Positions 1 to 64,000 of a DNA stretch of 64,000 nt are shown here, piece after piece. Below the pieces are notes generated by a model. That model saw only the letters and a list, made by a program, of their open reading frames with translations, was not told where the DNA came from and did no database searches. The number at the start of each line of letters is the position of its first letter. Positions within the stretch are counted from its first letter, which is position 1. The stretch is from Gracilariopsis chorda (lineage: Eukaryota; Rhodophyta; Florideophyceae; Gracilariales; Gracilariaceae): positions 1 through 64,000 of the forward strand of contig NBIV01000187.1 of the NCBI GenBank assembly GCA_003194525.1, in the 5' to 3' direction. The translations under genes were made by a program, and so were the position numbers.

Positions 1-3000
1 TTTCATGTACCCTTGATAGAATCGTGTTGATCGTGGAATTGAACCTATATCGTTTAACTCGAATGCCAACGGCTTGGTTTGGTACCTTTGGTATGATAGT
101 ACTATGGGCTGGTGGAAGGACACAAATGAGAACTTTTATATAACACTTCGTGGAAACTGAGCTGAGGCAGCTCGTTTCCATTACCCTCTCCCTCCTATCT
201 CTCTTTATCACTTGGTTCCAGCTTGTTCTTAATGCTCTTCGATTCTGGTTGAATGGGAAGCTTCAACGGTTTGTCTTCATTATCGCACAGGCAGTCACCG
301 CTTGATCCGCACTACATACTGCCGTCAAACGAAACAACTTCATTGCTCCTAGTTGACGCTTGCTTGCGTTCTTGAGTATGTGGATAGCCGGGCGGGGTAG
401 AGTGCCGCCTTAAGATACCTTGCGAGTGATCACAACGCATTGCAATCAGAAAGCTCCACATAAAATGTAAGCTCCCGGGCTATGTTGGGAGGATTTTGCG
501 ACAGCCGAAAGTCGCAAGACCCTATGAAGAAACGATAGATTGATCAACTGCTGCGTGTAGAACAAATTGTTCGACAGAATTAGAATTAGTCGCACAACAC
601 TGGCCTTGAGTGTGAAGAGTATCTTCGGCCTCATCGCCTTGAATTGGCTCCGATAAAGTCACTTCTGCGGTTCAGTGAAGTAGCAGGCCACACTGGGTAG
701 GGATTAGATCGAACGCCACGGTACAAGAATACTATTTCTCTCATTCGTGAGCGCTCTCTGGGTCGACTTACAAAGTACCAAAGGTACTAAGTATACAACA
801 TAGGGTCTGCACTGAATTCCGTTCAACCTTTGAAACCATTTAGAGCGCTTTGTCTCGGCGTAGATGCAATAATATGAACTTTATATTAATTCTCAAGCTT
901 CGTCTGGTAATGAAAAAAGGGAAGGAAACGCACCATTTTGTGCAACTCCACGACAGAGCAGAACAAAACTGTTCCTATCTGAGCATAGAGTGAGTGCAAA
1001 AAAAGGGTGGAATCGTGTCAGCACATGTAGGTGAGAGTTAGGAACTTTTTGCGGCAGAAAGTGGTGGCGAAGAGGATGCGAGACAGTAAAGTAGTTCAAC
1101 TTCACACATGCAAACACGAACCAAAGTTGTAAGCCCAGCTGAGCAAGTGAATCACCGTGTGTCCAACCACGCATTCATATACTCTTCAGAGTTACAAGGA
1201 GGGCAAAGGGTGCTCGGGTGGCCCGTCCCGGCACTCATGATCACGGAGAGAGGTAATCCCATCAATCGTGGCATTCATTCCAGCGATAAACTGCGGTCGA
1301 GTAGGGCCATTTGGTCTAGAAAGCATCTTCTGTCTGTTCTGTTCGCGTTCACAATAATCGCTATTGCGATCAGTGTGTTCCGGTATCACCAGGCGAGCAA
1401 GCTTGGTTTGACAGCGGTGCATACTTTCAATTCTGAAGATATAAAATTGGTCTGACAGACGTATCCTGGATTCGCCTCACCGTGACTGTAGTTATGCTGG
1501 AAGGCTGATAGCGGATCTCAGTGTCGGATACGGATGCAAACCAATGCGCCACAAAACGTCCCTGACCGCATGGGAGCATTATGCCTCGCACGTGCCCAGC
1601 TATAGAGGACGAAAACGGGAGCTTTATGTTGGTCAGAACGAGAAATGCGACAGTATGTCGTGCTAACGCAATGGCGATGGCGCGGACAAAAGAACAGGCA
1701 CAAGGACCTTGGAAAGTCCCCTCCAAGGATATGCCTTCGATCCCTCCTCTTCCACGAGGGATCGGGAGTTTTATATTGCGCGCAAACAGCGTCAAGTGTT
1801 GTCCTGCCACGTGTAGTACAAGCCTACTTGCTTTTTTTTGACTCTTTAACCCCTACAAGCCTGCCTATTCCTACAAGCCGGCAAAAACGCGGCCGCCTTG
1901 AAGCCTGTCACGGTGCCTCCAGCCAAGCCTTTCGTTATTCAATGATATTTGAGGACTGGGCCTCGCGGTCGTCTTTCCTCCGGTCCTTGATGCTTGCGAG
2001 TCAGAAGAACCGATTCGGAGAACTGCATCGGAGACGGCGGAGAAGCGGTTTCCACTACGATCGCCGCGCAAAAGCCTCAAGTAAATAAGCTTCTTCGTGT
2101 CCTTGAAAATCCAGTATAAAGCACACGGGCGCATTTGCGTGGCCATCAACACTTTACCGGACATGTCGATGCCGAAACCGTGCATGCCACAAGAAGGAGC
2201 ACGAATGTTATGCTGATAGGGGTAAACATATTTACAGAATGGACTCTTGAAGTTGTGTTTGACTGAGACAGTGAACTGGACTGTTCCGTTTTCTCTTATA
2301 CTTGTTACACTAGTCATTCCATGCCTGGAAGGTGCAAATGCGGTTACAGGGCGCCATCTATGATCTATGCAGGCTGGGTCAAATTTGCAAGCAGCAGTCT
2401 GGTATGTAGTCTAGAGAATAGATAGTTTGACCGAGTACGACAGTTTTTTGGGTAGCTAATGGAACGTTGAACAACCGGAGCTTGAGAAACAAGATATAGT
2501 TCTAGATCACGACGGCTTTAATCCTAGTTGGATCAGAACCATGGGTCTTAATGGGAGGTGATTGTCATTAGAGACCAAGAACAAACCGGACGGTTCTATC
2601 ACGAAGGTAGAGATTGGTACGATGGATACTTGCTCGAGGAGTGATTCCTCACTATAAAAGCTGTAGAAAAGGAATCGACAAGCAAACAATGAGGATAAGA
2701 CTCTACACCCTCTTCAACTATCATACTTCCTTGTCACTTGTGCCCACCACTACGCTTCGATCATAAGACCTAAATCCTGATTACGTAAGGCCTTGGGCCG
2801 CAACAAAACATTTAAGGAGACTGCCAGGTCTCCTTCTACAATGAGACAAGTGGAGACGTTCTTGTATAGACATTCTACGGTTGCAGTTTGTAATTGTTAT
2901 TTCAAACCGTTACGTCCGTAATCACATAGCGTCCGTTCTTGATGTATTTATGTTACATCTGCATGCTTCGCCGTATGTGTCGAGGAACCCCACTTCGGCA

Positions 3001-3915
3001 TGCTGACATGTACATCACATTCGTTCGTTCAGGATCCTTTAGTGCGGATCCGGAGTACTCGGCATATGACTTGTTCCCACACCATGTTCTTTCAAGGCGC
3101 CTATCGCATCGCTCAGAGTAATCATCAACGTAGCCGCTACCTTCCTCCTTTGATTCAGAGTGACTTAGCACCGGATTATTAGGCAAGTCCGCCTTAAGCC
3201 ACATAGGTTCGTGGAGCCCACGGTACTCGCCAAGGCAGCCGAATGTATCGCGGTAGTAATCCGTTGTTTATTCGTAGTCGTCGTTCTTTCCTTTTCCTCT
3301 CCCTCCTAAAAAGGGCATGCGGTCTACTCTATCTTATACATTTCTAAAAAGAGTGGTTCTGTCCGTACAGGTGACGAAGTTAAGTTCAGCACAGTTCTGT
3401 GCTCAATGCCGTCCCAAACATCCTGACCAGTCTGCACCGGCTGCAGCACAAGCTGCAGTTCTTCTACAAGCAGTTTCGTTTCAGTTTTGTTAGCACTCAT
3501 ATGACTCAGCCAACTTAGTTTGGTACAATTCAAGCACTCCGATTAGCTACCCGTTCTAAATGATACCCAAGTTAGAACCAAGGTATGCTATCCTCGAAAG
3601 TACTTGAGCATATAAGCATGCCACTCTTTTCTCCAGTAAATATAGAAGTCCCGAACCTCTCAGAAGCCCAGTGCTTCCTTCACCCACTCATGCTACAGCC
3701 ATGACGGTAAAAAAGAAACAGGCACCATAACTCTGCTTCTTCTTTTCGTTAGGTCCTGCCTTTATTGTGGGGAACATGAACATGTAGAAGGCCAGAACCA
3801 ACGGTACTAGTTTATTAGATCATTAGTTAGTTGAAATCTGTTAGAAACTCTATGAACTCGACTTCGCCTGGCTTGGTTCACAACCAGGTGGTGATCAGAA
3901 CAGCCACATTGGTAA
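1..3915. other. Outer arm segment with no recognised gene
   Basis: Mirrored at about 22,012-25,926. Several overlapping open frames exist but none matches a family I know. Most lose their frame between the two arms because of one-base indels, which argues against strong coding constraint or for sequence error. Two frames with some protein character are listed separately. About 2,970-3,300 also has a diverged third copy at 26.2-26.55 kb. Confidence 0.5.
1108..1455 (+). CDS. Hypothetical ORF with one membrane segment
   Basis: This is a 115-residue open frame of unknown function. Residues about 74-95 form one hydrophobic helix preceded by basic residues (WSRKHLL...), the layout of a type II membrane anchor or uncleaved signal. 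No catalytic domain follows before the stop. The mirror copy (24,485-24,814, minus strand) keeps the hydrophobic helix, but one-base indels change both ends of the protein. It could be the membrane-anchor part of a larger wall-related enzyme, but nothing downstream supports that. It could equally be a chance ORF. Confidence 0.2.
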   Translation: MQTRTKVVSPAEQVNHRVSNHAFIYSSELQGGQRVLGWPVPALMITERGNPINRGIHSSDKLRSSRAIWSRKHLLSVLFAFTIIAIAISVFRYHQASKLGLTAVHTFNSEDIKLV

Positions 3916-4783
3916 TTAGGAACGAACCATTTGATAGCTGCGGACATAGTAAATCTGCCAGGCATTTGGAAGTTTCTTAGGTCCATACTGGCCTGGCTCA
4001 CCAAACCAGACTGGAAAAACCTCCGAGTCCAGCTGAAGGTATAACGGGATATGGAAATCATCGTTTCGAATTCGACGCACCTCCCTGTCGTTCAAGTACC
4101 AGACCAAGACATCCCGTTTCCACAGCAAGCCAACTTTGATCTTCTCCTGGCTTAGGTCACGGCCGACGTCGATCTTCATAGGGTTTGAACGGACATTCAC
4201 TCCGTTCGGACCAGAGTACACAAGAGTGTTCATATTGAACTTGCGTTTGAACGGCACGCTGGATCTGTCGTAAACATCAGGCGTCTTTCCGCTGGTTGAG
4301 TACTCGAAAACGTCGATCTCAGTATCCTTATGGTTGATGAACCAGAATGCGCAGCTAACCGGGCAGTCCATAAGCTTGCAAGCTATTTCGAAATAACCAT
4401 ACATTCTCTTTTCAGCAGTTCGAATAAAGCCGGTGGAAAAGCGCCTGTTGTTTCCTACGGGACGGCCATGGTTCTCACGGAGGTACTCAGCAGAAGGCCT
4501 CTCCTCGCGGCTTTCCAGCCACAAAGATCCGTCGCGGATGTAGACATTGTTCTTTGAGAAAAAGCTCGGCTCCCGACCAACCCAGAGCGGGTTGTGGCGA
4601 ACCCTTCCGAGAGCCGTACCAGGATTCAAGAGGATAAGCGTTGAACTCATCAGACATGTTTTGGTCTTTTAACCATCTCGTGTTCCTTGGGAGCTCTTGC
4701 TGAAGGTAGTACGGGAGAGGAGTGTTCGGGTCGGTGATAGACGGATCATAAGTAAGCGGGGGCACGTTCATAGGGATCGTCAT
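3916..4783 (-). CDS. GH16 glycoside hydrolase (agarase/porphyranase-like), left-arm copy, one frameshift
   Basis: Members of GH16 cleave or rearrange beta-linked galactans and glucans; red algal members probably remodel wall agar or carrageenan. The 244 residues of the main frame (4,650-3,916) hold most of the beta-jelly-roll fold. Its catalytic motif EIDVFE, with nucleophile E111, D113 and acid/base E116, is intact, as are the GYFEI strand before it and the WFG segment near the C-terminus. The N-terminal part (MTIPMNVPP through SDEFNAYPLESWY) is in another frame from an ATG at 4,783, chosen because a TATAAG lies about 95 bp upstream. One frameshift between about 4,630 and 4,590 separates the parts. 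No clear signal peptide is seen. It is either a recent pseudogene or a gene with a sequence error. Confidence 0.8.
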
Positions 4784-6097
4784 TGCTAGTGTAGAAAGTG
4801 AAACTGTAGGTACAGCTGCGGTATGTGTTGTAATGAGGTTAGGTTGGTACCGAAGAACGAGAGAGGTGCAGTTGCTTCTTATATGCAAATGGTTCATCCT
4901 CTTCCCCACTGCGACGCGTTACTCATCTCTCCAAAAAGCTGTTTCTTGTAGTCTTGATGTAGATGACACGTATGTAGCACCAAGGCAGAATGAGGTGGTA
5001 GTGGTCAAGGATGACATTTACCAGGGGTACTGGTCCTCGCTTGGCTTCCCATTTTGATAGTCCCCTCGTTAGCATCGCAAAACCCATGCAAAAAAAACAA
5101 AATACAGAAACTGTAAAAAGTGATAACGAGGATAATGCCGCCACCTTGTGAATCCATTGGGGACCCGGTGGAAGTGAATAATTGCAACAAGTATGAACAG
5201 TACGTTGCACCATAAAAAGCAACAGTGAACACTAATACCAGCCTATTTCACCTAACACTATGTGTGGTGAAGCGTCCCAACTGTTCCGAGATATCCTATG
5301 ACAAACAAAGAAGTTGGGGAGGTAGATGAGATTGGAGTACGAAGAAGGGTATACAAAGAGATGCATGGAACTTAAGTAATGCTCAACATTACTATATCGG
5401 CATTGGAATATACATCTTTCGTACATATGTTTTCTGAGATCGATACAATTTAGTAGCACACCACAAGTAGCATGATACCATGCTTCTCAAGTCATGGTGA
5501 AAAGTTCTGATGTACACAGGTCTTAGGTAACCTCCTCTCCACATAGTTTTATTCTTGTTTTCTGCTTTCAAGCGGGGATTCGAATCCTCTCTTCTGCATG
5601 CCGTTTCATGATAGGACGATGTTCATGAACAGCGTTGACAAACGCACTCGCCTTGGTGTCAAGGGCGTTCCGTAAAATTTGCCAACATCTTAACGTCATC
5701 CTTCATGTCAGGAAGCACGAAAATACATAGCAGTGACTACACGTTACTGTTTCATGTTACATGGAATTATGAATCGAGAACTTATTCGAAAACAGAAAGC
5801 GATGGCAGTACTCCACTATACGTGAATGGGCGTCAACTTCTCATGCTGCAATGTGGTACAGCTGCTTCTTCGATGACGTTCTCTGCAGAAGTACTGAGTC
5901 TTGTTAGAGTTCATGAGGACGGAGTACAACCACTGCTGCGCGAAAGTAACGAGACGCTGACAATGCATTTTCAATTCGTCCTGTTGTGATTGATCAGGCT
6001 TGAAGCAGAGTGAGACATGTGGAAGAAATATAATAGCACACGAAAAACGGTGACCGAAATTAGGTAGTCTCGTGATCTCGCATAGTTTTGTCCGTAA
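4784..6097. other. Arm segment between GH16 and the piggyBac-type element
   Basis: Mirrored at 19,830-21,143. Apart from the GH16 TATA-like box I recognise nothing. A 94-residue frame at 5,705-5,989 (plus strand) is identical in both arms but has no family I can name. Confidence 0.4.
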
Positions 6098-9000
6098 CTA
6101 ATGTCTATCTGACCAGCGACCTCATATGACTTCAATTTTAATTACTCTAGAACTTTATCAAAACCTTAAAACTTTTCAAAAAACTTTATCGCTTTGATCT
6201 TCTCATTATGTCTTCTACGCCCGGCAGCGACGAACCATGTCGACAAAACATCACCAACAGTCGTAGCTGTCGAATCGAGTACTATTGTCAACAACATTCG
6301 TACACTATGGCCCCGTTTATAGATCTTCGCAGAACTGTTGGAACAACTGTCAACAGCCGTGCTCGTCTGGTTACAAATGACGCTGAATGCAAACGTTATT
6401 ATAGATCTTTATGGAAATTAACAACGGCAAAAGGTTTTGTTTTCAATGTTGAAATTGAAAGATTAACAATCAAAATATCACTTTCCTGACTGCGAAGTTT
6501 GGAATACCAAACAAAGAGAAAGAAGCAACCCTACCTCTGTTCAGTGTCTAAGTAGGTACCGTTGTTGATGAAGCCTTGAATGCTGCAGTAGAACCTATTA
6601 ATGAGTTTGAACTTATTAATACGCAGAAAATTGACCAAGATGCTCTTTTGACAACATCTCAGATGCAAGGTTTGCATCTGTGAAGACGTTTACTAAGCGA
6701 TTATACACCTGTCCAATCAACTGTGATTCATGGTCAATTATGGTACATCTGTACAATGTTGAGTCATCTGACTGGTTTTATGCCAATGCATACATAAAAG
6801 GGGTTGTTACAGCAGAAACTTTATCTCAACGCGTCATGGTATTCCAAAAATGAGCGAATTAGATTTCTTCGTTTGGATGTTTCCTATGCAGCACATGCAG
6901 TTCATAGTGAACAGAACAACTTTTCGGTTAGTAATCAAAGACGTTCGGAGGACTTCAGAAGGAAAACAGCGCAAATTCTTGGAATTCTTATCGTAATGAA
7001 TCGCATTGAGTGTTCTAACAGACGGGATCTTCGGAACCTCGAGCCGTTTTCTAAGTTTGTTCCTCAGCCAAATATTTGTCTTGCGATGTCACGGAACAGA
7101 TTTTAAATGCTTAGAAGTTCAATATGCTTCAGCAGAAATGGTTTGACTGAAGAGCAAGAAACCGCGCGTTGGTCCTTCGTAGCAGAGTTTGTGAAAGCAA
7201 TGAATGACCATCGTTGGTCTTTTTTTCACGCCATCACATGCCTTATGTGTTGGCGAATGAATGTCAGGATGGTACGGATTAGGCGGTAATTGGATTGATA
7301 TCGGGCTTCCACACTATACGGCATTACATAGAAAACTGGAAAATTTTCTTGAAATGAAGGCCGTATGTTGTGCACGAAGTGGCATAATGCTGAACGTTGA
7401 GCTCAATATGGGTGCTAAAATTACCGAACAAGTTTTTGATTCTGATAACGCCCATCGAACTGCAGTCTTACTTTGCTTAGTGCAACCATGGTTTGGATCA
7501 GAAAGGTTCGTATGTGCGAATTCCTTTTTTGAGGCTGTTAGTACCTCGAAAGCATTACCGGAGAAAGGTTTACGGTTTACTGGAGTGGTCAAGAACACGA
7601 CTAGTAAATTTCCTATGAAACATCTCTCCGAAGCTACTCTATCGGGCAGGGGAGATTTTTTACCTATGATATCAAAAGGAAGCAATATCAATAATGATAT
7701 AATGGCTAAAATGTGGATTTACAGAGTATAGAGCAACGCGTGGTGTTCATATCGATGAAGATCCTTCTCATAGGATGTGCCAATGTCACGGCTCAGCAGC
7801 TCTCAGGTTATGAGTTTCCCCCAAAATTGGGTTGAAATCTGGTGGATTATGGATGGGGTTTCACCTGGCAGGTTAGTTCATGAACAGCCTCAACTGGGCA
7901 GGATGCGTGGTACGCGTGTACAGAAGTTGGATCCGATTACGGATATACGCCTTGGGCGAGTGGCACCTGTGGACCGTGACAGTGCGTTCTCCACGTGTAT
8001 GGACCTCCGCAGGTTTGCACTACTTTAGTTAATTATTATATTTAATTACTCTACAATCTACTTAGGTGAAGCTGACCTCGCCATCGTCACCATCAAGCAA
8101 ACTCAACTGAGGTTTGCACCATAGCTAGAGTGTTGGCTCTGGTCGCAACTGCCTTCGTAGGTCACGACTCCATCTGGAGAGTAACCACGCTTGGTCTCAG
8201 TACGACTATCCCCTCAGGACCACCAAGGACTTCTGTGTAAGTACACCGACCGTGGGTCTAACAGTGTGTGTTATTTTACGTATCCTGTTGCAGGACAGAT
8301 CTCCGCCCCAGTATTAGGTTGTTCTTTGGTTATTTCTACTATTCTACCCTTTGGTTCTCGGGTCTGTTGCCACTGTGAGCACGATCCTCGCCCCTTTTCG
8401 TGTTTGGCCTCTTTTCCCTTCGGGACGCTACACTTGCTGTGTACGCTGTCTACACTCGCCATTCGGGTCCTTTTTCTGACCCTATTTCTCTCAGGATTCT
8501 ACGTTTTCACCTCTACGGGTATATCCAGTGTCCACCGACGGATTTACACCCGACACTCGGGTGGAGTAGAGGGCTCGTCCGCTGAGTCTACCCTTCCTAG
8601 GGAGCAAGGACTCGGACGCCTTGAGAGCTACAACCCTCACGGGTTTTGATCCAGACAGAGAAAGAAGATATTTCATATCAACCTCTGACACGCTTAATCC
8701 TGGTTCTTCTATTATTCGAGAAAGGTGGAAACGGGAGAGAAATATTTCTAAGAAAGTGGAATTGGAGATCCCAATTCCCGAAGTGTGTGAAGAGTATTAC
8801 AAAAATTGTTCAACGGCCGATCGCCATAACAGATGCAGACAAGATGATCTGAATCTGGAACAGAGAATTGAAGTGAAATAGTGGTCATTTCGACTGAATT
8901 GCTCTCTTTTAACGATTTGTATTGTTGACGCGTGGAAGTTGAACAAAGCCGCAAATGGAACCAGAAACGTGAAGAGTCCGCACTACGTCAATTGCCAATT

Positions 9001-9849
9001 GGCTGATGAACTAATTGAGAATACATGGGATACCACAGGTCTAATGAATATAGATTAGCAAGAATGTGAAAATTTTCATGAGAAGCCAATGTTTGCAGGC
9101 ACTGGCTTGCGTTTAATACGAACGATTAGACGAAGAAAAACTAAGGATGGTAAAATTACAAAAGCTTTATATCAAGAACGATGCAATTCTTGCAAAGGTA
9201 ATACAAAGTCCAAGTTTTTATGTTCTGGATGCTATATCAGGAAGAAAAAAGGAGTGGTTTTATGTCACACCGGTACTAATAGAGATTGTTTTATGAAATA
9301 AATTGAAGAATGTCACGGTATAATGAAGTTCAGAAGCTGATACAGATGTCAACAACCTTGTCAAATTTCGTTTTTATAGTAACAATCTATGTTTGAATGG
9401 AAAAGTTTATCATAAGTCCATTTTACCTTAAGCCCCCTACTAATTCAATCCGCGTTACTTAGAATTGCTAGATAACTAAACTCTATGAAAAAACCGCCTC
9501 TTTAACAGATGTCACCGTATTCTTTCTGCTGGTCAAATGGGTGGTAAAAACGTTCTATGAGTTTAAATATATTTAGAATTAGTCAAGCTCCCAAAGAAGT
9601 TTAAATAAACTCAGCGAGGTTCGAACTCATGTTTTGTTGCTGGCATGTGACCTGACGACCACTGAGCTGCTGTTATGGCTTAGTGGTCGTCTTCTACAAC
9701 TACTTATAGTTCAAAGACAGCCCCGTTGGCCATTTCAAGTTTAAAATTCGAAATGTGGGGCCATGCGGATCTGATGTCAGTTGTTTTAATTTCGGGTGCC
9801 GGTGTGCTGACCTCATATGAAGTCAGCGCACCGGTCCAGTAGACACTAG
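6098..9849 (+). mobile_element. Decayed piggyBac-type (DDE_Tnp_1_7) transposon, left-arm copy
   Basis: Translated pieces across 6,208-9,301 match a piggyBac-like transposase: GLPHYTALHRK, the LVQPWFGSERFVCANSFF block, a GVVKNTTSKFPMK block, DRHNRCRQDDL, and a C-terminal Cys-rich zinc-binding tail (RCNSCKG..CSGCY) at 9,089-9,301. The usual catalytic Asp of the CADSFF block is Asn here (CANSFF). Several stops and frameshifts split the rest, and a 928-bp insertion lies inside the DDE domain, so it is dead. I place the ends at imperfect inverted repeats of about 35-45 bp, CTA(A/G)TGTCTA followed by a CATATG-centred palindrome. The typical TTAA duplication is not seen, so these ends are less certain than the protein match. 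Confidence 0.75.
7727..8654. mobile_element. 928-bp insertion inside the piggyBac-type transposase, left arm
   Basis: Flanked by an exact 6-bp duplication ACAGAG (7,721-7,726 and 8,655-8,660). Without it and one duplicate, the transposase frame reads on as MWIYRERRYFIST, as expected for the family, so this is an insertion and not part of the gene. No terminal inverted repeats are visible. Part of it resembles 41.39-41.7 kb, including an exact 14-base CGGGTGTAAATCCG, so it belongs to a repeat family. Class is unknown. Confidence 0.75.
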
Positions 9850-9938
9850 GCAGAGGTGGGTTGCTTGTGTGAGAGCTGGCTAAATGCATCGTTGTCCACG
9901 TTCTTCTGGTGTCTGGCACGACACATCTTTAGCCCAGA

Positions 9939-10124
9939 GTTCTAAGACCTGTCCGCTCCTTTCAGAAGGTTTCTTTTGTCGAAAAGAAAAAACTGCCGAT
10001 CAATTAGATGCATTGAACCCCACTAGCTACGAAAGACGAAACCGTCACAGTTACTCGTGACACTAGTGCTTCATAGGTGTTCTCTCCATAGGAAGCATTA
10101 AAATCGACTATGTATGACAACATG
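9939..10124. other. Central spacer of the palindrome (186 bp)
   Basis: Unpaired sequence between the two arms. I see no gene or known element in it. A spacer this short between 9.9-kb arms would favour hairpin or cruciform formation, so it may mark the inverted-duplication junction. Confidence 0.8.
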
Positions 10125-10160
10125 TCTGGGCTACAGATGTGTCGTGCCAGACACCAGAAG

Positions 10161-10341
10161 TGTGAGAGGTAGAATTAGAGAGAGTTGCATTGTAATTCTC
10201 TCAATTACAATGCAACTCCGAATTGAGATTGCATTCGGTGCTCTCCTTCAATTAGGCTTACAAATAATTAGAAGATAGAGTCTATAAAGGAGCGGCCGGC
10301 GGCGCAGTCTGTGTTCTCTGCCGGCCACGCACTTCGTCTCA
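10161..10341 (+). repeat. 5' LTR of the palindrome Copia
   Basis: Begins TGTGAGAGGTAGAATT and ends ACTTCGTCTCA. Near its start are two 15-base halves (AGTTGCATTGTAATT and its complement) separated by CTCTC, a perfect hairpin that the other LTR also keeps. Confidence 0.92.
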
Positions 10342-11035
10342 TGCTTGCATCGCTCACACATCCCTCGACCGCAACCCCAAAGTATCCCTCTTTCTATCTC
10401 AACCCCCCAAACCCTCCATATCGCCGCTCCAAAGCCTTCTCTCCCAAGACGAACCACCATTCCCTCTTCTCATTCTAACTCCGCAACACACACCTCATTT
10501 TCTGTAACCCCTCCAAAGACCATGGAATTCAATTTCGGACCACAAGCCTACAAGCTCTACTTGTTTGTTACTACTTAGCATTACGACTTCACCCTTTACT
10601 TTGGAAATTCCACCTCCATTTCCAACCTAAAGCCGAACAACTCGCAAGCCGAGTACCGGGACAAGAACCAAGTGGGCACTTAAAGTAGTCTTTAGGATTT
10701 GACAAGTAGGAACGGCTTTCGGCCGTGGGCAGGCTGCGCGCCGCGTTGGTTTTATAGCTTTGTTGATTTAGCAGCGTTCGGAAACTCTCCGAGCACATTG
10801 CTCGCTTGCGCTCGCAATAACGCTCGTAGAACCCCGGGCTGCCACGGCGCCTAGCGTATGTGGAGCCGTAAATGGTTGTGTGTAGGGGACTAAATTGACT
10901 GCAGTGCCAGCAAATGAGGGAAAAGTGCGACACGATGCTTTTTGTAACTGACTGGCAGTGCAGTCATTATGGGAGTGCCAGCCAGTAAGCAGCCAGCTTT
11001 GCCGCTGCTGCTGCTGCTGAGTTTTTTAAGTAGTA

Positions 11036-11112
11036 GGGAGGCGTTGCGCCAAATGGGCGTTTTTCATGCGCAAACGGGGGTTTGCAAAGCGAATTTGTGG
11101 CGCAACGCCTCC
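11036..11112. repeat. Hairpin-forming inverted repeat in the Copia leader
   Basis: GGGAGGCGTTGCGCCA and its exact reverse complement flank about 45 bases, with weaker pairing just inside. It lies in the long leader between the 5' LTR and gag and could be a small nested hairpin element. Confidence 0.6.
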
Positions 11113-14100
11113 CGTCAGTCAACAAAACCCCCCTTATACATGAGCAAATCATTAAGAGTGGGGTGTTGAAATATCACACCAGTTAACAGGCTCAGCCGGA
11201 GTCTGCTCTGTCTACATTTTGTGACACGTTGTGTCGTCGTTCTCTTCGTGCTGTGAAATAAACCTCTTTCTATACTAGCCAACAAAGCCGCACTCGAGTC
11301 TTACAAAGAACTAGAAGGTGTCAAGTGGTGAAAATTTATCTCCAGTTAGTATCCTCCCTTAGACATTCCGTGGAGACTTAAAGCACCTCTTTCTTGTTCC
11401 CGCCGTGCTTGGCAGGCTGCAGAAAGTCGTGCATCACCGGGAGAGAGTAAGCCAGGTCCAGAGGTTGAATGTCTAGGTTGACGGAAGTAGTTTCTCCTGT
11501 CAGTACGCCCTAACAAAAGAAGACTCCAAAAAAGAACCTCGCTAGCTAAAGGTCCAGCGGCTAGTCAAAAAGAACCTCGGTAACTAGAGTTTATCACCCT
11601 TCTTTCACTCTTAACCCAAACAGATGAGTAGAACTAGAGAAGAATGCAAGAGAACAATCCCACGCCTTAAAGAATCTGCAAACTACTACACATGGATAAT
11701 ATATGTTCGATACATAATGATCGCTTACCAAGTTCTATTTGTATTAACGTATGCCCGCTCAATGGAACTTGAGAGATCTGCCTATGCTCGCCGCCGATGG
11801 GATGACACGGATATTGAAGCACGACCACATATTGTATAAAACCTTGGTACTCAGCCAGTTGTTGTTGCCGTGTCAGAGCTTCTTGGAAGACCGTATTGTT
11901 CTGCATTAGACATTTGGACCAATCTTGAGACTACTTACAAAAAGGACAACATTCAAACGAAGATGAACCTTCGACAACATCTCAACAGTCTTGTGTTCAA
12001 GAATGACGGGAACATTTTCGAATATCTCCATGATATGAAAACAATACGCTTTGAGCTTGCTCGTCTCGGAGATCCATTAACCGACAAGAAGCGAACAGCG
12101 TGTTTATTGAGAACCTTACCAGACTCATTAATTGCGATCACAATAATCGCAGATGCCAATAACATGGAACAAGACCAGGTGGCCTCGTTGATAAGCTCTT
12201 AAATAGACCGCCGCAAACACCGTGATTCCATTAGTGCCATCAAGAACGCTGGTATACAAAGTGGTTCCCAAGACCCCCATATGGCCGCGCAGATTTCCAA
12301 AACCGCAACCCTAAAGCCGCGTAGGAGATCCACAACGGTGCAATGCTGGCATTGTGGAAGACTAGGGCATATTCGATCTGAGTGTCGTTGGAGAAAGCAA
12401 TCCAAACCAAACGAGCATTACCTGAAACGATCTTCAAACCGATTGCGTAATAAACACTTCAGATCGAAGAAATGGGACTCCAACGGAAGACATTCCAGCA
12501 AGCCCAACCCCGATAGGCATAACACCAAACCTCGTTGGTTTGTTGCTATGAAACATGCCATACGATCTTTTCAGGAGCATGAGGCAGTTACATGGCTGGA
12601 CTGTGGCGCTAGTCATGTTTTCGTCAACGATAGAGCCCTGTTCTGGGATTATAAAGCCTTGCAGAATGAATCAGTGCGTACATGCGACAGAGAGTCTGAG
12701 ATAAAAGGTACAAAAACGATCATGCTGCCTTTGGGAGATGGAATCCCTCTACCTGCAAACCACACTCCCTCATTTGATTCCAATCTCGTCTCTCTATCCG
12801 TACTTGCAGATTATGCTACTGTCACATTCAGTAGTGATAATACCTTTACTGGATTTATCGTAAAGGATTCTCGAAACCAAGCACTGCTTCACCAATGCAC
12901 AGCGAAGAACGGACTTTATCCACTACCAAACCCAATCCCTCAGCGTCGCACTCAGGCCAGTTTTGCAGAACCTGGAGATAAAGCAGAAAGATTTGCACGA
13001 AGAACTAAGACATCCTGGAAAAGACCAGCTACTCGCCACCTTCCACTAGTCCAACGGTGTACCCGATCTGTCGCAATCGGATGTTCAAGACATCCATTGC
13101 ACACCATGCTTAGAAGCAGGATCGAGACGAGCTCCACTACAACGATGTCATCTATACCAACTTCCCCACTGGGGCTCACGCATACAGATCTAACGGGTCC
13201 CATCACCCCAGCTTCATTAAAAGGATCAAAGTACATGCAGGTAATCCTTGATGACGCCATAAGGGCATCTTCGATTTGCTTCTTATCGAATAAAACACAG
13301 TTCTTCATCTCCATAAAGTGGTACAAGGCTCTCGCTGAAAACGAACAGCCAAGGAACCGCCTATACCGCGTTCGCCTTGACAGAACTGGCGAGAACAAAG
13401 TGAACGAGGTCTTCACTTATGCATTGGACAACGTGGTAATCCTTGAATACAGACCACCTTATGCACACGAGTCGAACAGAGCTGCTGAGAAAATCATCCA
13501 GGATTTGCGGAAGACGCCTCGAACATTTCTCTACGCATCCAAACTACCTCTAAAGCTTTGGGAAGGAGCCATATCCCATGAAAATTGGATACGGAACCGC
13601 CTACCAAACTCTAAAATCGGCACAAGGTCCCTTAAACGGAATGGTTTGGTAAAAAGCCCCAGTTCTCCACTTTACTTAGGCTCGGACAAGAAGGTCATGC
13701 GTATACCTATCGTTCTGATACTGCACCGAACAAGAAGTTACTGCGCCGATCTTTGAAAAGACACTTCATTGGAATGCTAAGCACTCAAACGCTATACATA
13801 GTTTACATCCCTTCCCCCGAGAAGGTGATCATGGTCAGGCAAAAGTATTTCAAGGTATCAAAGGACTATCTACCATCCATCAACACGTTACTTGAGTTCT
13901 CGTCCTTGGGCTAGGTAGAAGCTCAGCAGCGACTCGATGAAGAAGAAGAGGAGTACCATCACGCCGCTCTTGTGCACTGCTTAGTTGCACACACTTGCTC
14001 GAAATATGGAAACGACTCGTTTAAGGCACCGAATAGCTTCGAGGAAGCAAGACATATTCCCGAATGGGCAGAACCAATCAACAGGGAATACGATGCTCTT

Positions 14101-15838
14101 GCTGAAAGACAAACGTGGAGACTCATTGAAAGGAAGACAGGAATGAAACCCCTTCCATTTTTGTGGACGTTTAGTGGGCAATTTATAAGTATATGTCTTC
14201 CAGAAACGCTCCACAAAGCTGGATGTGTCGTATGAAGCGACATGCAAAGACCATATTTGGACTACGATCCTGACAATCTGTACGCACCTGTGGCTCCCCT
14301 CAAAACATTCCGACCAGATTTGGCCAAGGCAGCCGCACAGAGACTGCTTTTGGAGACAATGGATATAAGCAACGCTTACCTTTACAGTGACCTAGAAGAA
14401 CCGTTGATAATGGAGCAACCCCAGAATGCCTCTGGCTCTTCTTATGTCCTGGTAAAGTTTCTTTTACTGTTGAAATCCATTTCCGGTGCAAAGCAATCGC
14501 GACAAATATTGGGATCTCTCTTGCACACAGAGGTAGTTCGACTGGGATCTAGGCAGTCGAACACGGACAGTAGGCTGTACATTTACAGGTCAGGAAATGG
14601 CACAATAATTATTGTCGTCTTTGTAGACGACATTCTGACTCTGTCCGATTCAAGGTCTCTCTTGGAAGACTTTAAGGCCGAAATGAAGAAACTGTTTCAA
14701 GTAAAACTCCTTCGTGAGGCCATTGGTCTGGAACTAAAAAGCGATAAGCACGGTATTCGTGCAAGCCAAGAGAGGTATGTGGAAAAACTACTTCGGGATT
14801 AAAATCTCTGCAATGCAAACCTGGCAAAGACTCCATTACCGTCACCTTGTACTGTTTCAGCGAGAGGTCATAGTCAAAAAATTCTTCCATCATTGTATCA
14901 CGCAAAATACCGTAAATTGGTTGGTCACCTGATGTACTTGGCAGTGGCATTGAGGCCTGATATTATGTTCGCAGCATCAATGTTGGCGAGGCAGGTACAA
15001 AATCCTTGTCAGAGGCACCTTGCACTGGCAAAACACGTCTTAAGATACTTGAAAGACACAAAGAACCTTTTTCTCTACTTCCCGTCGGAAAGTTGTGCTC
15101 TGATGGAAGCATTGAAAAAATGCGGAATGGGATGATTGTCCCGAAACTAGAAAGTCTACAACTGGCATACTAGTGAATGTGAATGATGGACCCGTGTTAT
15201 GGACGACGAAAAAGCAAACAATTCCTGCTTTGTCTTTTGGAGAAGCTGAATAAATTGCTCTCTCGTATTGTGGGAAGCTGCTAACTTGGTTACGAAGACT
15301 GTTTTTGGAGCTTCGAAATAGTACCATTCCTGAAGATGAACCCAATGACATGTACCCGAATCGTATTAGTAGCGACAGCTCCACTGCAAATTTTATTGTG
15401 AATGCGTCCATCTGAAAGGAACAAACACATTGCACTTAAGTTCCATCCTGTTAGGGAACATCTGGGTTCCTAAGTATATCACAGATACGAAGCGAAGTTC
15501 AACCAGCGGACATTATGACGAAACATGTTTCTCAAGACCATACATATAAGCTTTCTATACTTTTCGGTTTGAGGTAATTTCTTTTTACGACATTTCTATC
15601 CTATGTTGCTCTTTTTTGTGTTGTGAATGTTTGCAGAACTTATGGAAAATGACCTTGAGAAAATCAAACTGAGAAAAGGCTACACTTTTTCCTATTGTAC
15701 GCAGATTTTTCCTTCTACGTTTTTACAGGTGCAAGAGGATTTTAACGGTAGCCATTAAGCTACAAAGCTTTATTATAGTTATTATCTTGTATTCTCTGTT
15801 TCCAACGCAAAACGTTTAGAGTTGTTTGCGAAGGATGT

Positions 15839-16020
15839 TGTGAGAGGTAGAATTAGAGAGAGTTGCATTGTAATTCTCTCAATTACAATGCAACTCTAAA
15901 TTGAGATTGCATTCGGAACTCTCCTTCAATTCGGCTTACAAATAATTAGAAGGTAGAGTCTATGAAAAGAGCGGCCGGCGGCGCAGTCTGTGCTTTATGC
16001 TGGCCACATACTTCGTCTCA
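15839..16020 (+). repeat. 3' LTR of the palindrome Copia
   Basis: Matches 10,161-10,341 with about 15 differences. It is followed directly by AGAAG, the second copy of the target duplication, and then by the resumed palindrome arm. Confidence 0.92.
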
Positions 16021-16236
16021 AGAAGAACGTGGACAAAGATGGATTTAGCCAGCTCTCACACAAGCAACCCACCTCTGCCTAGTGTCTACTGGACCGGTGC
16101 GCTGACTTCATATGAGGTCAGCACACCGGCACCCGAAATTAAAACAACTGACATCAGATCCGCATGGCCCCACATTTCGAATTTTAAACTTGAAATGGCC
16201 AACGGGGCTGTCTTTGAACTATAAGTAGTTGTGGAA

Positions 16237-16274
16237 GACGACCACTAAGCCATAACAGCAGCTCAGTGGTCGTC
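16237..16274. repeat. 14-bp-stem inverted repeat in the piggyBac-type element
   Basis: GACGACCACTAAGC and GCTCAGTGGTCGTC pair with one mismatch around a 10-base loop. A mirror copy lies at about 9,654-9,691. The tRNA-like wording nearby (AGCTCAGTGGT) is explained by this hairpin. Confidence 0.6.
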
Positions 16275-17273
16275 AGGTCACATGCCAGCAACAAAACATG
16301 AGTTCGAACCTCGCTGAGTTTATTTAAACTTCTTTGGGAGCTTGACTAATTCTAAATATATTTAAACTCATAGAACGTTTTTACCACCCATTTGACCAGC
16401 AGAAAGAATACGGTGACATCTGTTAAAGAGGCGGTTTTTTCATAGAGTTTAGTTATCTAGCAATTCTAAGTAACGCGGATTGAATTAGTAGGGGGCTTAA
16501 GGTAAAATGGACTTATGATAAACTTTTCCATTCAAACATAGATTGTTACTATAAAAACGAAATTTGACAAGGTTGTTGACATCTGTATCAGCTTCTGAAC
16601 TTCATTATACCGTGACATTCTTCAATTTATTTCATAAAACAATCTCTATTAGTACCGGTGTGACATAAAACCACTCCTTTTTTCTTCCTGATATAGCATC
16701 CAGAACATAAAAACTTGGACTTTGTATTACCTTTGCAAGAATTGCATCGTTCTTGATATAAAGCTTTTGTAATTTTACCATCCTTAGTTTTTCTTAGTCT
16801 AATCGTTCGTATTAAACGCAAGCCAGTGCCTGCAAACATTGGCTTCTCATGAAAATTTTCACATTCTTGCTAATCTATATTCATTAGACCTGTGGTATCC
16901 CATGTATTCTCAATTAGTTCATCAGCCAATTGGCAATTGACGTAGTGCGGACTCTTCACGTTTCTGGTTCCATTTGCGGCTTTGTTCAACTTCCACGCGT
17001 CAACAATACAAATCGCTAAAAGAGAGCAATTCAGTCGAAATGACCACTATTTCACTTCAATTCTCTGTTCCAGATTCAGATCATCTTGTCTGCATCTGTT
17101 ATGGCGATCGGCCGTTGAACAATTTTTGTAATACTCTTCACACACTTCGGGAATTGGGATCTCCAATTCCACTTTCTTAGAAATATTTCTCTCCCGTTTC
17201 CACCTTTCTCGAATAATAGAAGAACCAGGATTAAGCGTGTCAGAGGTTGATATGAAATATCTTCTTTCTCTGT

Positions 17274-18201
17274 CTGGATCAAAACCCGTGAGGGTTGTAG
17301 CTCTCAAGGCGTCCGAGTCCTTGCTCCCTAGGAAGGGTAGACTCAGCGGACGAGCCCTCTACTCCACCCGAGTGTCGGGTGTAAATCCGTCGGTGGACAC
17401 TGGATATACCCGTAGAGGTGAAAACGTAGAATCCTGAGAGAAATAGGGTCAGAAAAAGGACCCGAATGGCGAGTGTAGACAGCGTACACAGCAAGTGTAG
17501 CGTCCCGAAGGGAAAAGAGGCCAAACACGAAAAGGGGCGAGGATCGTGCTCACAGTGGCAACAGACCCGAGAACCAAAGGGTAGAATAGTAGAAATAACC
17601 AAAGAACAACCTAATACTGGGGCGGAGATCTGTCCTGCAACAGGATACGTAAAATAACACACACTGTTAGACCCACGGTCGGTGTACTTACACAGAAGTC
17701 CTTGGTGGTCCTGAGGGGATAGTCGTACTGAGACCAAGCGTGGTTACTCTCCAGATGGAGTCGTGACCTACGAAGGCAGTTGCGACCAGAGCCAACACTC
17801 TAGCTATGGTGCAAACCTCAGTTGAGTTTGCTTGATGGTGACGATGGCGAGGTCAGCTTCACCTAAGTAGATTGTAGAGTAATTAAATATAATAATTAAC
17901 TAAAGTAGTGCAAACCTGCGGAGGTCCATACACGTGGAGAACGCACTGTCACGGTCCACAGGTGCCACTCGCCCAAGGCGTATATCCGTAATCGGATCCA
18001 ACTTCTGTACACGCGTACCACGCATCCTGCCCAGTTGAGGCTGTTCATGAACTAACCTGCCAGGTGAAACCCCATCCATAATCCACCAGATTTCAACCCA
18101 ATTTTGGGGGAAACTCATAACCTGAGAGGTGCTGAGCCGTGACATTGGCACATCCTATGAGAAGGATCTTCATCGATATGAACACCACGCGTTGCTCTAT
18201 A
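17274..18201. mobile_element. 928-bp insertion inside the piggyBac-type transposase, right arm
   Basis: Mirror of 7,727-8,654 with the same 6-bp duplication (CTCTGT in this orientation). Open frames inside it (such as 17,279-17,737) resemble no protein I know. Confidence 0.75.
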
Positions 18202-21043
18202 CTCTGTAAATCCACATTTTAGCCATTATATCATTATTGATATTGCTTCCTTTTGATATCATAGGTAAAAAATCTCCCCTGCCCGATAAAGTAGCTTCGG
18301 AGAGATGTTTCATAGGAAATTTACTAGTCGTGTTCTTGACCACTCCAGTAAACCGTAAACCTTTCTCCGGTAATGCTTTCGAGGTACTAACAGCCTCAAA
18401 AAAGGAATTCGCACATACGAACCTTTCTGATCCAAACCATGGTTGCACTAAGCAAAGTAAGACTGCAGTTCGATGGGCGTTATCAGAATCAAAAACTTGT
18501 TCGGTAATTTTAGCACCCATATTGAGCTCAACGTTCAGCATTATGCCACTTCGTGCACAACATACGGCCTTCATTTCAAGAAAATTTTCCAGTTTTCTAT
18601 GTAATGCCGTATAGTGTGGAAGCCCGATATCAATCCAATTACCGCCTAATCCGTACCATCCTGACATTCATTCGCCAACACATAAGGCATGTGATGGCGT
18701 GAAAAAAGACCAACGATGGTCATTCATTGCTTTCACAAACTCTGCTACGAAGGACCAACGCGCGGTTTCTTGCTCTTCAGTCAAACCATTTCTGCTGAAG
18801 CATATTGAACTTCTAAGCATTTAAAATCTGTTCCGTGACATCGCAAGACAAATATTTGGCTGAGGAACAAACTTAGAAAACGGCTCGAGGTTCCGAAGAT
18901 CCCGTCTGTTAGAACACTCAATGCGATTCATTACGATAAGAATTCCAAGAATTTGCGCTGTTTTCCTTCTGAAGTCCTCCGAACGTCTTTGATTACTAAC
19001 CGAAAAGTTGTTCTGTTCACTATGAACTGCATGTGCTGCATAGGAAACATCCAAACGAAGAAATCTAATTCGCTCATTTTTGGAATACCATGACGCGTTG
19101 AGATAAAGTTTCTGCTGTAACAACCCCTTTTATGTATGCATTGGCATAAAACCAGTCAGAGGACTCAACATTGTACAGATGTACCATAATTGACCATGAA
19201 CCACAGTTGATTGGACAGGTGTATAATCGCTTAGTAAACGTCTTCACAGATGCAAACCTTGCATCTGAGATGTTGTCAAAAGAGCATCTTGGTCAATTTT
19301 CTGCGTATTAATAAGTTCAAACTCATTAATAGGTTCTACTGCAGCATTCAAGGCTTCATCAACAACGGTACCTACTTAGACACTGAACAGAGGTAGGGTT
19401 GCTTCTTTCTCTTTGTTTGGTATTCCAAACTTCGCAGTCAGGAAAGTGATATTTTGATTGTTAATCTTTCAATTTCAACATTGAAAACAAAACCTTTTGC
19501 CGTTGTTAATTTCCATAAAGATCTATAATAACGTTTGCATTCAGCGTCATTTGTAACCAGACGAGCACGGCTGTTGACAGTTGTTCCAACAGTTCTGCGA
19601 AGATCTATAAACGGGGCCATAGTGTACGAATGTTGTTGACAATAGTACTCGATTCGACAGCTACGACTGTTGGTGATGTTTTGTCGACATGGTTCGTCGC
19701 TGCCGGGCGTAGAAGACATAATGAGAAGATCAAAGCGATAAAGTTTTTTGAAAAGTTTTAAGGTTTTGATAAAGTTCTAGAGTAATTAAAATTGAAGTCA
19801 TATGAGGTCGCTGGTCAGATAGACATTAGTTACGGACAAAACTATGCGAGATCACGAGACTACCTAATTTCGGTCACCGTTTTTCGTGTGCTATTATATT
19901 TCTTCCACATGTCTCACTCTGCTTCAAGCCTGATCAATCACAACAGGACGAATTGAAAATGCATTGTCAGCGTCTCGTTACTTTCGCGCAGCAGTGGTTG
20001 TACTCCGTCCTCATGAACTCTAACAAGACTCAGTACTTCTGCAGAGAACGTCATCGAAGAAGCAGCTGTACCACATTGCAGCATGAGAAGTTGACGCCCA
20101 TTCACGTATAGTGGAGTACTGCCATCGCTTTCTGTTTTCGAATAAGTTCTCGATTCATAATTCCATGTAACATGAAACAGTAACGTGTAGTCACTGCTAT
20201 GTATTTTCGTGCTTCCTGACATGAAGGATGACGTTAAGATGTTGGCAAATTTTACGGAACGCCCTTGACACCAAGGCGAGTGCGTTTGTCAACGCTGTTC
20301 ATGAACATCGTCCTATCATGAAACGGCATGCAGAAGAGAGGATTCGAATCCCCGCTTGAAAGCAGAAAACAAGAATAAAACTATGTGGAGAGGAGGTTAC
20401 CTAAGACCTGTGTACATCAGAACTTTTCACCATGACTTGAGAAGCATGGTATCATGCTACTTGTGGTGTGCTACTAAATTGTATCGATCTCAGAAAACAT
20501 ATGTACGAAAGATGTATATTCCAATGCCGATATAGTAATGTTGAGCATTACTTAAGTTCCATGCATCTCTTTGTATACCCTTCTTCGTACTCCAATCTCA
20601 TCTACCTCCCCAACTTCTTTGTTTGTCATAGGATATCTCGGAACAGTTGGGACGCTTCACCACACATAGTGTTAGGTGAAATAGGCTGGTATTAGTGTTC
20701 ACTGTTGCTTTTTATGGTGCAACGTACTGTTCATACTTGTTGCAATTATTCACTTCCACCGGGTCCCCAATGGATTCACAAGGTGGCGGCATTATCCTCG
20801 TTATCACTTTTTACAGTTTCTGTATTTTGTTTTTTTTGCATGGGTTTTGCGATGCTAACGAGGGGACTATCAAAATGGGAAGCCAAGCGAGGACCAGTAC
20901 CCCTGGTAAATGTCATCCTTGACCACTACCACCTCATTCTGCCTTGGTGCTACATACGTGTCATCTACATCAAGACTACAAGAAACAGCTTTTTGGAGAG
21001 ATGAGTAACGCGTCGCAGTGGGGAAGAGGATGAACCATTTGCA

Positions 21044-21049
21044 TATAAG
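21044..21049 (+). promoter_or_regulatory. TATA-like box upstream of GH16
   Basis: TATAAG lies 95 bp before the proposed GH16 start codon, within gcatataaga. The mirror copy is at 4,878-4,883 on the minus strand. Its spacing suits a transcription start near 21,075 and a short leader. This is inference from sequence only. Confidence 0.4.
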
Positions 21050-21143
21050 AAGCAACTGCACCTCTCTCGTTCTTCGGTACCAACCTAACCTCATTACAAC
21101 ACATACCGCAGCTGTACCTACAGTTTCACTTTCTACACTAGCA

Positions 21144-22011
21144 ATGACGATCCCTATGAACGTGCCCCCGCTTACTTATGATCCGTCTATCACCGACCCG
21201 AACACTCCTCTCCCGTACTACCTTCAGCAAGAGCTCCCAAGGAACACGAGATGGTTAAAAGACCAAAACATGTCTGATGAGTTCAACGCTTATCCTCTTG
21301 AATCCTGGTACGGCTCTCGGAAGGGTTCGCCACAACCCGCTCTGGGTTGGTCGGGAGCCGAGCTTTTTCTCAAAGAACAATGTCTACATCCGCGACGGAT
21401 CTTTGTGGCTGGAAAGCCGCGAGGAGAGGCCTTCTGCTGAGTACCTCCGTGAGAACCATGGCCGTCCCGTAGGAAACAACAGGCGCTTTTCCACCGGCTT
21501 TATTCGAACTGCTGAAAAGAGAATGTATGGTTATTTCGAAATAGCTTGCAAGCTTATGGACTGCCCGGTTAGCTGCGCATTCTGGTTCATCAACCATAAG
21601 GATACTGAGATCGACGTTTTCGAGTACTCAACCAGCGGAAAGACGCCTGATGTTTACGACAGATCCAGCGTGCCGTTCAAACGCAAGTTCAATATGAACA
21701 CTCTTGTGTACTCTGGTCCGAACGGAGTGAATGTCCGTTCAAACCCTATGAAGATCGACGTCGGCCGTGACCTAAGCCAGGAGAAGATCAAAGTTGGCTT
21801 GCTGTGGAAACGGGATGTCTTGGTCTGGTACTTGAACGACAGGGAGGTGCGTCGAATTCGAAACGATGATTTCCATATCCCGTTATACCTTCAGCTGGAC
21901 TCGGAGGTTTTTCCAGTCTGGTTTGGTGAGCCAGGCCAGTATGGACCTAAGAAACTTCCAAATGCCTGGCAGATTTACTATGTCCGCAGCTATCAAATGG
22001 TTCGTTCCTAA
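21144..22011 (+). CDS. GH16 glycoside hydrolase (agarase/porphyranase-like), right-arm copy, one frameshift
   Basis: This is the mirror copy of the left-arm GH16 gene and points away from it. The ATG at 21,144 opens MTIPMNVPPLTYDPSI and leads to SDEFN and LESWY, which fit the start of a GH16 domain. The frame then shifts once near 21,300-21,335 into the 244-residue frame 21,277-22,011 carrying EIDVFE (the catalytic acids) and the C-terminal jelly-roll strands. The shift is present in both arms, so it either predates the duplication or was spread by conversion; an independent read error is less likely. A TATAAG at 21,044-21,049 precedes the ATG by 95 bp. There is no intron within the domain, as is common in red algae. 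Confidence 0.8.
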
Positions 22012-23608
22012 TTACCAATGTGGCTGTTCTGATCACCACCTGGTTGTGAACCAAGCCAGGCGAAGTCGAGTTCATAGAGTTTCTAACAGATTTCAACTAA
22101 CTAATGATCTAATAAACTAGTACCGTTGGTTCTGGCCTTCTACATGTTCATGTTCCCCACAATAAAGGCAGGACCTAACGAAAAGAAGAAGCAGAGTTAT
22201 GGTGCCTGTTTCTTTTTTACCGTCATGGCTGTAGCATGAGTGGGTGAAGGAAGCACTGGGCTTCTGAGAGGTTCGGGACTTCTATATTTACTGGAGAAAA
22301 GAGTGGCATGCTTATATGCTCAAGTACTTTCGAGGATAGCATACCTTGGTTCTAACTTGGGTATCATTTAGAACGGGTAGCTAATCGGAGTGCTTGAATT
22401 GTACCAAACTAAGTTGGCTGAGTCATATGAGTGCTAACAAAACTGAAACGAAGCTGCTTGTAGAAGAACTGCAGCTTGTGCTGCAGCCGGTGCAGACTGG
22501 TCAGGATGTTTGGGACGGCATTGAGCACAGAACTGTGCTGAACTTAACTTCGTCACCTGTACGGACAGAACCACTCTTTTTAGAAATGTATAAGATAGAG
22601 TAGACCGCATGCCCTTTTTAGGAGGGAGAGGAAAAGGAAAGAACGACGACTACGAATAAACAACGGATTACTACCGCGATACATTCGGCTGCCTTGGCGA
22701 GTACCGTGGGCTCCACGAACCTATGTGGCTTAAGGCGGACTTGCCTAATAATCCGGTGCTAAGTCACTCTGAATCAAAGGAGGAAGGTAGCGGCTACGTT
22801 GATGATTACTCTGAGCGATGCGATAGGCGCCTTGAAAGAACATGGTGTGGGAACAAGTCATATGCCGAGTACTCCGGATCCGCACTAAAGGATCCTGAAC
22901 GAACGAATGTGATGTACATGTCAGCATGCCGAAGTGGGGTTCCTCGACACATACGGCGAAGCATGCAGATGTAACATAAATACATCAAGAACGGACGCTA
23001 TGTGATTACGGACGTAACGGTTTGAATAACAATTACAAACTGCAACCGTAGAATGTCTATACAAGAACGTCTCCACTTGTCTCATTGTAGAAGGAGACCT
23101 GGCAGTCTCCTTAAATGTTTTGTTGCGGCCCAAGGCCTTACGTAATCAGGATTTAGGTCTTATGATCGAAGCGTAGTGGTGGGCACAAGTGACAAGGAAG
23201 TATGATAGTTGAAGAGGGTGTAGAGTCTTATCCTCATTGTTTGCTTGTCGATTCCTTTTCTACAGCTTTTATAGTGAGGAATCACTCCCTCGAGCAAGTA
23301 TCCATCGTACCAATCTCTACCTTCGTGATAGAACCGTCCGGTTTGTTCTTGGTCTCTAATGACAATCACCTCCCATTAAGACCCATGGTTCTGATCCAAC
23401 TAGGATTAAAGCCGTCGTGATCTAGAACTATATCTTGTTTCTCAAGCTCCGGTTGTTCAACGTTCCATTAGCTACCCAAAAACTGTCGTACTCGGTCAAA
23501 CTATCTATTCTCTAGACTACATACCAGACTGCTGCTTGCAAATTTGACCCAGCCTGCATAGATCATAGATGGCGCCCTGTAACCGCATTTGCACCTTCCA
23601 GGCATGGA

Positions 23609-23986
23609 ATGACTAGTGTAACAAGTATAAGAGAAAACGGAACAGTCCAGTTCACTGTCTCAGTCAAACACAACTTCAAGAGTCCATTCTGTAAATATGT
23701 TTACCCCTATCAGCATAACATTCGTGCTCCTTCTTGTGGCATGCACGGTTTCGGCATCGACATGTCCGGTAAAGTGTTGATGGCCACGCAAATGCGCCCG
23801 TGTGCTTTATACTGGATTTTCAAGGACACGAAGAAGCTTATTTACTTGAGGCTTTTGCGCGGCGATCGTAGTGGAACCGCTTCTCCGCCGTCTCCGATGC
23901 AGTTCTCCGAATCGGTTCTTCTGACTCGCAAGCATCAAGGACCGGAGGAAAGACGACCGCGAGGCCCAGTCCTCAAATATCATTGA
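23609..23986 (+). CDS. Hypothetical ORF, unknown function
   Basis: This is a 125-residue frame starting at an ATG soon after a non-coding stretch. The mirror frame at 1,871-2,317 (minus strand) is identical for about 90 residues, then a one-base indel changes the C-terminus. The first 90 residues are balanced in composition and contain four cysteines. I recognise no domain, signal peptide or membrane segment. Further open frames follow on the same strand to about 24,820, so this could be part of a longer decayed gene. Confidence 0.2.
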   Translation: MTSVTSIRENGTVQFTVSVKHNFKSPFCKYVYPYQHNIRAPSCGMHGFGIDMSGKVLMATQMRPCALYWIFKDTKKLIYLRLLRGDRSGTASPPSPMQFSESVLLTRKHQGPEERRPRGPVLKYH

Positions 23987-26216
23987 ATAACGAAAGGCTT
24001 GGCTGGAGGCACCGTGACAGGCTTCAAGGCGGCCGCGTTTTGCCGGCTTGTAGGAATAGGCAGGCTTGTAGGGGTTAAAGAGTCAAAAAAAGCAAGTAGG
24101 CTTGTACTACACGTGGCAGGACAACACTTGACGCTGTTTGCGCGCAATATAAAACTCCCGATCCCTCGTGGAAGAGGAGGGATCGAAGGCATATCCTTGG
24201 AGGGACTTCCAAGGTCCTTGTGCCTGTTCTTTTGTCCGCGCCATCGCCATTGCGTTAGCACGACATACTGTCGCATTTCTCGTTCTGACCAACATAAAGC
24301 TCCCGTTTTCGTCCTCTATAGCTGGGCACGTGCGAGGCATAATGCTCCCATGCGGTCAGGGACGTTTTGTGGCGCATTGGTTTGCATCCGTATCCGACAC
24401 TGAGATCCGCTATCAGCCTTCCAGCATAACTACAGTCACGGTGAGGCGAATCCAGGATACGTCTGTCAGACCAATTTTATATCTTCAGAATTGAAAAGTA
24501 TGCACCGCTGTCAAACCAAGCTTGCTCGCCTGGTGATACCGGAACACACTGATCGCAATAGCGATTATTGTGAACGCGAACAGAACAGACAGAAGATGCT
24601 TTCTAGACCAAATGGCCCTACTCGACCGCAGTTTATCGCTGGAATGAATGCCACGATTGATGGGATTACCTCTCTCCGTGATCATGAGTGCCGGGACGGG
24701 CCACCCGAGCACCCTTTGCCCTCCTTGTACTCTGAAGAGTATATGAATGCGTGGTTGGACACACCGGTGATTCACTTGCTCAGCTGGGCTTACAACTTTG
24801 GTTCGTGTTTGCATGTGTGAAGTTGAACTACTTTACTGTCTCGCATCCTCTTCGCCACCACTTTCTGCCGCAAAAAGTTCCTAACTCTCACCTACATGTG
24901 CTGACACGATTCCACCCTTTTTTGCACTCACTCTATGCTCAGATAGGAACAGTTTTGTTCTGCTCTGTCGTGGAGTTGCACAAAATGGTGCGTTTCCTTC
25001 CCTTTTTTCATTACCAGACGAAGCTTGAGAAATTAATATAAAGTTCATATTATTGCATCTACGCCGAGACAAAGCGCTCTAAATGGTTTCAAAGGTTGAA
25101 CGGAATTCAGTGCAGACCCTATGTTGTATACTTAGTACCTTTGGTACCTTTGTAAGTCGACCCAGAGAGCGCTCACGAATGAGAGAAATAGTATTCTTGT
25201 ACCGTGGCGTTCGATCTAATCCCTACCCAGTGTGGCCTGCTACTTCACTGAACCGCAGAAGTGACTTTATCGGAGCCAATTCAAGGCGATGAGGCCGAAG
25301 ATACTCTTCACACTCAAGGCCAGTGTTGTGCGACTAATTCTAATTCTGTCGAACAATTTGTTCTACACGCAGCAGTTGATCAATCTATCGTTTCTTCATA
25401 GGGTCTTGCGACTTGTCGGCTGTCGCAAAATCCCTCCCAACATAGCCCGGGAGCTTACATTTTATGTGGAGCTTTCTGATTGCAATGCGTTGTGATCACT
25501 CGCAAGGTATCTTAAGGGCGGCACTCTACCCCGCCCGGCTATCCACATACTCAAGAACGCAAGCAAGCGTCAACTAGGAGCAATGAAGTTGTTTCGTTTG
25601 ACGGCAGTACGTAGTGCGGATCAAGCGGGTGACTGCCTGTGCGATAATGAAGACAAACCGTTGAAGCTTCCCATTCAACCAGAATCGAAGAGCATTAAGA
25701 ACAAGCTGGAACCAAGTGATAAAGAGAGATAGGAGGGAGAGGGTAATGGAAACGAGCTGCCTCAGCTCAGTTTCCACGAAGTGTTATATAAAAGTTCTCA
25801 TTTGTGTCCTTCCACCAGCCCATAGTACTATCATACCAAAGGTACCAAACCAAGCCGTTGGCATTCGAGTTAAACGATATAGGTTCAATTCCACGATCAA
25901 CACGATTCTATCAAGGGTACATGAAAGCTTGACTTGTTTACAAAACTGGAAAATACTGAAACTTTTCTTCGGATAGAAAAGATACAGTAATTTGCTGTCA
26001 GCAGGTTTGGATACGAACAACAACTACAGTATGTACAATTTGAAATTCAATTTTAAGGTCTATATCAAACTCTATATAAAAGGCATTGGAGTTTAGAAAA
26101 ACCTGATAACTAAGATGGCCTGCAATCACCGTCGCTGTGATAGACGTAGGATACTGGAACCTTCGGAAATCGAATCGAGAAAAAGATACAGTGGAGCGAC
26201 TCTTGTTGTAGTATGG

Positions 26217-26545
26217 AAAGAACGGAAAAATATCTACGACTACAAATAAACATCTGATTACGACAGCGATTCTGCTTGCTGCTTTGTCGAGTACCCCGGG
26301 CTCCACGGCCCTGAAGTAACGCGATATGGCTTAAGGCCGACTTGCCGAATACTCCGAGTGTTAAGTCGCCCTAAATTAGCTGAAGAAGGTAACGGCTGCG
26401 CTGCTCACTACCCCGGGCGATGGAATAGGAGCCCTGAAATAACAGAGTTGTAGAAACACGTCCCGTGGCGAGCACTCCGAGTGTTATGTCATTCTGAACT
26501 AACGAGCAGCGCGTACAGGTTAGCACTTCGAAGTGGGGTTCCTCG
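26217..26545 (+). repeat. Diverged third copy of an arm segment
   Basis: Resembles 22,625-22,960 of the right arm in direct orientation (mirror about 2,970-3,300). Shared landmarks include the cgagtacc-gggctccacg run, ggcttaaggc-gacttgcc and cgaagtggggttcctcga. Identity by eye is about 65-70%, far lower than between the arms, so it is a much older duplicate or another member of a repeat family. No coding potential is apparent. Confidence 0.65.
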
Positions 26546-26697
26546 ATACTGCCACTTATGGTTCCTTCGTCATCCATTAAAATCAGTTGGACTATCTCGT
26601 CCACAAACGAGCTCCTGCTCCAGTCTTTGAATAGCATCCCAAAGCACCTGGAGGCAAGAAATATTTGTTTACCAGGACTATCCATTTGTTTTTCTGT

Positions 26698-27612
26698 TTA
26701 GATACTGTGAACTGTGCTAACATGTCTCGCTACGGTGTACGGCGTGCTAAAACGCTTTCCACAAAACTCACATTCAAATTCCCCTTGGCGCTTCTCAGGA
26801 TGAATGCACATAATGTGCTTTGTTAGACCCGATTGCGTATACAAAACGCGATCACAAAGTGGACATGGATAGTGCTCCTGAGACTGGCCTTCGTGTTTCT
26901 CTCGAATGTGATACTGCAGATCGTGTTTTCGCTTATACCTCTTTCCGCAAGCGTCGCAGGCAAACCTTTGCGATTGCGAATCATGCGTGCGCACGTGATT
27001 GCTGAGGGCGATTTTCGATATGCACACTTTGTCACACAAGGGACATTTCCTCTCGCCATGCGTCAGTAAATGGCGTTGCATGAAACTTGCAGAGGTGGTT
27101 GAATAGCAACACTGTTCGCACCGGTGCTCTACTGGGCAGGCATTCTGATGCGCCAAAGCCTCATCTTTATCTCTGAAAGTGCTCAAACACCTTTTGCACA
27201 TATTCCTTGGGCGTCTCTTTCGTTTCGGTCCCCCCGCGGCCGCAGAGGAAGACTCTGATCGCGTGCGGAAGCCTGCAGCTGGTGCTCCGGGTGCTATAAA
27301 TGGCGCTGGGGAAGCGGAGGCTGGATGTTCCGCTCCCGCAGTGCATGGATGTGTGTCATCTGAGAATGGCCAACCGGAAGGATGTTGGGGCGTGCCATAT
27401 TCTGCCTCTCCCTCTATATCAAACAATGAAGGATGAATCATGTTGTGTTCTAACGCTTCCTCGAATGTTACAGTATGGTGAGCGGCTGGGTCTTCGAACA
27501 ATTGAACCACTTGCGCGCGAAACTCTGCTCGGGACAGTTTTCGGTTTTTTCTACTGCTTTCCGAGGCACTGCTTGGAGATGCGCCTCGGTGTGGTTGGTT
27601 TGGTGATGACAT
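26698..27612 (-). CDS. C2H2 zinc-finger protein (probable transcription factor)
   Basis: This is an intact 304-residue frame and the best host gene in the window. The first 125 residues are Ser/Pro/Ala-rich and probably disordered. A basic run PKRKRRPR at 129-136 looks like a nuclear localisation signal. Then follow a degenerate finger ending in Cys instead of His (CKRC...H-x3-C, 139-159) and five canonical C-x2-C-x12-H-x3/4-H fingers at about 165-185, 190-210, 219-240, 250-271 and 281-302. Five canonical fingers suggest sequence-specific DNA binding, so a nuclear regulator is likely; targets cannot be inferred. No intron is needed. The gene lies between the palindrome and a nest of retroelements, with no cofunctional neighbour. 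The start is the first ATG of the frame, at 27,612. Confidence 0.85.
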   Translation of the reverse strand: MSSPNQPHRGASPSSASESSRKNRKLSRAEFRAQVVQLFEDPAAHHTVTFEEALEHNMIHPSLFDIEGEAEYGTPQHPSGWPFSDDTHPCTAGAEHPASASPAPFIAPGAPAAGFRTRSESSSAAAGGPKRKRRPRNMCKRCLSTFRDKDEALAHQNACPVEHRCEQCCYSTTSASFMQRHLLTHGERKCPLCDKVCISKIALSNHVRTHDSQSQRFACDACGKRYKRKHDLQYHIREKHEGQSQEHYPCPLCDRVLYTQSGLTKHIMCIHPEKRQGEFECEFCGKRFSTPYTVARHVSTVHSI

Positions 27613-28789
27613 TGCTATAATGTAATTTAGTTTGTATGCTGTTGATAATGGGTGTGGTTGTTGTATTTGTTAGGGAAGAATGGGCCGGGCGCGGCTGGAG
27701 TGTTCTTATTTGTAGAAGAGGTTGGACTGTTGCAAGTATATTTATTATTCGCGAAATTACATATTTGCATGCATGCGTGAACTGCACTGTTTGCTCGTAT
27801 CGCATATTGGGGGAGAATTCTTTGCGTATTGTTTAAGTGACGATACAAATGAAAATTAGAGTATGATTACAAAAAGTTGTGAAGCGCGCATAAGGGGCTC
27901 ATTTATTCGGCCAGCGCTCAGAAGAATCACACATCGAGCGACGGAATGGCAGCTGAAATAAATGAACGACTCGAACGTAGTCTGGGCAAAGGGCTGCATT
28001 GGGTGTAATATTACGTGCGCAGACTAATATTGCTATATACGTATGATATAATTGTTGTTAGAGCGTGGCTTCTTATTGTGACGTTGTTATGCGGTCATTG
28101 TTGCGGGTAACCCTTACCGTTGGTACCGATGACAGAGTGCTCCTCAATGGTTTATAACGTCAGGCAGGAAATAAGGCATTGGCGGAGAAAGTGGCAACAA
28201 TCCGCGTTCGGCGAGTAGCCCTCGGCAACCTCGAGTCAACAGCGCGATGACGCGTCCTGACGTCGACGAGCACAAGTCGCTGGCAGCCATTCGTGCGCGC
28301 GACGTGCTTGCGTGCGCCATGACTCATGTTCTGCGCATTCGATGAGCATCGAATGCGCAGACTTAGCGCTTTGAGTGCGCCGCATTCTTGCCCTTCGTCT
28401 CCTCTCTCCCCGAACCCCCAGCTCATACAGTACGCAGCTTCATCAGCGCGTTTGCAGTAGACGTCTCGTCAAGTTGTTTGCTAGAGTGACCACTTGCGCT
28501 TGTCTCTACTCGTACGCTCCTTCGACAAGCAGCAGTGCAAAATACAGCGCACAACAACATTGTTCCCGCCTTCCCTGATTTTCGGCTTCAAATCTGCATC
28601 TCCGCTTACCCTTATTGATTGCAGCCGCCTTTGTGCTGCGATATTTCTCGAGACTTACAGAGTTTACAACCGTTGCAGCGAAGCGAAGTACGGTTGCGCA
28701 GCGCACATCTTTCCCATTTTCTTCAATGCGAGTTCTCCATCAAATCTCTCACAAGCTTCATTGTTGGAGATCGCTCCTCGGGCGAAACC
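27613..28789. other. Intergenic stretch upstream of the zinc-finger gene
   Basis: No recognised gene. It holds the upstream region of the zinc-finger gene and a near-perfect hairpin at 28,330-28,361. Short open frames around 28.4-28.8 kb match nothing I know. Confidence 0.4.
28330..28361. repeat. Perfect 15-bp inverted repeat with a 2-base loop
   Basis: TCTGCGCATTCGATG is followed by AG and then its exact reverse complement. It is too tight for a normal RNA hairpin loop, so a cruciform or a two-sided binding site is as likely. No U-run follows that would suggest a terminator. Confidence 0.7.
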
Positions 28790-29345
28790 TTACGCCAGTC
28801 TACACTGAGGGACGGACTCTGTCCTTTACCTAACCCGATACCCCGGACTATGTCACAAGCAACAGACCGCCGGATCTCCAACAACGGCCAGGACTGGCAC
28901 GAAACGCTTGGGCAACGATACTTTTCCCATGCGCTGACGGTGTCATGGAGTGCAACACTTCTCTATCGAAGAAATCCAGAATATCGTATGAAGCCCTTGT
29001 TTATAAGCTGGCGCAAAACGAGTCCCAGTCCAACACCTCGAGGCGACCGCGAAGAATAAACTGGAACTCATACACACACACTTCACTGGTCCTATCACGC
29101 CCACTTCGCTGCAAGGCTCGCAATATATGTGGGTTCTCATTGACGACAACACTAGGGCAAGTGCCATTTACTTCCTAAGTAAAAAGACACAGTTCTTCGA
29201 GTCCGTCGGTCGGTACAAGGCTCACGCCGATAACGACGTGCCCCCGAGCCGCATGTACCGCAGTTGCCTTGACGGGGTGGTTGAGAATCGCTCCGATGAC
29301 TTCGTATCGTACGCGATGGAGACTGGCATGATACTCAGAGAAGAT
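28790..29345 (+). mobile_element. Copia fossil fragment (protease-integrase region)
   Basis: Translated pieces (LCPLPNPIP, LIDDNTRASAIYFLSKKTQFF) match the corresponding part of the Copia at 10-16 kb. Only this middle part remains and it is broken. Ends are approximate; it abuts the Gypsy remnant that follows. Confidence 0.7.
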
Positions 29346-29417
29346 CACTCAAGATCTATGGAGGATGAAAAGTACCCAGGCCATTTGGACCGGCCCTCCA
29401 CGGCACCAGGCCTAACG
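29346..29417 (+). mobile_element. Gypsy fossil, small left part
   Basis: A short piece of Gypsy integrase-region sequence ending in TAACG, the target duplicated by the young Copia that follows. The rest of the same remnant continues after that Copia at 36,602. Confidence 0.55.
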
Positions 29418-29708
29418 TGATGTAATGGGAATCGTGTTGTGACATGAGGCACGTAAGTCTCACATATGTATCTTACGTTAGATACATTACGTGATATGTA
29501 ATGTTGTGAGGTAAGCATTAATTAGTCTCATTAGTGCTGACCTCAGCAGTATAGTAGTTTCTGAATCCTGTGGTTCCCTGCAGAGCAACCACAAGCGTAC
29601 CAAAGGCGTCTATGATTTTGGCAGGGTTTTGCACAGATGCCATATCTATAAAGGCTTGGAAAAGACTCCACCTTCAAGGAGAAGGAGTCATCCGACCGAA
29701 GCACAACA
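29418..29708 (+). repeat. 5' LTR of the young Copia
   Basis: Begins TGATGTAATGGGAATCG and ends GAAGCACAACA. TAACG precedes it at 29,413-29,417. Confidence 0.93.
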
Positions 29709-32479
29709 GTGGTAGCATCGCACTCCACAGAAGATTGCTATCTCGTTCGCTTTGCAGCGCAGAGAGGTCGTTTCGTAATTTCTCTTCAATGGAGGAAGAC
29801 AGTGTGAAGAAGGTGCCACGGTTTTTCGCTCGTCGCCATGAAGACTTTACCCTGTGGATGATGCGAATTGAGGCATTACTTGAATCGAAAGAACTTCTAA
29901 GTATAGTTCTTCAGGATGTCTCCGAAGATGGTAATCTAGAAACATTGTCAGGGGAGATGAAGCTGAAAGTCTCCAAAGCCCGCATGTACATAGTGCAATC
30001 ACTTGGTGATAAACCTCTTCGTGCTGTTGCATCGGAACGAAAAAATCCTTTTGTGATGTGCAGGATGCTCAAGGAGCGGTATGCAACTGAGAACGCAGCC
30101 ACAAGGGTACAGTTGCAAACTAAGCTTCATCAACTACGATTCACGGATAATGCCGTCATGTCTGACTATGTTGATAACCTGGAGTCTGTCTTTGCAAGGT
30201 TGGACGCTATGGGAAACCCAATTGAAGAAACTATGCAAATTGCAATTCTGTTCTCCAGTTTTGGTAGTACCGGTGATAGCGCCTATGGGCCCGTAATTTC
30301 AGCCCTTCAGACATTGTCGGATGAGGAACTTTCTTGGGACAAGGTTACAGCAAGACTACTTCAAGAATATGACACAAGGATGGCGGAGAAGAAGCATATC
30401 ACTTCGAATACTGTGTCCGGCACCGCTGGTACTGAGAAGGCACTAAGGACGAAGTTGAAAGGAAAATGTTTCAAGTGTGGTCAAAAGGGTCATTACAAAA
30501 GGCACTGCCCTTTGAACCAGAACAGGGACGACGAGGGTTCCAGTATGCGAATTAGACATCAAGCTCTGATGGCCAGGCAGAAAAGGTACATCTTTGTAAT
30601 CGACTCTGGAGCAACTTGCCATATTGTTAGTGATAGTACTCTGGCTGCCGATTTTTCCCCAGTACCACCTAGGACCATTGCCCTTGGCGATGGAAGGCGT
30701 GTACATGCTTCGAGGATGGGAAATCTGCGATTGAGGATTTCAAAACATGACAAAACCGAGATGCTTCTAATGCTAAAAGATGTACTGTATGTGAAGAATA
30801 GGGACTGCAACTTGGTTTCCTGCTCTCAACTGGCGGAGGATGGTTGTGCAGTTCATTTTGGAATCTCTGGATGTTCTATTGCTAGCCAGGGAACAACTAT
30901 CAAAGCTGTGAATAATGAAGGATTGTACCATGTGTTGGCCACGATTAGCAGACACAAGGCTCTTGCTGCCAAAGATTCTGCAGGAACCAGACTGTGGCAT
31001 GAAAGGTTTGGCCATATTGGAAAACAGAAGATCCATCAGATGTCTAGCAACAAGTCTGTGATGGGACTGAACCTCAACGCCAAACCAGAGCATGGATCAG
31101 ACTGCGTACCGTGTGTACAGGGAAAGATGACGCGTCGGACCGTGTCCGAGAGGAGTAATGATAATGCTCAAGTTAGGGATGTGATCTTTACGGATATATG
31201 TGGACCACTGAGTACCCCAAGTTTCGGGAACAAGAAGTATTTTGTTTCCTTCATTGATAAGAAATCTCGGTACAAAGATGTGAGGCTCTTGTCCAAGCGG
31301 AAGGATCTTACAGACCACTTTCGGTGTTTCCAACTGAAGTTTGAAAGGCAGACCGAGAAGAAGATAAAACTGGTCTACTCGGACAATGGGCCAGAGTATG
31401 TTGGACTGCGAAAGTATCTCTCGAGTGAAGGTATTGACTGGGAAAATAGTGCTCCGTATACTCCACAGCAAAATGGTGTTGCTGAAAGATTCAACCGATC
31501 TGTGATGGAGATGGTTAGGTCCATGCTGACCCACGCGGGACTACCTGCGCGTTTTTGGGGTGAAGCTGTCGTTTCTGCAACAAGGATAATGAACCAGTTG
31601 AGCTGTACTGCAACGAATCGAAAGACCCCACATGAGATCGTGACAGGAAATGTTCCAAATGTGAGCTCACTAAGAACATTTGGTTGTGAGGTCTGGGTCC
31701 ATGTTGCAAAGCGCAAGAAACTAGATGGCAAGGCGCGTCGCGGAATTCTGCTTCGTTGCCTCCCGCACCTTAACTACCGTATATTCAACATTGACGATGG
31801 ATCTATAACGTTTGCAAGGCATGTGACGATAAACGAGACAGTTTTCCCAGGCAGACAATTGTTTGAAAGGAAACCATTGAACATATGGAACATTAATGAT
31901 GATGATATGGAACAGAATATGGAAGATTCTGACGCAGAGGATGAACTACTGGTTGCAGAACCTGTAGGTGATGAAGATGACAGAAGTAGCAGCGTGGAAA
32001 CACCGAACTCAGAGGACGAAGATAATGGAACTGGGATTATGGCTAATGAGCAGGACAATGTGGAGAGTAATGCAAACGATGGTACTGAAGACTCTGGAGA
32101 GTTTACGATGACACCAAGCATTCAGGACTTTCTTACCCATTACCCTGTGCGGCGATACCCTGAACGCAACCGTCAACCTCCCTCTCGGTTCTCTGACACA
32201 AATCACAGTACCCTTGTCACAAAAGAGGACAATGCAGTTCCCATCCCAAGAGATCTATATGAGGCAAGGCAGTTGGATAACTGGAAAAACTGGGAACAGG
32301 CCATTCAGGATGAGCTTTCGTCCTTGAGATCGATGCAGACCTGGACTGTAGTAGACAAACCACCAGAAGTGAACGTCCTTGGGTCTAAGTTTGTGTTTGC
32401 TACGAAGCAGAGCAGCGATGGTTCAGTCTCAAGGTACAAAGCGAGATTGGTTGCTAAAGGGTGCCAACAAGGCCATGTA

Positions 32480-34987
32480 CCTTTCACAAAAGGCTTGAAT
32501 TGTACACTTTTCAAATGTTCTCAAGATATCTCAGAAACTATTTCATTTTGGCCTTTGAAATGTTGTGCAATCGCTCCGGCGTACTCCGTTCCTTAGACTG
32601 ACCACTTCACGACCTTCCACTCCTTTCGTGACCCCCTCTAGCCTCTGAACACCGCCCCCGATTGCCGCATCAACTCTACACCGGTTTCAAGGTTAAATAT
32701 GGAATCTACTCAACACCCATAGCACCGCATACCAAGTCCGCCACAACTTCCGCAGCCGTCTGCATAGCGTCCAACAAGCTCGCTTTCTCACCCGGCAACT
32801 TTCGAACCCAAACCGATCGCCGCATCCGTCTAACGCTTCGCACTCCACTCTTAACAATACGTTCACGAACTTTTAAAGAGTGCATAAGGGCTCTCTTTTC
32901 GGCACGTTCTGCTTGTCGTGCAACCTTTTGTGCTTGACTTTGCACTTTTTGAGCGTCCTTCTTTTCGCGTTCAATCGCCCTGCGCTGCACTTCACGCTGA
33001 GTTTTCTTTTCCTTTTCAAGTTTATCAGCCTCTTTCTTTCGACGTTCTTCAAGCATCTGGGCTACCGTTTTGTGTTCCGCCGGCGCTCCACAGTCTAACA
33101 TGGCTAACTTTGGTTGTAAATGAATGTCTCCCAATACCTCTTTCTCGGTCCTAATCGGGGTTATTGTATTCATTATGATGCTACTAGCTGTTTCTGCGCT
33201 TCGAAGAAAATGGAAAAGTTTGTGGCATACCATCACATCGCTCGTTTCCGTTGCTAGAATGTGACGAGCTTTGCTGCAAACGTCTGCATCTGTTCGCCTT
33301 TTTTGGACATGGCGAGTTCTGTCCGCAACGTTTTCAACCGAAGCGATCTTCACACTAACCTCTTCCGGATCCTCTCGTTTGTACCTTTTCGCAAAATTTG
33401 GGTTGAACGGAAACAGGCCTGTGTCTTCAAAAGAGGACTTGATGATTGGAGGGGAGATTGTCTGATGTGCATAAACTGCACACGCAAGGTTGAATCGAGG
33501 TGTACGAGTCTCAGGAACTACTGAGCGTGCGAACTGATCTCTTAGGTATCGAAGCGACTCTTTGAATGTTTTGTTGATACGACGGTCGCACGGTTGGAGT
33601 ATATGTGAGGTGTTTGCCGGCTTGATAACTGGGATACATCGGTTTTTCTCACATTCCATAACCCAGCGAATGCCCTTTCGCGACGAGTGGCCATCCATCG
33701 TTAGAAGGTAAGAACTCGACTCTGGAACATGCCTTCGAACAAAGTTGTTAACGTGTTTCATGAAACCTTCTAGAATCTGACTATCCATCGAACCATTTTC
33801 TGTACACTTCACCACAGCATCCGCAGGCATCCAGTTCGGCCGCTGGAACTCGTTACAAACTGCAGCGCTCTTCTTGTAAATACCGGGAAGGGGTTCCATC
33901 CAGTGCTGCATTACTTTTTTTCCGGCAACGATATAGAATGGAGGGGCTTTCTTTCCGGATGCAGAGCACACAAGAACGGCGGTAATGTGTTTGTCTACAC
34001 CTTGCATCTTTTGGGCGACCTTGCATCCGCCCTGTTTTGAAGACTTCGAGCCATAGGCTTTGGTTGCCTTGCCCCACGTTGCATCCACAGCCGTCTCATC
34101 CATGTTCCATATCCGAGATGGATCATCAAGGAGACCACGATTTTCTTCACCAATCTTACCAACCACATCGAAGAAAGTCTGAATGTGTTCGTATGTCTCT
34201 CTTTTCAGCTTTGCATTATCCTTCGGATAATGGGTTTTGAACGTTAAATCTCTATGCCTGGCGCGAAAAGATCGAACAGCATCGTCTGATGGGACATTAT
34301 TTTTCCATCCTGTTCTGCGGTCAGCCGCTACGCGAGCCATAACATACTTCAATGTGTCATTATCAACTGCGAATCCGCGATCTGCTGCCTCTTTCAACCT
34401 GTGAACAATCAAACTCTCTTCTTCGTGAGTTAAAACCGTTTGGGCTCCTTTGCGTGAACATGAATTGTCAGTAAGCTGTTGGTTTAATCGGTCGTACGCT
34501 TTGCTCTCGATAAGGTGTTTGAGGTTATAAACTGTGCTTTTGCTGAGATGGGTGGCTGTGACGATATCGCGGATTTTGTGTTTAGTGTTTTTGTCTTGGA
34601 GCATTACTACGGCGTTTTGTTTCATTCTGCGTTGATGCTCCGCTCTGACTCGACTTTTTTGAAGTCGGTTGGCTTGTTTGCGCATGGACAGAGCCATCGC
34701 AAAGATTTGTGGAGGGAACAAGGTCTCGAGAGTGTGGAACAGTGACCTACGGGGAATGGAAAGAAGCTCATGTGCAATAAAGATGACACCGTCCAGTACG
34801 TTTTTATTGGTATCGCGCGTCTACTGTTTGAAGGTTCCGCCTTTTTCATATCAAACTCTTTGTCTCATTGAGACAAATGTGATGAGATGATTAGATTTGA
34901 AATCGGAGCCAGTATGGCCAAGGTATGAGGTCTGGAAGGACAGTTTCCAACTTCGACCTTTTTCCAGAATTAGCCTTTTGTGAACGG
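32480..34987 (-). mobile_element. Apparently intact DDE_1 (pogo-like, Tc1/mariner superfamily) DNA transposon
   Basis: A 2,508-bp unit flanked by TA on both sides (32,478-32,479 and 34,988-34,989), the target used by this superfamily. The terminal inverted repeats are CCTTTCACAAAAGGCT and, from the other end, CCGTTCACAAAAGGCT (15 of 16 match). Both inner flanks are short (about 226 and 266 bp) around a single full-length transposase gene. It sits in the reverse transcriptase region of a Copia whose LTRs are about 99% identical, so it must be younger still. Confidence 0.9.
32706..34721 (-). CDS. DDE_1 (pogo/CENP-B-like) transposase, 671 aa, uninterrupted
   Basis: The protein would bind the terminal repeats and move the surrounding 2.5-kb transposon by cut and paste in the nucleus. 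Residues about 48-72 (KIRDIVTATHLSKSTVYNL) look like a psq-type helix-turn-helix. The RNase H-like catalytic core follows. D208 lies in IWNMDET, D343 in LLTMDGHSSR and D379 in LQPCDRRINKTFKES, giving a DD35D triad with all three acids present. The C-terminus (about 555-650) is a long Lys/Arg/Glu-rich coiled coil followed by a basic stretch. The length exceeds the 500-600 residues usual for pogo-like enzymes, mainly because of this tail. No stop or frameshift is seen. The start is the first ATG (34,721); a second Met at residue 9 is also possible. Confidence 0.9.
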   Translation of the reverse strand: MFPPQIFAMALSMRKQANRLQKSRVRAEHQRRMKQNAVVMLQDKNTKHKIRDIVTATHLSKSTVYNLKHLIESKAYDRLNQQLTDNSCSRKGAQTVLTHEEESLIVHRLKEAADRGFAVDNDTLKYVMARVAADRRTGWKNNVPSDDAVRSFRARHRDLTFKTHYPKDNAKLKRETYEHIQTFFDVVGKIGEENRGLLDDPSRIWNMDETAVDATWGKATKAYGSKSSKQGGCKVAQKMQGVDKHITAVLVCSASGKKAPPFYIVAGKKVMQHWMEPLPGIYKKSAAVCNEFQRPNWMPADAVVKCTENGSMDSQILEGFMKHVNNFVRRHVPESSSYLLTMDGHSSRKGIRWVMECEKNRCIPVIKPANTSHILQPCDRRINKTFKESLRYLRDQFARSVVPETRTPRFNLACAVYAHQTISPPIIKSSFEDTGLFPFNPNFAKRYKREDPEEVSVKIASVENVADRTRHVQKRRTDADVCSKARHILATETSDVMVCHKLFHFLRSAETASSIIMNTITPIRTEKEVLGDIHLQPKLAMLDCGAPAEHKTVAQMLEERRKKEADKLEKEKKTQREVQRRAIEREKKDAQKVQSQAQKVARQAERAEKRALMHSLKVRERIVKSGVRSVRRMRRSVWVRKLPGEKASLLDAMQTAAEVVADLVCGAMGVE

Positions 34988-36310
34988 TACCACATGTATA
35001 CTCGCCGGTAGTTGACTTTGGAACAGTCCGAGTAGCCTTGACGTTGGCGTGCAGCCTTGGACTTGAGATTCACCAGCTTGATGTGAAGTGTGCCTTTCTG
35101 TATGGACACATAAATCAAGACTCACCTGTCTACATGTGACCCCCGAAAGGGCTGGATATTGGCATAAATGAAGGCCAAGTACTGAAATTGAACCGTTCTA
35201 TTTACGGTTTGAAGCAATCTAACGCTATATGGAGTCGATTGTTCACAAAACGACTATTAGCGCTAGGTCTCAAACAGTGCCTGACCGACCAATGCTTCTT
35301 TCACATGCGCAAGGATGGTCACAGACTCTGGATTCTACTTTATGTTGACGACCTCTTGTTAATGGGCGACGATGCTGAGACAATCGGAGAGATGAAGCAA
35401 TTACTCGCCTCTGAATTTGATATGAAAGAATGCGCAAGGTCAGACAGCTTTTTAGGTGTGTACATGCAACAGAATCCAAACGGAATGCTTTTGCACCAGC
35501 AACCATGCATCGAGAAGATACTAAACCGCTTCCAGATGGCACATTCGAAACCTGTTGCAACTCCGATGAGTACTGCGTACAAGGCATCAGAGTTATTGAA
35601 AGCAGAGCCTTTTGAGCGTCAAAGTACCTTTCAGGAAGCTATTGGGTCTCTGTTGTATCTGTCTACACGCACGAGGCCGGACATCTGCCATGCAGTTAAT
35701 ATACTATCCCGAGCCCAAGCCAATCCTACAGTTGCTCATTGGAATGCCGTGAAAAGAATTCTACGTTACCTCAACGGTACTAGAAATCTTGGACTGAAGA
35801 TATTGGCGAAGGATGGAGATAGCTCAAGCACCTTGTATGCCTACGCAGATGCAGATTGGGCTGGTGATGACGTTGATAGAAAGTCGACAAGTGGTTTTTG
35901 TCTCTTCTTGTTGGGGACCATGGTTGAGTGGAAAACTTTGAAACAATCTTGCGTGGCGACTTCCACAACTGTATCAGAATACATTGCAGTTTCTGAATGT
36001 TTCAAAATTGTCAAGTGGGTTCGTAATTTATTGAGCGAGCTACAGATAAGACCAACCTTGAATCCAACTACAGTATACGAAGACAATACTGGGGTACTGG
36101 AATGGGCAGTTGGAAGCAGGCGCGCAAAACATGTTGATTTACGCTATCATTTTGTTCGTCAAGGAGTTGAGTCTGGAATGATGAAAGTAGTACGTTGCCC
36201 AACGGAACACATGATTGCTGACGTACTTACGAAGCCACTTCCGAAGCAAAGGCACATCAAGTTCAGACACTTGCTTGGACTTTGTGATGGTGCTCATGGC
36301 ATGGGAGGGA

Positions 36311-36601
36311 TGATGTAATGGGAATCGTGTTGTGACATGAGGCACGTAAGTCTCACATATGTATCTTACGTTAGATACATTACGTGATATGTAATGTTGT
36401 GAGGTAAGCAGTAATTAGTCTCATTAGTGCTGACCTCAGCAGTATAGTAGATTCTGAATCCTGTGGTTCCCTGCAGAGCAACCACAAGCGTACCAAAGGC
36501 GTCTATGATTTTGGCAGGGTTTTGCACAGATGCCATATCTATAAAGGCTTGGAAAAGACTCCACCTTCAAGGAGAAGGAGTCATCCGACCGAAGCACAAC
36601 A
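36311..36601 (+). repeat. 3' LTR of the young Copia
   Basis: Nearly identical to the 5' LTR. TAACG follows at 36,602-36,606, completing the target duplication. Confidence 0.93.
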
Positions 36602-37736
36602 TAACGATCCACTCCAGTTTGAGTATATTGAAATTGGCCCACGACACGCCGGACCCAAGTATATTCTCATGCTTCGGGATGATCATTCGGATTACCAGTG
36701 GTTTTTTGCGATACACGGCACCACAGCGGACAATGCTGCTCTCGCTATCATCGACTGGTGCGCCGCTTTTAATGTACCGCAAGGGTTAATATCTGATGGA
36801 CCTACACATTTTAAGAACGGAACAGTCAGACTAGTGTCAAAAGGCCTACGTGTTCTGCATCACTTCACTCTGCCGTACACTCCTTGGAGTAATGGAGCGG
36901 TTGAACATCTTGGAAAAGAAGTTCTCAGGAAATTTCGAGCTCGCACATCTGAGTTACGAATGGAACTCAAGGAATGGCCGGACTTGTTGCCACTGATTCA
37001 GAGTGCGTTGAACAACGCACCGTCACCTCACCGCAATAACATTTCGCCGATCACAGCATTTACAGGAATGGATCCATCTCCTCTTATTGCAACGTTCCTT
37101 CGCACGCTCACGCACACGCTGGTCACCGTTTCCCAGATTCATCTCGAGTGATGCCTCAACATCGATGAACTGAAGAAACTGGTGGCTGAGCTACGCCCGA
37201 TGGTCCAGGAATCCGTGCAACACAATCTCCATTTATCCCGCTCTCGAGCCTCACGTGGTACACTTTCAAACTTCGAAACAGGTTATTTTGTGCTAGTAGC
37301 AAAAGAGGACCTTAATGCTGGCGAAAAACTTGCTCTCCGCTGGCGTGGACCCAGGTGCGTTGTGAAAGCTTTATCGGACTATGTGTATCAGGTCGAAGAT
37401 CTGCGCAACGGAGTGATCGAAGAAATTCATGGAACTCGCCTGAAGTTTTATCAAGACTCATCGATCAACAAAGAAGCCATCATGTCTCATGTTCGGTTCT
37501 CGGAAACTGCAATGCAAGTCTCACGTTCACTAAAGCTCGTTGAGGAAAACAACGGTATGTTCATTCGTGTCTGCTGGAAAGGACTTGATGAGGCCGCTGA
37601 CACTCTTGAACCAATCCAGCAGATGTACAAAGATGTCCCTGGACTTACCCTGAAGTTGTTAAGGCGCAAAAACACTCCCCTGGACTTAGCAGCAAATGCT
37701 AAACGGGAACTTGGTCTTCAAAGGAGGGATGTGTAG
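36602..37736 (+). mobile_element. Gypsy fossil: integrase and chromodomain part
   Basis: Pieces match a Ty3/Gypsy integrase core (LMLRDDHSDYQWFF, ISDGPTHFKN, LPYTPWSNGAVE) and its C-terminal part, ending near 37.7 kb in a chromodomain-like segment (FIRVCWKGLDEAADTLEP). It is the continuation of the remnant left of the young Copia. It is broken in about two places besides the Copia insertion, and no 5' half is seen. An LTR may start near 37,730 but its end is not recognised. Confidence 0.8.
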
Positions 37737-37859
37737 TGGGTGGTAACCACCCACTTCCGTAGACATACACAAATCTTGCCACCTACCCCAGCGCCCTGAG
37801 TGGCACACCACATTAGGTAGCACATCCGCTTTAGATTGTTTCCCCATTGGGAACAGTTC

Positions 37860-40800
37860 CAGTGCTCTTAAGGCACTGAACTTGGCCTCCTGAGTAAGTC
37901 GGGGGTATCGAACTCCATATTCTCTGCACACCCCTTTGCGCTAGCAACCGGCAAGCGCACCATGTGAAACAAGGATCTCCATATCTGTCCGGCTTGCTTA
38001 GCCCAGTAGATAGATTTTAGTAGAAGGCATACCTTTCCGAGTACATATGAAGAGCCCAAAGAGTTTCGGGGTTGTTCCATAATAAATGGTTCCTAGAGAT
38101 CGCTGTAAAGATAGGCGTGGCTAACGCCCAACGTTCCCATTCTCATAGATTGTGCTGCAGCTTTCGCAATGGCTAGTCAAATGGTCTCGAGCAGTGCCAC
38201 GAGTAGGTATAGGCTTTCGGGATCGAAGTCTAAGGGCGGACGCTGAAGGTCTCCGCGTACGACGCATCGTGCTTTCGGAAACATGCTTGGTGGATCTGCG
38301 TTTAGGTATGTTAACTGTTGGAGCATTTTCCCAAAGTGGAAACAGTTGTTTCCGGAAAACGCACCAAAATTCAAACTGAAGCCGTTTGAATCGCGTGGTA
38401 GCCCACGCAGTGCACACGCAACCTACGCAGTCGTAGGTGGGCTTCCAGAAGAAGGATTCTCGCAATAGAACTAGAAAATAAATATGCCTGCCTTCGGAGA
38501 GGACTCAGAAGGAAGGGGGCAGAACTGACAGAGACCTCCGAGCCTTTTGTGTCTGTTTTCTTTTGCCTACCGCACTATTCAAACAGACGTCAACCGCGTA
38601 TCGTATGCGACCGACAAGGTATCTGGCCATGAATATCCATAGGAATGGGAGAGGGAGCATTCCGGGCTCCCTGTCAACCAATACCCAAGTTTCGTTATCC
38701 ACCAATGTGATGTACTCTCTGTCAATCGCTTCAGCACATTTGGGGATACCTCTAGCTTCTTCAAAGTTCATGGCAATGTTGCATTCCTTCCCAGAATCTT
38801 CAAAGCGTTACTAGGGTGCGATACCGTGGGCAAGAGCAGCGTCGACGTGTTCTTTTTTTCATCTTCTAGATCCCGCTAAGCTTCTAGCCTCCTTAATGAG
38901 GAGAAGTCGAGTATGTCTTTGATAGACTGGAGTTGTTCCTTGGTCACCTTTCAGCACTTCAAGCGTGAAACTATAACCTTTCGAGTGGAGGAAAGGTATA
39001 TCCTGTACAATATTCCAGGAATTAGCATGCCAACGAGGTTCCCAGACACTGCTCGAGTCTTTAGCTTCTTGTTGGGGTTGTGTCGGAAGGGTATGTGAAT
39101 GCGTTCCCGTGTTGCCCGAATTTCAGAAATATTGAGAAGTCAGATTTCTTCGCATACTATAAGGTGAAAGGTATCTGCATTCGAATGCGTGAGTTGGGAA
39201 GTCGGTTGCAGAGGAAGTTGGCATGCGATATGGCTTCTTCACATAAGTCCGTGGGAGGCTTGCATGCATATGGAAAGGTACGAACCATCTTCCATACTTC
39301 CGTAATTATCTTTTCAGTTGCACCATTAGACTGATGTGCATAAGGTGGGAAGAAATCCTGGACCATGCCATGTCCTTTCGCTCATGTAATGAAGTGGTCG
39401 GATCAGTTCTCACCCGCCCCGCCAAGGCGAACGCAGAATACCCTGTGAGGGCATAGTTCATTTTCTGCACGAGCGTTGTAAGATCTTACGCACTGAAAGA
39501 ACTGTCCTTTGGATTGGAGAAAGTACACCAAGCCTACTTGCTTGTTAGCATTTAGCAGTACTTGCATGTATTCGGCTCCTTTTAGTGATGGGGGTTTGGT
39601 AGGACGTGTAAGGTCTGTGTGTAGGAGTTCCAGAGGATTTCCCGCAACTTCCTTGAGTAATGCAGAGATGACCGTTTTTTCCTGCTTGAATGCAAGGAGG
39701 ACAACGTATATTGTTAAATTCTGCCTCGGATAACTGTGGAACTCCTTCGCATTTATCTACCCATAACATAAGTCTTTCGTTCCCGGGGTGATCGAGTTTA
39801 TAGAGCCAGTCTTTTGCAGTGTTCCGGGGAGCAGGAAGTGCCGCTTTTGCCCATATCGGAGGAACAGGGTTTGGAATTATGTAGAGTCCGTTCTTCGTCT
39901 TCGACTTTTACAGCATTTGTTTTGATGTTTTATCTTTCATCGAAAACCTTATAGAGCTTGAGTACTCAAAGTTGAAGTACTTATCCTATATGGTAAATTT
40001 CACAAGGTTAGAGTCGATTAACGGCGTGGAATTTGCAGGGAGTACAACTCCGTTACCCATTGGGAGCATTATTGCACCGTATCCCGCAGTTTCCGTTTGC
40101 TGGCTGCACGTACGCACAGTTTCGTTTGTGCTTCTTGGTATTCCCAGAACAAGGTATTATCGTTTACGAAGATGTATGTTGCTCCGGAATCTAAGTATGT
40201 TTGCTGATTACTGCTGTTTATGGAACTACGATGTGCTTTCGCTATAAATCCACGAGATGGGAAATCCTTCCTCAAGTCGTTGGATTTTGGCGAGTTCGTG
40301 AAGCGGTTGTCCCAGTTGCGATTGCTGGCGTCGTTAGTGGTATTACGGTTTTTTGTTCCTCTCTCTGCATGATTTCTGTAGGAGAAGTTCTTATTATGTT
40401 TCGGTTTGTGTCTTCCAACACTCAGCTCGAACCTGGCCGATCTTACCACATTTCCAGCATTCAACACTTATCTTTTTCCACCGCTTTCGGTTTGTACGGA
40501 TGCGGGTGAAAGAGTTTTGTGCAGAAGGGTATGGATGTTTTGTGTCCTTCTTTTCTTCGCTTCCTTTAAGTGTGATTGAAGATGCGCAATGATTTCTGCG
40601 GTCAATCTCAGAACGAACTAAGGAGCCATTTGGTCATATTCCAAATTTTTTGCGTCTGCGAGTAGCGTGATTGCCATAGGGGATTCCGATAGTGTGCGTA
40701 CCGATGTCACGGTACGTTCCCTTTCTGTTATTGAGTCGCAAAGCCGAGCGAGATCGAGGAGAATTGTCTCCAGTTGTAGCAGATGTTGTTGTATGTCATC

Positions 40801-41150
40801 CTTGTCTGTAAATGTAATGGACGTCAGCTTTTGTCGATGCTTCATTTTTGATTTCATGTTTCCTTTTTGTAGTTGGAATCTAGTTTCTTCAACACTTCCA
40901 GAGCTGAACAGGTTTCTCTTTCAAGCAGCTCTCCCACAGCCACAATGGATTGTGTTCCTAGGAATTGCGCTATTGCAGATCTTGCCTTGCGGTCAGCATC
41001 ATCCCATCGTTTACGAGGCTGACTGGTGCTCAGACCATCTATTGGGCGCGGTCCGGTGAGCACGAATAGGGCTTGGAGAGCATGCATCAAGTCCGTGACA
41101 TATATTCGCGACGTGTAATAATCGGCGTTGCCTTTGAGGTATGGGATTCG
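37860..41150 (-). mobile_element. Decayed Copia fossil on the reverse strand
   Basis: Read on the minus strand from high to low coordinates it shows gag (about 41.1-40.6 kb, RKRWDDADRKAR), protease (YLDSGATYIFVND), integrase (QSNGATEKII) and reverse transcriptase (to about 37.87 kb). It is the same family as the Copia at 10-16 kb. It is heavily broken and lacks its 3' end. No LTR pair was found. Confidence 0.8.
38357..38462 (+). repeat. Fragment resembling the Gypsy LTR of 43.8-49.2 kb
   Basis: A run of about 35 bases containing AACCTACGCAGTCGTAGG closely matches the reverse complement of part of the 356-bp LTRs further right. It lies inside the decayed Copia and may be a scrap of a related LTR. 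Confidence 0.35.
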
Positions 41151-43160
41151 TTTGGGCTATTATTCTTCGTTGAAATCCATAGCAGAGCTAACAAGACGCT
41201 ATATAGGTAACGAAAGTTCGTTCAAATTTTATTAAACTTTGATTACTTCTTCTTCTTCTAGTTATTCTTCAGACGAGGCCAGTCGCAGGAGATGCTATTC
41301 TAGTGCAATCCACGAAAGCGGAGAGAACCGGCCGCGACGGCGGAAAGACACGTCAAGGTGTTCAGCCTTGCTCCCTTAAGAACGGTAACTCAGAGACTGA
41401 GCTCTCCAATGGGATCAGCGTGAACCGGGTGTAAATCCGGGTGATCCGGTCCGGCAGTACCGACGGAGGGCGGGGGTGTAAACCCAGAACTTGGGAACAA
41501 TCCGTGTAAACGGCAGATCACTAGGGACAAAAAGGAGGGAGGTTGGCGCAAGCTACGTCTGCGAGTGCCGGCTGGTGACAGTGGCGAAGAATCCCGAGAC
41601 CACAGGCGAAACCTGGCGTACATGGCGGAGAAGAAAGATCCGTATGGGCGGTCTGAAACTGTAGAACGAATAAACAACAAATAATAAATATACCGTATGC
41701 TACGGGCAGTCACTCTTCGGTGTGCAAGGGGGATGAATACTCCGGGATCGGTGGAGACACTCTCCTATAGTGGAATCGTAGCCGCTCACCAGTGGAAAAG
41801 TATTCAGAGCCAAGTCCCTTGTTGGGTTTTACTGTGTGGGGGTAGCGGCGCCGGCCGCTACTTATACAGGCTCGCCGACAATGATACAGTCGGAAATTAT
41901 CTAAAATATCTACTATCCGGCACACCGGTTACCAGCACCCCACGTGGGCCCTGTGTCACTTCAGATGGCACCCACTGTGTCCGGCGGCTCGCCGCACACG
42001 TGTGTGGGATTGCCTACGCTTCCTAAAAAAATCCCTCTAATGGGCTATCGGCCCATGCTGACTCATATACCTTCGTGACAATACGGCTTACCAATGCGTT
42101 GGATATGAGAAACCACTTCGGTTGAATCCCTTTGAGGGGCCATTGCACTACAGCTATCCTCAAAGCCTTAAAGGTGAGACCTCTGGCTCCGGGTTAGACT
42201 GTTCCGGTGAGACACGTTTTTTGCTGCCAACCAATTTTTGCGTGCACTAAAGCAAGGTGCTTCTTGTCCGTACGGAACTTCTAAAGGAGGCTACTAACTG
42301 TAGAAAATTGTTCACCAGTTGCCCCATTCTGGTTCCTTGCGGGACGGTAGCGCGGCTGTGTTAGTATGTTGCGTAGGGTATATGGACAGTTCGGGTGGCA
42401 CGATGACACAGTTTGTCACCAAAGGCAGACAGAGATCCCCAAGCAGAGCCAGTTTTAAGTTGATATGTCAAATCCTGTCGGTTCCCGTCCAGGTACTGGG
42501 CTTGCAAGCTGCCCACCCTTTTATATTCGAACAAAATTACCTACTTAGCCAAAGTACCTGATATCTGAACTTTAGATATCTGTGCTTTTTTTCACAATAA
42601 ATAAAAAAGGGTGCTGCACGTCGATTACGCGAGCAATCGAGACAGTGATCCCAAACCCGCAGATTGTAATTACGGTGTTCTGTTTTGTTTTCTGAGTACA
42701 ATGAAGCCAAGACCCGTAGGGTGTGAAGTACATGCATTGGTAGTGGTAGTATTACACACTGTTAGCGGCAGGATGGCATTTGGCGTGGTGTTTAGTGTTC
42801 GGGAGAGACTTCGTTAATTTCTTGTGAAACATTGGGGGCTACTGTTATAGAGTACGCTGCTGGGTTGTTGCAGAAGCATTTCGTAGTGAAAGAGAGTGAC
42901 CACAATCGGGAAAGCGTGTTAAGGCACGAATGCGTGGTGAAATGAAGATACAGGAGCTCTGAAAGATACAAGCTTGAAGATGGTGCAGAGTAGAGTCAGA
43001 CTTTGGTTCACGGTAGAGGCAAGGCTTGGCTATGATCGGTGGAGAGTATGTCACGATAGCAGGAAGTGGCACTTTTATGTGGATGGCGTGTTGAGGAGGC
43101 AGCAAAGCGGCGAAACCGCGGAGCATAATGGGAGCGCCTGCGCTGAAAGCAGTCTTGTGA
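41151..43160. other. Two-kilobase stretch with no recognised gene; includes a repeat-family copy
   Basis: No coding region is supported. About 41,390-41,700 resembles part of the 928-bp insertion in the palindrome arms, with an exact shared CGGGTGTAAATCCG (41,426-41,439 versus 17,376-17,389) and a similar ACAGTGGC...CCGAGA block further on. This is probably an unclassified dispersed repeat. The rest, to 43,160, shows nothing I can name. Confidence 0.4.
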
Positions 43161-43164
43161 CTAT

Positions 43165-43808
43165 CTAGTGTCTATTTGACATTGTCCTCAAATGAGGCCA
43201 GTTGTACACTTTTCTATAAAAATATTTAAAAATTATAAAAATTTTAGTACCATATTAATCGGAAATAGAAAGGCTGTTAAGGCATTGAATAGTCATTAGA
43301 TTTGAAACAGAGATTTCTACGTTATCTATAAAAATAAATGTCGTTAAGAGCTCAAAAAGTAAGCAAACATCTACTTTTTGACTTTTCAGTAGACGAGAAT
43401 CTACAAAGAAGTATGTCAACTAGCTAGATTAATAAAATTTGCTAAGATGTTTTAGATAAAGTTGAAGACTCAGTACCTTAGTTATGCTTGCCAGTATCAT
43501 AAGTCGTTTTTGCTATAAAAGCTGTCAAAAAGGGTTCTATTTTAATCGATATTTAAGCCTACCCAACTTCGGTTTCCTAGTCGGCGTTAGAAGTGTCTGC
43601 GCTTCACAAAACCTTCGGATTACAAAACTCGTAGCAGTCAAGTTAGATATATTACAAATAATTCACGATTGTTTCCAAATAACATTAAAATATCTTTGTA
43701 GATTGCACATGTTAGAATAGAGTTGTTTTGAAAACAATCAGTATCAAATACTTATTTTATTTTATGTTTGGACGGTCTCTGACCTCATATGAGGTCAGCA
43801 AGCCGTGT
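43165..43808. mobile_element. Short AT-rich transposon (MITE-like), left part
   Basis: Starts CTAGTGTCTATTTGAC and a weak form of the CATATG-centred palindrome (43,165-43,200). It is AT-rich inside and reaches a perfect TGACCTCATATGAGGTCA at 43,780-43,797. After a Gypsy insertion its outer tip reappears at 49,204-49,222 (GGACGCTAG). CTAT flanks both outer tips (43,161-43,164 and 49,223-49,226). Without the Gypsy it is about 663 bp with no coding capacity. Its ends match those of the piggyBac-type element in the palindrome, so it may be a non-autonomous relative. Confidence 0.6.
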
Positions 43809-44164
43809 TGGTCGCGTACGACGCGCGGAGGAAATGAATGGGACTCGCAGCTGTTCGAGAACGGCAAGAAAACGGGCACAAACCCTCAGAAGACTGTCTG
43901 AGAATGCCCCCTTCCTCCAAGGCCACTTCGTCTTGGAGGTCGGGCTTTTATCCTGCGCTCCAGTTCTGCACAGAGCCTCTCGCAGTCTGCTGCGTAGGTT
44001 GCTCTGTGCGGTAGCTTCTGAAGGCCACCTACGACTGCGTAGGTTGCCCGCGCATGCTCTATCAAAATCAAAGTTATTCAATTCGATACTACATTGGGTA
44101 ACGCAGGTTGCCCAATTGGCGTAGACTGCATCAACTAACGCTGTCGAACATTCTCGGTACATCA
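43809..44164 (-). repeat. 3' LTR of the 356-bp-LTR Gypsy
   Basis: On the plus strand it starts TGGTCGCGTACGACG and ends GGTACATCA. It contains the motif CCTACGACTGCGTAGG. Confidence 0.9.
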
Positions 44165-47100
44165 AAAGTCCCCAAAAGTCGAACATCTTGTTCGATTATT
44201 TCAAATCGATGTTCCGAGCGATTTCACGTTGTCTTTGGGTCCCGGAATTACGGAGTTCTTCGATTTACTCCTTTAGTAGAACAGGTATGTCTTGTTGTAA
44301 CGAGTCTAGAGATACCCAGTCGGTTTTTTCTTCGCTGAGTCTTTTCCATTTCACGAGTAGCTGTAGTAGTCTGGCGTTTCCTCGAATATCTTTGAGCTCT
44401 TCGATGGTTAAGAGTTCGTTTTTCTTGATATGCCAGATGGTCTTTGATCTCCTGCGTTACCTCGAAGTCTTTCTTACTGAAAAATTTCAGTCTGCGTCCG
44501 TGGACCCACTCTTTGTCGCCTGAAAGTAGATTTTTGACTTCGAATACGTAGTTGTCTGGACACAATGTAACACGAAAAGGACCAAACCACTTAAAGTTCA
44601 GCTTATTTCCACCATGCCCTTGCAGAACACTGCGAAGAACGAAATCTCCTTCTGTGAAGTTTATCGGTGGGACTCCAGTCTTGTGGTTTTGAGCGTCGAT
44701 GGCGGATTTCCGTTGCTTCTTAGCCCGCTCGGCGCAGTCTCTGTGCAGCTTGGAGAGAGACCTTTGTAGCCTTTCCACGTTTCTGAGAGAAATTTTTAAC
44801 TCCTTGTTGATTCCTTTCACATTCTTGACATTCTTGTCCCTTACGATTGCAGACAGAGGAGAGTCTCTTGGAAGGTGGTAAAAACGGTTAGCGGACAGTT
44901 CCCATTCAGTCTTCGAGTTGGTGCATTGTTGAGGGCGGACTGGATGAGGGGTAAGATGGATGGCCATGCAATGTGCGGCAGCTGGAATTATGAAAGAATA
45001 GCCCGTGTTGTCCTCAGTAGTTCGCCACATACCACTTCTACGTATCCATTGCTCCACGGGCAGTGCGGCAAAGTGAAGTGATGGTGCGCCTTCAGGGCCT
45101 CTGCGACTCGATTGATAAGTTGATTTTTGAAATGACTACCCTGGTCCGATATCCAGCTCTTTGGTACGTCGAAGGATGCGAACCAGTCCAGGAGAATTGC
45201 TGCTGTAGTCTCGGCGTCGGCTTCTGCCGTGGGTTTTAACACGTATCCTGAGAGGTTGTCCTTAACAATGAAAACATAAAGTAGACCTCGTTCTCCCTTC
45301 TTCATGAAGCAAAAATCGAATTGAATCATCTCATTTGGCTTACTTGCATGTAAGGCTTGGCCGAGGGGTCACGGTACTACTGAGCCAGATCCAGGTGCTA
45401 TGCAGTGGAAACAGGATTTGACGAACTGTCGAACGTCCACGGTGTGCTTTTTGCACCAGAATAACTCAGCGATTGATGATCTTGTTGGCTCGTACACTCT
45501 GTGTCCCCCTCTACCGGTGTGCGCTGCGATCAGAATTCGAAGGCGGAGATGTTAATCGCAGTCGGGAATCCAGATTCGTCCAGAACGAAATTTCCAAGGA
45601 GTGGTTGTTTTCTTGAGTTCCAGAGGGGCTTCGTTCTCGTGGTGGGACTGCGACCTGTCAATATCCTTCTCCGTGGGCCAGTCGAGTTCGTTGTTGAGAG
45701 TGGGGTTGATTGGGGCTACCATTAGAGCACTGAGTTTTGCTATACCAGTTGATGTCACGGTGTTTTTTGGTTGCACCACCCGTCTAGTTAACATGTCCGC
45801 CCAAACGTTCTTCTCGCCTGGCACATGCTCGATAATGTATCGGAACGCGCTCAACTTCAAAGCCCAGCGCACAAGTTTGTTCGCCGTGTGTCGAGCAATG
45901 CCTGGGTTTTGGCCGTAAGGGTCGTATATGTACACTAGATTTGCATGGTCTGTGTAGATCGAGGTGGTTCGCCCAGCTGTCAAGTAGTTCATGCGACACA
46001 TTGCTTCGACAATGGCGTATCTTTCCTTCTTGGGGACGCTCCATCGCTCTGAAGCTCCCTTAAATGCCCCAGAGAGAAAACACATAGGTTGGTGGTGCTG
46101 GTCCTCGACGGGTCTACCTTCTTCTTCTGCCGGAGATTGCGTGAGAATGGCCGATCAGTGGGAGTCGGAGGCGTCGGTGAATAGACAGGTTCGGTGGCCT
46201 TTTTTGCGGAGTGACAGTCTGGTAGCTGAGGCTAGTTGCGATATCACCTTGTCAAATGCAATTGTGTACTCGGTCCCCTACGAATCTCTAATGCGAATAT
46301 TCTCTACTGCTTTTTTGGTCCTCTTGCCAGCCTTCCTGTACGCGTCCTCGAGGAGGTTGTGAAGCGGTTCGATTATCTTGGAAATGTTCGGGATTGAAGT
46401 TCTCATCCAGTTCGCGGCACAAATGAGTTGCTGTAGTTCGCTACCCATCTCGTGTTTCCGCATGTTCAGCAACGCATCGATATTGCGTGGATCAAAACTG
46501 ACGCCTTCCTTCGATATGATACGGCCGCAGAACTTGATTTCTTTGCAATAGAAGCAAGATTTAGCGGGGTTGATCTTGAAATCCACTTCTTTGCAGACTT
46601 TTACGAACTCTTCGATGTCTTCTAGCAGCTCGGTTTCCGACTTCGCGTACATGAGAAAGTTATCCAGCCACTGTATCATGCGCTTCACCCTCTCGGTGAA
46701 GTTTTTGCCGGTCACGGAGTGAAAGAGATTACCGGAGTCCGTTCCTCCCTGTAACGTTGGCGTTGGGCAGTAGACTCCTTCTGGAGTTTGTATTGCCATA
46801 ATCTCCTGAGACTCTGCGTCGAGGGGAATTTGCCAATAGCCGGGTGTGAAATCGATATTTGCAAAACACTCGCTCTCGCTGCAGTCCTGGAGTACTGACT
46901 CCAGATGTGGCATCGCTGATTGCAGAGGGAGCGTTCTTGCGTTTGTCCCCCGGAGATCGACTGTGAAACGAAGTTTGTCTGTTCCAGGTTTTGGTACAGC
47001 GAGTGCGGGGCTCGCCCAACGTGCGCTAGAGTTCTTGTAGAGTGCTCCGACCTTCTCCAGTTGCTGAACCGTATGACGGATGAAGACTCTCTGGTTGGGC

Positions 47101-48847
47101 GCGTATCGTCTTTGTGCGCATCAGAAGGGCTTTGCGTTCGGTTTAAGCTTTATTGAAAATGGTTGTACCTGCGCAGAGGTGTCCGGACCGAGCTTGATCC
47201 GAAAACAATCGCGGTGTGTATGGAGAAGCAGCTTCAGCGTCTCTGCGCCTTTGGATTACATGCCATTCTCCCTGGCGTTGGCGACTGCCTTCTCCATTGC
47301 TTCTTGGATAGATGATTCCAAGTCGATTCCGAATCCTGCTTCTAAGCACTCTGGACGTTCGACTGGGTCGTCATCGGCGCCACTGTAGCTCAACCCCTTG
47401 AAAGATGTCGAGGAAATTTGGATTGTATCCCTTAGTTCCTCTTCTGACATCCCGTCTATGGCCTTGCCTACCCTCTGCAGGTGCTTCCCGAGGTTGAAAC
47501 CCATTGCCCTGAGTAACGGTCTTCCCAAAAGTACCTCTTCCATGTCTTCATCGACGACGAGGAATTGTACGTCTCTGATGCAGACGGGCAGGCCGGTGTT
47601 TGGAAATACGATGGTCAGAGACAGTTTGGTCTTTCCCAAAGCTGTGGAAACACCTGTATGTCCCTTTCCCTTAACTGCAGGCTCAAGGATCACTGGCCTC
47701 TCAAACCGATGGAACGAGGTATCTGGGTGCTTTCGACATATTCCATCGAATAAAGAAGAGGAGATTGCGGATTTGTTGGCGCCAGAATGTCCTAGACCTA
47801 CCGTTTGCACGTCGTTCAACAGGATTGAGTACCGGCCTTCTTCCTCGCTCGGCATTGCATTAGGTGCAGAAAGGAGAGAGAAGAGCTTTGCTTGGTTGTC
47901 GCGCTTCCTCCTCTTGCCGCGAAATTCGTTTAAGAGCTGGTTTTGCTTCTCTTTGGGCGTGACAGGACACTTCCTGATCGGGTGGATGCCGTCACACTCT
48001 TCCGTGTTTAGGCAGGGCTTGTCCTAGATATCGCTGTTCCCCTTATTCCATGATGCACTCGACTCTTCCTTCTTACCCAGCCGCTCGTGAACTGAGCAGT
48101 AGGTCTTCTGGGTTTTCTTCGGTGGATGCTGGCTGCTACTCTTCGTTTGTCCATGTACATGCTTGCGTTTTAGCTTCAGTGCTGCCGACTGGACAGCATG
48201 TACTTGGTCCGCAAGTGTAGATAGAGTTTTGGCGAAGAACGTCAGGTTCCCTTTTTGCTCGGCGGTCCACACTGCCATCTGATCTCGGAGTACTTGCTTG
48301 AGATCCGGAGGTTCGACTTTGTGCACCAGCTTCATGATCAGTTGCTTGCATCGATCCGTGTCCGTGATAGCTTCTGAGGCATTGTGCTCGTCCAGAGCGG
48401 AGATAATGTCCAGTACAAACTGTTCGGCAGTTCCAGTGGGGTCTTTAGGAAGCAGTTTGTATGTGACACGAGAAATGGCCCATTCAACTCGATCGTTCAG
48501 GTTTTTTGACGTATGTGCAAGGCGAGAGTTGAACCAATCCTTGAAAGCTTCGTCTGTGGCCTCTTGTGCCATCGATGTGTCGCCAATCTTGCCCAAATTG
48601 CACAGACTGTGCAAAAGCTTTGGCTTGATACACTGGCTGATAGACGCGGGTTTGATTTTCTGGCTGTCTGGTCTGCCTGTGATGGTGTCGTCAACGCGTT
48701 CTTGATAGGTGGCGTAGACTTTCTCCAAACGGATGAGCTCGGGTTGCGTGGCTTTTTCCAGAGTAGGGGCCTGTATAGTGTTCACCAATCCGTATGCTGA
48801 CATTTTCTCGTTGCAACGTCACGATAAGATTTGACAAAGCGCTTTTT

Positions 48848-49203
48848 TGGTCGCGTACGACGCGCGGAGGAAATGAATGGGACTCGCAGCTGTGCGAGAA
48901 CGGCAAGAACACGAATACAAACCCTCAAAAGACTGTCTGAGGTTGCCCCCTTCCTCCAAGGCCACTTCGTCTTGGAGGTCGAGGTTTTATTCTGCGCTCC
49001 AGTTCCGCACAGAGCCTCTCGCAGTCTGCTGCGTAGGGTTCTCTGTGTGGTAACTTCTGAAATCCACCTACGACTGCGTAGGTTGCCCGCGCATGCTCTA
49101 TCAAAATCAAAGTAATTCAATTCGATACTACATTGGATAACGCTGGTTGCCCGATTGGCGTAGACTGCATCAACTACCGCTGTCGAATATTCTCGGTGCA
49201 TCA
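48848..49203 (-). repeat. 5' LTR of the 356-bp-LTR Gypsy
   Basis: Partner of 43,809-44,164 with the same ends and length and about 93% identity. Confidence 0.9.
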
Positions 49204-49222
49204 ACAGTCAGATGGACGCTAG
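49204..49222. mobile_element. Short AT-rich transposon, right tip
   Basis: ACAGTCAGATGGACGCTAG is the outer end of the element begun at 43,165, separated from it by the Gypsy insertion and followed by CTAT. Confidence 0.5.
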
Positions 49223-49226
49223 CTAT

Positions 49227-49385
49227 GCTACCATGAGACGTGCAATCGCTCCCTTCTCCGAATGCCGTCTGTTTTCCACTTTCTTGCGCAAAGCCTCTGG
49301 GGCAGCCGCCTATTTATTGTTATTGCACAGCAGCAAATGGGTGGATATTGTGGCGACGTCCAAGGGATGGCCGTAATTTGTCCGT
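49227..49385. other. Short unique stretch between two elements
   Basis: About 160 bases between the short transposon tip and the TCCGT target of the chromodomain Gypsy. It probably continues at 56,921-57,028 beyond that element. No gene is seen. Confidence 0.4.
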
Positions 49386-50037
49386 TGTCAGGAACAGAGG
49401 TGCAGTGGTTAAATTGGTTGGAAGTGGATGATGATGATCCGAGTTAGAAGTTCGGAACATCCATCGGGTTTTATATAGAGTTTCTAGTCTAGTTCTATCA
49501 GTGCCACTAGTCGATGAGAATTTGTTCGAGTTAAACGGTATGATGCTTGGTGTTCGTGCTGGCCTCCGTACGCGACTGGTTTACCGGGTTCAGTGACAGA
49601 TCTAGTCGTTTGATGACTTGGCAAATTCCATCAATGCTGATGACTTGTCATCAGACGAGGTCTTGATGATCTGGCATGAACCCAGGGTGCCAGTGATGAC
49701 TTGGCACGACTCCCTCGGGAATCTTTCATGACCGTTCGATCCTTTCTGTACTGTGTGAAGTGTCTGTCAACGTTGTGAGTAGTAAGCAACTTGTACTTTA
49801 GAGCCAATATGTCCACTTGGTCAACCAAGACTTCTCTGACACGAACATGTTGTCATGTCATTTTGACAGGGTGTCACGAAGATGTCAACTCGGCTTTGAG
49901 GCCAGTTTGGTATGGCAAATGGGTAACCGATTTCTTCAGCAGATCGAGTAGAATAAACATAGCTGGTTTTTGCACGTTAGAACTGATGCTATAGCCAACT
50001 ATACTCAAAGAAAGGTAAATAAGAACTAATTATAACA
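49386..50037 (-). repeat. 3' LTR of the chromodomain Gypsy
   Basis: On the plus strand it starts TGTCAGGAACAGAGG and ends AATTATAACA. TCCGT precedes it at 49,381-49,385. Confidence 0.93.
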
Positions 50038-50086
50038 TCAATCTCCCCTAACTTTAGAGTCGACCCGACTCGTGACAAAGATTTTC

Positions 50087-50542
50087 TTAGACTCGCACAA
50101 ACCCAGGTTTGGGGGGAACGGGGAATAGGTCGCGCTGACTTTCAGGTTCCAAGGTGAATGGGACTTGATTTTCATCCTCGAAGCTTTTCAGGATTTCACC
50201 AATTTTCTCCGTAAAATTTCGTTCACCCGTGAGGTGTCCATAACGTGCGACCATATAGTAGAAGATATGCATTTCGAACGTATCGTTTAAAATCGTCAGA
50301 ATTCCTCCATCATACTTGAAGAAGAGTCGGTGCAGCAGTATGTCATTCTCGTCGGTGTAGAAGGGTCCACGGTTTTGTGCGAATGAGAACGAGATATGGC
50401 AGGCTGCCCAGCAAAGACGTAGCCTGATTGCTTTAATGCTAGTGATTTCACCCATCCAGTGGTATAACGATCTTCCGCGGAGGTTGATATTGTTGTAAAA
50501 TTCTCTCGCGTCTTCGACATTAGAGTTCTGATTCATCTTCAA
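50087..50542 (-). CDS. Unknown ORF between integrase and 3' LTR of the Gypsy element
   Basis: A 151-residue frame on the element's coding strand, immediately after the integrase-chromodomain region. It contains aromatic-rich stretches and a Pro-rich tail (FPVPPKPGFV). I see no membrane segment or signal, so it does not look like an envelope protein. Function is not recognised. Confidence 0.45.
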   Translation of the reverse strand: MKMNQNSNVEDAREFYNNINLRGRSLYHWMGEITSIKAIRLRLCWAACHISFSFAQNRGPFYTDENDILLHRLFFKYDGGILTILNDTFEMHIFYYMVARYGHLTGERNFTEKIGEILKSFEDENQVPFTLEPESQRDLFPVPPKPGFVRV

Positions 50543-53500
50543 GGTTTATTGAGACAGGGATTAGTTCCTTCTCAATATGAGTCCGTTCGCCTTTTGATAC
50601 TGCTGGATAAGTGCTTTGCAGTTCGTGAACTCTCTTTCTTTCATCCAAGTGTTCTCATGACTTGGGTATCCAAGCCATTTGACAAGAAATTCAAATCGTC
50701 TGGCCCGTTTTCTGTGGTTGACAATACATTCTACTTCATATTCTTCTGTCCCATCCTTCAATGTTACCGGGGTGAGATGATCTGGCTCGGGACGGATTGC
50801 TTTGTCTTCTCGGTAAGGCTTGAGAACACTAGCACGGAACACATTATGAATTTTTGACTTCAGTGTGTGACTCAAGTCTAGACGAAATGTTACTGGACCA
50901 AGTTTTTCTGTGATCCTGAACGGTCCACAGTATCCGACTCGTAGTTTAAACTTTTTTCCCATGTGGTCCGCATTGAGGTTTTTTGTGGACAACATGACTT
51001 TCTGTCCCACTTGAAATGTGCAGAGGGACCGATTCGTATCGGTGTATGGCTTGGAGTAACGGTTCAGTTTTTCAATCTGTGTTCTTGCTTCAATGGTTGC
51101 TTGCTTCATGGTTTCGATGAACTTCAGAGCTGCATCATTTTCTGAAATGATAGTATCGAGCGGTAGTACTCTTGGGTGGTCCCCATACGTTACGAAGAAG
51201 GGGGTCAACTTTGTAGTTGAGTTCTCTGACGAGTTGTATGCGACATCGAATTCTATGAGATGTTCATCCCAATTAGATTGCTTAAGTTTGACGTATGCTC
51301 TAATCATTTCTTCAATTTGTTTGTTCACTACCTCGGTTTGACCATCTTTCTGTGAGTGATATGCTGTTGATGTCCTTATCTTAGTACGGACGAGACGGAA
51401 TAGTTCCTTCCAAAAGTTGCTTTTAAAAATCTTGTCCCTGTCGGAGATAATTATTTCGGAGAGACCATGATGTCTGGACTGCAGTGACATCTGATGTTGT
51501 GGGGATGATTCTGATCAACTTGGATAGGCGGTCTACTACTAAGTAGAATGCACTATTCCCATGTTTCGTTTTGGAAGGCGGTGTGATGAAGTCTATTGTA
51601 GTTGGGGCCCACTTCTCTTTCGAAGGAGTTGGTGGTTGTAGTTGACCCTGGGGTTTCTTGGTTCCTGAGTTCGTTTCTTGACACTTCAGACATGAGTCGA
51701 CCTATTCCTTAATCGTTTGGCGTAACGATTTCCAGTAGTATAGTCTCCGAATCTTTTCATATGTTTTCTTAAATGCTAGTTGAGCTGATATAGGTCGATC
51801 TTGGTAGTCTTGTAATATCTTTAGTCTTACTTCTCCTTTTGGTACTCAGAATCGTCCTTCCCTATACAAAAATCCGTTTCGTTTGTAGAATAGGCCCTGT
51901 GGAGGTTTTTATAGGTTTCTGAATTCCTTGTCGTTTATATATCTGTTGATGAATGCGCACGTATCCTTCTTGGATACTTCACCAAGCTGGGATATATCAT
52001 TGACTTTGGAGGTTCTGATAATTGCTTCCTGAAGTAGTGACCGGTTAATTACTTCAGAGTTCTCAGCGTGTTTCGGTTATCTTGAAAGAGCATCTGCGAC
52101 AACGTTGGACTTCCCTTTGATCGGCTGAAAACATAAGTCAAATTCAACGATTTTTTTCCAGCCAGCTTACCTGTCTTTGAGACTGGTTCTGTTGAGATTC
52201 TAGATACTTCAAAGGGTAGTGGTCAGTGTAAACTGTAAAGTTTTGGCCATAAAGACACACTCTCCATGTTCTCAACGTGTCTATTACCCCCCAAGAGTTC
52301 TCTTTCGTGGGCTGCGTAACCTTGTTCGGCGGCGTTTAATGTTCTTGATGAAAATGCTACAGGTCGTTTAACATTGTTTTCAACCTGTTCCATAACGGCT
52401 CCAATGGCATATTGAGAAGCGTCATTAGTAACGATGATGGGTAATTTTGGGTCAAAGTGCCTTAGTACTGGGGTTCTCCTGATAGCTTTCTTCAAGGAAT
52501 CAAAACTTTGAGCTTGTTCTTGTTTCCATTCAAATTCAGATATTCCGCATAGTGTGGTCAAGGGTTTCGATATTTCGGAACAGTTCTTGATATACCTTCG
52601 GTAGTAGTTTACTAATCCCAGGAATGCCTGGACGTCGGTCTTGGTTTTAGGTGTACTCCAATTGAGGATTGAATCAACCTTCTGCGCCTCGACGGATATA
52701 CCTTCTGCACTCACAATGTGTCCAAGATACTCAACTTTCTGCTTCATAAATTCACACTTTGAAAGCTTCCCATAAAGCTTGTGCTCGCGAAGTTTGTTGA
52801 GTACACATCTGAGATGCTTCAGATGTTCTTCTTTGTTCTTACTATAGATAAGAAATTCATCTAGATATACTAAGACGAACAGGTCTATGTATTCTCTCAG
52901 TACCGTATCCATCAGGCTCATAAATGAAGCTGGTGCGTTGGTAAGACCAAAACGAAGTACAAGAAACTCAAAGTCACCGTATCTTGTACGGAAGGCTGTT
53001 CTCGGAATTGACTGTTCTGAAAGTCTTATTTGATGATATCCTGAACGAAGATCTATTTTTGAAAATATTCTAGCGCCACTTAGCTGATCGAATACGTCAT
53101 CAATCCGGGGTACGGGGTAACTATTCTTCACCGTTAGTTTGTCTAATCCTCGATAGTCAATGCATAGTCTCAATGCTCCATCTTTCTTGGCGACGAATAG
53201 TACGGGTGCACCCCAAGAGCTTGAACTTGGTCGGATGAAACCCTGTTGAATTAGTTCATCGAGCTGCTTACGTAGTTCTGTAATTTCTTTATCTGACATT
53301 CGATATACTGCTTTTTTGAGTGGCGTAGAGCCTGGCAGTAGGTCGATATGAAAATCTCGTTCTCACTGCGGGGGTAGTCCTTTTGGGAGTTGGTCTGGAA
53401 ATACATCTTCAAATTCACCTAACAATGACTTTAGGTTTGGGTTTTGTACGTCTGTATTTTCTTGTTGATTTTGGGGGGCGTACAAGAACCGCAAATACTG

Positions 53501-55390
53501 GTAACTTCTTCTGTATGCATTTCTTCATAGTGTTGATTGTTGTCATGTTGTTCCTTCGTTTCCACGTAGCGTTAATGACAACTTGTTTATTTTCGTGGGG
53601 AAATGATATGAGATTGCTTCGGTGGTTGACATAGGGGGTGTACTGGTGAAGCCAGTTTTCTCCAAGGATTGCGTCATATCCGTACAATGGGCAGATGGCG
53701 AACCGTCTCTTCTCTTTGAGGTGTCCTATTTCCAATGTAACACCATCTTTATCAGTCTCTTCTAGAATGGTAGTTGATCCATTCGCCATCTCTGCTTGGT
53801 AGTTCGTTTTGACTGTTGGAATTCCAACGCTTTTAACGAAAGCCTTTGAAAGGTAGCTGATTTCGGATCCGTTATCGAACAACACTTTACAGATTTTTCC
53901 GTTTACGCGTACTTGCGCAAGTAACAGTCCTGGGGCTGGGGTTTCAAATGGTGATGCAAGGTTTGACGTTAAAAGTCTGTATTTCTTGTGGTCTAATTTG
54001 GTATTCGCACTCGGGTGTTTCGTGCGTTCTTCGACCTTGACATAAGTCGTGGAGATCCTGGTTGTTTCTGTGGGTACGGTGGTTTCAACTGGAACTGACG
54101 AATTTTGAGTCAGTTCCTCTGAGATTTTTTTGGGCAGCGCGGGTCGTTTGCTCTGTGCCCTGGTCCTCTGGAACGGAAACAAAGTCCGTTCTTGTGGCAG
54201 TGTTCTCTGGCTTCTACGGTAAGCTTTTCTAACTTCACGTTTCCAATTTACATTGGTACCGGTCCTTTATTATGCCGGTGGCCTCCCGCTCCTCTGCCAA
54301 ATCTACTGGAACCCCCTCTATTGTACGCTGACTCGACTCTTTCCGCATCTTTCATCGCATCTGGGACAGAGTTTTATTCCTTGGTACAAAGCTCTTTCCA
54401 AATAAAGCTCTTCAGACCTCTTGTGTATCTGTCTATCTGTTCTTCCATATTGATATTAGGAATATCCAGTATGATCTTCAGAAAATCTTCATTGTACTAC
54501 TGGACGTCTTTCATTTGTTTCCACTTGCTCAGTTTATCACGAGCAAGTGTTTCCTTGTTCAATACTCTGAAGCAGGTCTCCAAACCGTCAAATAGCTCGT
54601 CAAGTGTGGTGAGGTCTAGTTCCATTTTTTACTTGGGCGAGGTACCACTCGTGAGCTGCTCTACCCATATAGCTGAGCGCTATGGGAAGTGCTTTGTCGT
54701 TTGAGGTTCCTTCCAGATAGTTCCAGACATGTGTGATCCAACTATCAATGTTCTGCTTTCCATTAAACACAGGCGGTTTATTGATCTTTGGTGCAGAAGA
54801 AGATTCGCCTCTAGAACTCAGGAGGAGGGTGAGAGCGGACTCGAGCGATGAGATATTCTGTTCGGCTTCTCTTTCCAGTCTTTCCATTCTACCACGTGTA
54901 TCTTCCAGCACTCGTCCCAGATTTTGGATAATCTGGTTTGCGCGGGACTGCATTGAGGGCGCAGTATTGCTTGGAGTGCTCGACACTGCGCGGAATCAAG
55001 TGAAACAAAAAACCTATCCAAATGGGTCGGACTTTCGAGCCACAAATTTGGATCTCGTTAATTATATTGCAAAACTTTTCGGAGTTCTGCCAGAATAAAA
55101 CAGTACGATGTGATAAAGTGGTTTCAAGAAATCAATCGGAAGTTCGAGGTCTCGAGTTCGAACCCTTCGCTGTAAGAACGTGGAAGCGTGTCGGAGTGGC
55201 TAAAGTAGAGTTTCTTGAGCTGAGGTTACCAGGGGTGAAGAGGTTGGGAAGATAGTAAGACCTGTACGGTTACTTCTCCCTTGACAAAGCTTGGTAATCT
55301 TGGCGCAGTGGGAGCTTGAAAACAGCCACAAACGGTAGCTTAAAGGGTAGAACGACCAATTTTTATTTTTTGCAGACTGTGTTTACTGGG

Positions 55391-56119
55391 TTAAAAACGG
55401 CCGTTGAAGTGTTTCTGTTGACGCCTTTGTTCCTTTTCTTTAGCCAGACGATGCTTGTTACCTCTGCGGTGGCCCTCGTAATGTTTCCAGTTGTTGAACG
55501 ACGGTATACGGCAAATAAAACAACCAGGTGGTGACGTCTTTGACAAAACCTTATTTCTGTGTTTGGTTCCGTGGAGATGTTCCTCAAGTTGTACGTGGCT
55601 GTTGAAGCGTAAATTGCAGTCGTCACATCTAGGTGTATAAAGCCGACGACGAAGTGTACGCTTTCTTCTGCGACGAATACGATCGTTTGCCACATGGTAG
55701 AGGTTAATGCTTCCGGCGTCACTGATCGGCAGGACACGTCTGTGGTTCTGATTGGCGGAGTCGTACGCTTGACGAATACTTTCCCCGACTGTTTGGACTC
55801 CTGTAGGTTTGTCTACAATTGAAGTTGGTTGAAGTTCGTCTGAGGCTTTTGGGGCTATGTCCACTGGCTCGGAAGATGGTGGTTGACTACGAGGCGTGTG
55901 GGGTTCAAGCGAAACGAGGATGTCGAATGGTTCGGGTGAAGGCGTACGGGGTTCGAAGGAGAAGATGCGGTCAGCTACGGGGGTCCCAGGGTCAGCGAGG
56001 TTCACAGGTGGTGGCGGCGGCGGTGTTGACTGTGGTTCGGAGAATATGTCGGTGTCGGTGTACACCGATGGCGAGGACGGCGGTACCCTGGATGGGAGTA
56101 TTGGGCTCACTGGAAACAC
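55391..56119 (-). CDS. Zinc-finger ORF between 5' LTR and gag of the Gypsy element
   Basis: This is a 242-residue frame on the element's coding strand. The first 110 residues are Pro/Ser/Glu-rich (PPPPPP run) and probably disordered. A basic patch RIRRRRKRTLRRR at about 147-159 precedes two U1/matrin-like C2H2 fingers: CDDCNLRFNSHVQLEEHLHGTKH, whose key residues are C-x2-C...H-x5-H, and CFICRIPSFNNWKHYEGHRRGNKH with the same spacing. Such fingers usually bind RNA or nucleic acid ends. It could be a captured host gene or a leader protein used by the element. It is part of a fossil element and its role is unknown. Confidence 0.65.
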   Translation of the reverse strand: MFPVSPILPSRVPPSSPSVYTDTDIFSEPQSTPPPPPPVNLADPGTPVADRIFSFEPRTPSPEPFDILVSLEPHTPRSQPPSSEPVDIAPKASDELQPTSIVDKPTGVQTVGESIRQAYDSANQNHRRVLPISDAGSINLYHVANDRIRRRRKRTLRRRLYTPRCDDCNLRFNSHVQLEEHLHGTKHRNKVLSKTSPPGCFICRIPSFNNWKHYEGHRRGNKHRLAKEKEQRRQQKHFNGRF

Positions 56120-56263
56120 ACAATTGGTCAGAAATCAACAGTCAGTATGATCTGGATCTCTGTGGCTCATCCAAACTTGGGGAATTTTATGTAGCAAAAT
56201 CCACCAAGGCTGGATGGTCACCAGTTTCAGGTAAGCGCGATACTAACTTGCAAATGCTACCAA

Positions 56264-56915
56264 TGTTAGGAACAGAAGTGCAATGGTTGAATTGGTTGGA
56301 AGTGGATGATGATGATCCGAGTTAGAAGTTCGGAACATCCATCGGGATTTATATAGAGTTGCTAGTGTATTTCTATCAGTTCCACTAGTCGATGAGAATT
56401 CGTTCGAGTTAAACGGTATGATGCTTGGTGTTCGTGCTGGCCTCCGTACGCGACTGGTTTACCGGGTTCAGTGCCAGATCTAGTCGTTTGATGACTTGGC
56501 AAATTCCATCAATGCTGATGACTTGTCATCAGACGAGGTCTTGATGATCTGGCATGAACCCAGGGTGCCAGTGATGACTTGGCACGACTCCCTCGGGAAT
56601 CTTTCATGACCGTTCGATCCTTTCTGTACTGTATGAAGTGTCTGTCAACGTTGTGAGTAGTAAGCAACTTGTACTTTAGAGCCAATATGTCCACTTGGTC
56701 AACCAAGACTTCTCTGACACGAACATGTTTTCATGTCATTTTGACAGGGTGTCATGAAGATGTCAACTCGGCTTTGAGGCCAGTTTGGTATGGCAAATGG
56801 GTAACCGATTTCTTCAGCAGATCGAGTAGAATAAACATAGCTGGTTTTTGCACGTTAGAACTGATGCTATAGCCAACTATACTCAAAGAAAGGTAAATAA
56901 GAACTAATTATAACA
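56264..56915 (-). repeat. 5' LTR of the chromodomain Gypsy
   Basis: Partner of 49,386-50,037. TCCGT follows at 56,916-56,920. Just inside, the minus strand reads TTGGTAGCATTTGC, which has the TGG of a tRNA primer-binding site; the tRNA is not identified. Confidence 0.93.
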
Positions 56916-57222
56916 TCCGTTCAGGTTTTCAGAAGAGAAGATGAGTTGAGCTACACGCTCCGCCCCTTCATTAACCCCGTGGCTGATACGCGCTACTCTC
57001 GAATATCACAGTTGCAAACCATAACTAAGGCCCTGTATACATTAAGACAGACCCAGGACAGAAGGGGGACATTAAACGCAGCTAATTTTTCCCCGCGACA
57101 TTTTCCACCCGAGCGGACAATTTCCCGCCAATGTAGAAACAGCCAACGCCCTTGCTGCTCCTTTTCTCGGGAAACCAAAACCCGACTCCCCTCTCTACTC
57201 TACGCTCATTGCATATAACGCA

Positions 57223-57881
57223 ATGCCTTCAGCGGCATTGAGTACTATGTTCCTTCTACATTCACACATGGCTTCGCTTCGTAACCTTAACATGAGCGCC
57301 ACACCTGACATTCCAGACATTGCGAGCGTCTTGGCGGTCTGCTCCAATGATCGTGAAGAATCCCCAACATCGACCTCAAATGCATCTTCGCATCAATTGA
57401 CCAAAACACCAGCACACCGTACTGTTTCAGTAGATGATAATTCACAGTGCAAAAGCAAAAAACCACGGGCTCCCAACATTACGACGAAAAAACCGTACAA
57501 ATATTGTTCTAAATGATGTCCAACGCCGGCTATGGAGACCGCAAACAACAAAAAAAGAGATTCAAAGAAGTGTTTGTAAAGGCAACGAAACTAGCAGAAC
57601 AGGAACGTGGGATCAAACGCACCGCTGAAGAATGGCAGAAAAAGTTTACCAGAATTAAACAAGAATACTCTGCTTTCACTACCGAGCTCGCACAAACAGG
57701 CAGAGACAGAGATGACGAGAACTTTTTTCAGACACCACAGTATTTCGAGTTGATGCCTGAGATTGAAGAATACAAAGCAAGCCATCATCCCCTGGCTGTT
57801 TGTTCCACAGACGCAGTAGGTCGATTGGCAGATTCTTCGCTTTCTACTTCCCGAAAGAAAGCAAAGCTTTCTCACATTTAG
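57223..57881 (+). pseudogene. Harbinger Myb/SANT-like DNA-binding protein (frame-shifted)
   Basis: Two overlapping frames join at 57,513-57,516. The first (97 residues) is Ser/Thr-rich. The second (122 residues) has the trihelix-like pattern KRTAEEWQKKFTRIKQEYSAF...LAQTGRD, then a FF..ELMPEIEEY segment, as in the accessory protein that helps Harbinger transposase enter the nucleus and bind DNA. A basic run KKRFKE precedes it. The frame change at the overlap suggests decay, though a small intron cannot be excluded. Confidence 0.6.
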
Positions 57882-58203
57882 ATGCTAGAATCGTACTGCG
57901 AAGCCCAAAAAAAGCGCCACAAGGTTCTTGTGGACGAACTGAAACGTGGTAACGAAGAGCGCGCAAAAGTCTGAAATGCTCTAAAATAGCTTTTGCGCAA
58001 GTTCTAGGCCAGTTTCTCTAGTTCATCAATGGTATAATAAAGCAATGCCTCTCTTTGCTTTTCCACTGCAAAGTTTCAGCGGTGACAGTGTCTTCATCCT
58101 CAAAAAACTCATCTTGTGTTAGAAGAAGTCTTCAAATTCGCCACCGTGCAGGCACATTTTCTGCAACGTCATGCACGCTATGCACAAACTTGTGATTTCT
58201 TCT

Positions 58204-59262
58204 TCATGTTGGAGCCGAACACCCTTCCTTTAGTGTCAAAAACCTGTGCTTCAACACGCCAAAAGCGCACTCTACAGGTTTCGTGGTTTGACCGGCAAGG
58301 TTATTCCAATACTTTAGAACGTTTACCGCTTGCTCTCGTATACTAGTTGTTTTCATCATATTCATATATTGAGTAAAGGCACAACCTTCTATAAGATACG
58401 GGCGCACAGAAATATCTGCGATTTGCAAATCTGGGATGTCGGTTCCCAACCATGTTCCATTGCCAATATTAGCCTTTAGACTGCTTCTGTAAAAAATGAT
58501 AGATTCCCCAAGCACTCCAGGACGTTCAAAATCAGCATATCTGAATCTATGGTCTGCAGTTACAACTGCCAATATCACAATGCTAGGGTAAGTCTTATAG
58601 CAAAGGTACTCATAAAATTGTTCGTTTGGGAAAGACACCCACTTCACATGAGTACCATCCACAGAACTCACACAATATAGAAGAATAGCAATGTCTTTAA
58701 AGCCCTTAATTTCGGATGCAACTTTCTCCTTCTCAACTGGAAACGTAATGAAATTTGAGAATGTCAGTGCGATAGCTTCAGAAACCTCAGATACGATGGA
58801 GCTAACACAGATGGTTTCAAGTCCGAGCTAACACACCGTTCTTTCGCAGGTCGATCCCCCAGAGTACAAAACAAACCTGGCATTTTAGATCTCTGCAGAC
58901 CGAGCTTGCCTAAATCTAGTGTGATTACGCTCTATTGCAGGCCTTAGTTCGTTTGCTAGTCAGACTAATATTGAATAAGGAACACGAAACATTTTCGTCT
59001 ATGAAGTAGAGAGCAAGAAATCTGTAGATAAAGCGTACGTAAAGAACCAGTTACGATTGTTGCACAATCATTGCCACGCTCGGCCGGAAAGTCCATGTCT
59101 TCGATCGTTTTCTTGCAAAACAATGAGAATTACATCATCGCCTGTTGCCTGCAAAAGAGCGTTTACCGTTTGACTGTCGTCATCTACACAAAGAAGTGCA
59201 TCGAGAGCTGCTAGAAGCTTGCGACGCCTATCTGGGATGTCCATTGCAAACAAGTGTGGCAT
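58204..59262 (-). pseudogene. Harbinger transposase (DDE_Tnp_4-like), decayed
   Basis: The clearest part is 58,671-58,204 (155 residues): SSVDGTHVKW with the first Asp, YPSIVILAVVTADHRFRYADFERPG, and VECAFGVLKHRF with the final Glu. The second acidic site, normally HD in a G-x2-HD motif, reads GE (VLGES), so a catalytic residue is probably changed. A 64-residue frame at 59,262-59,068 may be the N-terminus. The stretch between is not open. Confidence 0.65.
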
Positions 59263-59425
59263 CAGAGTGTCTACAGCTTGTACCCGCTGACAGAACGACC
59301 CTAAGATCGCGCCGTCTTGGACACGGACAGGTCAAAATTCAAAATGTCGTAAGAGAAGGGAATCCGACGGTTTTCTGGGGATTTTGACATTATGCTCCGT
59401 GGTCTGTCCTAATGTAGAACTGGCC

Positions 59426-59700
59426 AAATCGAAGACCAGTTCTTAGATATATAATAATAAGATAAACAAAATATTGGTATTGATAATACGAAAGAGATTA
59501 CTATGAATATTAAAATTATTGAATATTCAGTAAGGATTAATTTCATCGTGATTTTAGGGTAATCAATTAAAAATTTATGAAACTCCTGCAATTAATAATA
59601 CTCATCCTAATGATAAGGGAAAAAATATTTTTCAACCTAATCTCATCAATTGATCATAGCAATATCTCGGAAATGCAGAAACTTGTCTATCCGCCCGGAT
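59426..59700 (-). pseudogene. Nuclear copy of mitochondrial DNA (nad1 3' end and nad3 5' end)
   Basis: On the minus strand an AT-rich stretch encodes AFPRYCYDQLMRLGWK and PLSLGWVLL, the conserved C-terminus of NADH dehydrogenase subunit 1, with both Trp codons as TGA. nad1 ends near 59,554. Seven bases later an ATG (59,546) opens MKLILTEYSIILIFIVISF, the N-terminus of subunit 3, for about 38 residues until the Harbinger terminus. In the standard code the nad1 part has stops, so it is not a nuclear gene. One further stop in nad1 and a few extra residues near its start show decay. Confidence 0.8.
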
Positions 59701-60018
59701 GTAATGTTACCAAATGATTATTTTTTGAAGGTTTTGAATCTTTCATACACGCGTCAGAAACGGTGTTTTTGAATCAAAAGTACGTTTTTGATATCAAAAA
59801 AGCCGGTTTTCTGAAGCTCTGTAGTAAATTAGCCATATTTCACAAGCACATCTCTATCAACCCATTTGGTTGTCTTAAGTTTCTGCTTCTCACCTAGCAT
59901 AAACAACAGAAGCTTAGAATTTTTGCTATACAAAAACATGTTGCAAAACTTATACGGACTACAAAAGGCAAAAAATTCCGATCAAAATAACTAAAATTAA
60001 ACGTAAAGTTGATTGTTT
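59701..60018. other. AT-rich stretch, no gene
   Basis: No coding region seen. It lies between the mitochondrial insert and a transposon terminus and resembles the AT-rich interior of the short transposon at 43.2-43.8 kb only in composition. Confidence 0.35.
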
Positions 60019-60055
60019 TGACCTCATATGAGGTCAGCGGTCCGATAGACACTAG
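60019..60055. repeat. Transposon terminal module (CATATG-centred palindrome)
   Basis: The perfect palindrome TGACCTCATATGAGGTCA is followed by GCGGTCCGATAGACACTAG. Inverted, it matches the ends of the piggyBac-type element (16,079 and 9,849) and of the short AT-rich transposon (43,165). No partner end was found nearby, so it may be a solitary or cut-off terminus. Confidence 0.65.
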
Positions 60056-60304
60056 CTAGTGTGGATCTTGCGCCCTGCTTTAATAAGAGAGGCGGATTTT
60101 AATTAGGGGTGCTGTAGTCTGTTCGTTGGTTGAGCCAGTTATATGGTCGCAAGTGTCCTATGTGTTGTCAACGCAGTTATAATGAAACTTGGAGTTGAGC
60201 ATGGGTGGCCAGGCTCTTGTAGCGTCATGGTTTCATACAGACTAGCATGATATAAGAACTGATTTTTGCTCATCCGAACCAAAGTAGATAATGCAATAAA
60301 GAAG

Positions 60305-60356
60305 CATACGAAAGCTTGCTACACAAACTCTGGTTTGTGTAGCAAGCTTTCGTATG
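60305..60356. repeat. Perfect 24-bp inverted repeat with 4-base loop
   Basis: Two exactly complementary 24-base halves (60,305-60,328 and 60,333-60,356) flank TCTG. An AATAAA lies just upstream (60,296). No recognised gene surrounds it. It could be a small-RNA precursor, a cruciform, or the tip of an inverted duplication. Confidence 0.85.
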
Positions 60357-60510
60357 TTTCTTACTTAAACCTTAAGTTCGTCACGTCTTGCAATTACGTC
60401 ACGTAGGACCAAATGAGAGAAAAAAGGAGGTTCAACGTTGAAACCTAGCAGAAGAAACGCAGCTGGAGGCAGCGACCAGGCGATGAAAATGCAAACGCTC
60501 CGGTGATGCG

Positions 60511-60660
60511 GCACGCAGGTGAAGTAATGGGAAGGTGATAAAGTAGTGCTGACGGTGTGATCTTAAGGTGACGGGTGATATCACCCCAAATAAAGAGACT
60601 TTTATCACCTACATACATATTACCTTTTTGGGGCTTAATCACTCGAAGGGGTAAAAGTTT
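60511..60660. promoter_or_regulatory. Cluster of AGGTGA/TCACCT repeats
   Basis: At least five AGGTGA-type hexamers on both strands lie within 150 bases, including the palindromic GGGTGATATCACCC near 60,575. They could be binding sites for one factor, but no gene start is recognised beside them. Confidence 0.25.
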
Positions 60661-62293
60661 GTCACCTTTGCAGCGCGGGGTTGAAGTTCGCCGACGAGTG
60701 TCTCTATCTTCAAAACACAACAGTCTAATTAATGGGAGCATTCGTTATTCTCAGAAAACGGCGAGCTTGGACTCCACAGAGATTGTTGAGTCTGTTAGCC
60801 GGTTGTTGAGGCAGAACAAACATTGCCTTCGTTTTCTTAAGAAAGAGATTGTGCTTTTTGTAACAGCAATGCACGCGGCAGCATGAAAGATACGTAAACT
60901 TTGAAGCTAAAAAAGTCCTGCAACCTGTGATGCCCGTGGGCAGCGCAGAGTTAAGAAGGATGTGACATTGAGTCAGTTGGGATGAAATGTGGTACATAGA
61001 GTGATGGAAACCTGGGTGGAATTCGTCACTATTTGTCAATGAATATGTATACGGCGTTGTCGCTACCAGGACGCAGGAAAGAAAGGAAAGGAAAAATGAA
61101 GTATTTTGGATAGTGGTTAGTTGGGAGCCGAAGAAAAATCGCAAAGAGAGAAAATCCATCATGATCCATATTTGCTGCAATGTCCCATCGTATCGGGCTG
61201 TGCCGTCTCTTGTGTGCGCCAATTCTGGGCGGAGTTCTGTCAAGAACCAAAGCTACACGATAATATCTTATCATACTGATATTTCCATGGAAGAAGATTT
61301 ATCGGAGCGGAACGGTCGAAATGAATCTCAGAAACAATCTGGAGCCGTTGTGAGCTCGAAACAAAACATATTGCTCAACTCTCCTGCCCTCGTGCTCACG
61401 GTCGGCTCCAACAAGCTTCAATCAGCCCCTCCATTCAGAATACTTTCTTATACTCCCACTCCACCCACCCTTATGCGATAGCTACGCCTTGGTAAGGCCA
61501 GCTGAACACAGACCGCAGGTGCAGTCTAGGCGCAATGTAGCGGTAGTACGCGTCAAGCCTTCTTCCCGCAATAAAAAGATCAGACCTCATTCGCGACGCG
61601 TTCACGATAAAGCTTCTTTCAGTGAGCGAAATACTGTACCAGTTGAGTTTATTTCTCAAAAAATCTTCCTGAGGTGTGGCTGAACCAACTACGAAGATGA
61701 TAAAGGCTATCGATCTGACCGCGCAGTACTAAGAAATGTCGACAAATGTCATTGACTAAGCCATGTATGGAATTTAACGAGTCATGGAAGAAGGTTTATT
61801 GCAGCGGCTGTCGGTTGAAGATGTATAGAGAGGCTCGACGCGTTAGAAGACGGCAGCAGGGAGCAGGTGGGGTGTACATATTACCTCACTTGCTTTTTCC
61901 ACTACTAAGCAAAAAATGTCGCGGCACGCGACTGACAAACAAACAAACTTAGTTTTACACAAAATGAGAACAAATTGCTGAAGCTCAGAGTTCTGAACAA
62001 CATCTTCGGCACTATTGTCACTAAAAAGTTGTCATGTTTCATATGTACGAGCTGGCATTTGATCCACTTACGCAGCAGATATGCAGTTAAAATCAAACCA
62101 CAAGTTGTGCATTGCGGACTAACTCTCTTACATGTCTGGGAAGACGCTAATTTATAAAGTTAGTAAGTTTCGATTATACTTTTATGTGATCAAATACTAC
62201 GCAGTCCAATATACAAGCGCTTTTTAACACATAGCCAGTAATAGGTGAAGTGACTATGTTCCACTCAACAGCGCGGAGACGTTAATATTCCTT
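60661..62293. other. Intergenic stretch, no recognised gene
   Basis: The longest frames (about 122-172 residues, 60.7-61.5 kb, both strands) have no domain, overlap one another and look like chance ORFs. No RNA gene was found. Confidence 0.4.
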
Positions 62294-62947
62294 TCAATAG
62301 CGCGGAGGCGTCTCATAACCGGAGTTTGCGTACACTGGTTCAGCCTCATAGCGCGGTGCGGGATACTGCGGTTCACCCTTGACACCATACGGCTTCTTTG
62401 GGAGTTCCTCGGAGTCGTACCATTCGCTTTCAGCGTCTGTTGGGTAGCCCTCGACATGAGGCCCGTAGTTCTGATCGTAATGAACTTTCTGGCACTTGGA
62501 CTTCTCAACTCTCGGCTTCGGCTTTTCGGGCTTGCCGTGGCTCTCAGCCTTGTCGCACCTTCTTACATACTTGAATTTGGCGTAGCAGCGGGCATATTTG
62601 TGAGCGTAGTAGTCCTTGCACTCGTAGCCATCGGCCTTTTCAATGTAGCAGCATTTCTTTGTCTCCATCCAGCACATATTGTCTGTTTCCGTAGTGTACT
62701 TCTCATCAGTAGTCGGGGCAGAAGTTTCAGGAGCGGTGTATCCCTCCGGAGGCGGAGTGGGGGTGGCGTAAGACGGCTGAGTAGCGGCGTACTGAGCAGT
62801 AGGTGGTGCTGTGGTAGTGGCCGTGTAGTGGGGGGTCGGGGCTACGGACGGTCGGTAACGGATGGTAGTTTCTCTTCCCATTCCGATGGATGCCCCAACC
62901 GCCTCAGAAAGACAGACGTAGAGCCCAAGTGCAAAAATAAACTTCAT
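62294..62947 (-). CDS. Secreted Tyr/Cys/Pro-rich protein, unknown function
   Basis: This is an intact 217-residue protein. Residues 1-19 (MKFIFALGLYVCLSEAVGA) form a signal peptide, with likely cleavage after AVGA, so the product should enter the secretory pathway and probably the cell wall. Residues 30-90 are Pro/Thr/Ala/Tyr-rich and suited to O-glycosylation. Residues 92-152 hold seven cysteines (92, 99, 100, 110, 121, 131, 152), a likely disulfide module. The C-terminal third is Tyr-, Pro- and Glu-rich (ending SGYETPPRY). The many tyrosines could be cross-linked, or halogenated by the haloperoxidases of red algae; this is speculation. No known domain is recognised. The start is the first ATG, with a TATA-like site about 110 bp upstream. 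No intron is needed. Confidence 0.78.
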   Translation of the reverse strand: MKFIFALGLYVCLSEAVGASIGMGRETTIRYRPSVAPTPHYTATTTAPPTAQYAATQPSYATPTPPPEGYTAPETSAPTTDEKYTTETDNMCWMETKKCCYIEKADGYECKDYYAHKYARCYAKFKYVRRCDKAESHGKPEKPKPRVEKSKCQKVHYDQNYGPHVEGYPTDAESEWYDSEELPKKPYGVKGEPQYPAPRYEAEPVYANSGYETPPRY

Positions 62948-63056
62948 TGCGAGAAAAGACGAGTATCGTGTTCGGGATATTTGAGGATTGTGTGTTCAAG
63001 TGTAGTTGCTTGTGGTGTGGTGATGAAGTTTTGAGGAAGGAGGGAAGTCAAAGCGA

Positions 63057-63064
63057 TTAAATAG
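63057..63064 (-). promoter_or_regulatory. TATA-like element upstream of the secreted-protein gene
   Basis: On the minus strand CTATTTAATCG lies about 110 bp before the ATG at 62,947, giving a plausible transcription start near 63,030 and a leader of about 80 bases. Confidence 0.35.
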
Positions 63065-63069
63065 TCTAT

Positions 63070-64000
63070 CCCGGGCTCTACAGAGTCAGAAATGGTCGGA
63101 TGACCTGCACCACGAAAGGGATTCCATATCCCGGCCTGAGCAGGAAGTGTGTGGGCCTTCACTCTAGAGGGCCAGATCGATACCACCACATATTGAAAGA
63201 CATTCCTATCGGCTTGAAGAGGTGCCACAGCAATGACACTGGGACCGAAGTGAGAGTTCTAAAGTAAGAGGTGCAACTATTGCCTCCTACTAAGGCCTTG
63301 TATTTCTTCTATCGCAGACACGCAGATGCAGTACGGTTGCGGAGTGGCATATTTTGTATTAACATTGAAGGGCGTAAGATGCTTAAGATTTCTACTGTGG
63401 TTGAACACGTTGTGGGATGAAGCAGCGTTGACTGGGCTGGCCCACTGTCGTCATTCTTAACCCTTGGAAGTGCTTAGCTCACTATATCAACACACCCTTT
63501 TTCGGGGAACGAAGACGTACCTTATATACGATGCAGGCCCGAGGTTCTGTTCCCATATTGGGTCACAGCCATCTGTTGGCACGTGTCGACACCATTAGTG
63601 AGCATGCTGTAGCAGAAGTCTGTAACGAGTAGATGGGCTGACAGCTAATGGCATATCAAACAATGGATGTACTGTTAGGTATCTGTATGTTGCACAAGGA
63701 AGGGAATCCGAGATAGCTTCCGGTTTCAAGAGTTTCACGTTTTGTCTGGCGGGCTGAGAAATAGGGGATTCAAGATATGAGAGGTAATACAGCGGTTGCA
63801 ATAGTTGACAAAGACTCGTTTCTCTGCTACAAGGACGTTGCAGCCGTGTGGAATGGTTTGGAAAAGCTGTAAACACTAGCTCGGGACAATAGCAGTTCTG
63901 AATTTCTTCTCAGACTTGGTATTTCATGTCGCTGTAGAAAAGACTACTTGTAGTATCTCATGCTTGCTACAACTTCATCGGATGTAAGTAGCCGCGGATC
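63070..64000. other. Right-hand end of window, no recognised gene
   Basis: Contains the upstream region of the secreted-protein gene and then about 0.8 kb in which I recognise no gene or repeat. A 93-residue minus-strand frame at 63,595-63,876 has no identifiable family. Confidence 0.4.

Follow-up and report, generated by a model that had tools for sequence, protein, structure and literature searches.

A near-identical palindrome with an old Copia insertion beside its centre in the red alga Gracilariopsis chorda, probably homogenised by gene conversion

Introduction

At the start of contig C187 of Gracilariopsis chorda (NBIV01000187.1; 163,079 bp, in an assembly of 91.3 Mb and 1081 contigs), two nearly identical arms face each other around a short spacer, and one of them is interrupted by a Copia retrotransposon whose long terminal repeats (LTRs) have diverged far more than the arms have. 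How can arms that look young hold an insertion that looks old? The first-pass annotation of the window, i.e., the first 64 kb of C187, had proposed that the arms are homogenised by gene conversion. Here, this proposal is weighed against the evidence from the window and from related loci elsewhere in the assembly.

Results

A long palindrome at the contig start

Self-comparison of the window by BLAST aligned positions 1-9907 with 25926-16021 at 99.697% identity over 9916 columns (11 mismatches, 19 gap openings). The arms extend further inward, where 9903-9938 pairs with 10125-10160 (36 bases, 97% identity, a single mismatch). A spacer flanked by two long inverted arms is present, which bears out the earlier description of near-identical arms of at least 9.94 kb (1-9938) flanking a 186-bp spacer (9939-10124). 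As C187 starts at base 1 of the window, the contig end truncates the left arm. The palindrome comprises the following features:

1..9938, minus strand: left arm, carrying the empty Copia site and ending at the contig start (from the self-comparison)
9903..9907, minus strand: empty target site, CTTCT, reading AGAAG on the opposite strand
9939..10124, no strand assigned: spacer, 186 bp
10125..10160, plus strand: innermost part of the right arm, complementary to 9903-9938 at 35 of 36 bases, with one copy of the target site duplication (TSD) at its end (10156-10160)
16026..25926, plus strand: portion of the right arm with a partner inside the window
25927..28732, plus strand: outer continuation of the right arm, common to contig C311 up to C311:11699, with a sharp breakpoint at its end

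When the strand was folded computationally, the centre (9860-10165) formed the expected hairpin (z = -7.3). A query with 9600-10160 yielded no second copy of the spacer among the best 40 of 147 matches in the assembly, tandem repeats were absent from 9800-10200, and an Rfam scan of the window gave zero matches reaching the gathering score. The arms further contain a gene copy and transposon remains:

3922..4783, minus strand: GH16 gene copy of the left arm, whose N-terminal part lies in a different frame and matches poorly; mirror copy at 21144-22005
6097..9850, plus strand: DNA-transposon remains of the left arm, with a DDE_Tnp_1_7 match at 7261-7731; mirrored at approximately 16078-19830

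The GH16 frame matched a protein of Gracilaria domingensis with 92% identity over 91% of its length and a protein of Agarophyton chilense with 85% identity. The transposon remains, which we take to be piggyBac-like, have approximate ends inferred from repeats at 6095-7200 and 9607-9850. A capsid match in an open reading frame of the arm was weak (E 0.065, below cut-off) and was disregarded.

The Copia element appears far older than the divergence of the arms

An exact AGAAG duplication around a Copia element in the right arm and a matching empty site in the left arm had been reported from the first pass, and both were found, the empty site being uninterrupted at 9903-9907. TG...CA LTRs, a 5-bp TSD and a Copia-type RVT_2 place the element at 10161-16020 within Ty1/copia:

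10161..16020, plus strand: old, degenerate Copia with an RVT_2 fragment of 188 aa and no stop-free frame longer than 517 aa
10161..10341, plus strand: 5' LTR, 181 bp
15839..16020, plus strand: 3' LTR, 182 bp, K2P 7.6% from the 5' LTR
16021..16025, plus strand: second TSD copy, AGAAG

The LTR pair differs by 13 substitutions in 181 sites (10 transitions, 3 transversions) and one indel, corresponding to a K2P distance of 0.076 (SE 0.022), while the two arms differ by 13 substitutions in 9892 sites, or 0.13% (Fisher p ~1e-16). The previously noted discrepancy, about 8% between the LTRs against about 0.3% between the arms, is therefore real and by substitutions amounts to 7.6% against 0.13%, the 99.697% arm identity including indels. 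A second, younger Copia at 29418-36601 has a stop-free frame of 1012 aa, compared to 517 aa in the element within the palindrome.

Fourteen LTRs of the family were placed in a tree: the window pair, three on C311 and C86, and nine others drawn from two sets of matches (the best 40 of 114 and the best 40 of 120). Three further pairs, assigned by orientation and spacing, were 8.2% (C111), 17.5% (C91) and 5.8% (C311) apart; the 5-bp flanking duplications match for the C91 and C311 pairs and agree in 4 of 5 bases for the C111 pair. In this tree the two window LTRs are not sisters (low support), and LTRs on C72 and C171 (5.8%) resemble the 5' LTR more closely than the 3' LTR of the same element does. 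Such a pattern might mean that the LTR clock misleads, i.e., that the element is young and its LTRs differ for another reason, such as a recombinant element or fast-mutating LTRs. We consider this very improbable, as the TSD is exact on both sides, all four family pairs examined are 5.8-17.5% apart and the internal region is degenerate. The family is old and star-like, and weak pairing of LTRs is expected in a star-like family. The LTR divergence, the divergent family pairs and the broken coding region together mark the element at 10161-16020 as old.

The empty site dates the repeat that flanks it

LTR elements are not expected to excise cleanly, and the empty site must therefore have been paired before the insertion. 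This pairing needs only a repeat flanking the site itself (36 bp inside, at least 17 bp outside), and the long arms could therefore be younger. Thus, the earlier claim that the duplication predates the insertion stands for an inverted repeat of about 50-60 bp around the empty site, whereas the long arms could be a later fold-back copy. In this scenario, a short inverted repeat (at least about 50-60 bp, with the 186-bp spacer) already existed when the Copia hit one of its halves; much later, a broken end folded back, paired just past the Copia and primed break-induced replication of the entire arm. Being located in the loop, the Copia would be older than the arms, ongoing conversion would be unnecessary, and a long-lived palindrome with a 186-bp spacer need not be assumed. 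The junction does show inverted homology, and the spacer is not duplicated (36-bp inner repeat, outer homology, 186-bp spacer), and the differences hugging the insertion, two in 17 bp outward and one in the 36-bp inner repeat, fit an old pre-existing repeat. Also, the 6.1-kb loop falls within the spacer range of 766-70,466 bp reported for human fold-back duplications (PMC3907307).

Arm differences thin out with distance from the Copia

The two explanations differ in the pattern they predict: conversion limited by a heterology of 5.9 kb should leave a slope of differences, and a fold-back a step at the old repeat. In right-arm coordinates, the 13 substitutions are located at 16037, 16042, 16233, 16796, 17016, 18129, 18289, 19161, 19201, 22453, 24205, 24206 and 25610; the other arm differences are indels, and of the indel columns private to the left arm, 18 of 19 lie close to the contig start. 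Outward from the Copia, two substitutions occur in the first 17 bp, three in the next 983 bp, four in the next 2200 bp and four in the last 6701 bp. Two-sided KS tests with four ways of choosing sites (9-13 sites each) gave p = 0.041 with the full set of 13, 0.037 after merging close pairs, 0.005 after removal of the doubtful pair 24205-24206, and 0.031 when this pair and the first two sites were both dropped, on a small sample and after the pattern had been noticed. The first kilobase beside the Copia differs from the remainder with a Fisher p of 0.007.

One recent copying event predicts even divergence outside the old repeat, but the substitutions thin over kilobases, which may argue against fold-back. 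We regard fold-back after the insertion as rather unlikely, yet as the alternative to be taken most seriously. No GC bias was seen on the arm lineage in a small sample (10 S>W and 6 W>S of 20 changes, 2642 sites); GC bias is a frequent, not an obligatory, mark of gene-converting palindromes.

A second contig carries the arm

C311:1-11699 corresponds to the right arm at 17035-28732 with 99.78% identity, so that C311 begins inside the arm. C311 may continue the left arm outward, in which case the arm totals about 12.7 kb, or else be a third near-identical copy. In a three-way comparison of the common stretch, indel columns private to one copy numbered 19 in the left arm (18 within right-arm bins 23-25 kb) and 16 in C311 (every one in bins 17-20 kb, on the side of the C311 start), with none in the right arm. 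Over the same 8.9 kb, C311 differs from the right arm by one substitution and from the left arm by seven. Among the eight arm substitutions that C311 covers, seven are private to the left arm and one to the right arm, the first five of the 13 lying outside C311. This seven-to-one ratio disfavours a simple identity of C311 with the left arm, unless the ratio stems from consensus errors or from a C311 start built partly from right-arm reads. It is possible that C311 represents a third near-identical copy; a plain left-arm continuation is likewise a possibility. That C311 is nearer to the right arm than to the left counts against a simple picture of conversion between two copies.

The position of the indels also bears on the assembly itself. 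C187 and C311 both begin inside the arm and show error-like indels toward their own starts, and small arm differences could be hidden by assembly or polishing. The left arm, lying at the end of the contig, may derive from a chimeric or fold-back read, or two different arms may have been made alike during consensus building or polishing. Several observations render such an effect improbable. The left arm is no mere duplicate of the right one, given that the Copia is missing from it and that it carries distinct bases at positions 9886 and 9891 as well as in the inner repeat. Over the first 2.2 kb outward of the Copia, the alignment is gapless yet shows six differences. Arms 7% apart should moreover have assembled separately. 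Finally, the assembly does not look haplotype-doubled: chaperonin PF00118 occurs at 10 loci and Rpb2 (PF04560) as three long frames plus pieces on five other contigs, counts that we read as fitting a single haploid set.

In the outer 2.8 kb, comparison of the right arm with C311 revealed 8 differences in 2805 sites, and five of these fall within 56 bp:

26644..26699, no strand assigned: cluster of five differences between right arm and C311, a candidate unconverted island

Such a non-random cluster speaks against the even divergence expected from fold-back. Conversion by another paralogue was considered as its source; the search gave only C187, C311 and C86 (3 of 3 matches scored).

Beyond C311:11699, comparison with C187:28733-104000 (of 163,079) yielded nothing besides Copia relatives and dispersed repeat matches, of which a few are 64-70% alike; with no near-identical collinear stretch there, C311 was rejected as an ordinary allele of C187. 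The arm end together with the C311 flank also occurs on C86 (80432-83147) at 97%. This order is therefore probably the older one and the C187 flank past 28732 the newer junction. The sharp break at 28732 probably marks a derived junction, which would suit the fold-back scenario and is compatible with conversion alike. The arm copy on C86 is itself interrupted, at 28412, by a Copia. The end units of a 2.24-kb tandem array on C311 and C86 match at 99.2%; the two contigs may be joined through this array, but related arrays exist elsewhere (best 18 of 231 matches).

Neighbouring inverted repeats appear to evolve in concert

C311 carries an inverted repeat of its own (31255-33980 / 34996-37684), with arms of 2.7 kb and a 1.0-kb spacer; although located outside the window, it provides the strongest support for gene conversion. 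Between its arms, 2688 bp contain 10 substitutions, all confined to the margins: six fall within the outermost 70 bp and four within the innermost 11 bp. The alignment also shows a single-base gap close to the outer edge, as well as three gaps, together 38 columns, at about 32812-32825, where the sequence is tandemly repeated. A paralogous inverted repeat lies at C86:84141-90328, and the outer 700 bp of the roughly 2700 bp per arm were compared among all four arms. Four sites, all at the edge (columns 5, 13, 26 and 33), group left with left and right with right; both palindromes therefore descend from one ancestor whose arms were already distinct and which is older than the C311/C86 duplication. 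At eleven sites (columns 50-680), the C311 arms agree with each other and the C86 arms agree with each other, but the two pairs differ, which implies that the arms were homogenised after the C311/C86 split. Over the 700 bp compared, these palindromes thus appear to have undergone concerted evolution. Private sites number 29 in the right C86 arm, three in the left C86 arm and two in the right C311 arm; with its 29 private differences, the right C86 arm points to incomplete conversion in C86.

For this neighbour, the structure is older than the divergence between its arms, whereas at the main locus the Copia dates the inner 50-60 bp only. Conversion in the neighbour weighs against fold-back. Identity inside with differences at the edges is, on the other hand, the expected look of a collapsed repeat consensus, and such a collapse inside the C311 arms is conceivable; against an assembly effect, the two C86 arms retain 36 differences in 697 bp. 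A third inverted repeat of the same segment lies at C86:183283-184806 / 184984-186508 around a 177-bp spacer, and its arms show two substitutions and one indel in 1525 columns, all within the last 20.

Discussion

Taken together, we think it probable, with a considerable margin of doubt, that the C187 palindrome is old and that arm-to-arm gene conversion keeps its arms near-identical. The Copia would long ago have inserted into the right arm, 36 bp from the spacer, creating a 5.9-kb stretch without partner beside which strand exchange would be limited. As this heterology restricts exchange, old differences could survive adjoining the Copia while the rest of the arms was overwritten by conversion. 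Homogenisation by gene conversion, as originally proposed, is the best-supported reading given the gradient toward the Copia and the concerted evolution of the neighbour. Concerted evolution is observed at the neighbour; at the main locus, where no paralogue with both arms was found, we infer conversion as the copying route, and likewise that the long arms beyond the 50-60 bp around the empty site are older than the Copia. Two further suggestions from the first pass, a likeness to sex-chromosome palindromes and a stabilising effect of the Copia, are speculative.

Palindromes of this type are already known, and the comparisons that follow draw on excerpts of the cited papers. Human and ape Y palindromes combine near-identical arms and a single-copy spacer with a structure older than the arm divergence and multi-kilobase conversion tracts (P6 study, PMC3723533). 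C187 shares the near-identical arms around a single-copy spacer, but its arms are about 10-13 kb long, no GC bias was seen, and homogenisation is apparent on the neighbour and inferred at C187 itself. In the W palindromes of Salix purpurea, LTR elements present in a single arm were dated to argue that arms of >99% identity are old and converted (PMC7023750); C187 likewise has an LTR element in one arm only and permits the identical dating argument, whereas the Salix arms span about 14-73 kb and contain genes of a mapped sex-determining region. Long inverted repeats of Caenorhabditis, with arms of about 2.2 kb, a 126-bp spacer and 99.7% identity, have arms more alike within species than orthologous arms are and are not described there as tied to a sex chromosome (PMC1803023). 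The same logic of concerted evolution applies to C311 and C86, although there it was applied across species and here across a duplication in one genome, next to a main palindrome with an old retrotransposon. Fold-back inverted duplications of human (PMC3907307) and yeast (PMC10622511) resemble C187 in the short inverted repeat at the junction and the unduplicated spacer; they are recent events, however, and the C187 arm substitutions are uneven. To these known systems, the present case adds a red alga, an insertion adjoining the centre and a within-genome control.

As a caution for similar studies, an insertion in one arm safely dates a palindrome only for the repeat stretch that actually flanks the empty site. 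A word search of the main text of a paper on red-algal sex chromosomes (PMC12502185) returned no 'palindrom', 'inverted repeat' or 'gene conversion'. It is a doubtful, speculative idea that the loci form a red-algal cluster of gene-converting palindromes, possibly in a U/V sex-determining region, with a centre-adjoining retrotransposon acting as a conversion barrier that records the reach of strand exchange. If the conversion reading is true, arm-to-arm gene conversion would extend to a red alga, and the locus would offer a natural ruler: an old insertion near the centre, few arm differences, and paralogous palindromes that separate old differences from new ones.

Other repeats and mobile elements in the window

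Beyond the palindrome, the window contains further repeat features:

29418-36601, young Copia element (LTRs 99.3% alike over 291 bp)
32706-34820, minus strand, DDE_1 transposase frame nested within the young Copia
43808-56917, reading frames of Gypsy type, among them one that encodes both a chromodomain and a Tf2-1-like SH3 domain
43808-44170/48847-49209, repeat pair of the Gypsy-type region, 92.8%
49386-50039/56264-56917, repeat pair of the same region, 97.9%
60299-60362, near-perfect hairpin of 64 bp, 90.6% self-complementary

Related inverted repeats and a tandem array on other contigs

Two paralogous regions, on the contigs C311 and C86 of the same assembly, both carry a second, older inverted repeat, and C86 additionally contains a third:

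C311:31255-33980 / 34996-37684, second inverted repeat, 2.7-kb arms
C86:84141-90328, its paralogous copy, 2.7-kb arms
C86:183283-184806 / 184984-186508, third inverted repeat, 177-bp spacer
C311:74000-86554 and C86:1-7634, 2.24-kb unit repeated in tandem where the two contig ends face each other

In the C311 copy of the second repeat, substitutions were found at the arm edges only. The third repeat derives from the same source segment as the window's arms, and its two arms are almost identical; its GH16 frame aligned unbroken over 288 aa in both, whereas the GH16 copies in the window display a frame change in the N-terminal part.

Between the window's right arm and C311, five differences cluster within 56 bp (window 26644-26699; scan p 3e-05), and the matches listed for this segment were confined to the window's own contig (C187), C311 and C86.

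As the facing end units of the tandem array, the first on C86 and the last on C311, are 99.2% alike, the two contigs may be neighbours.
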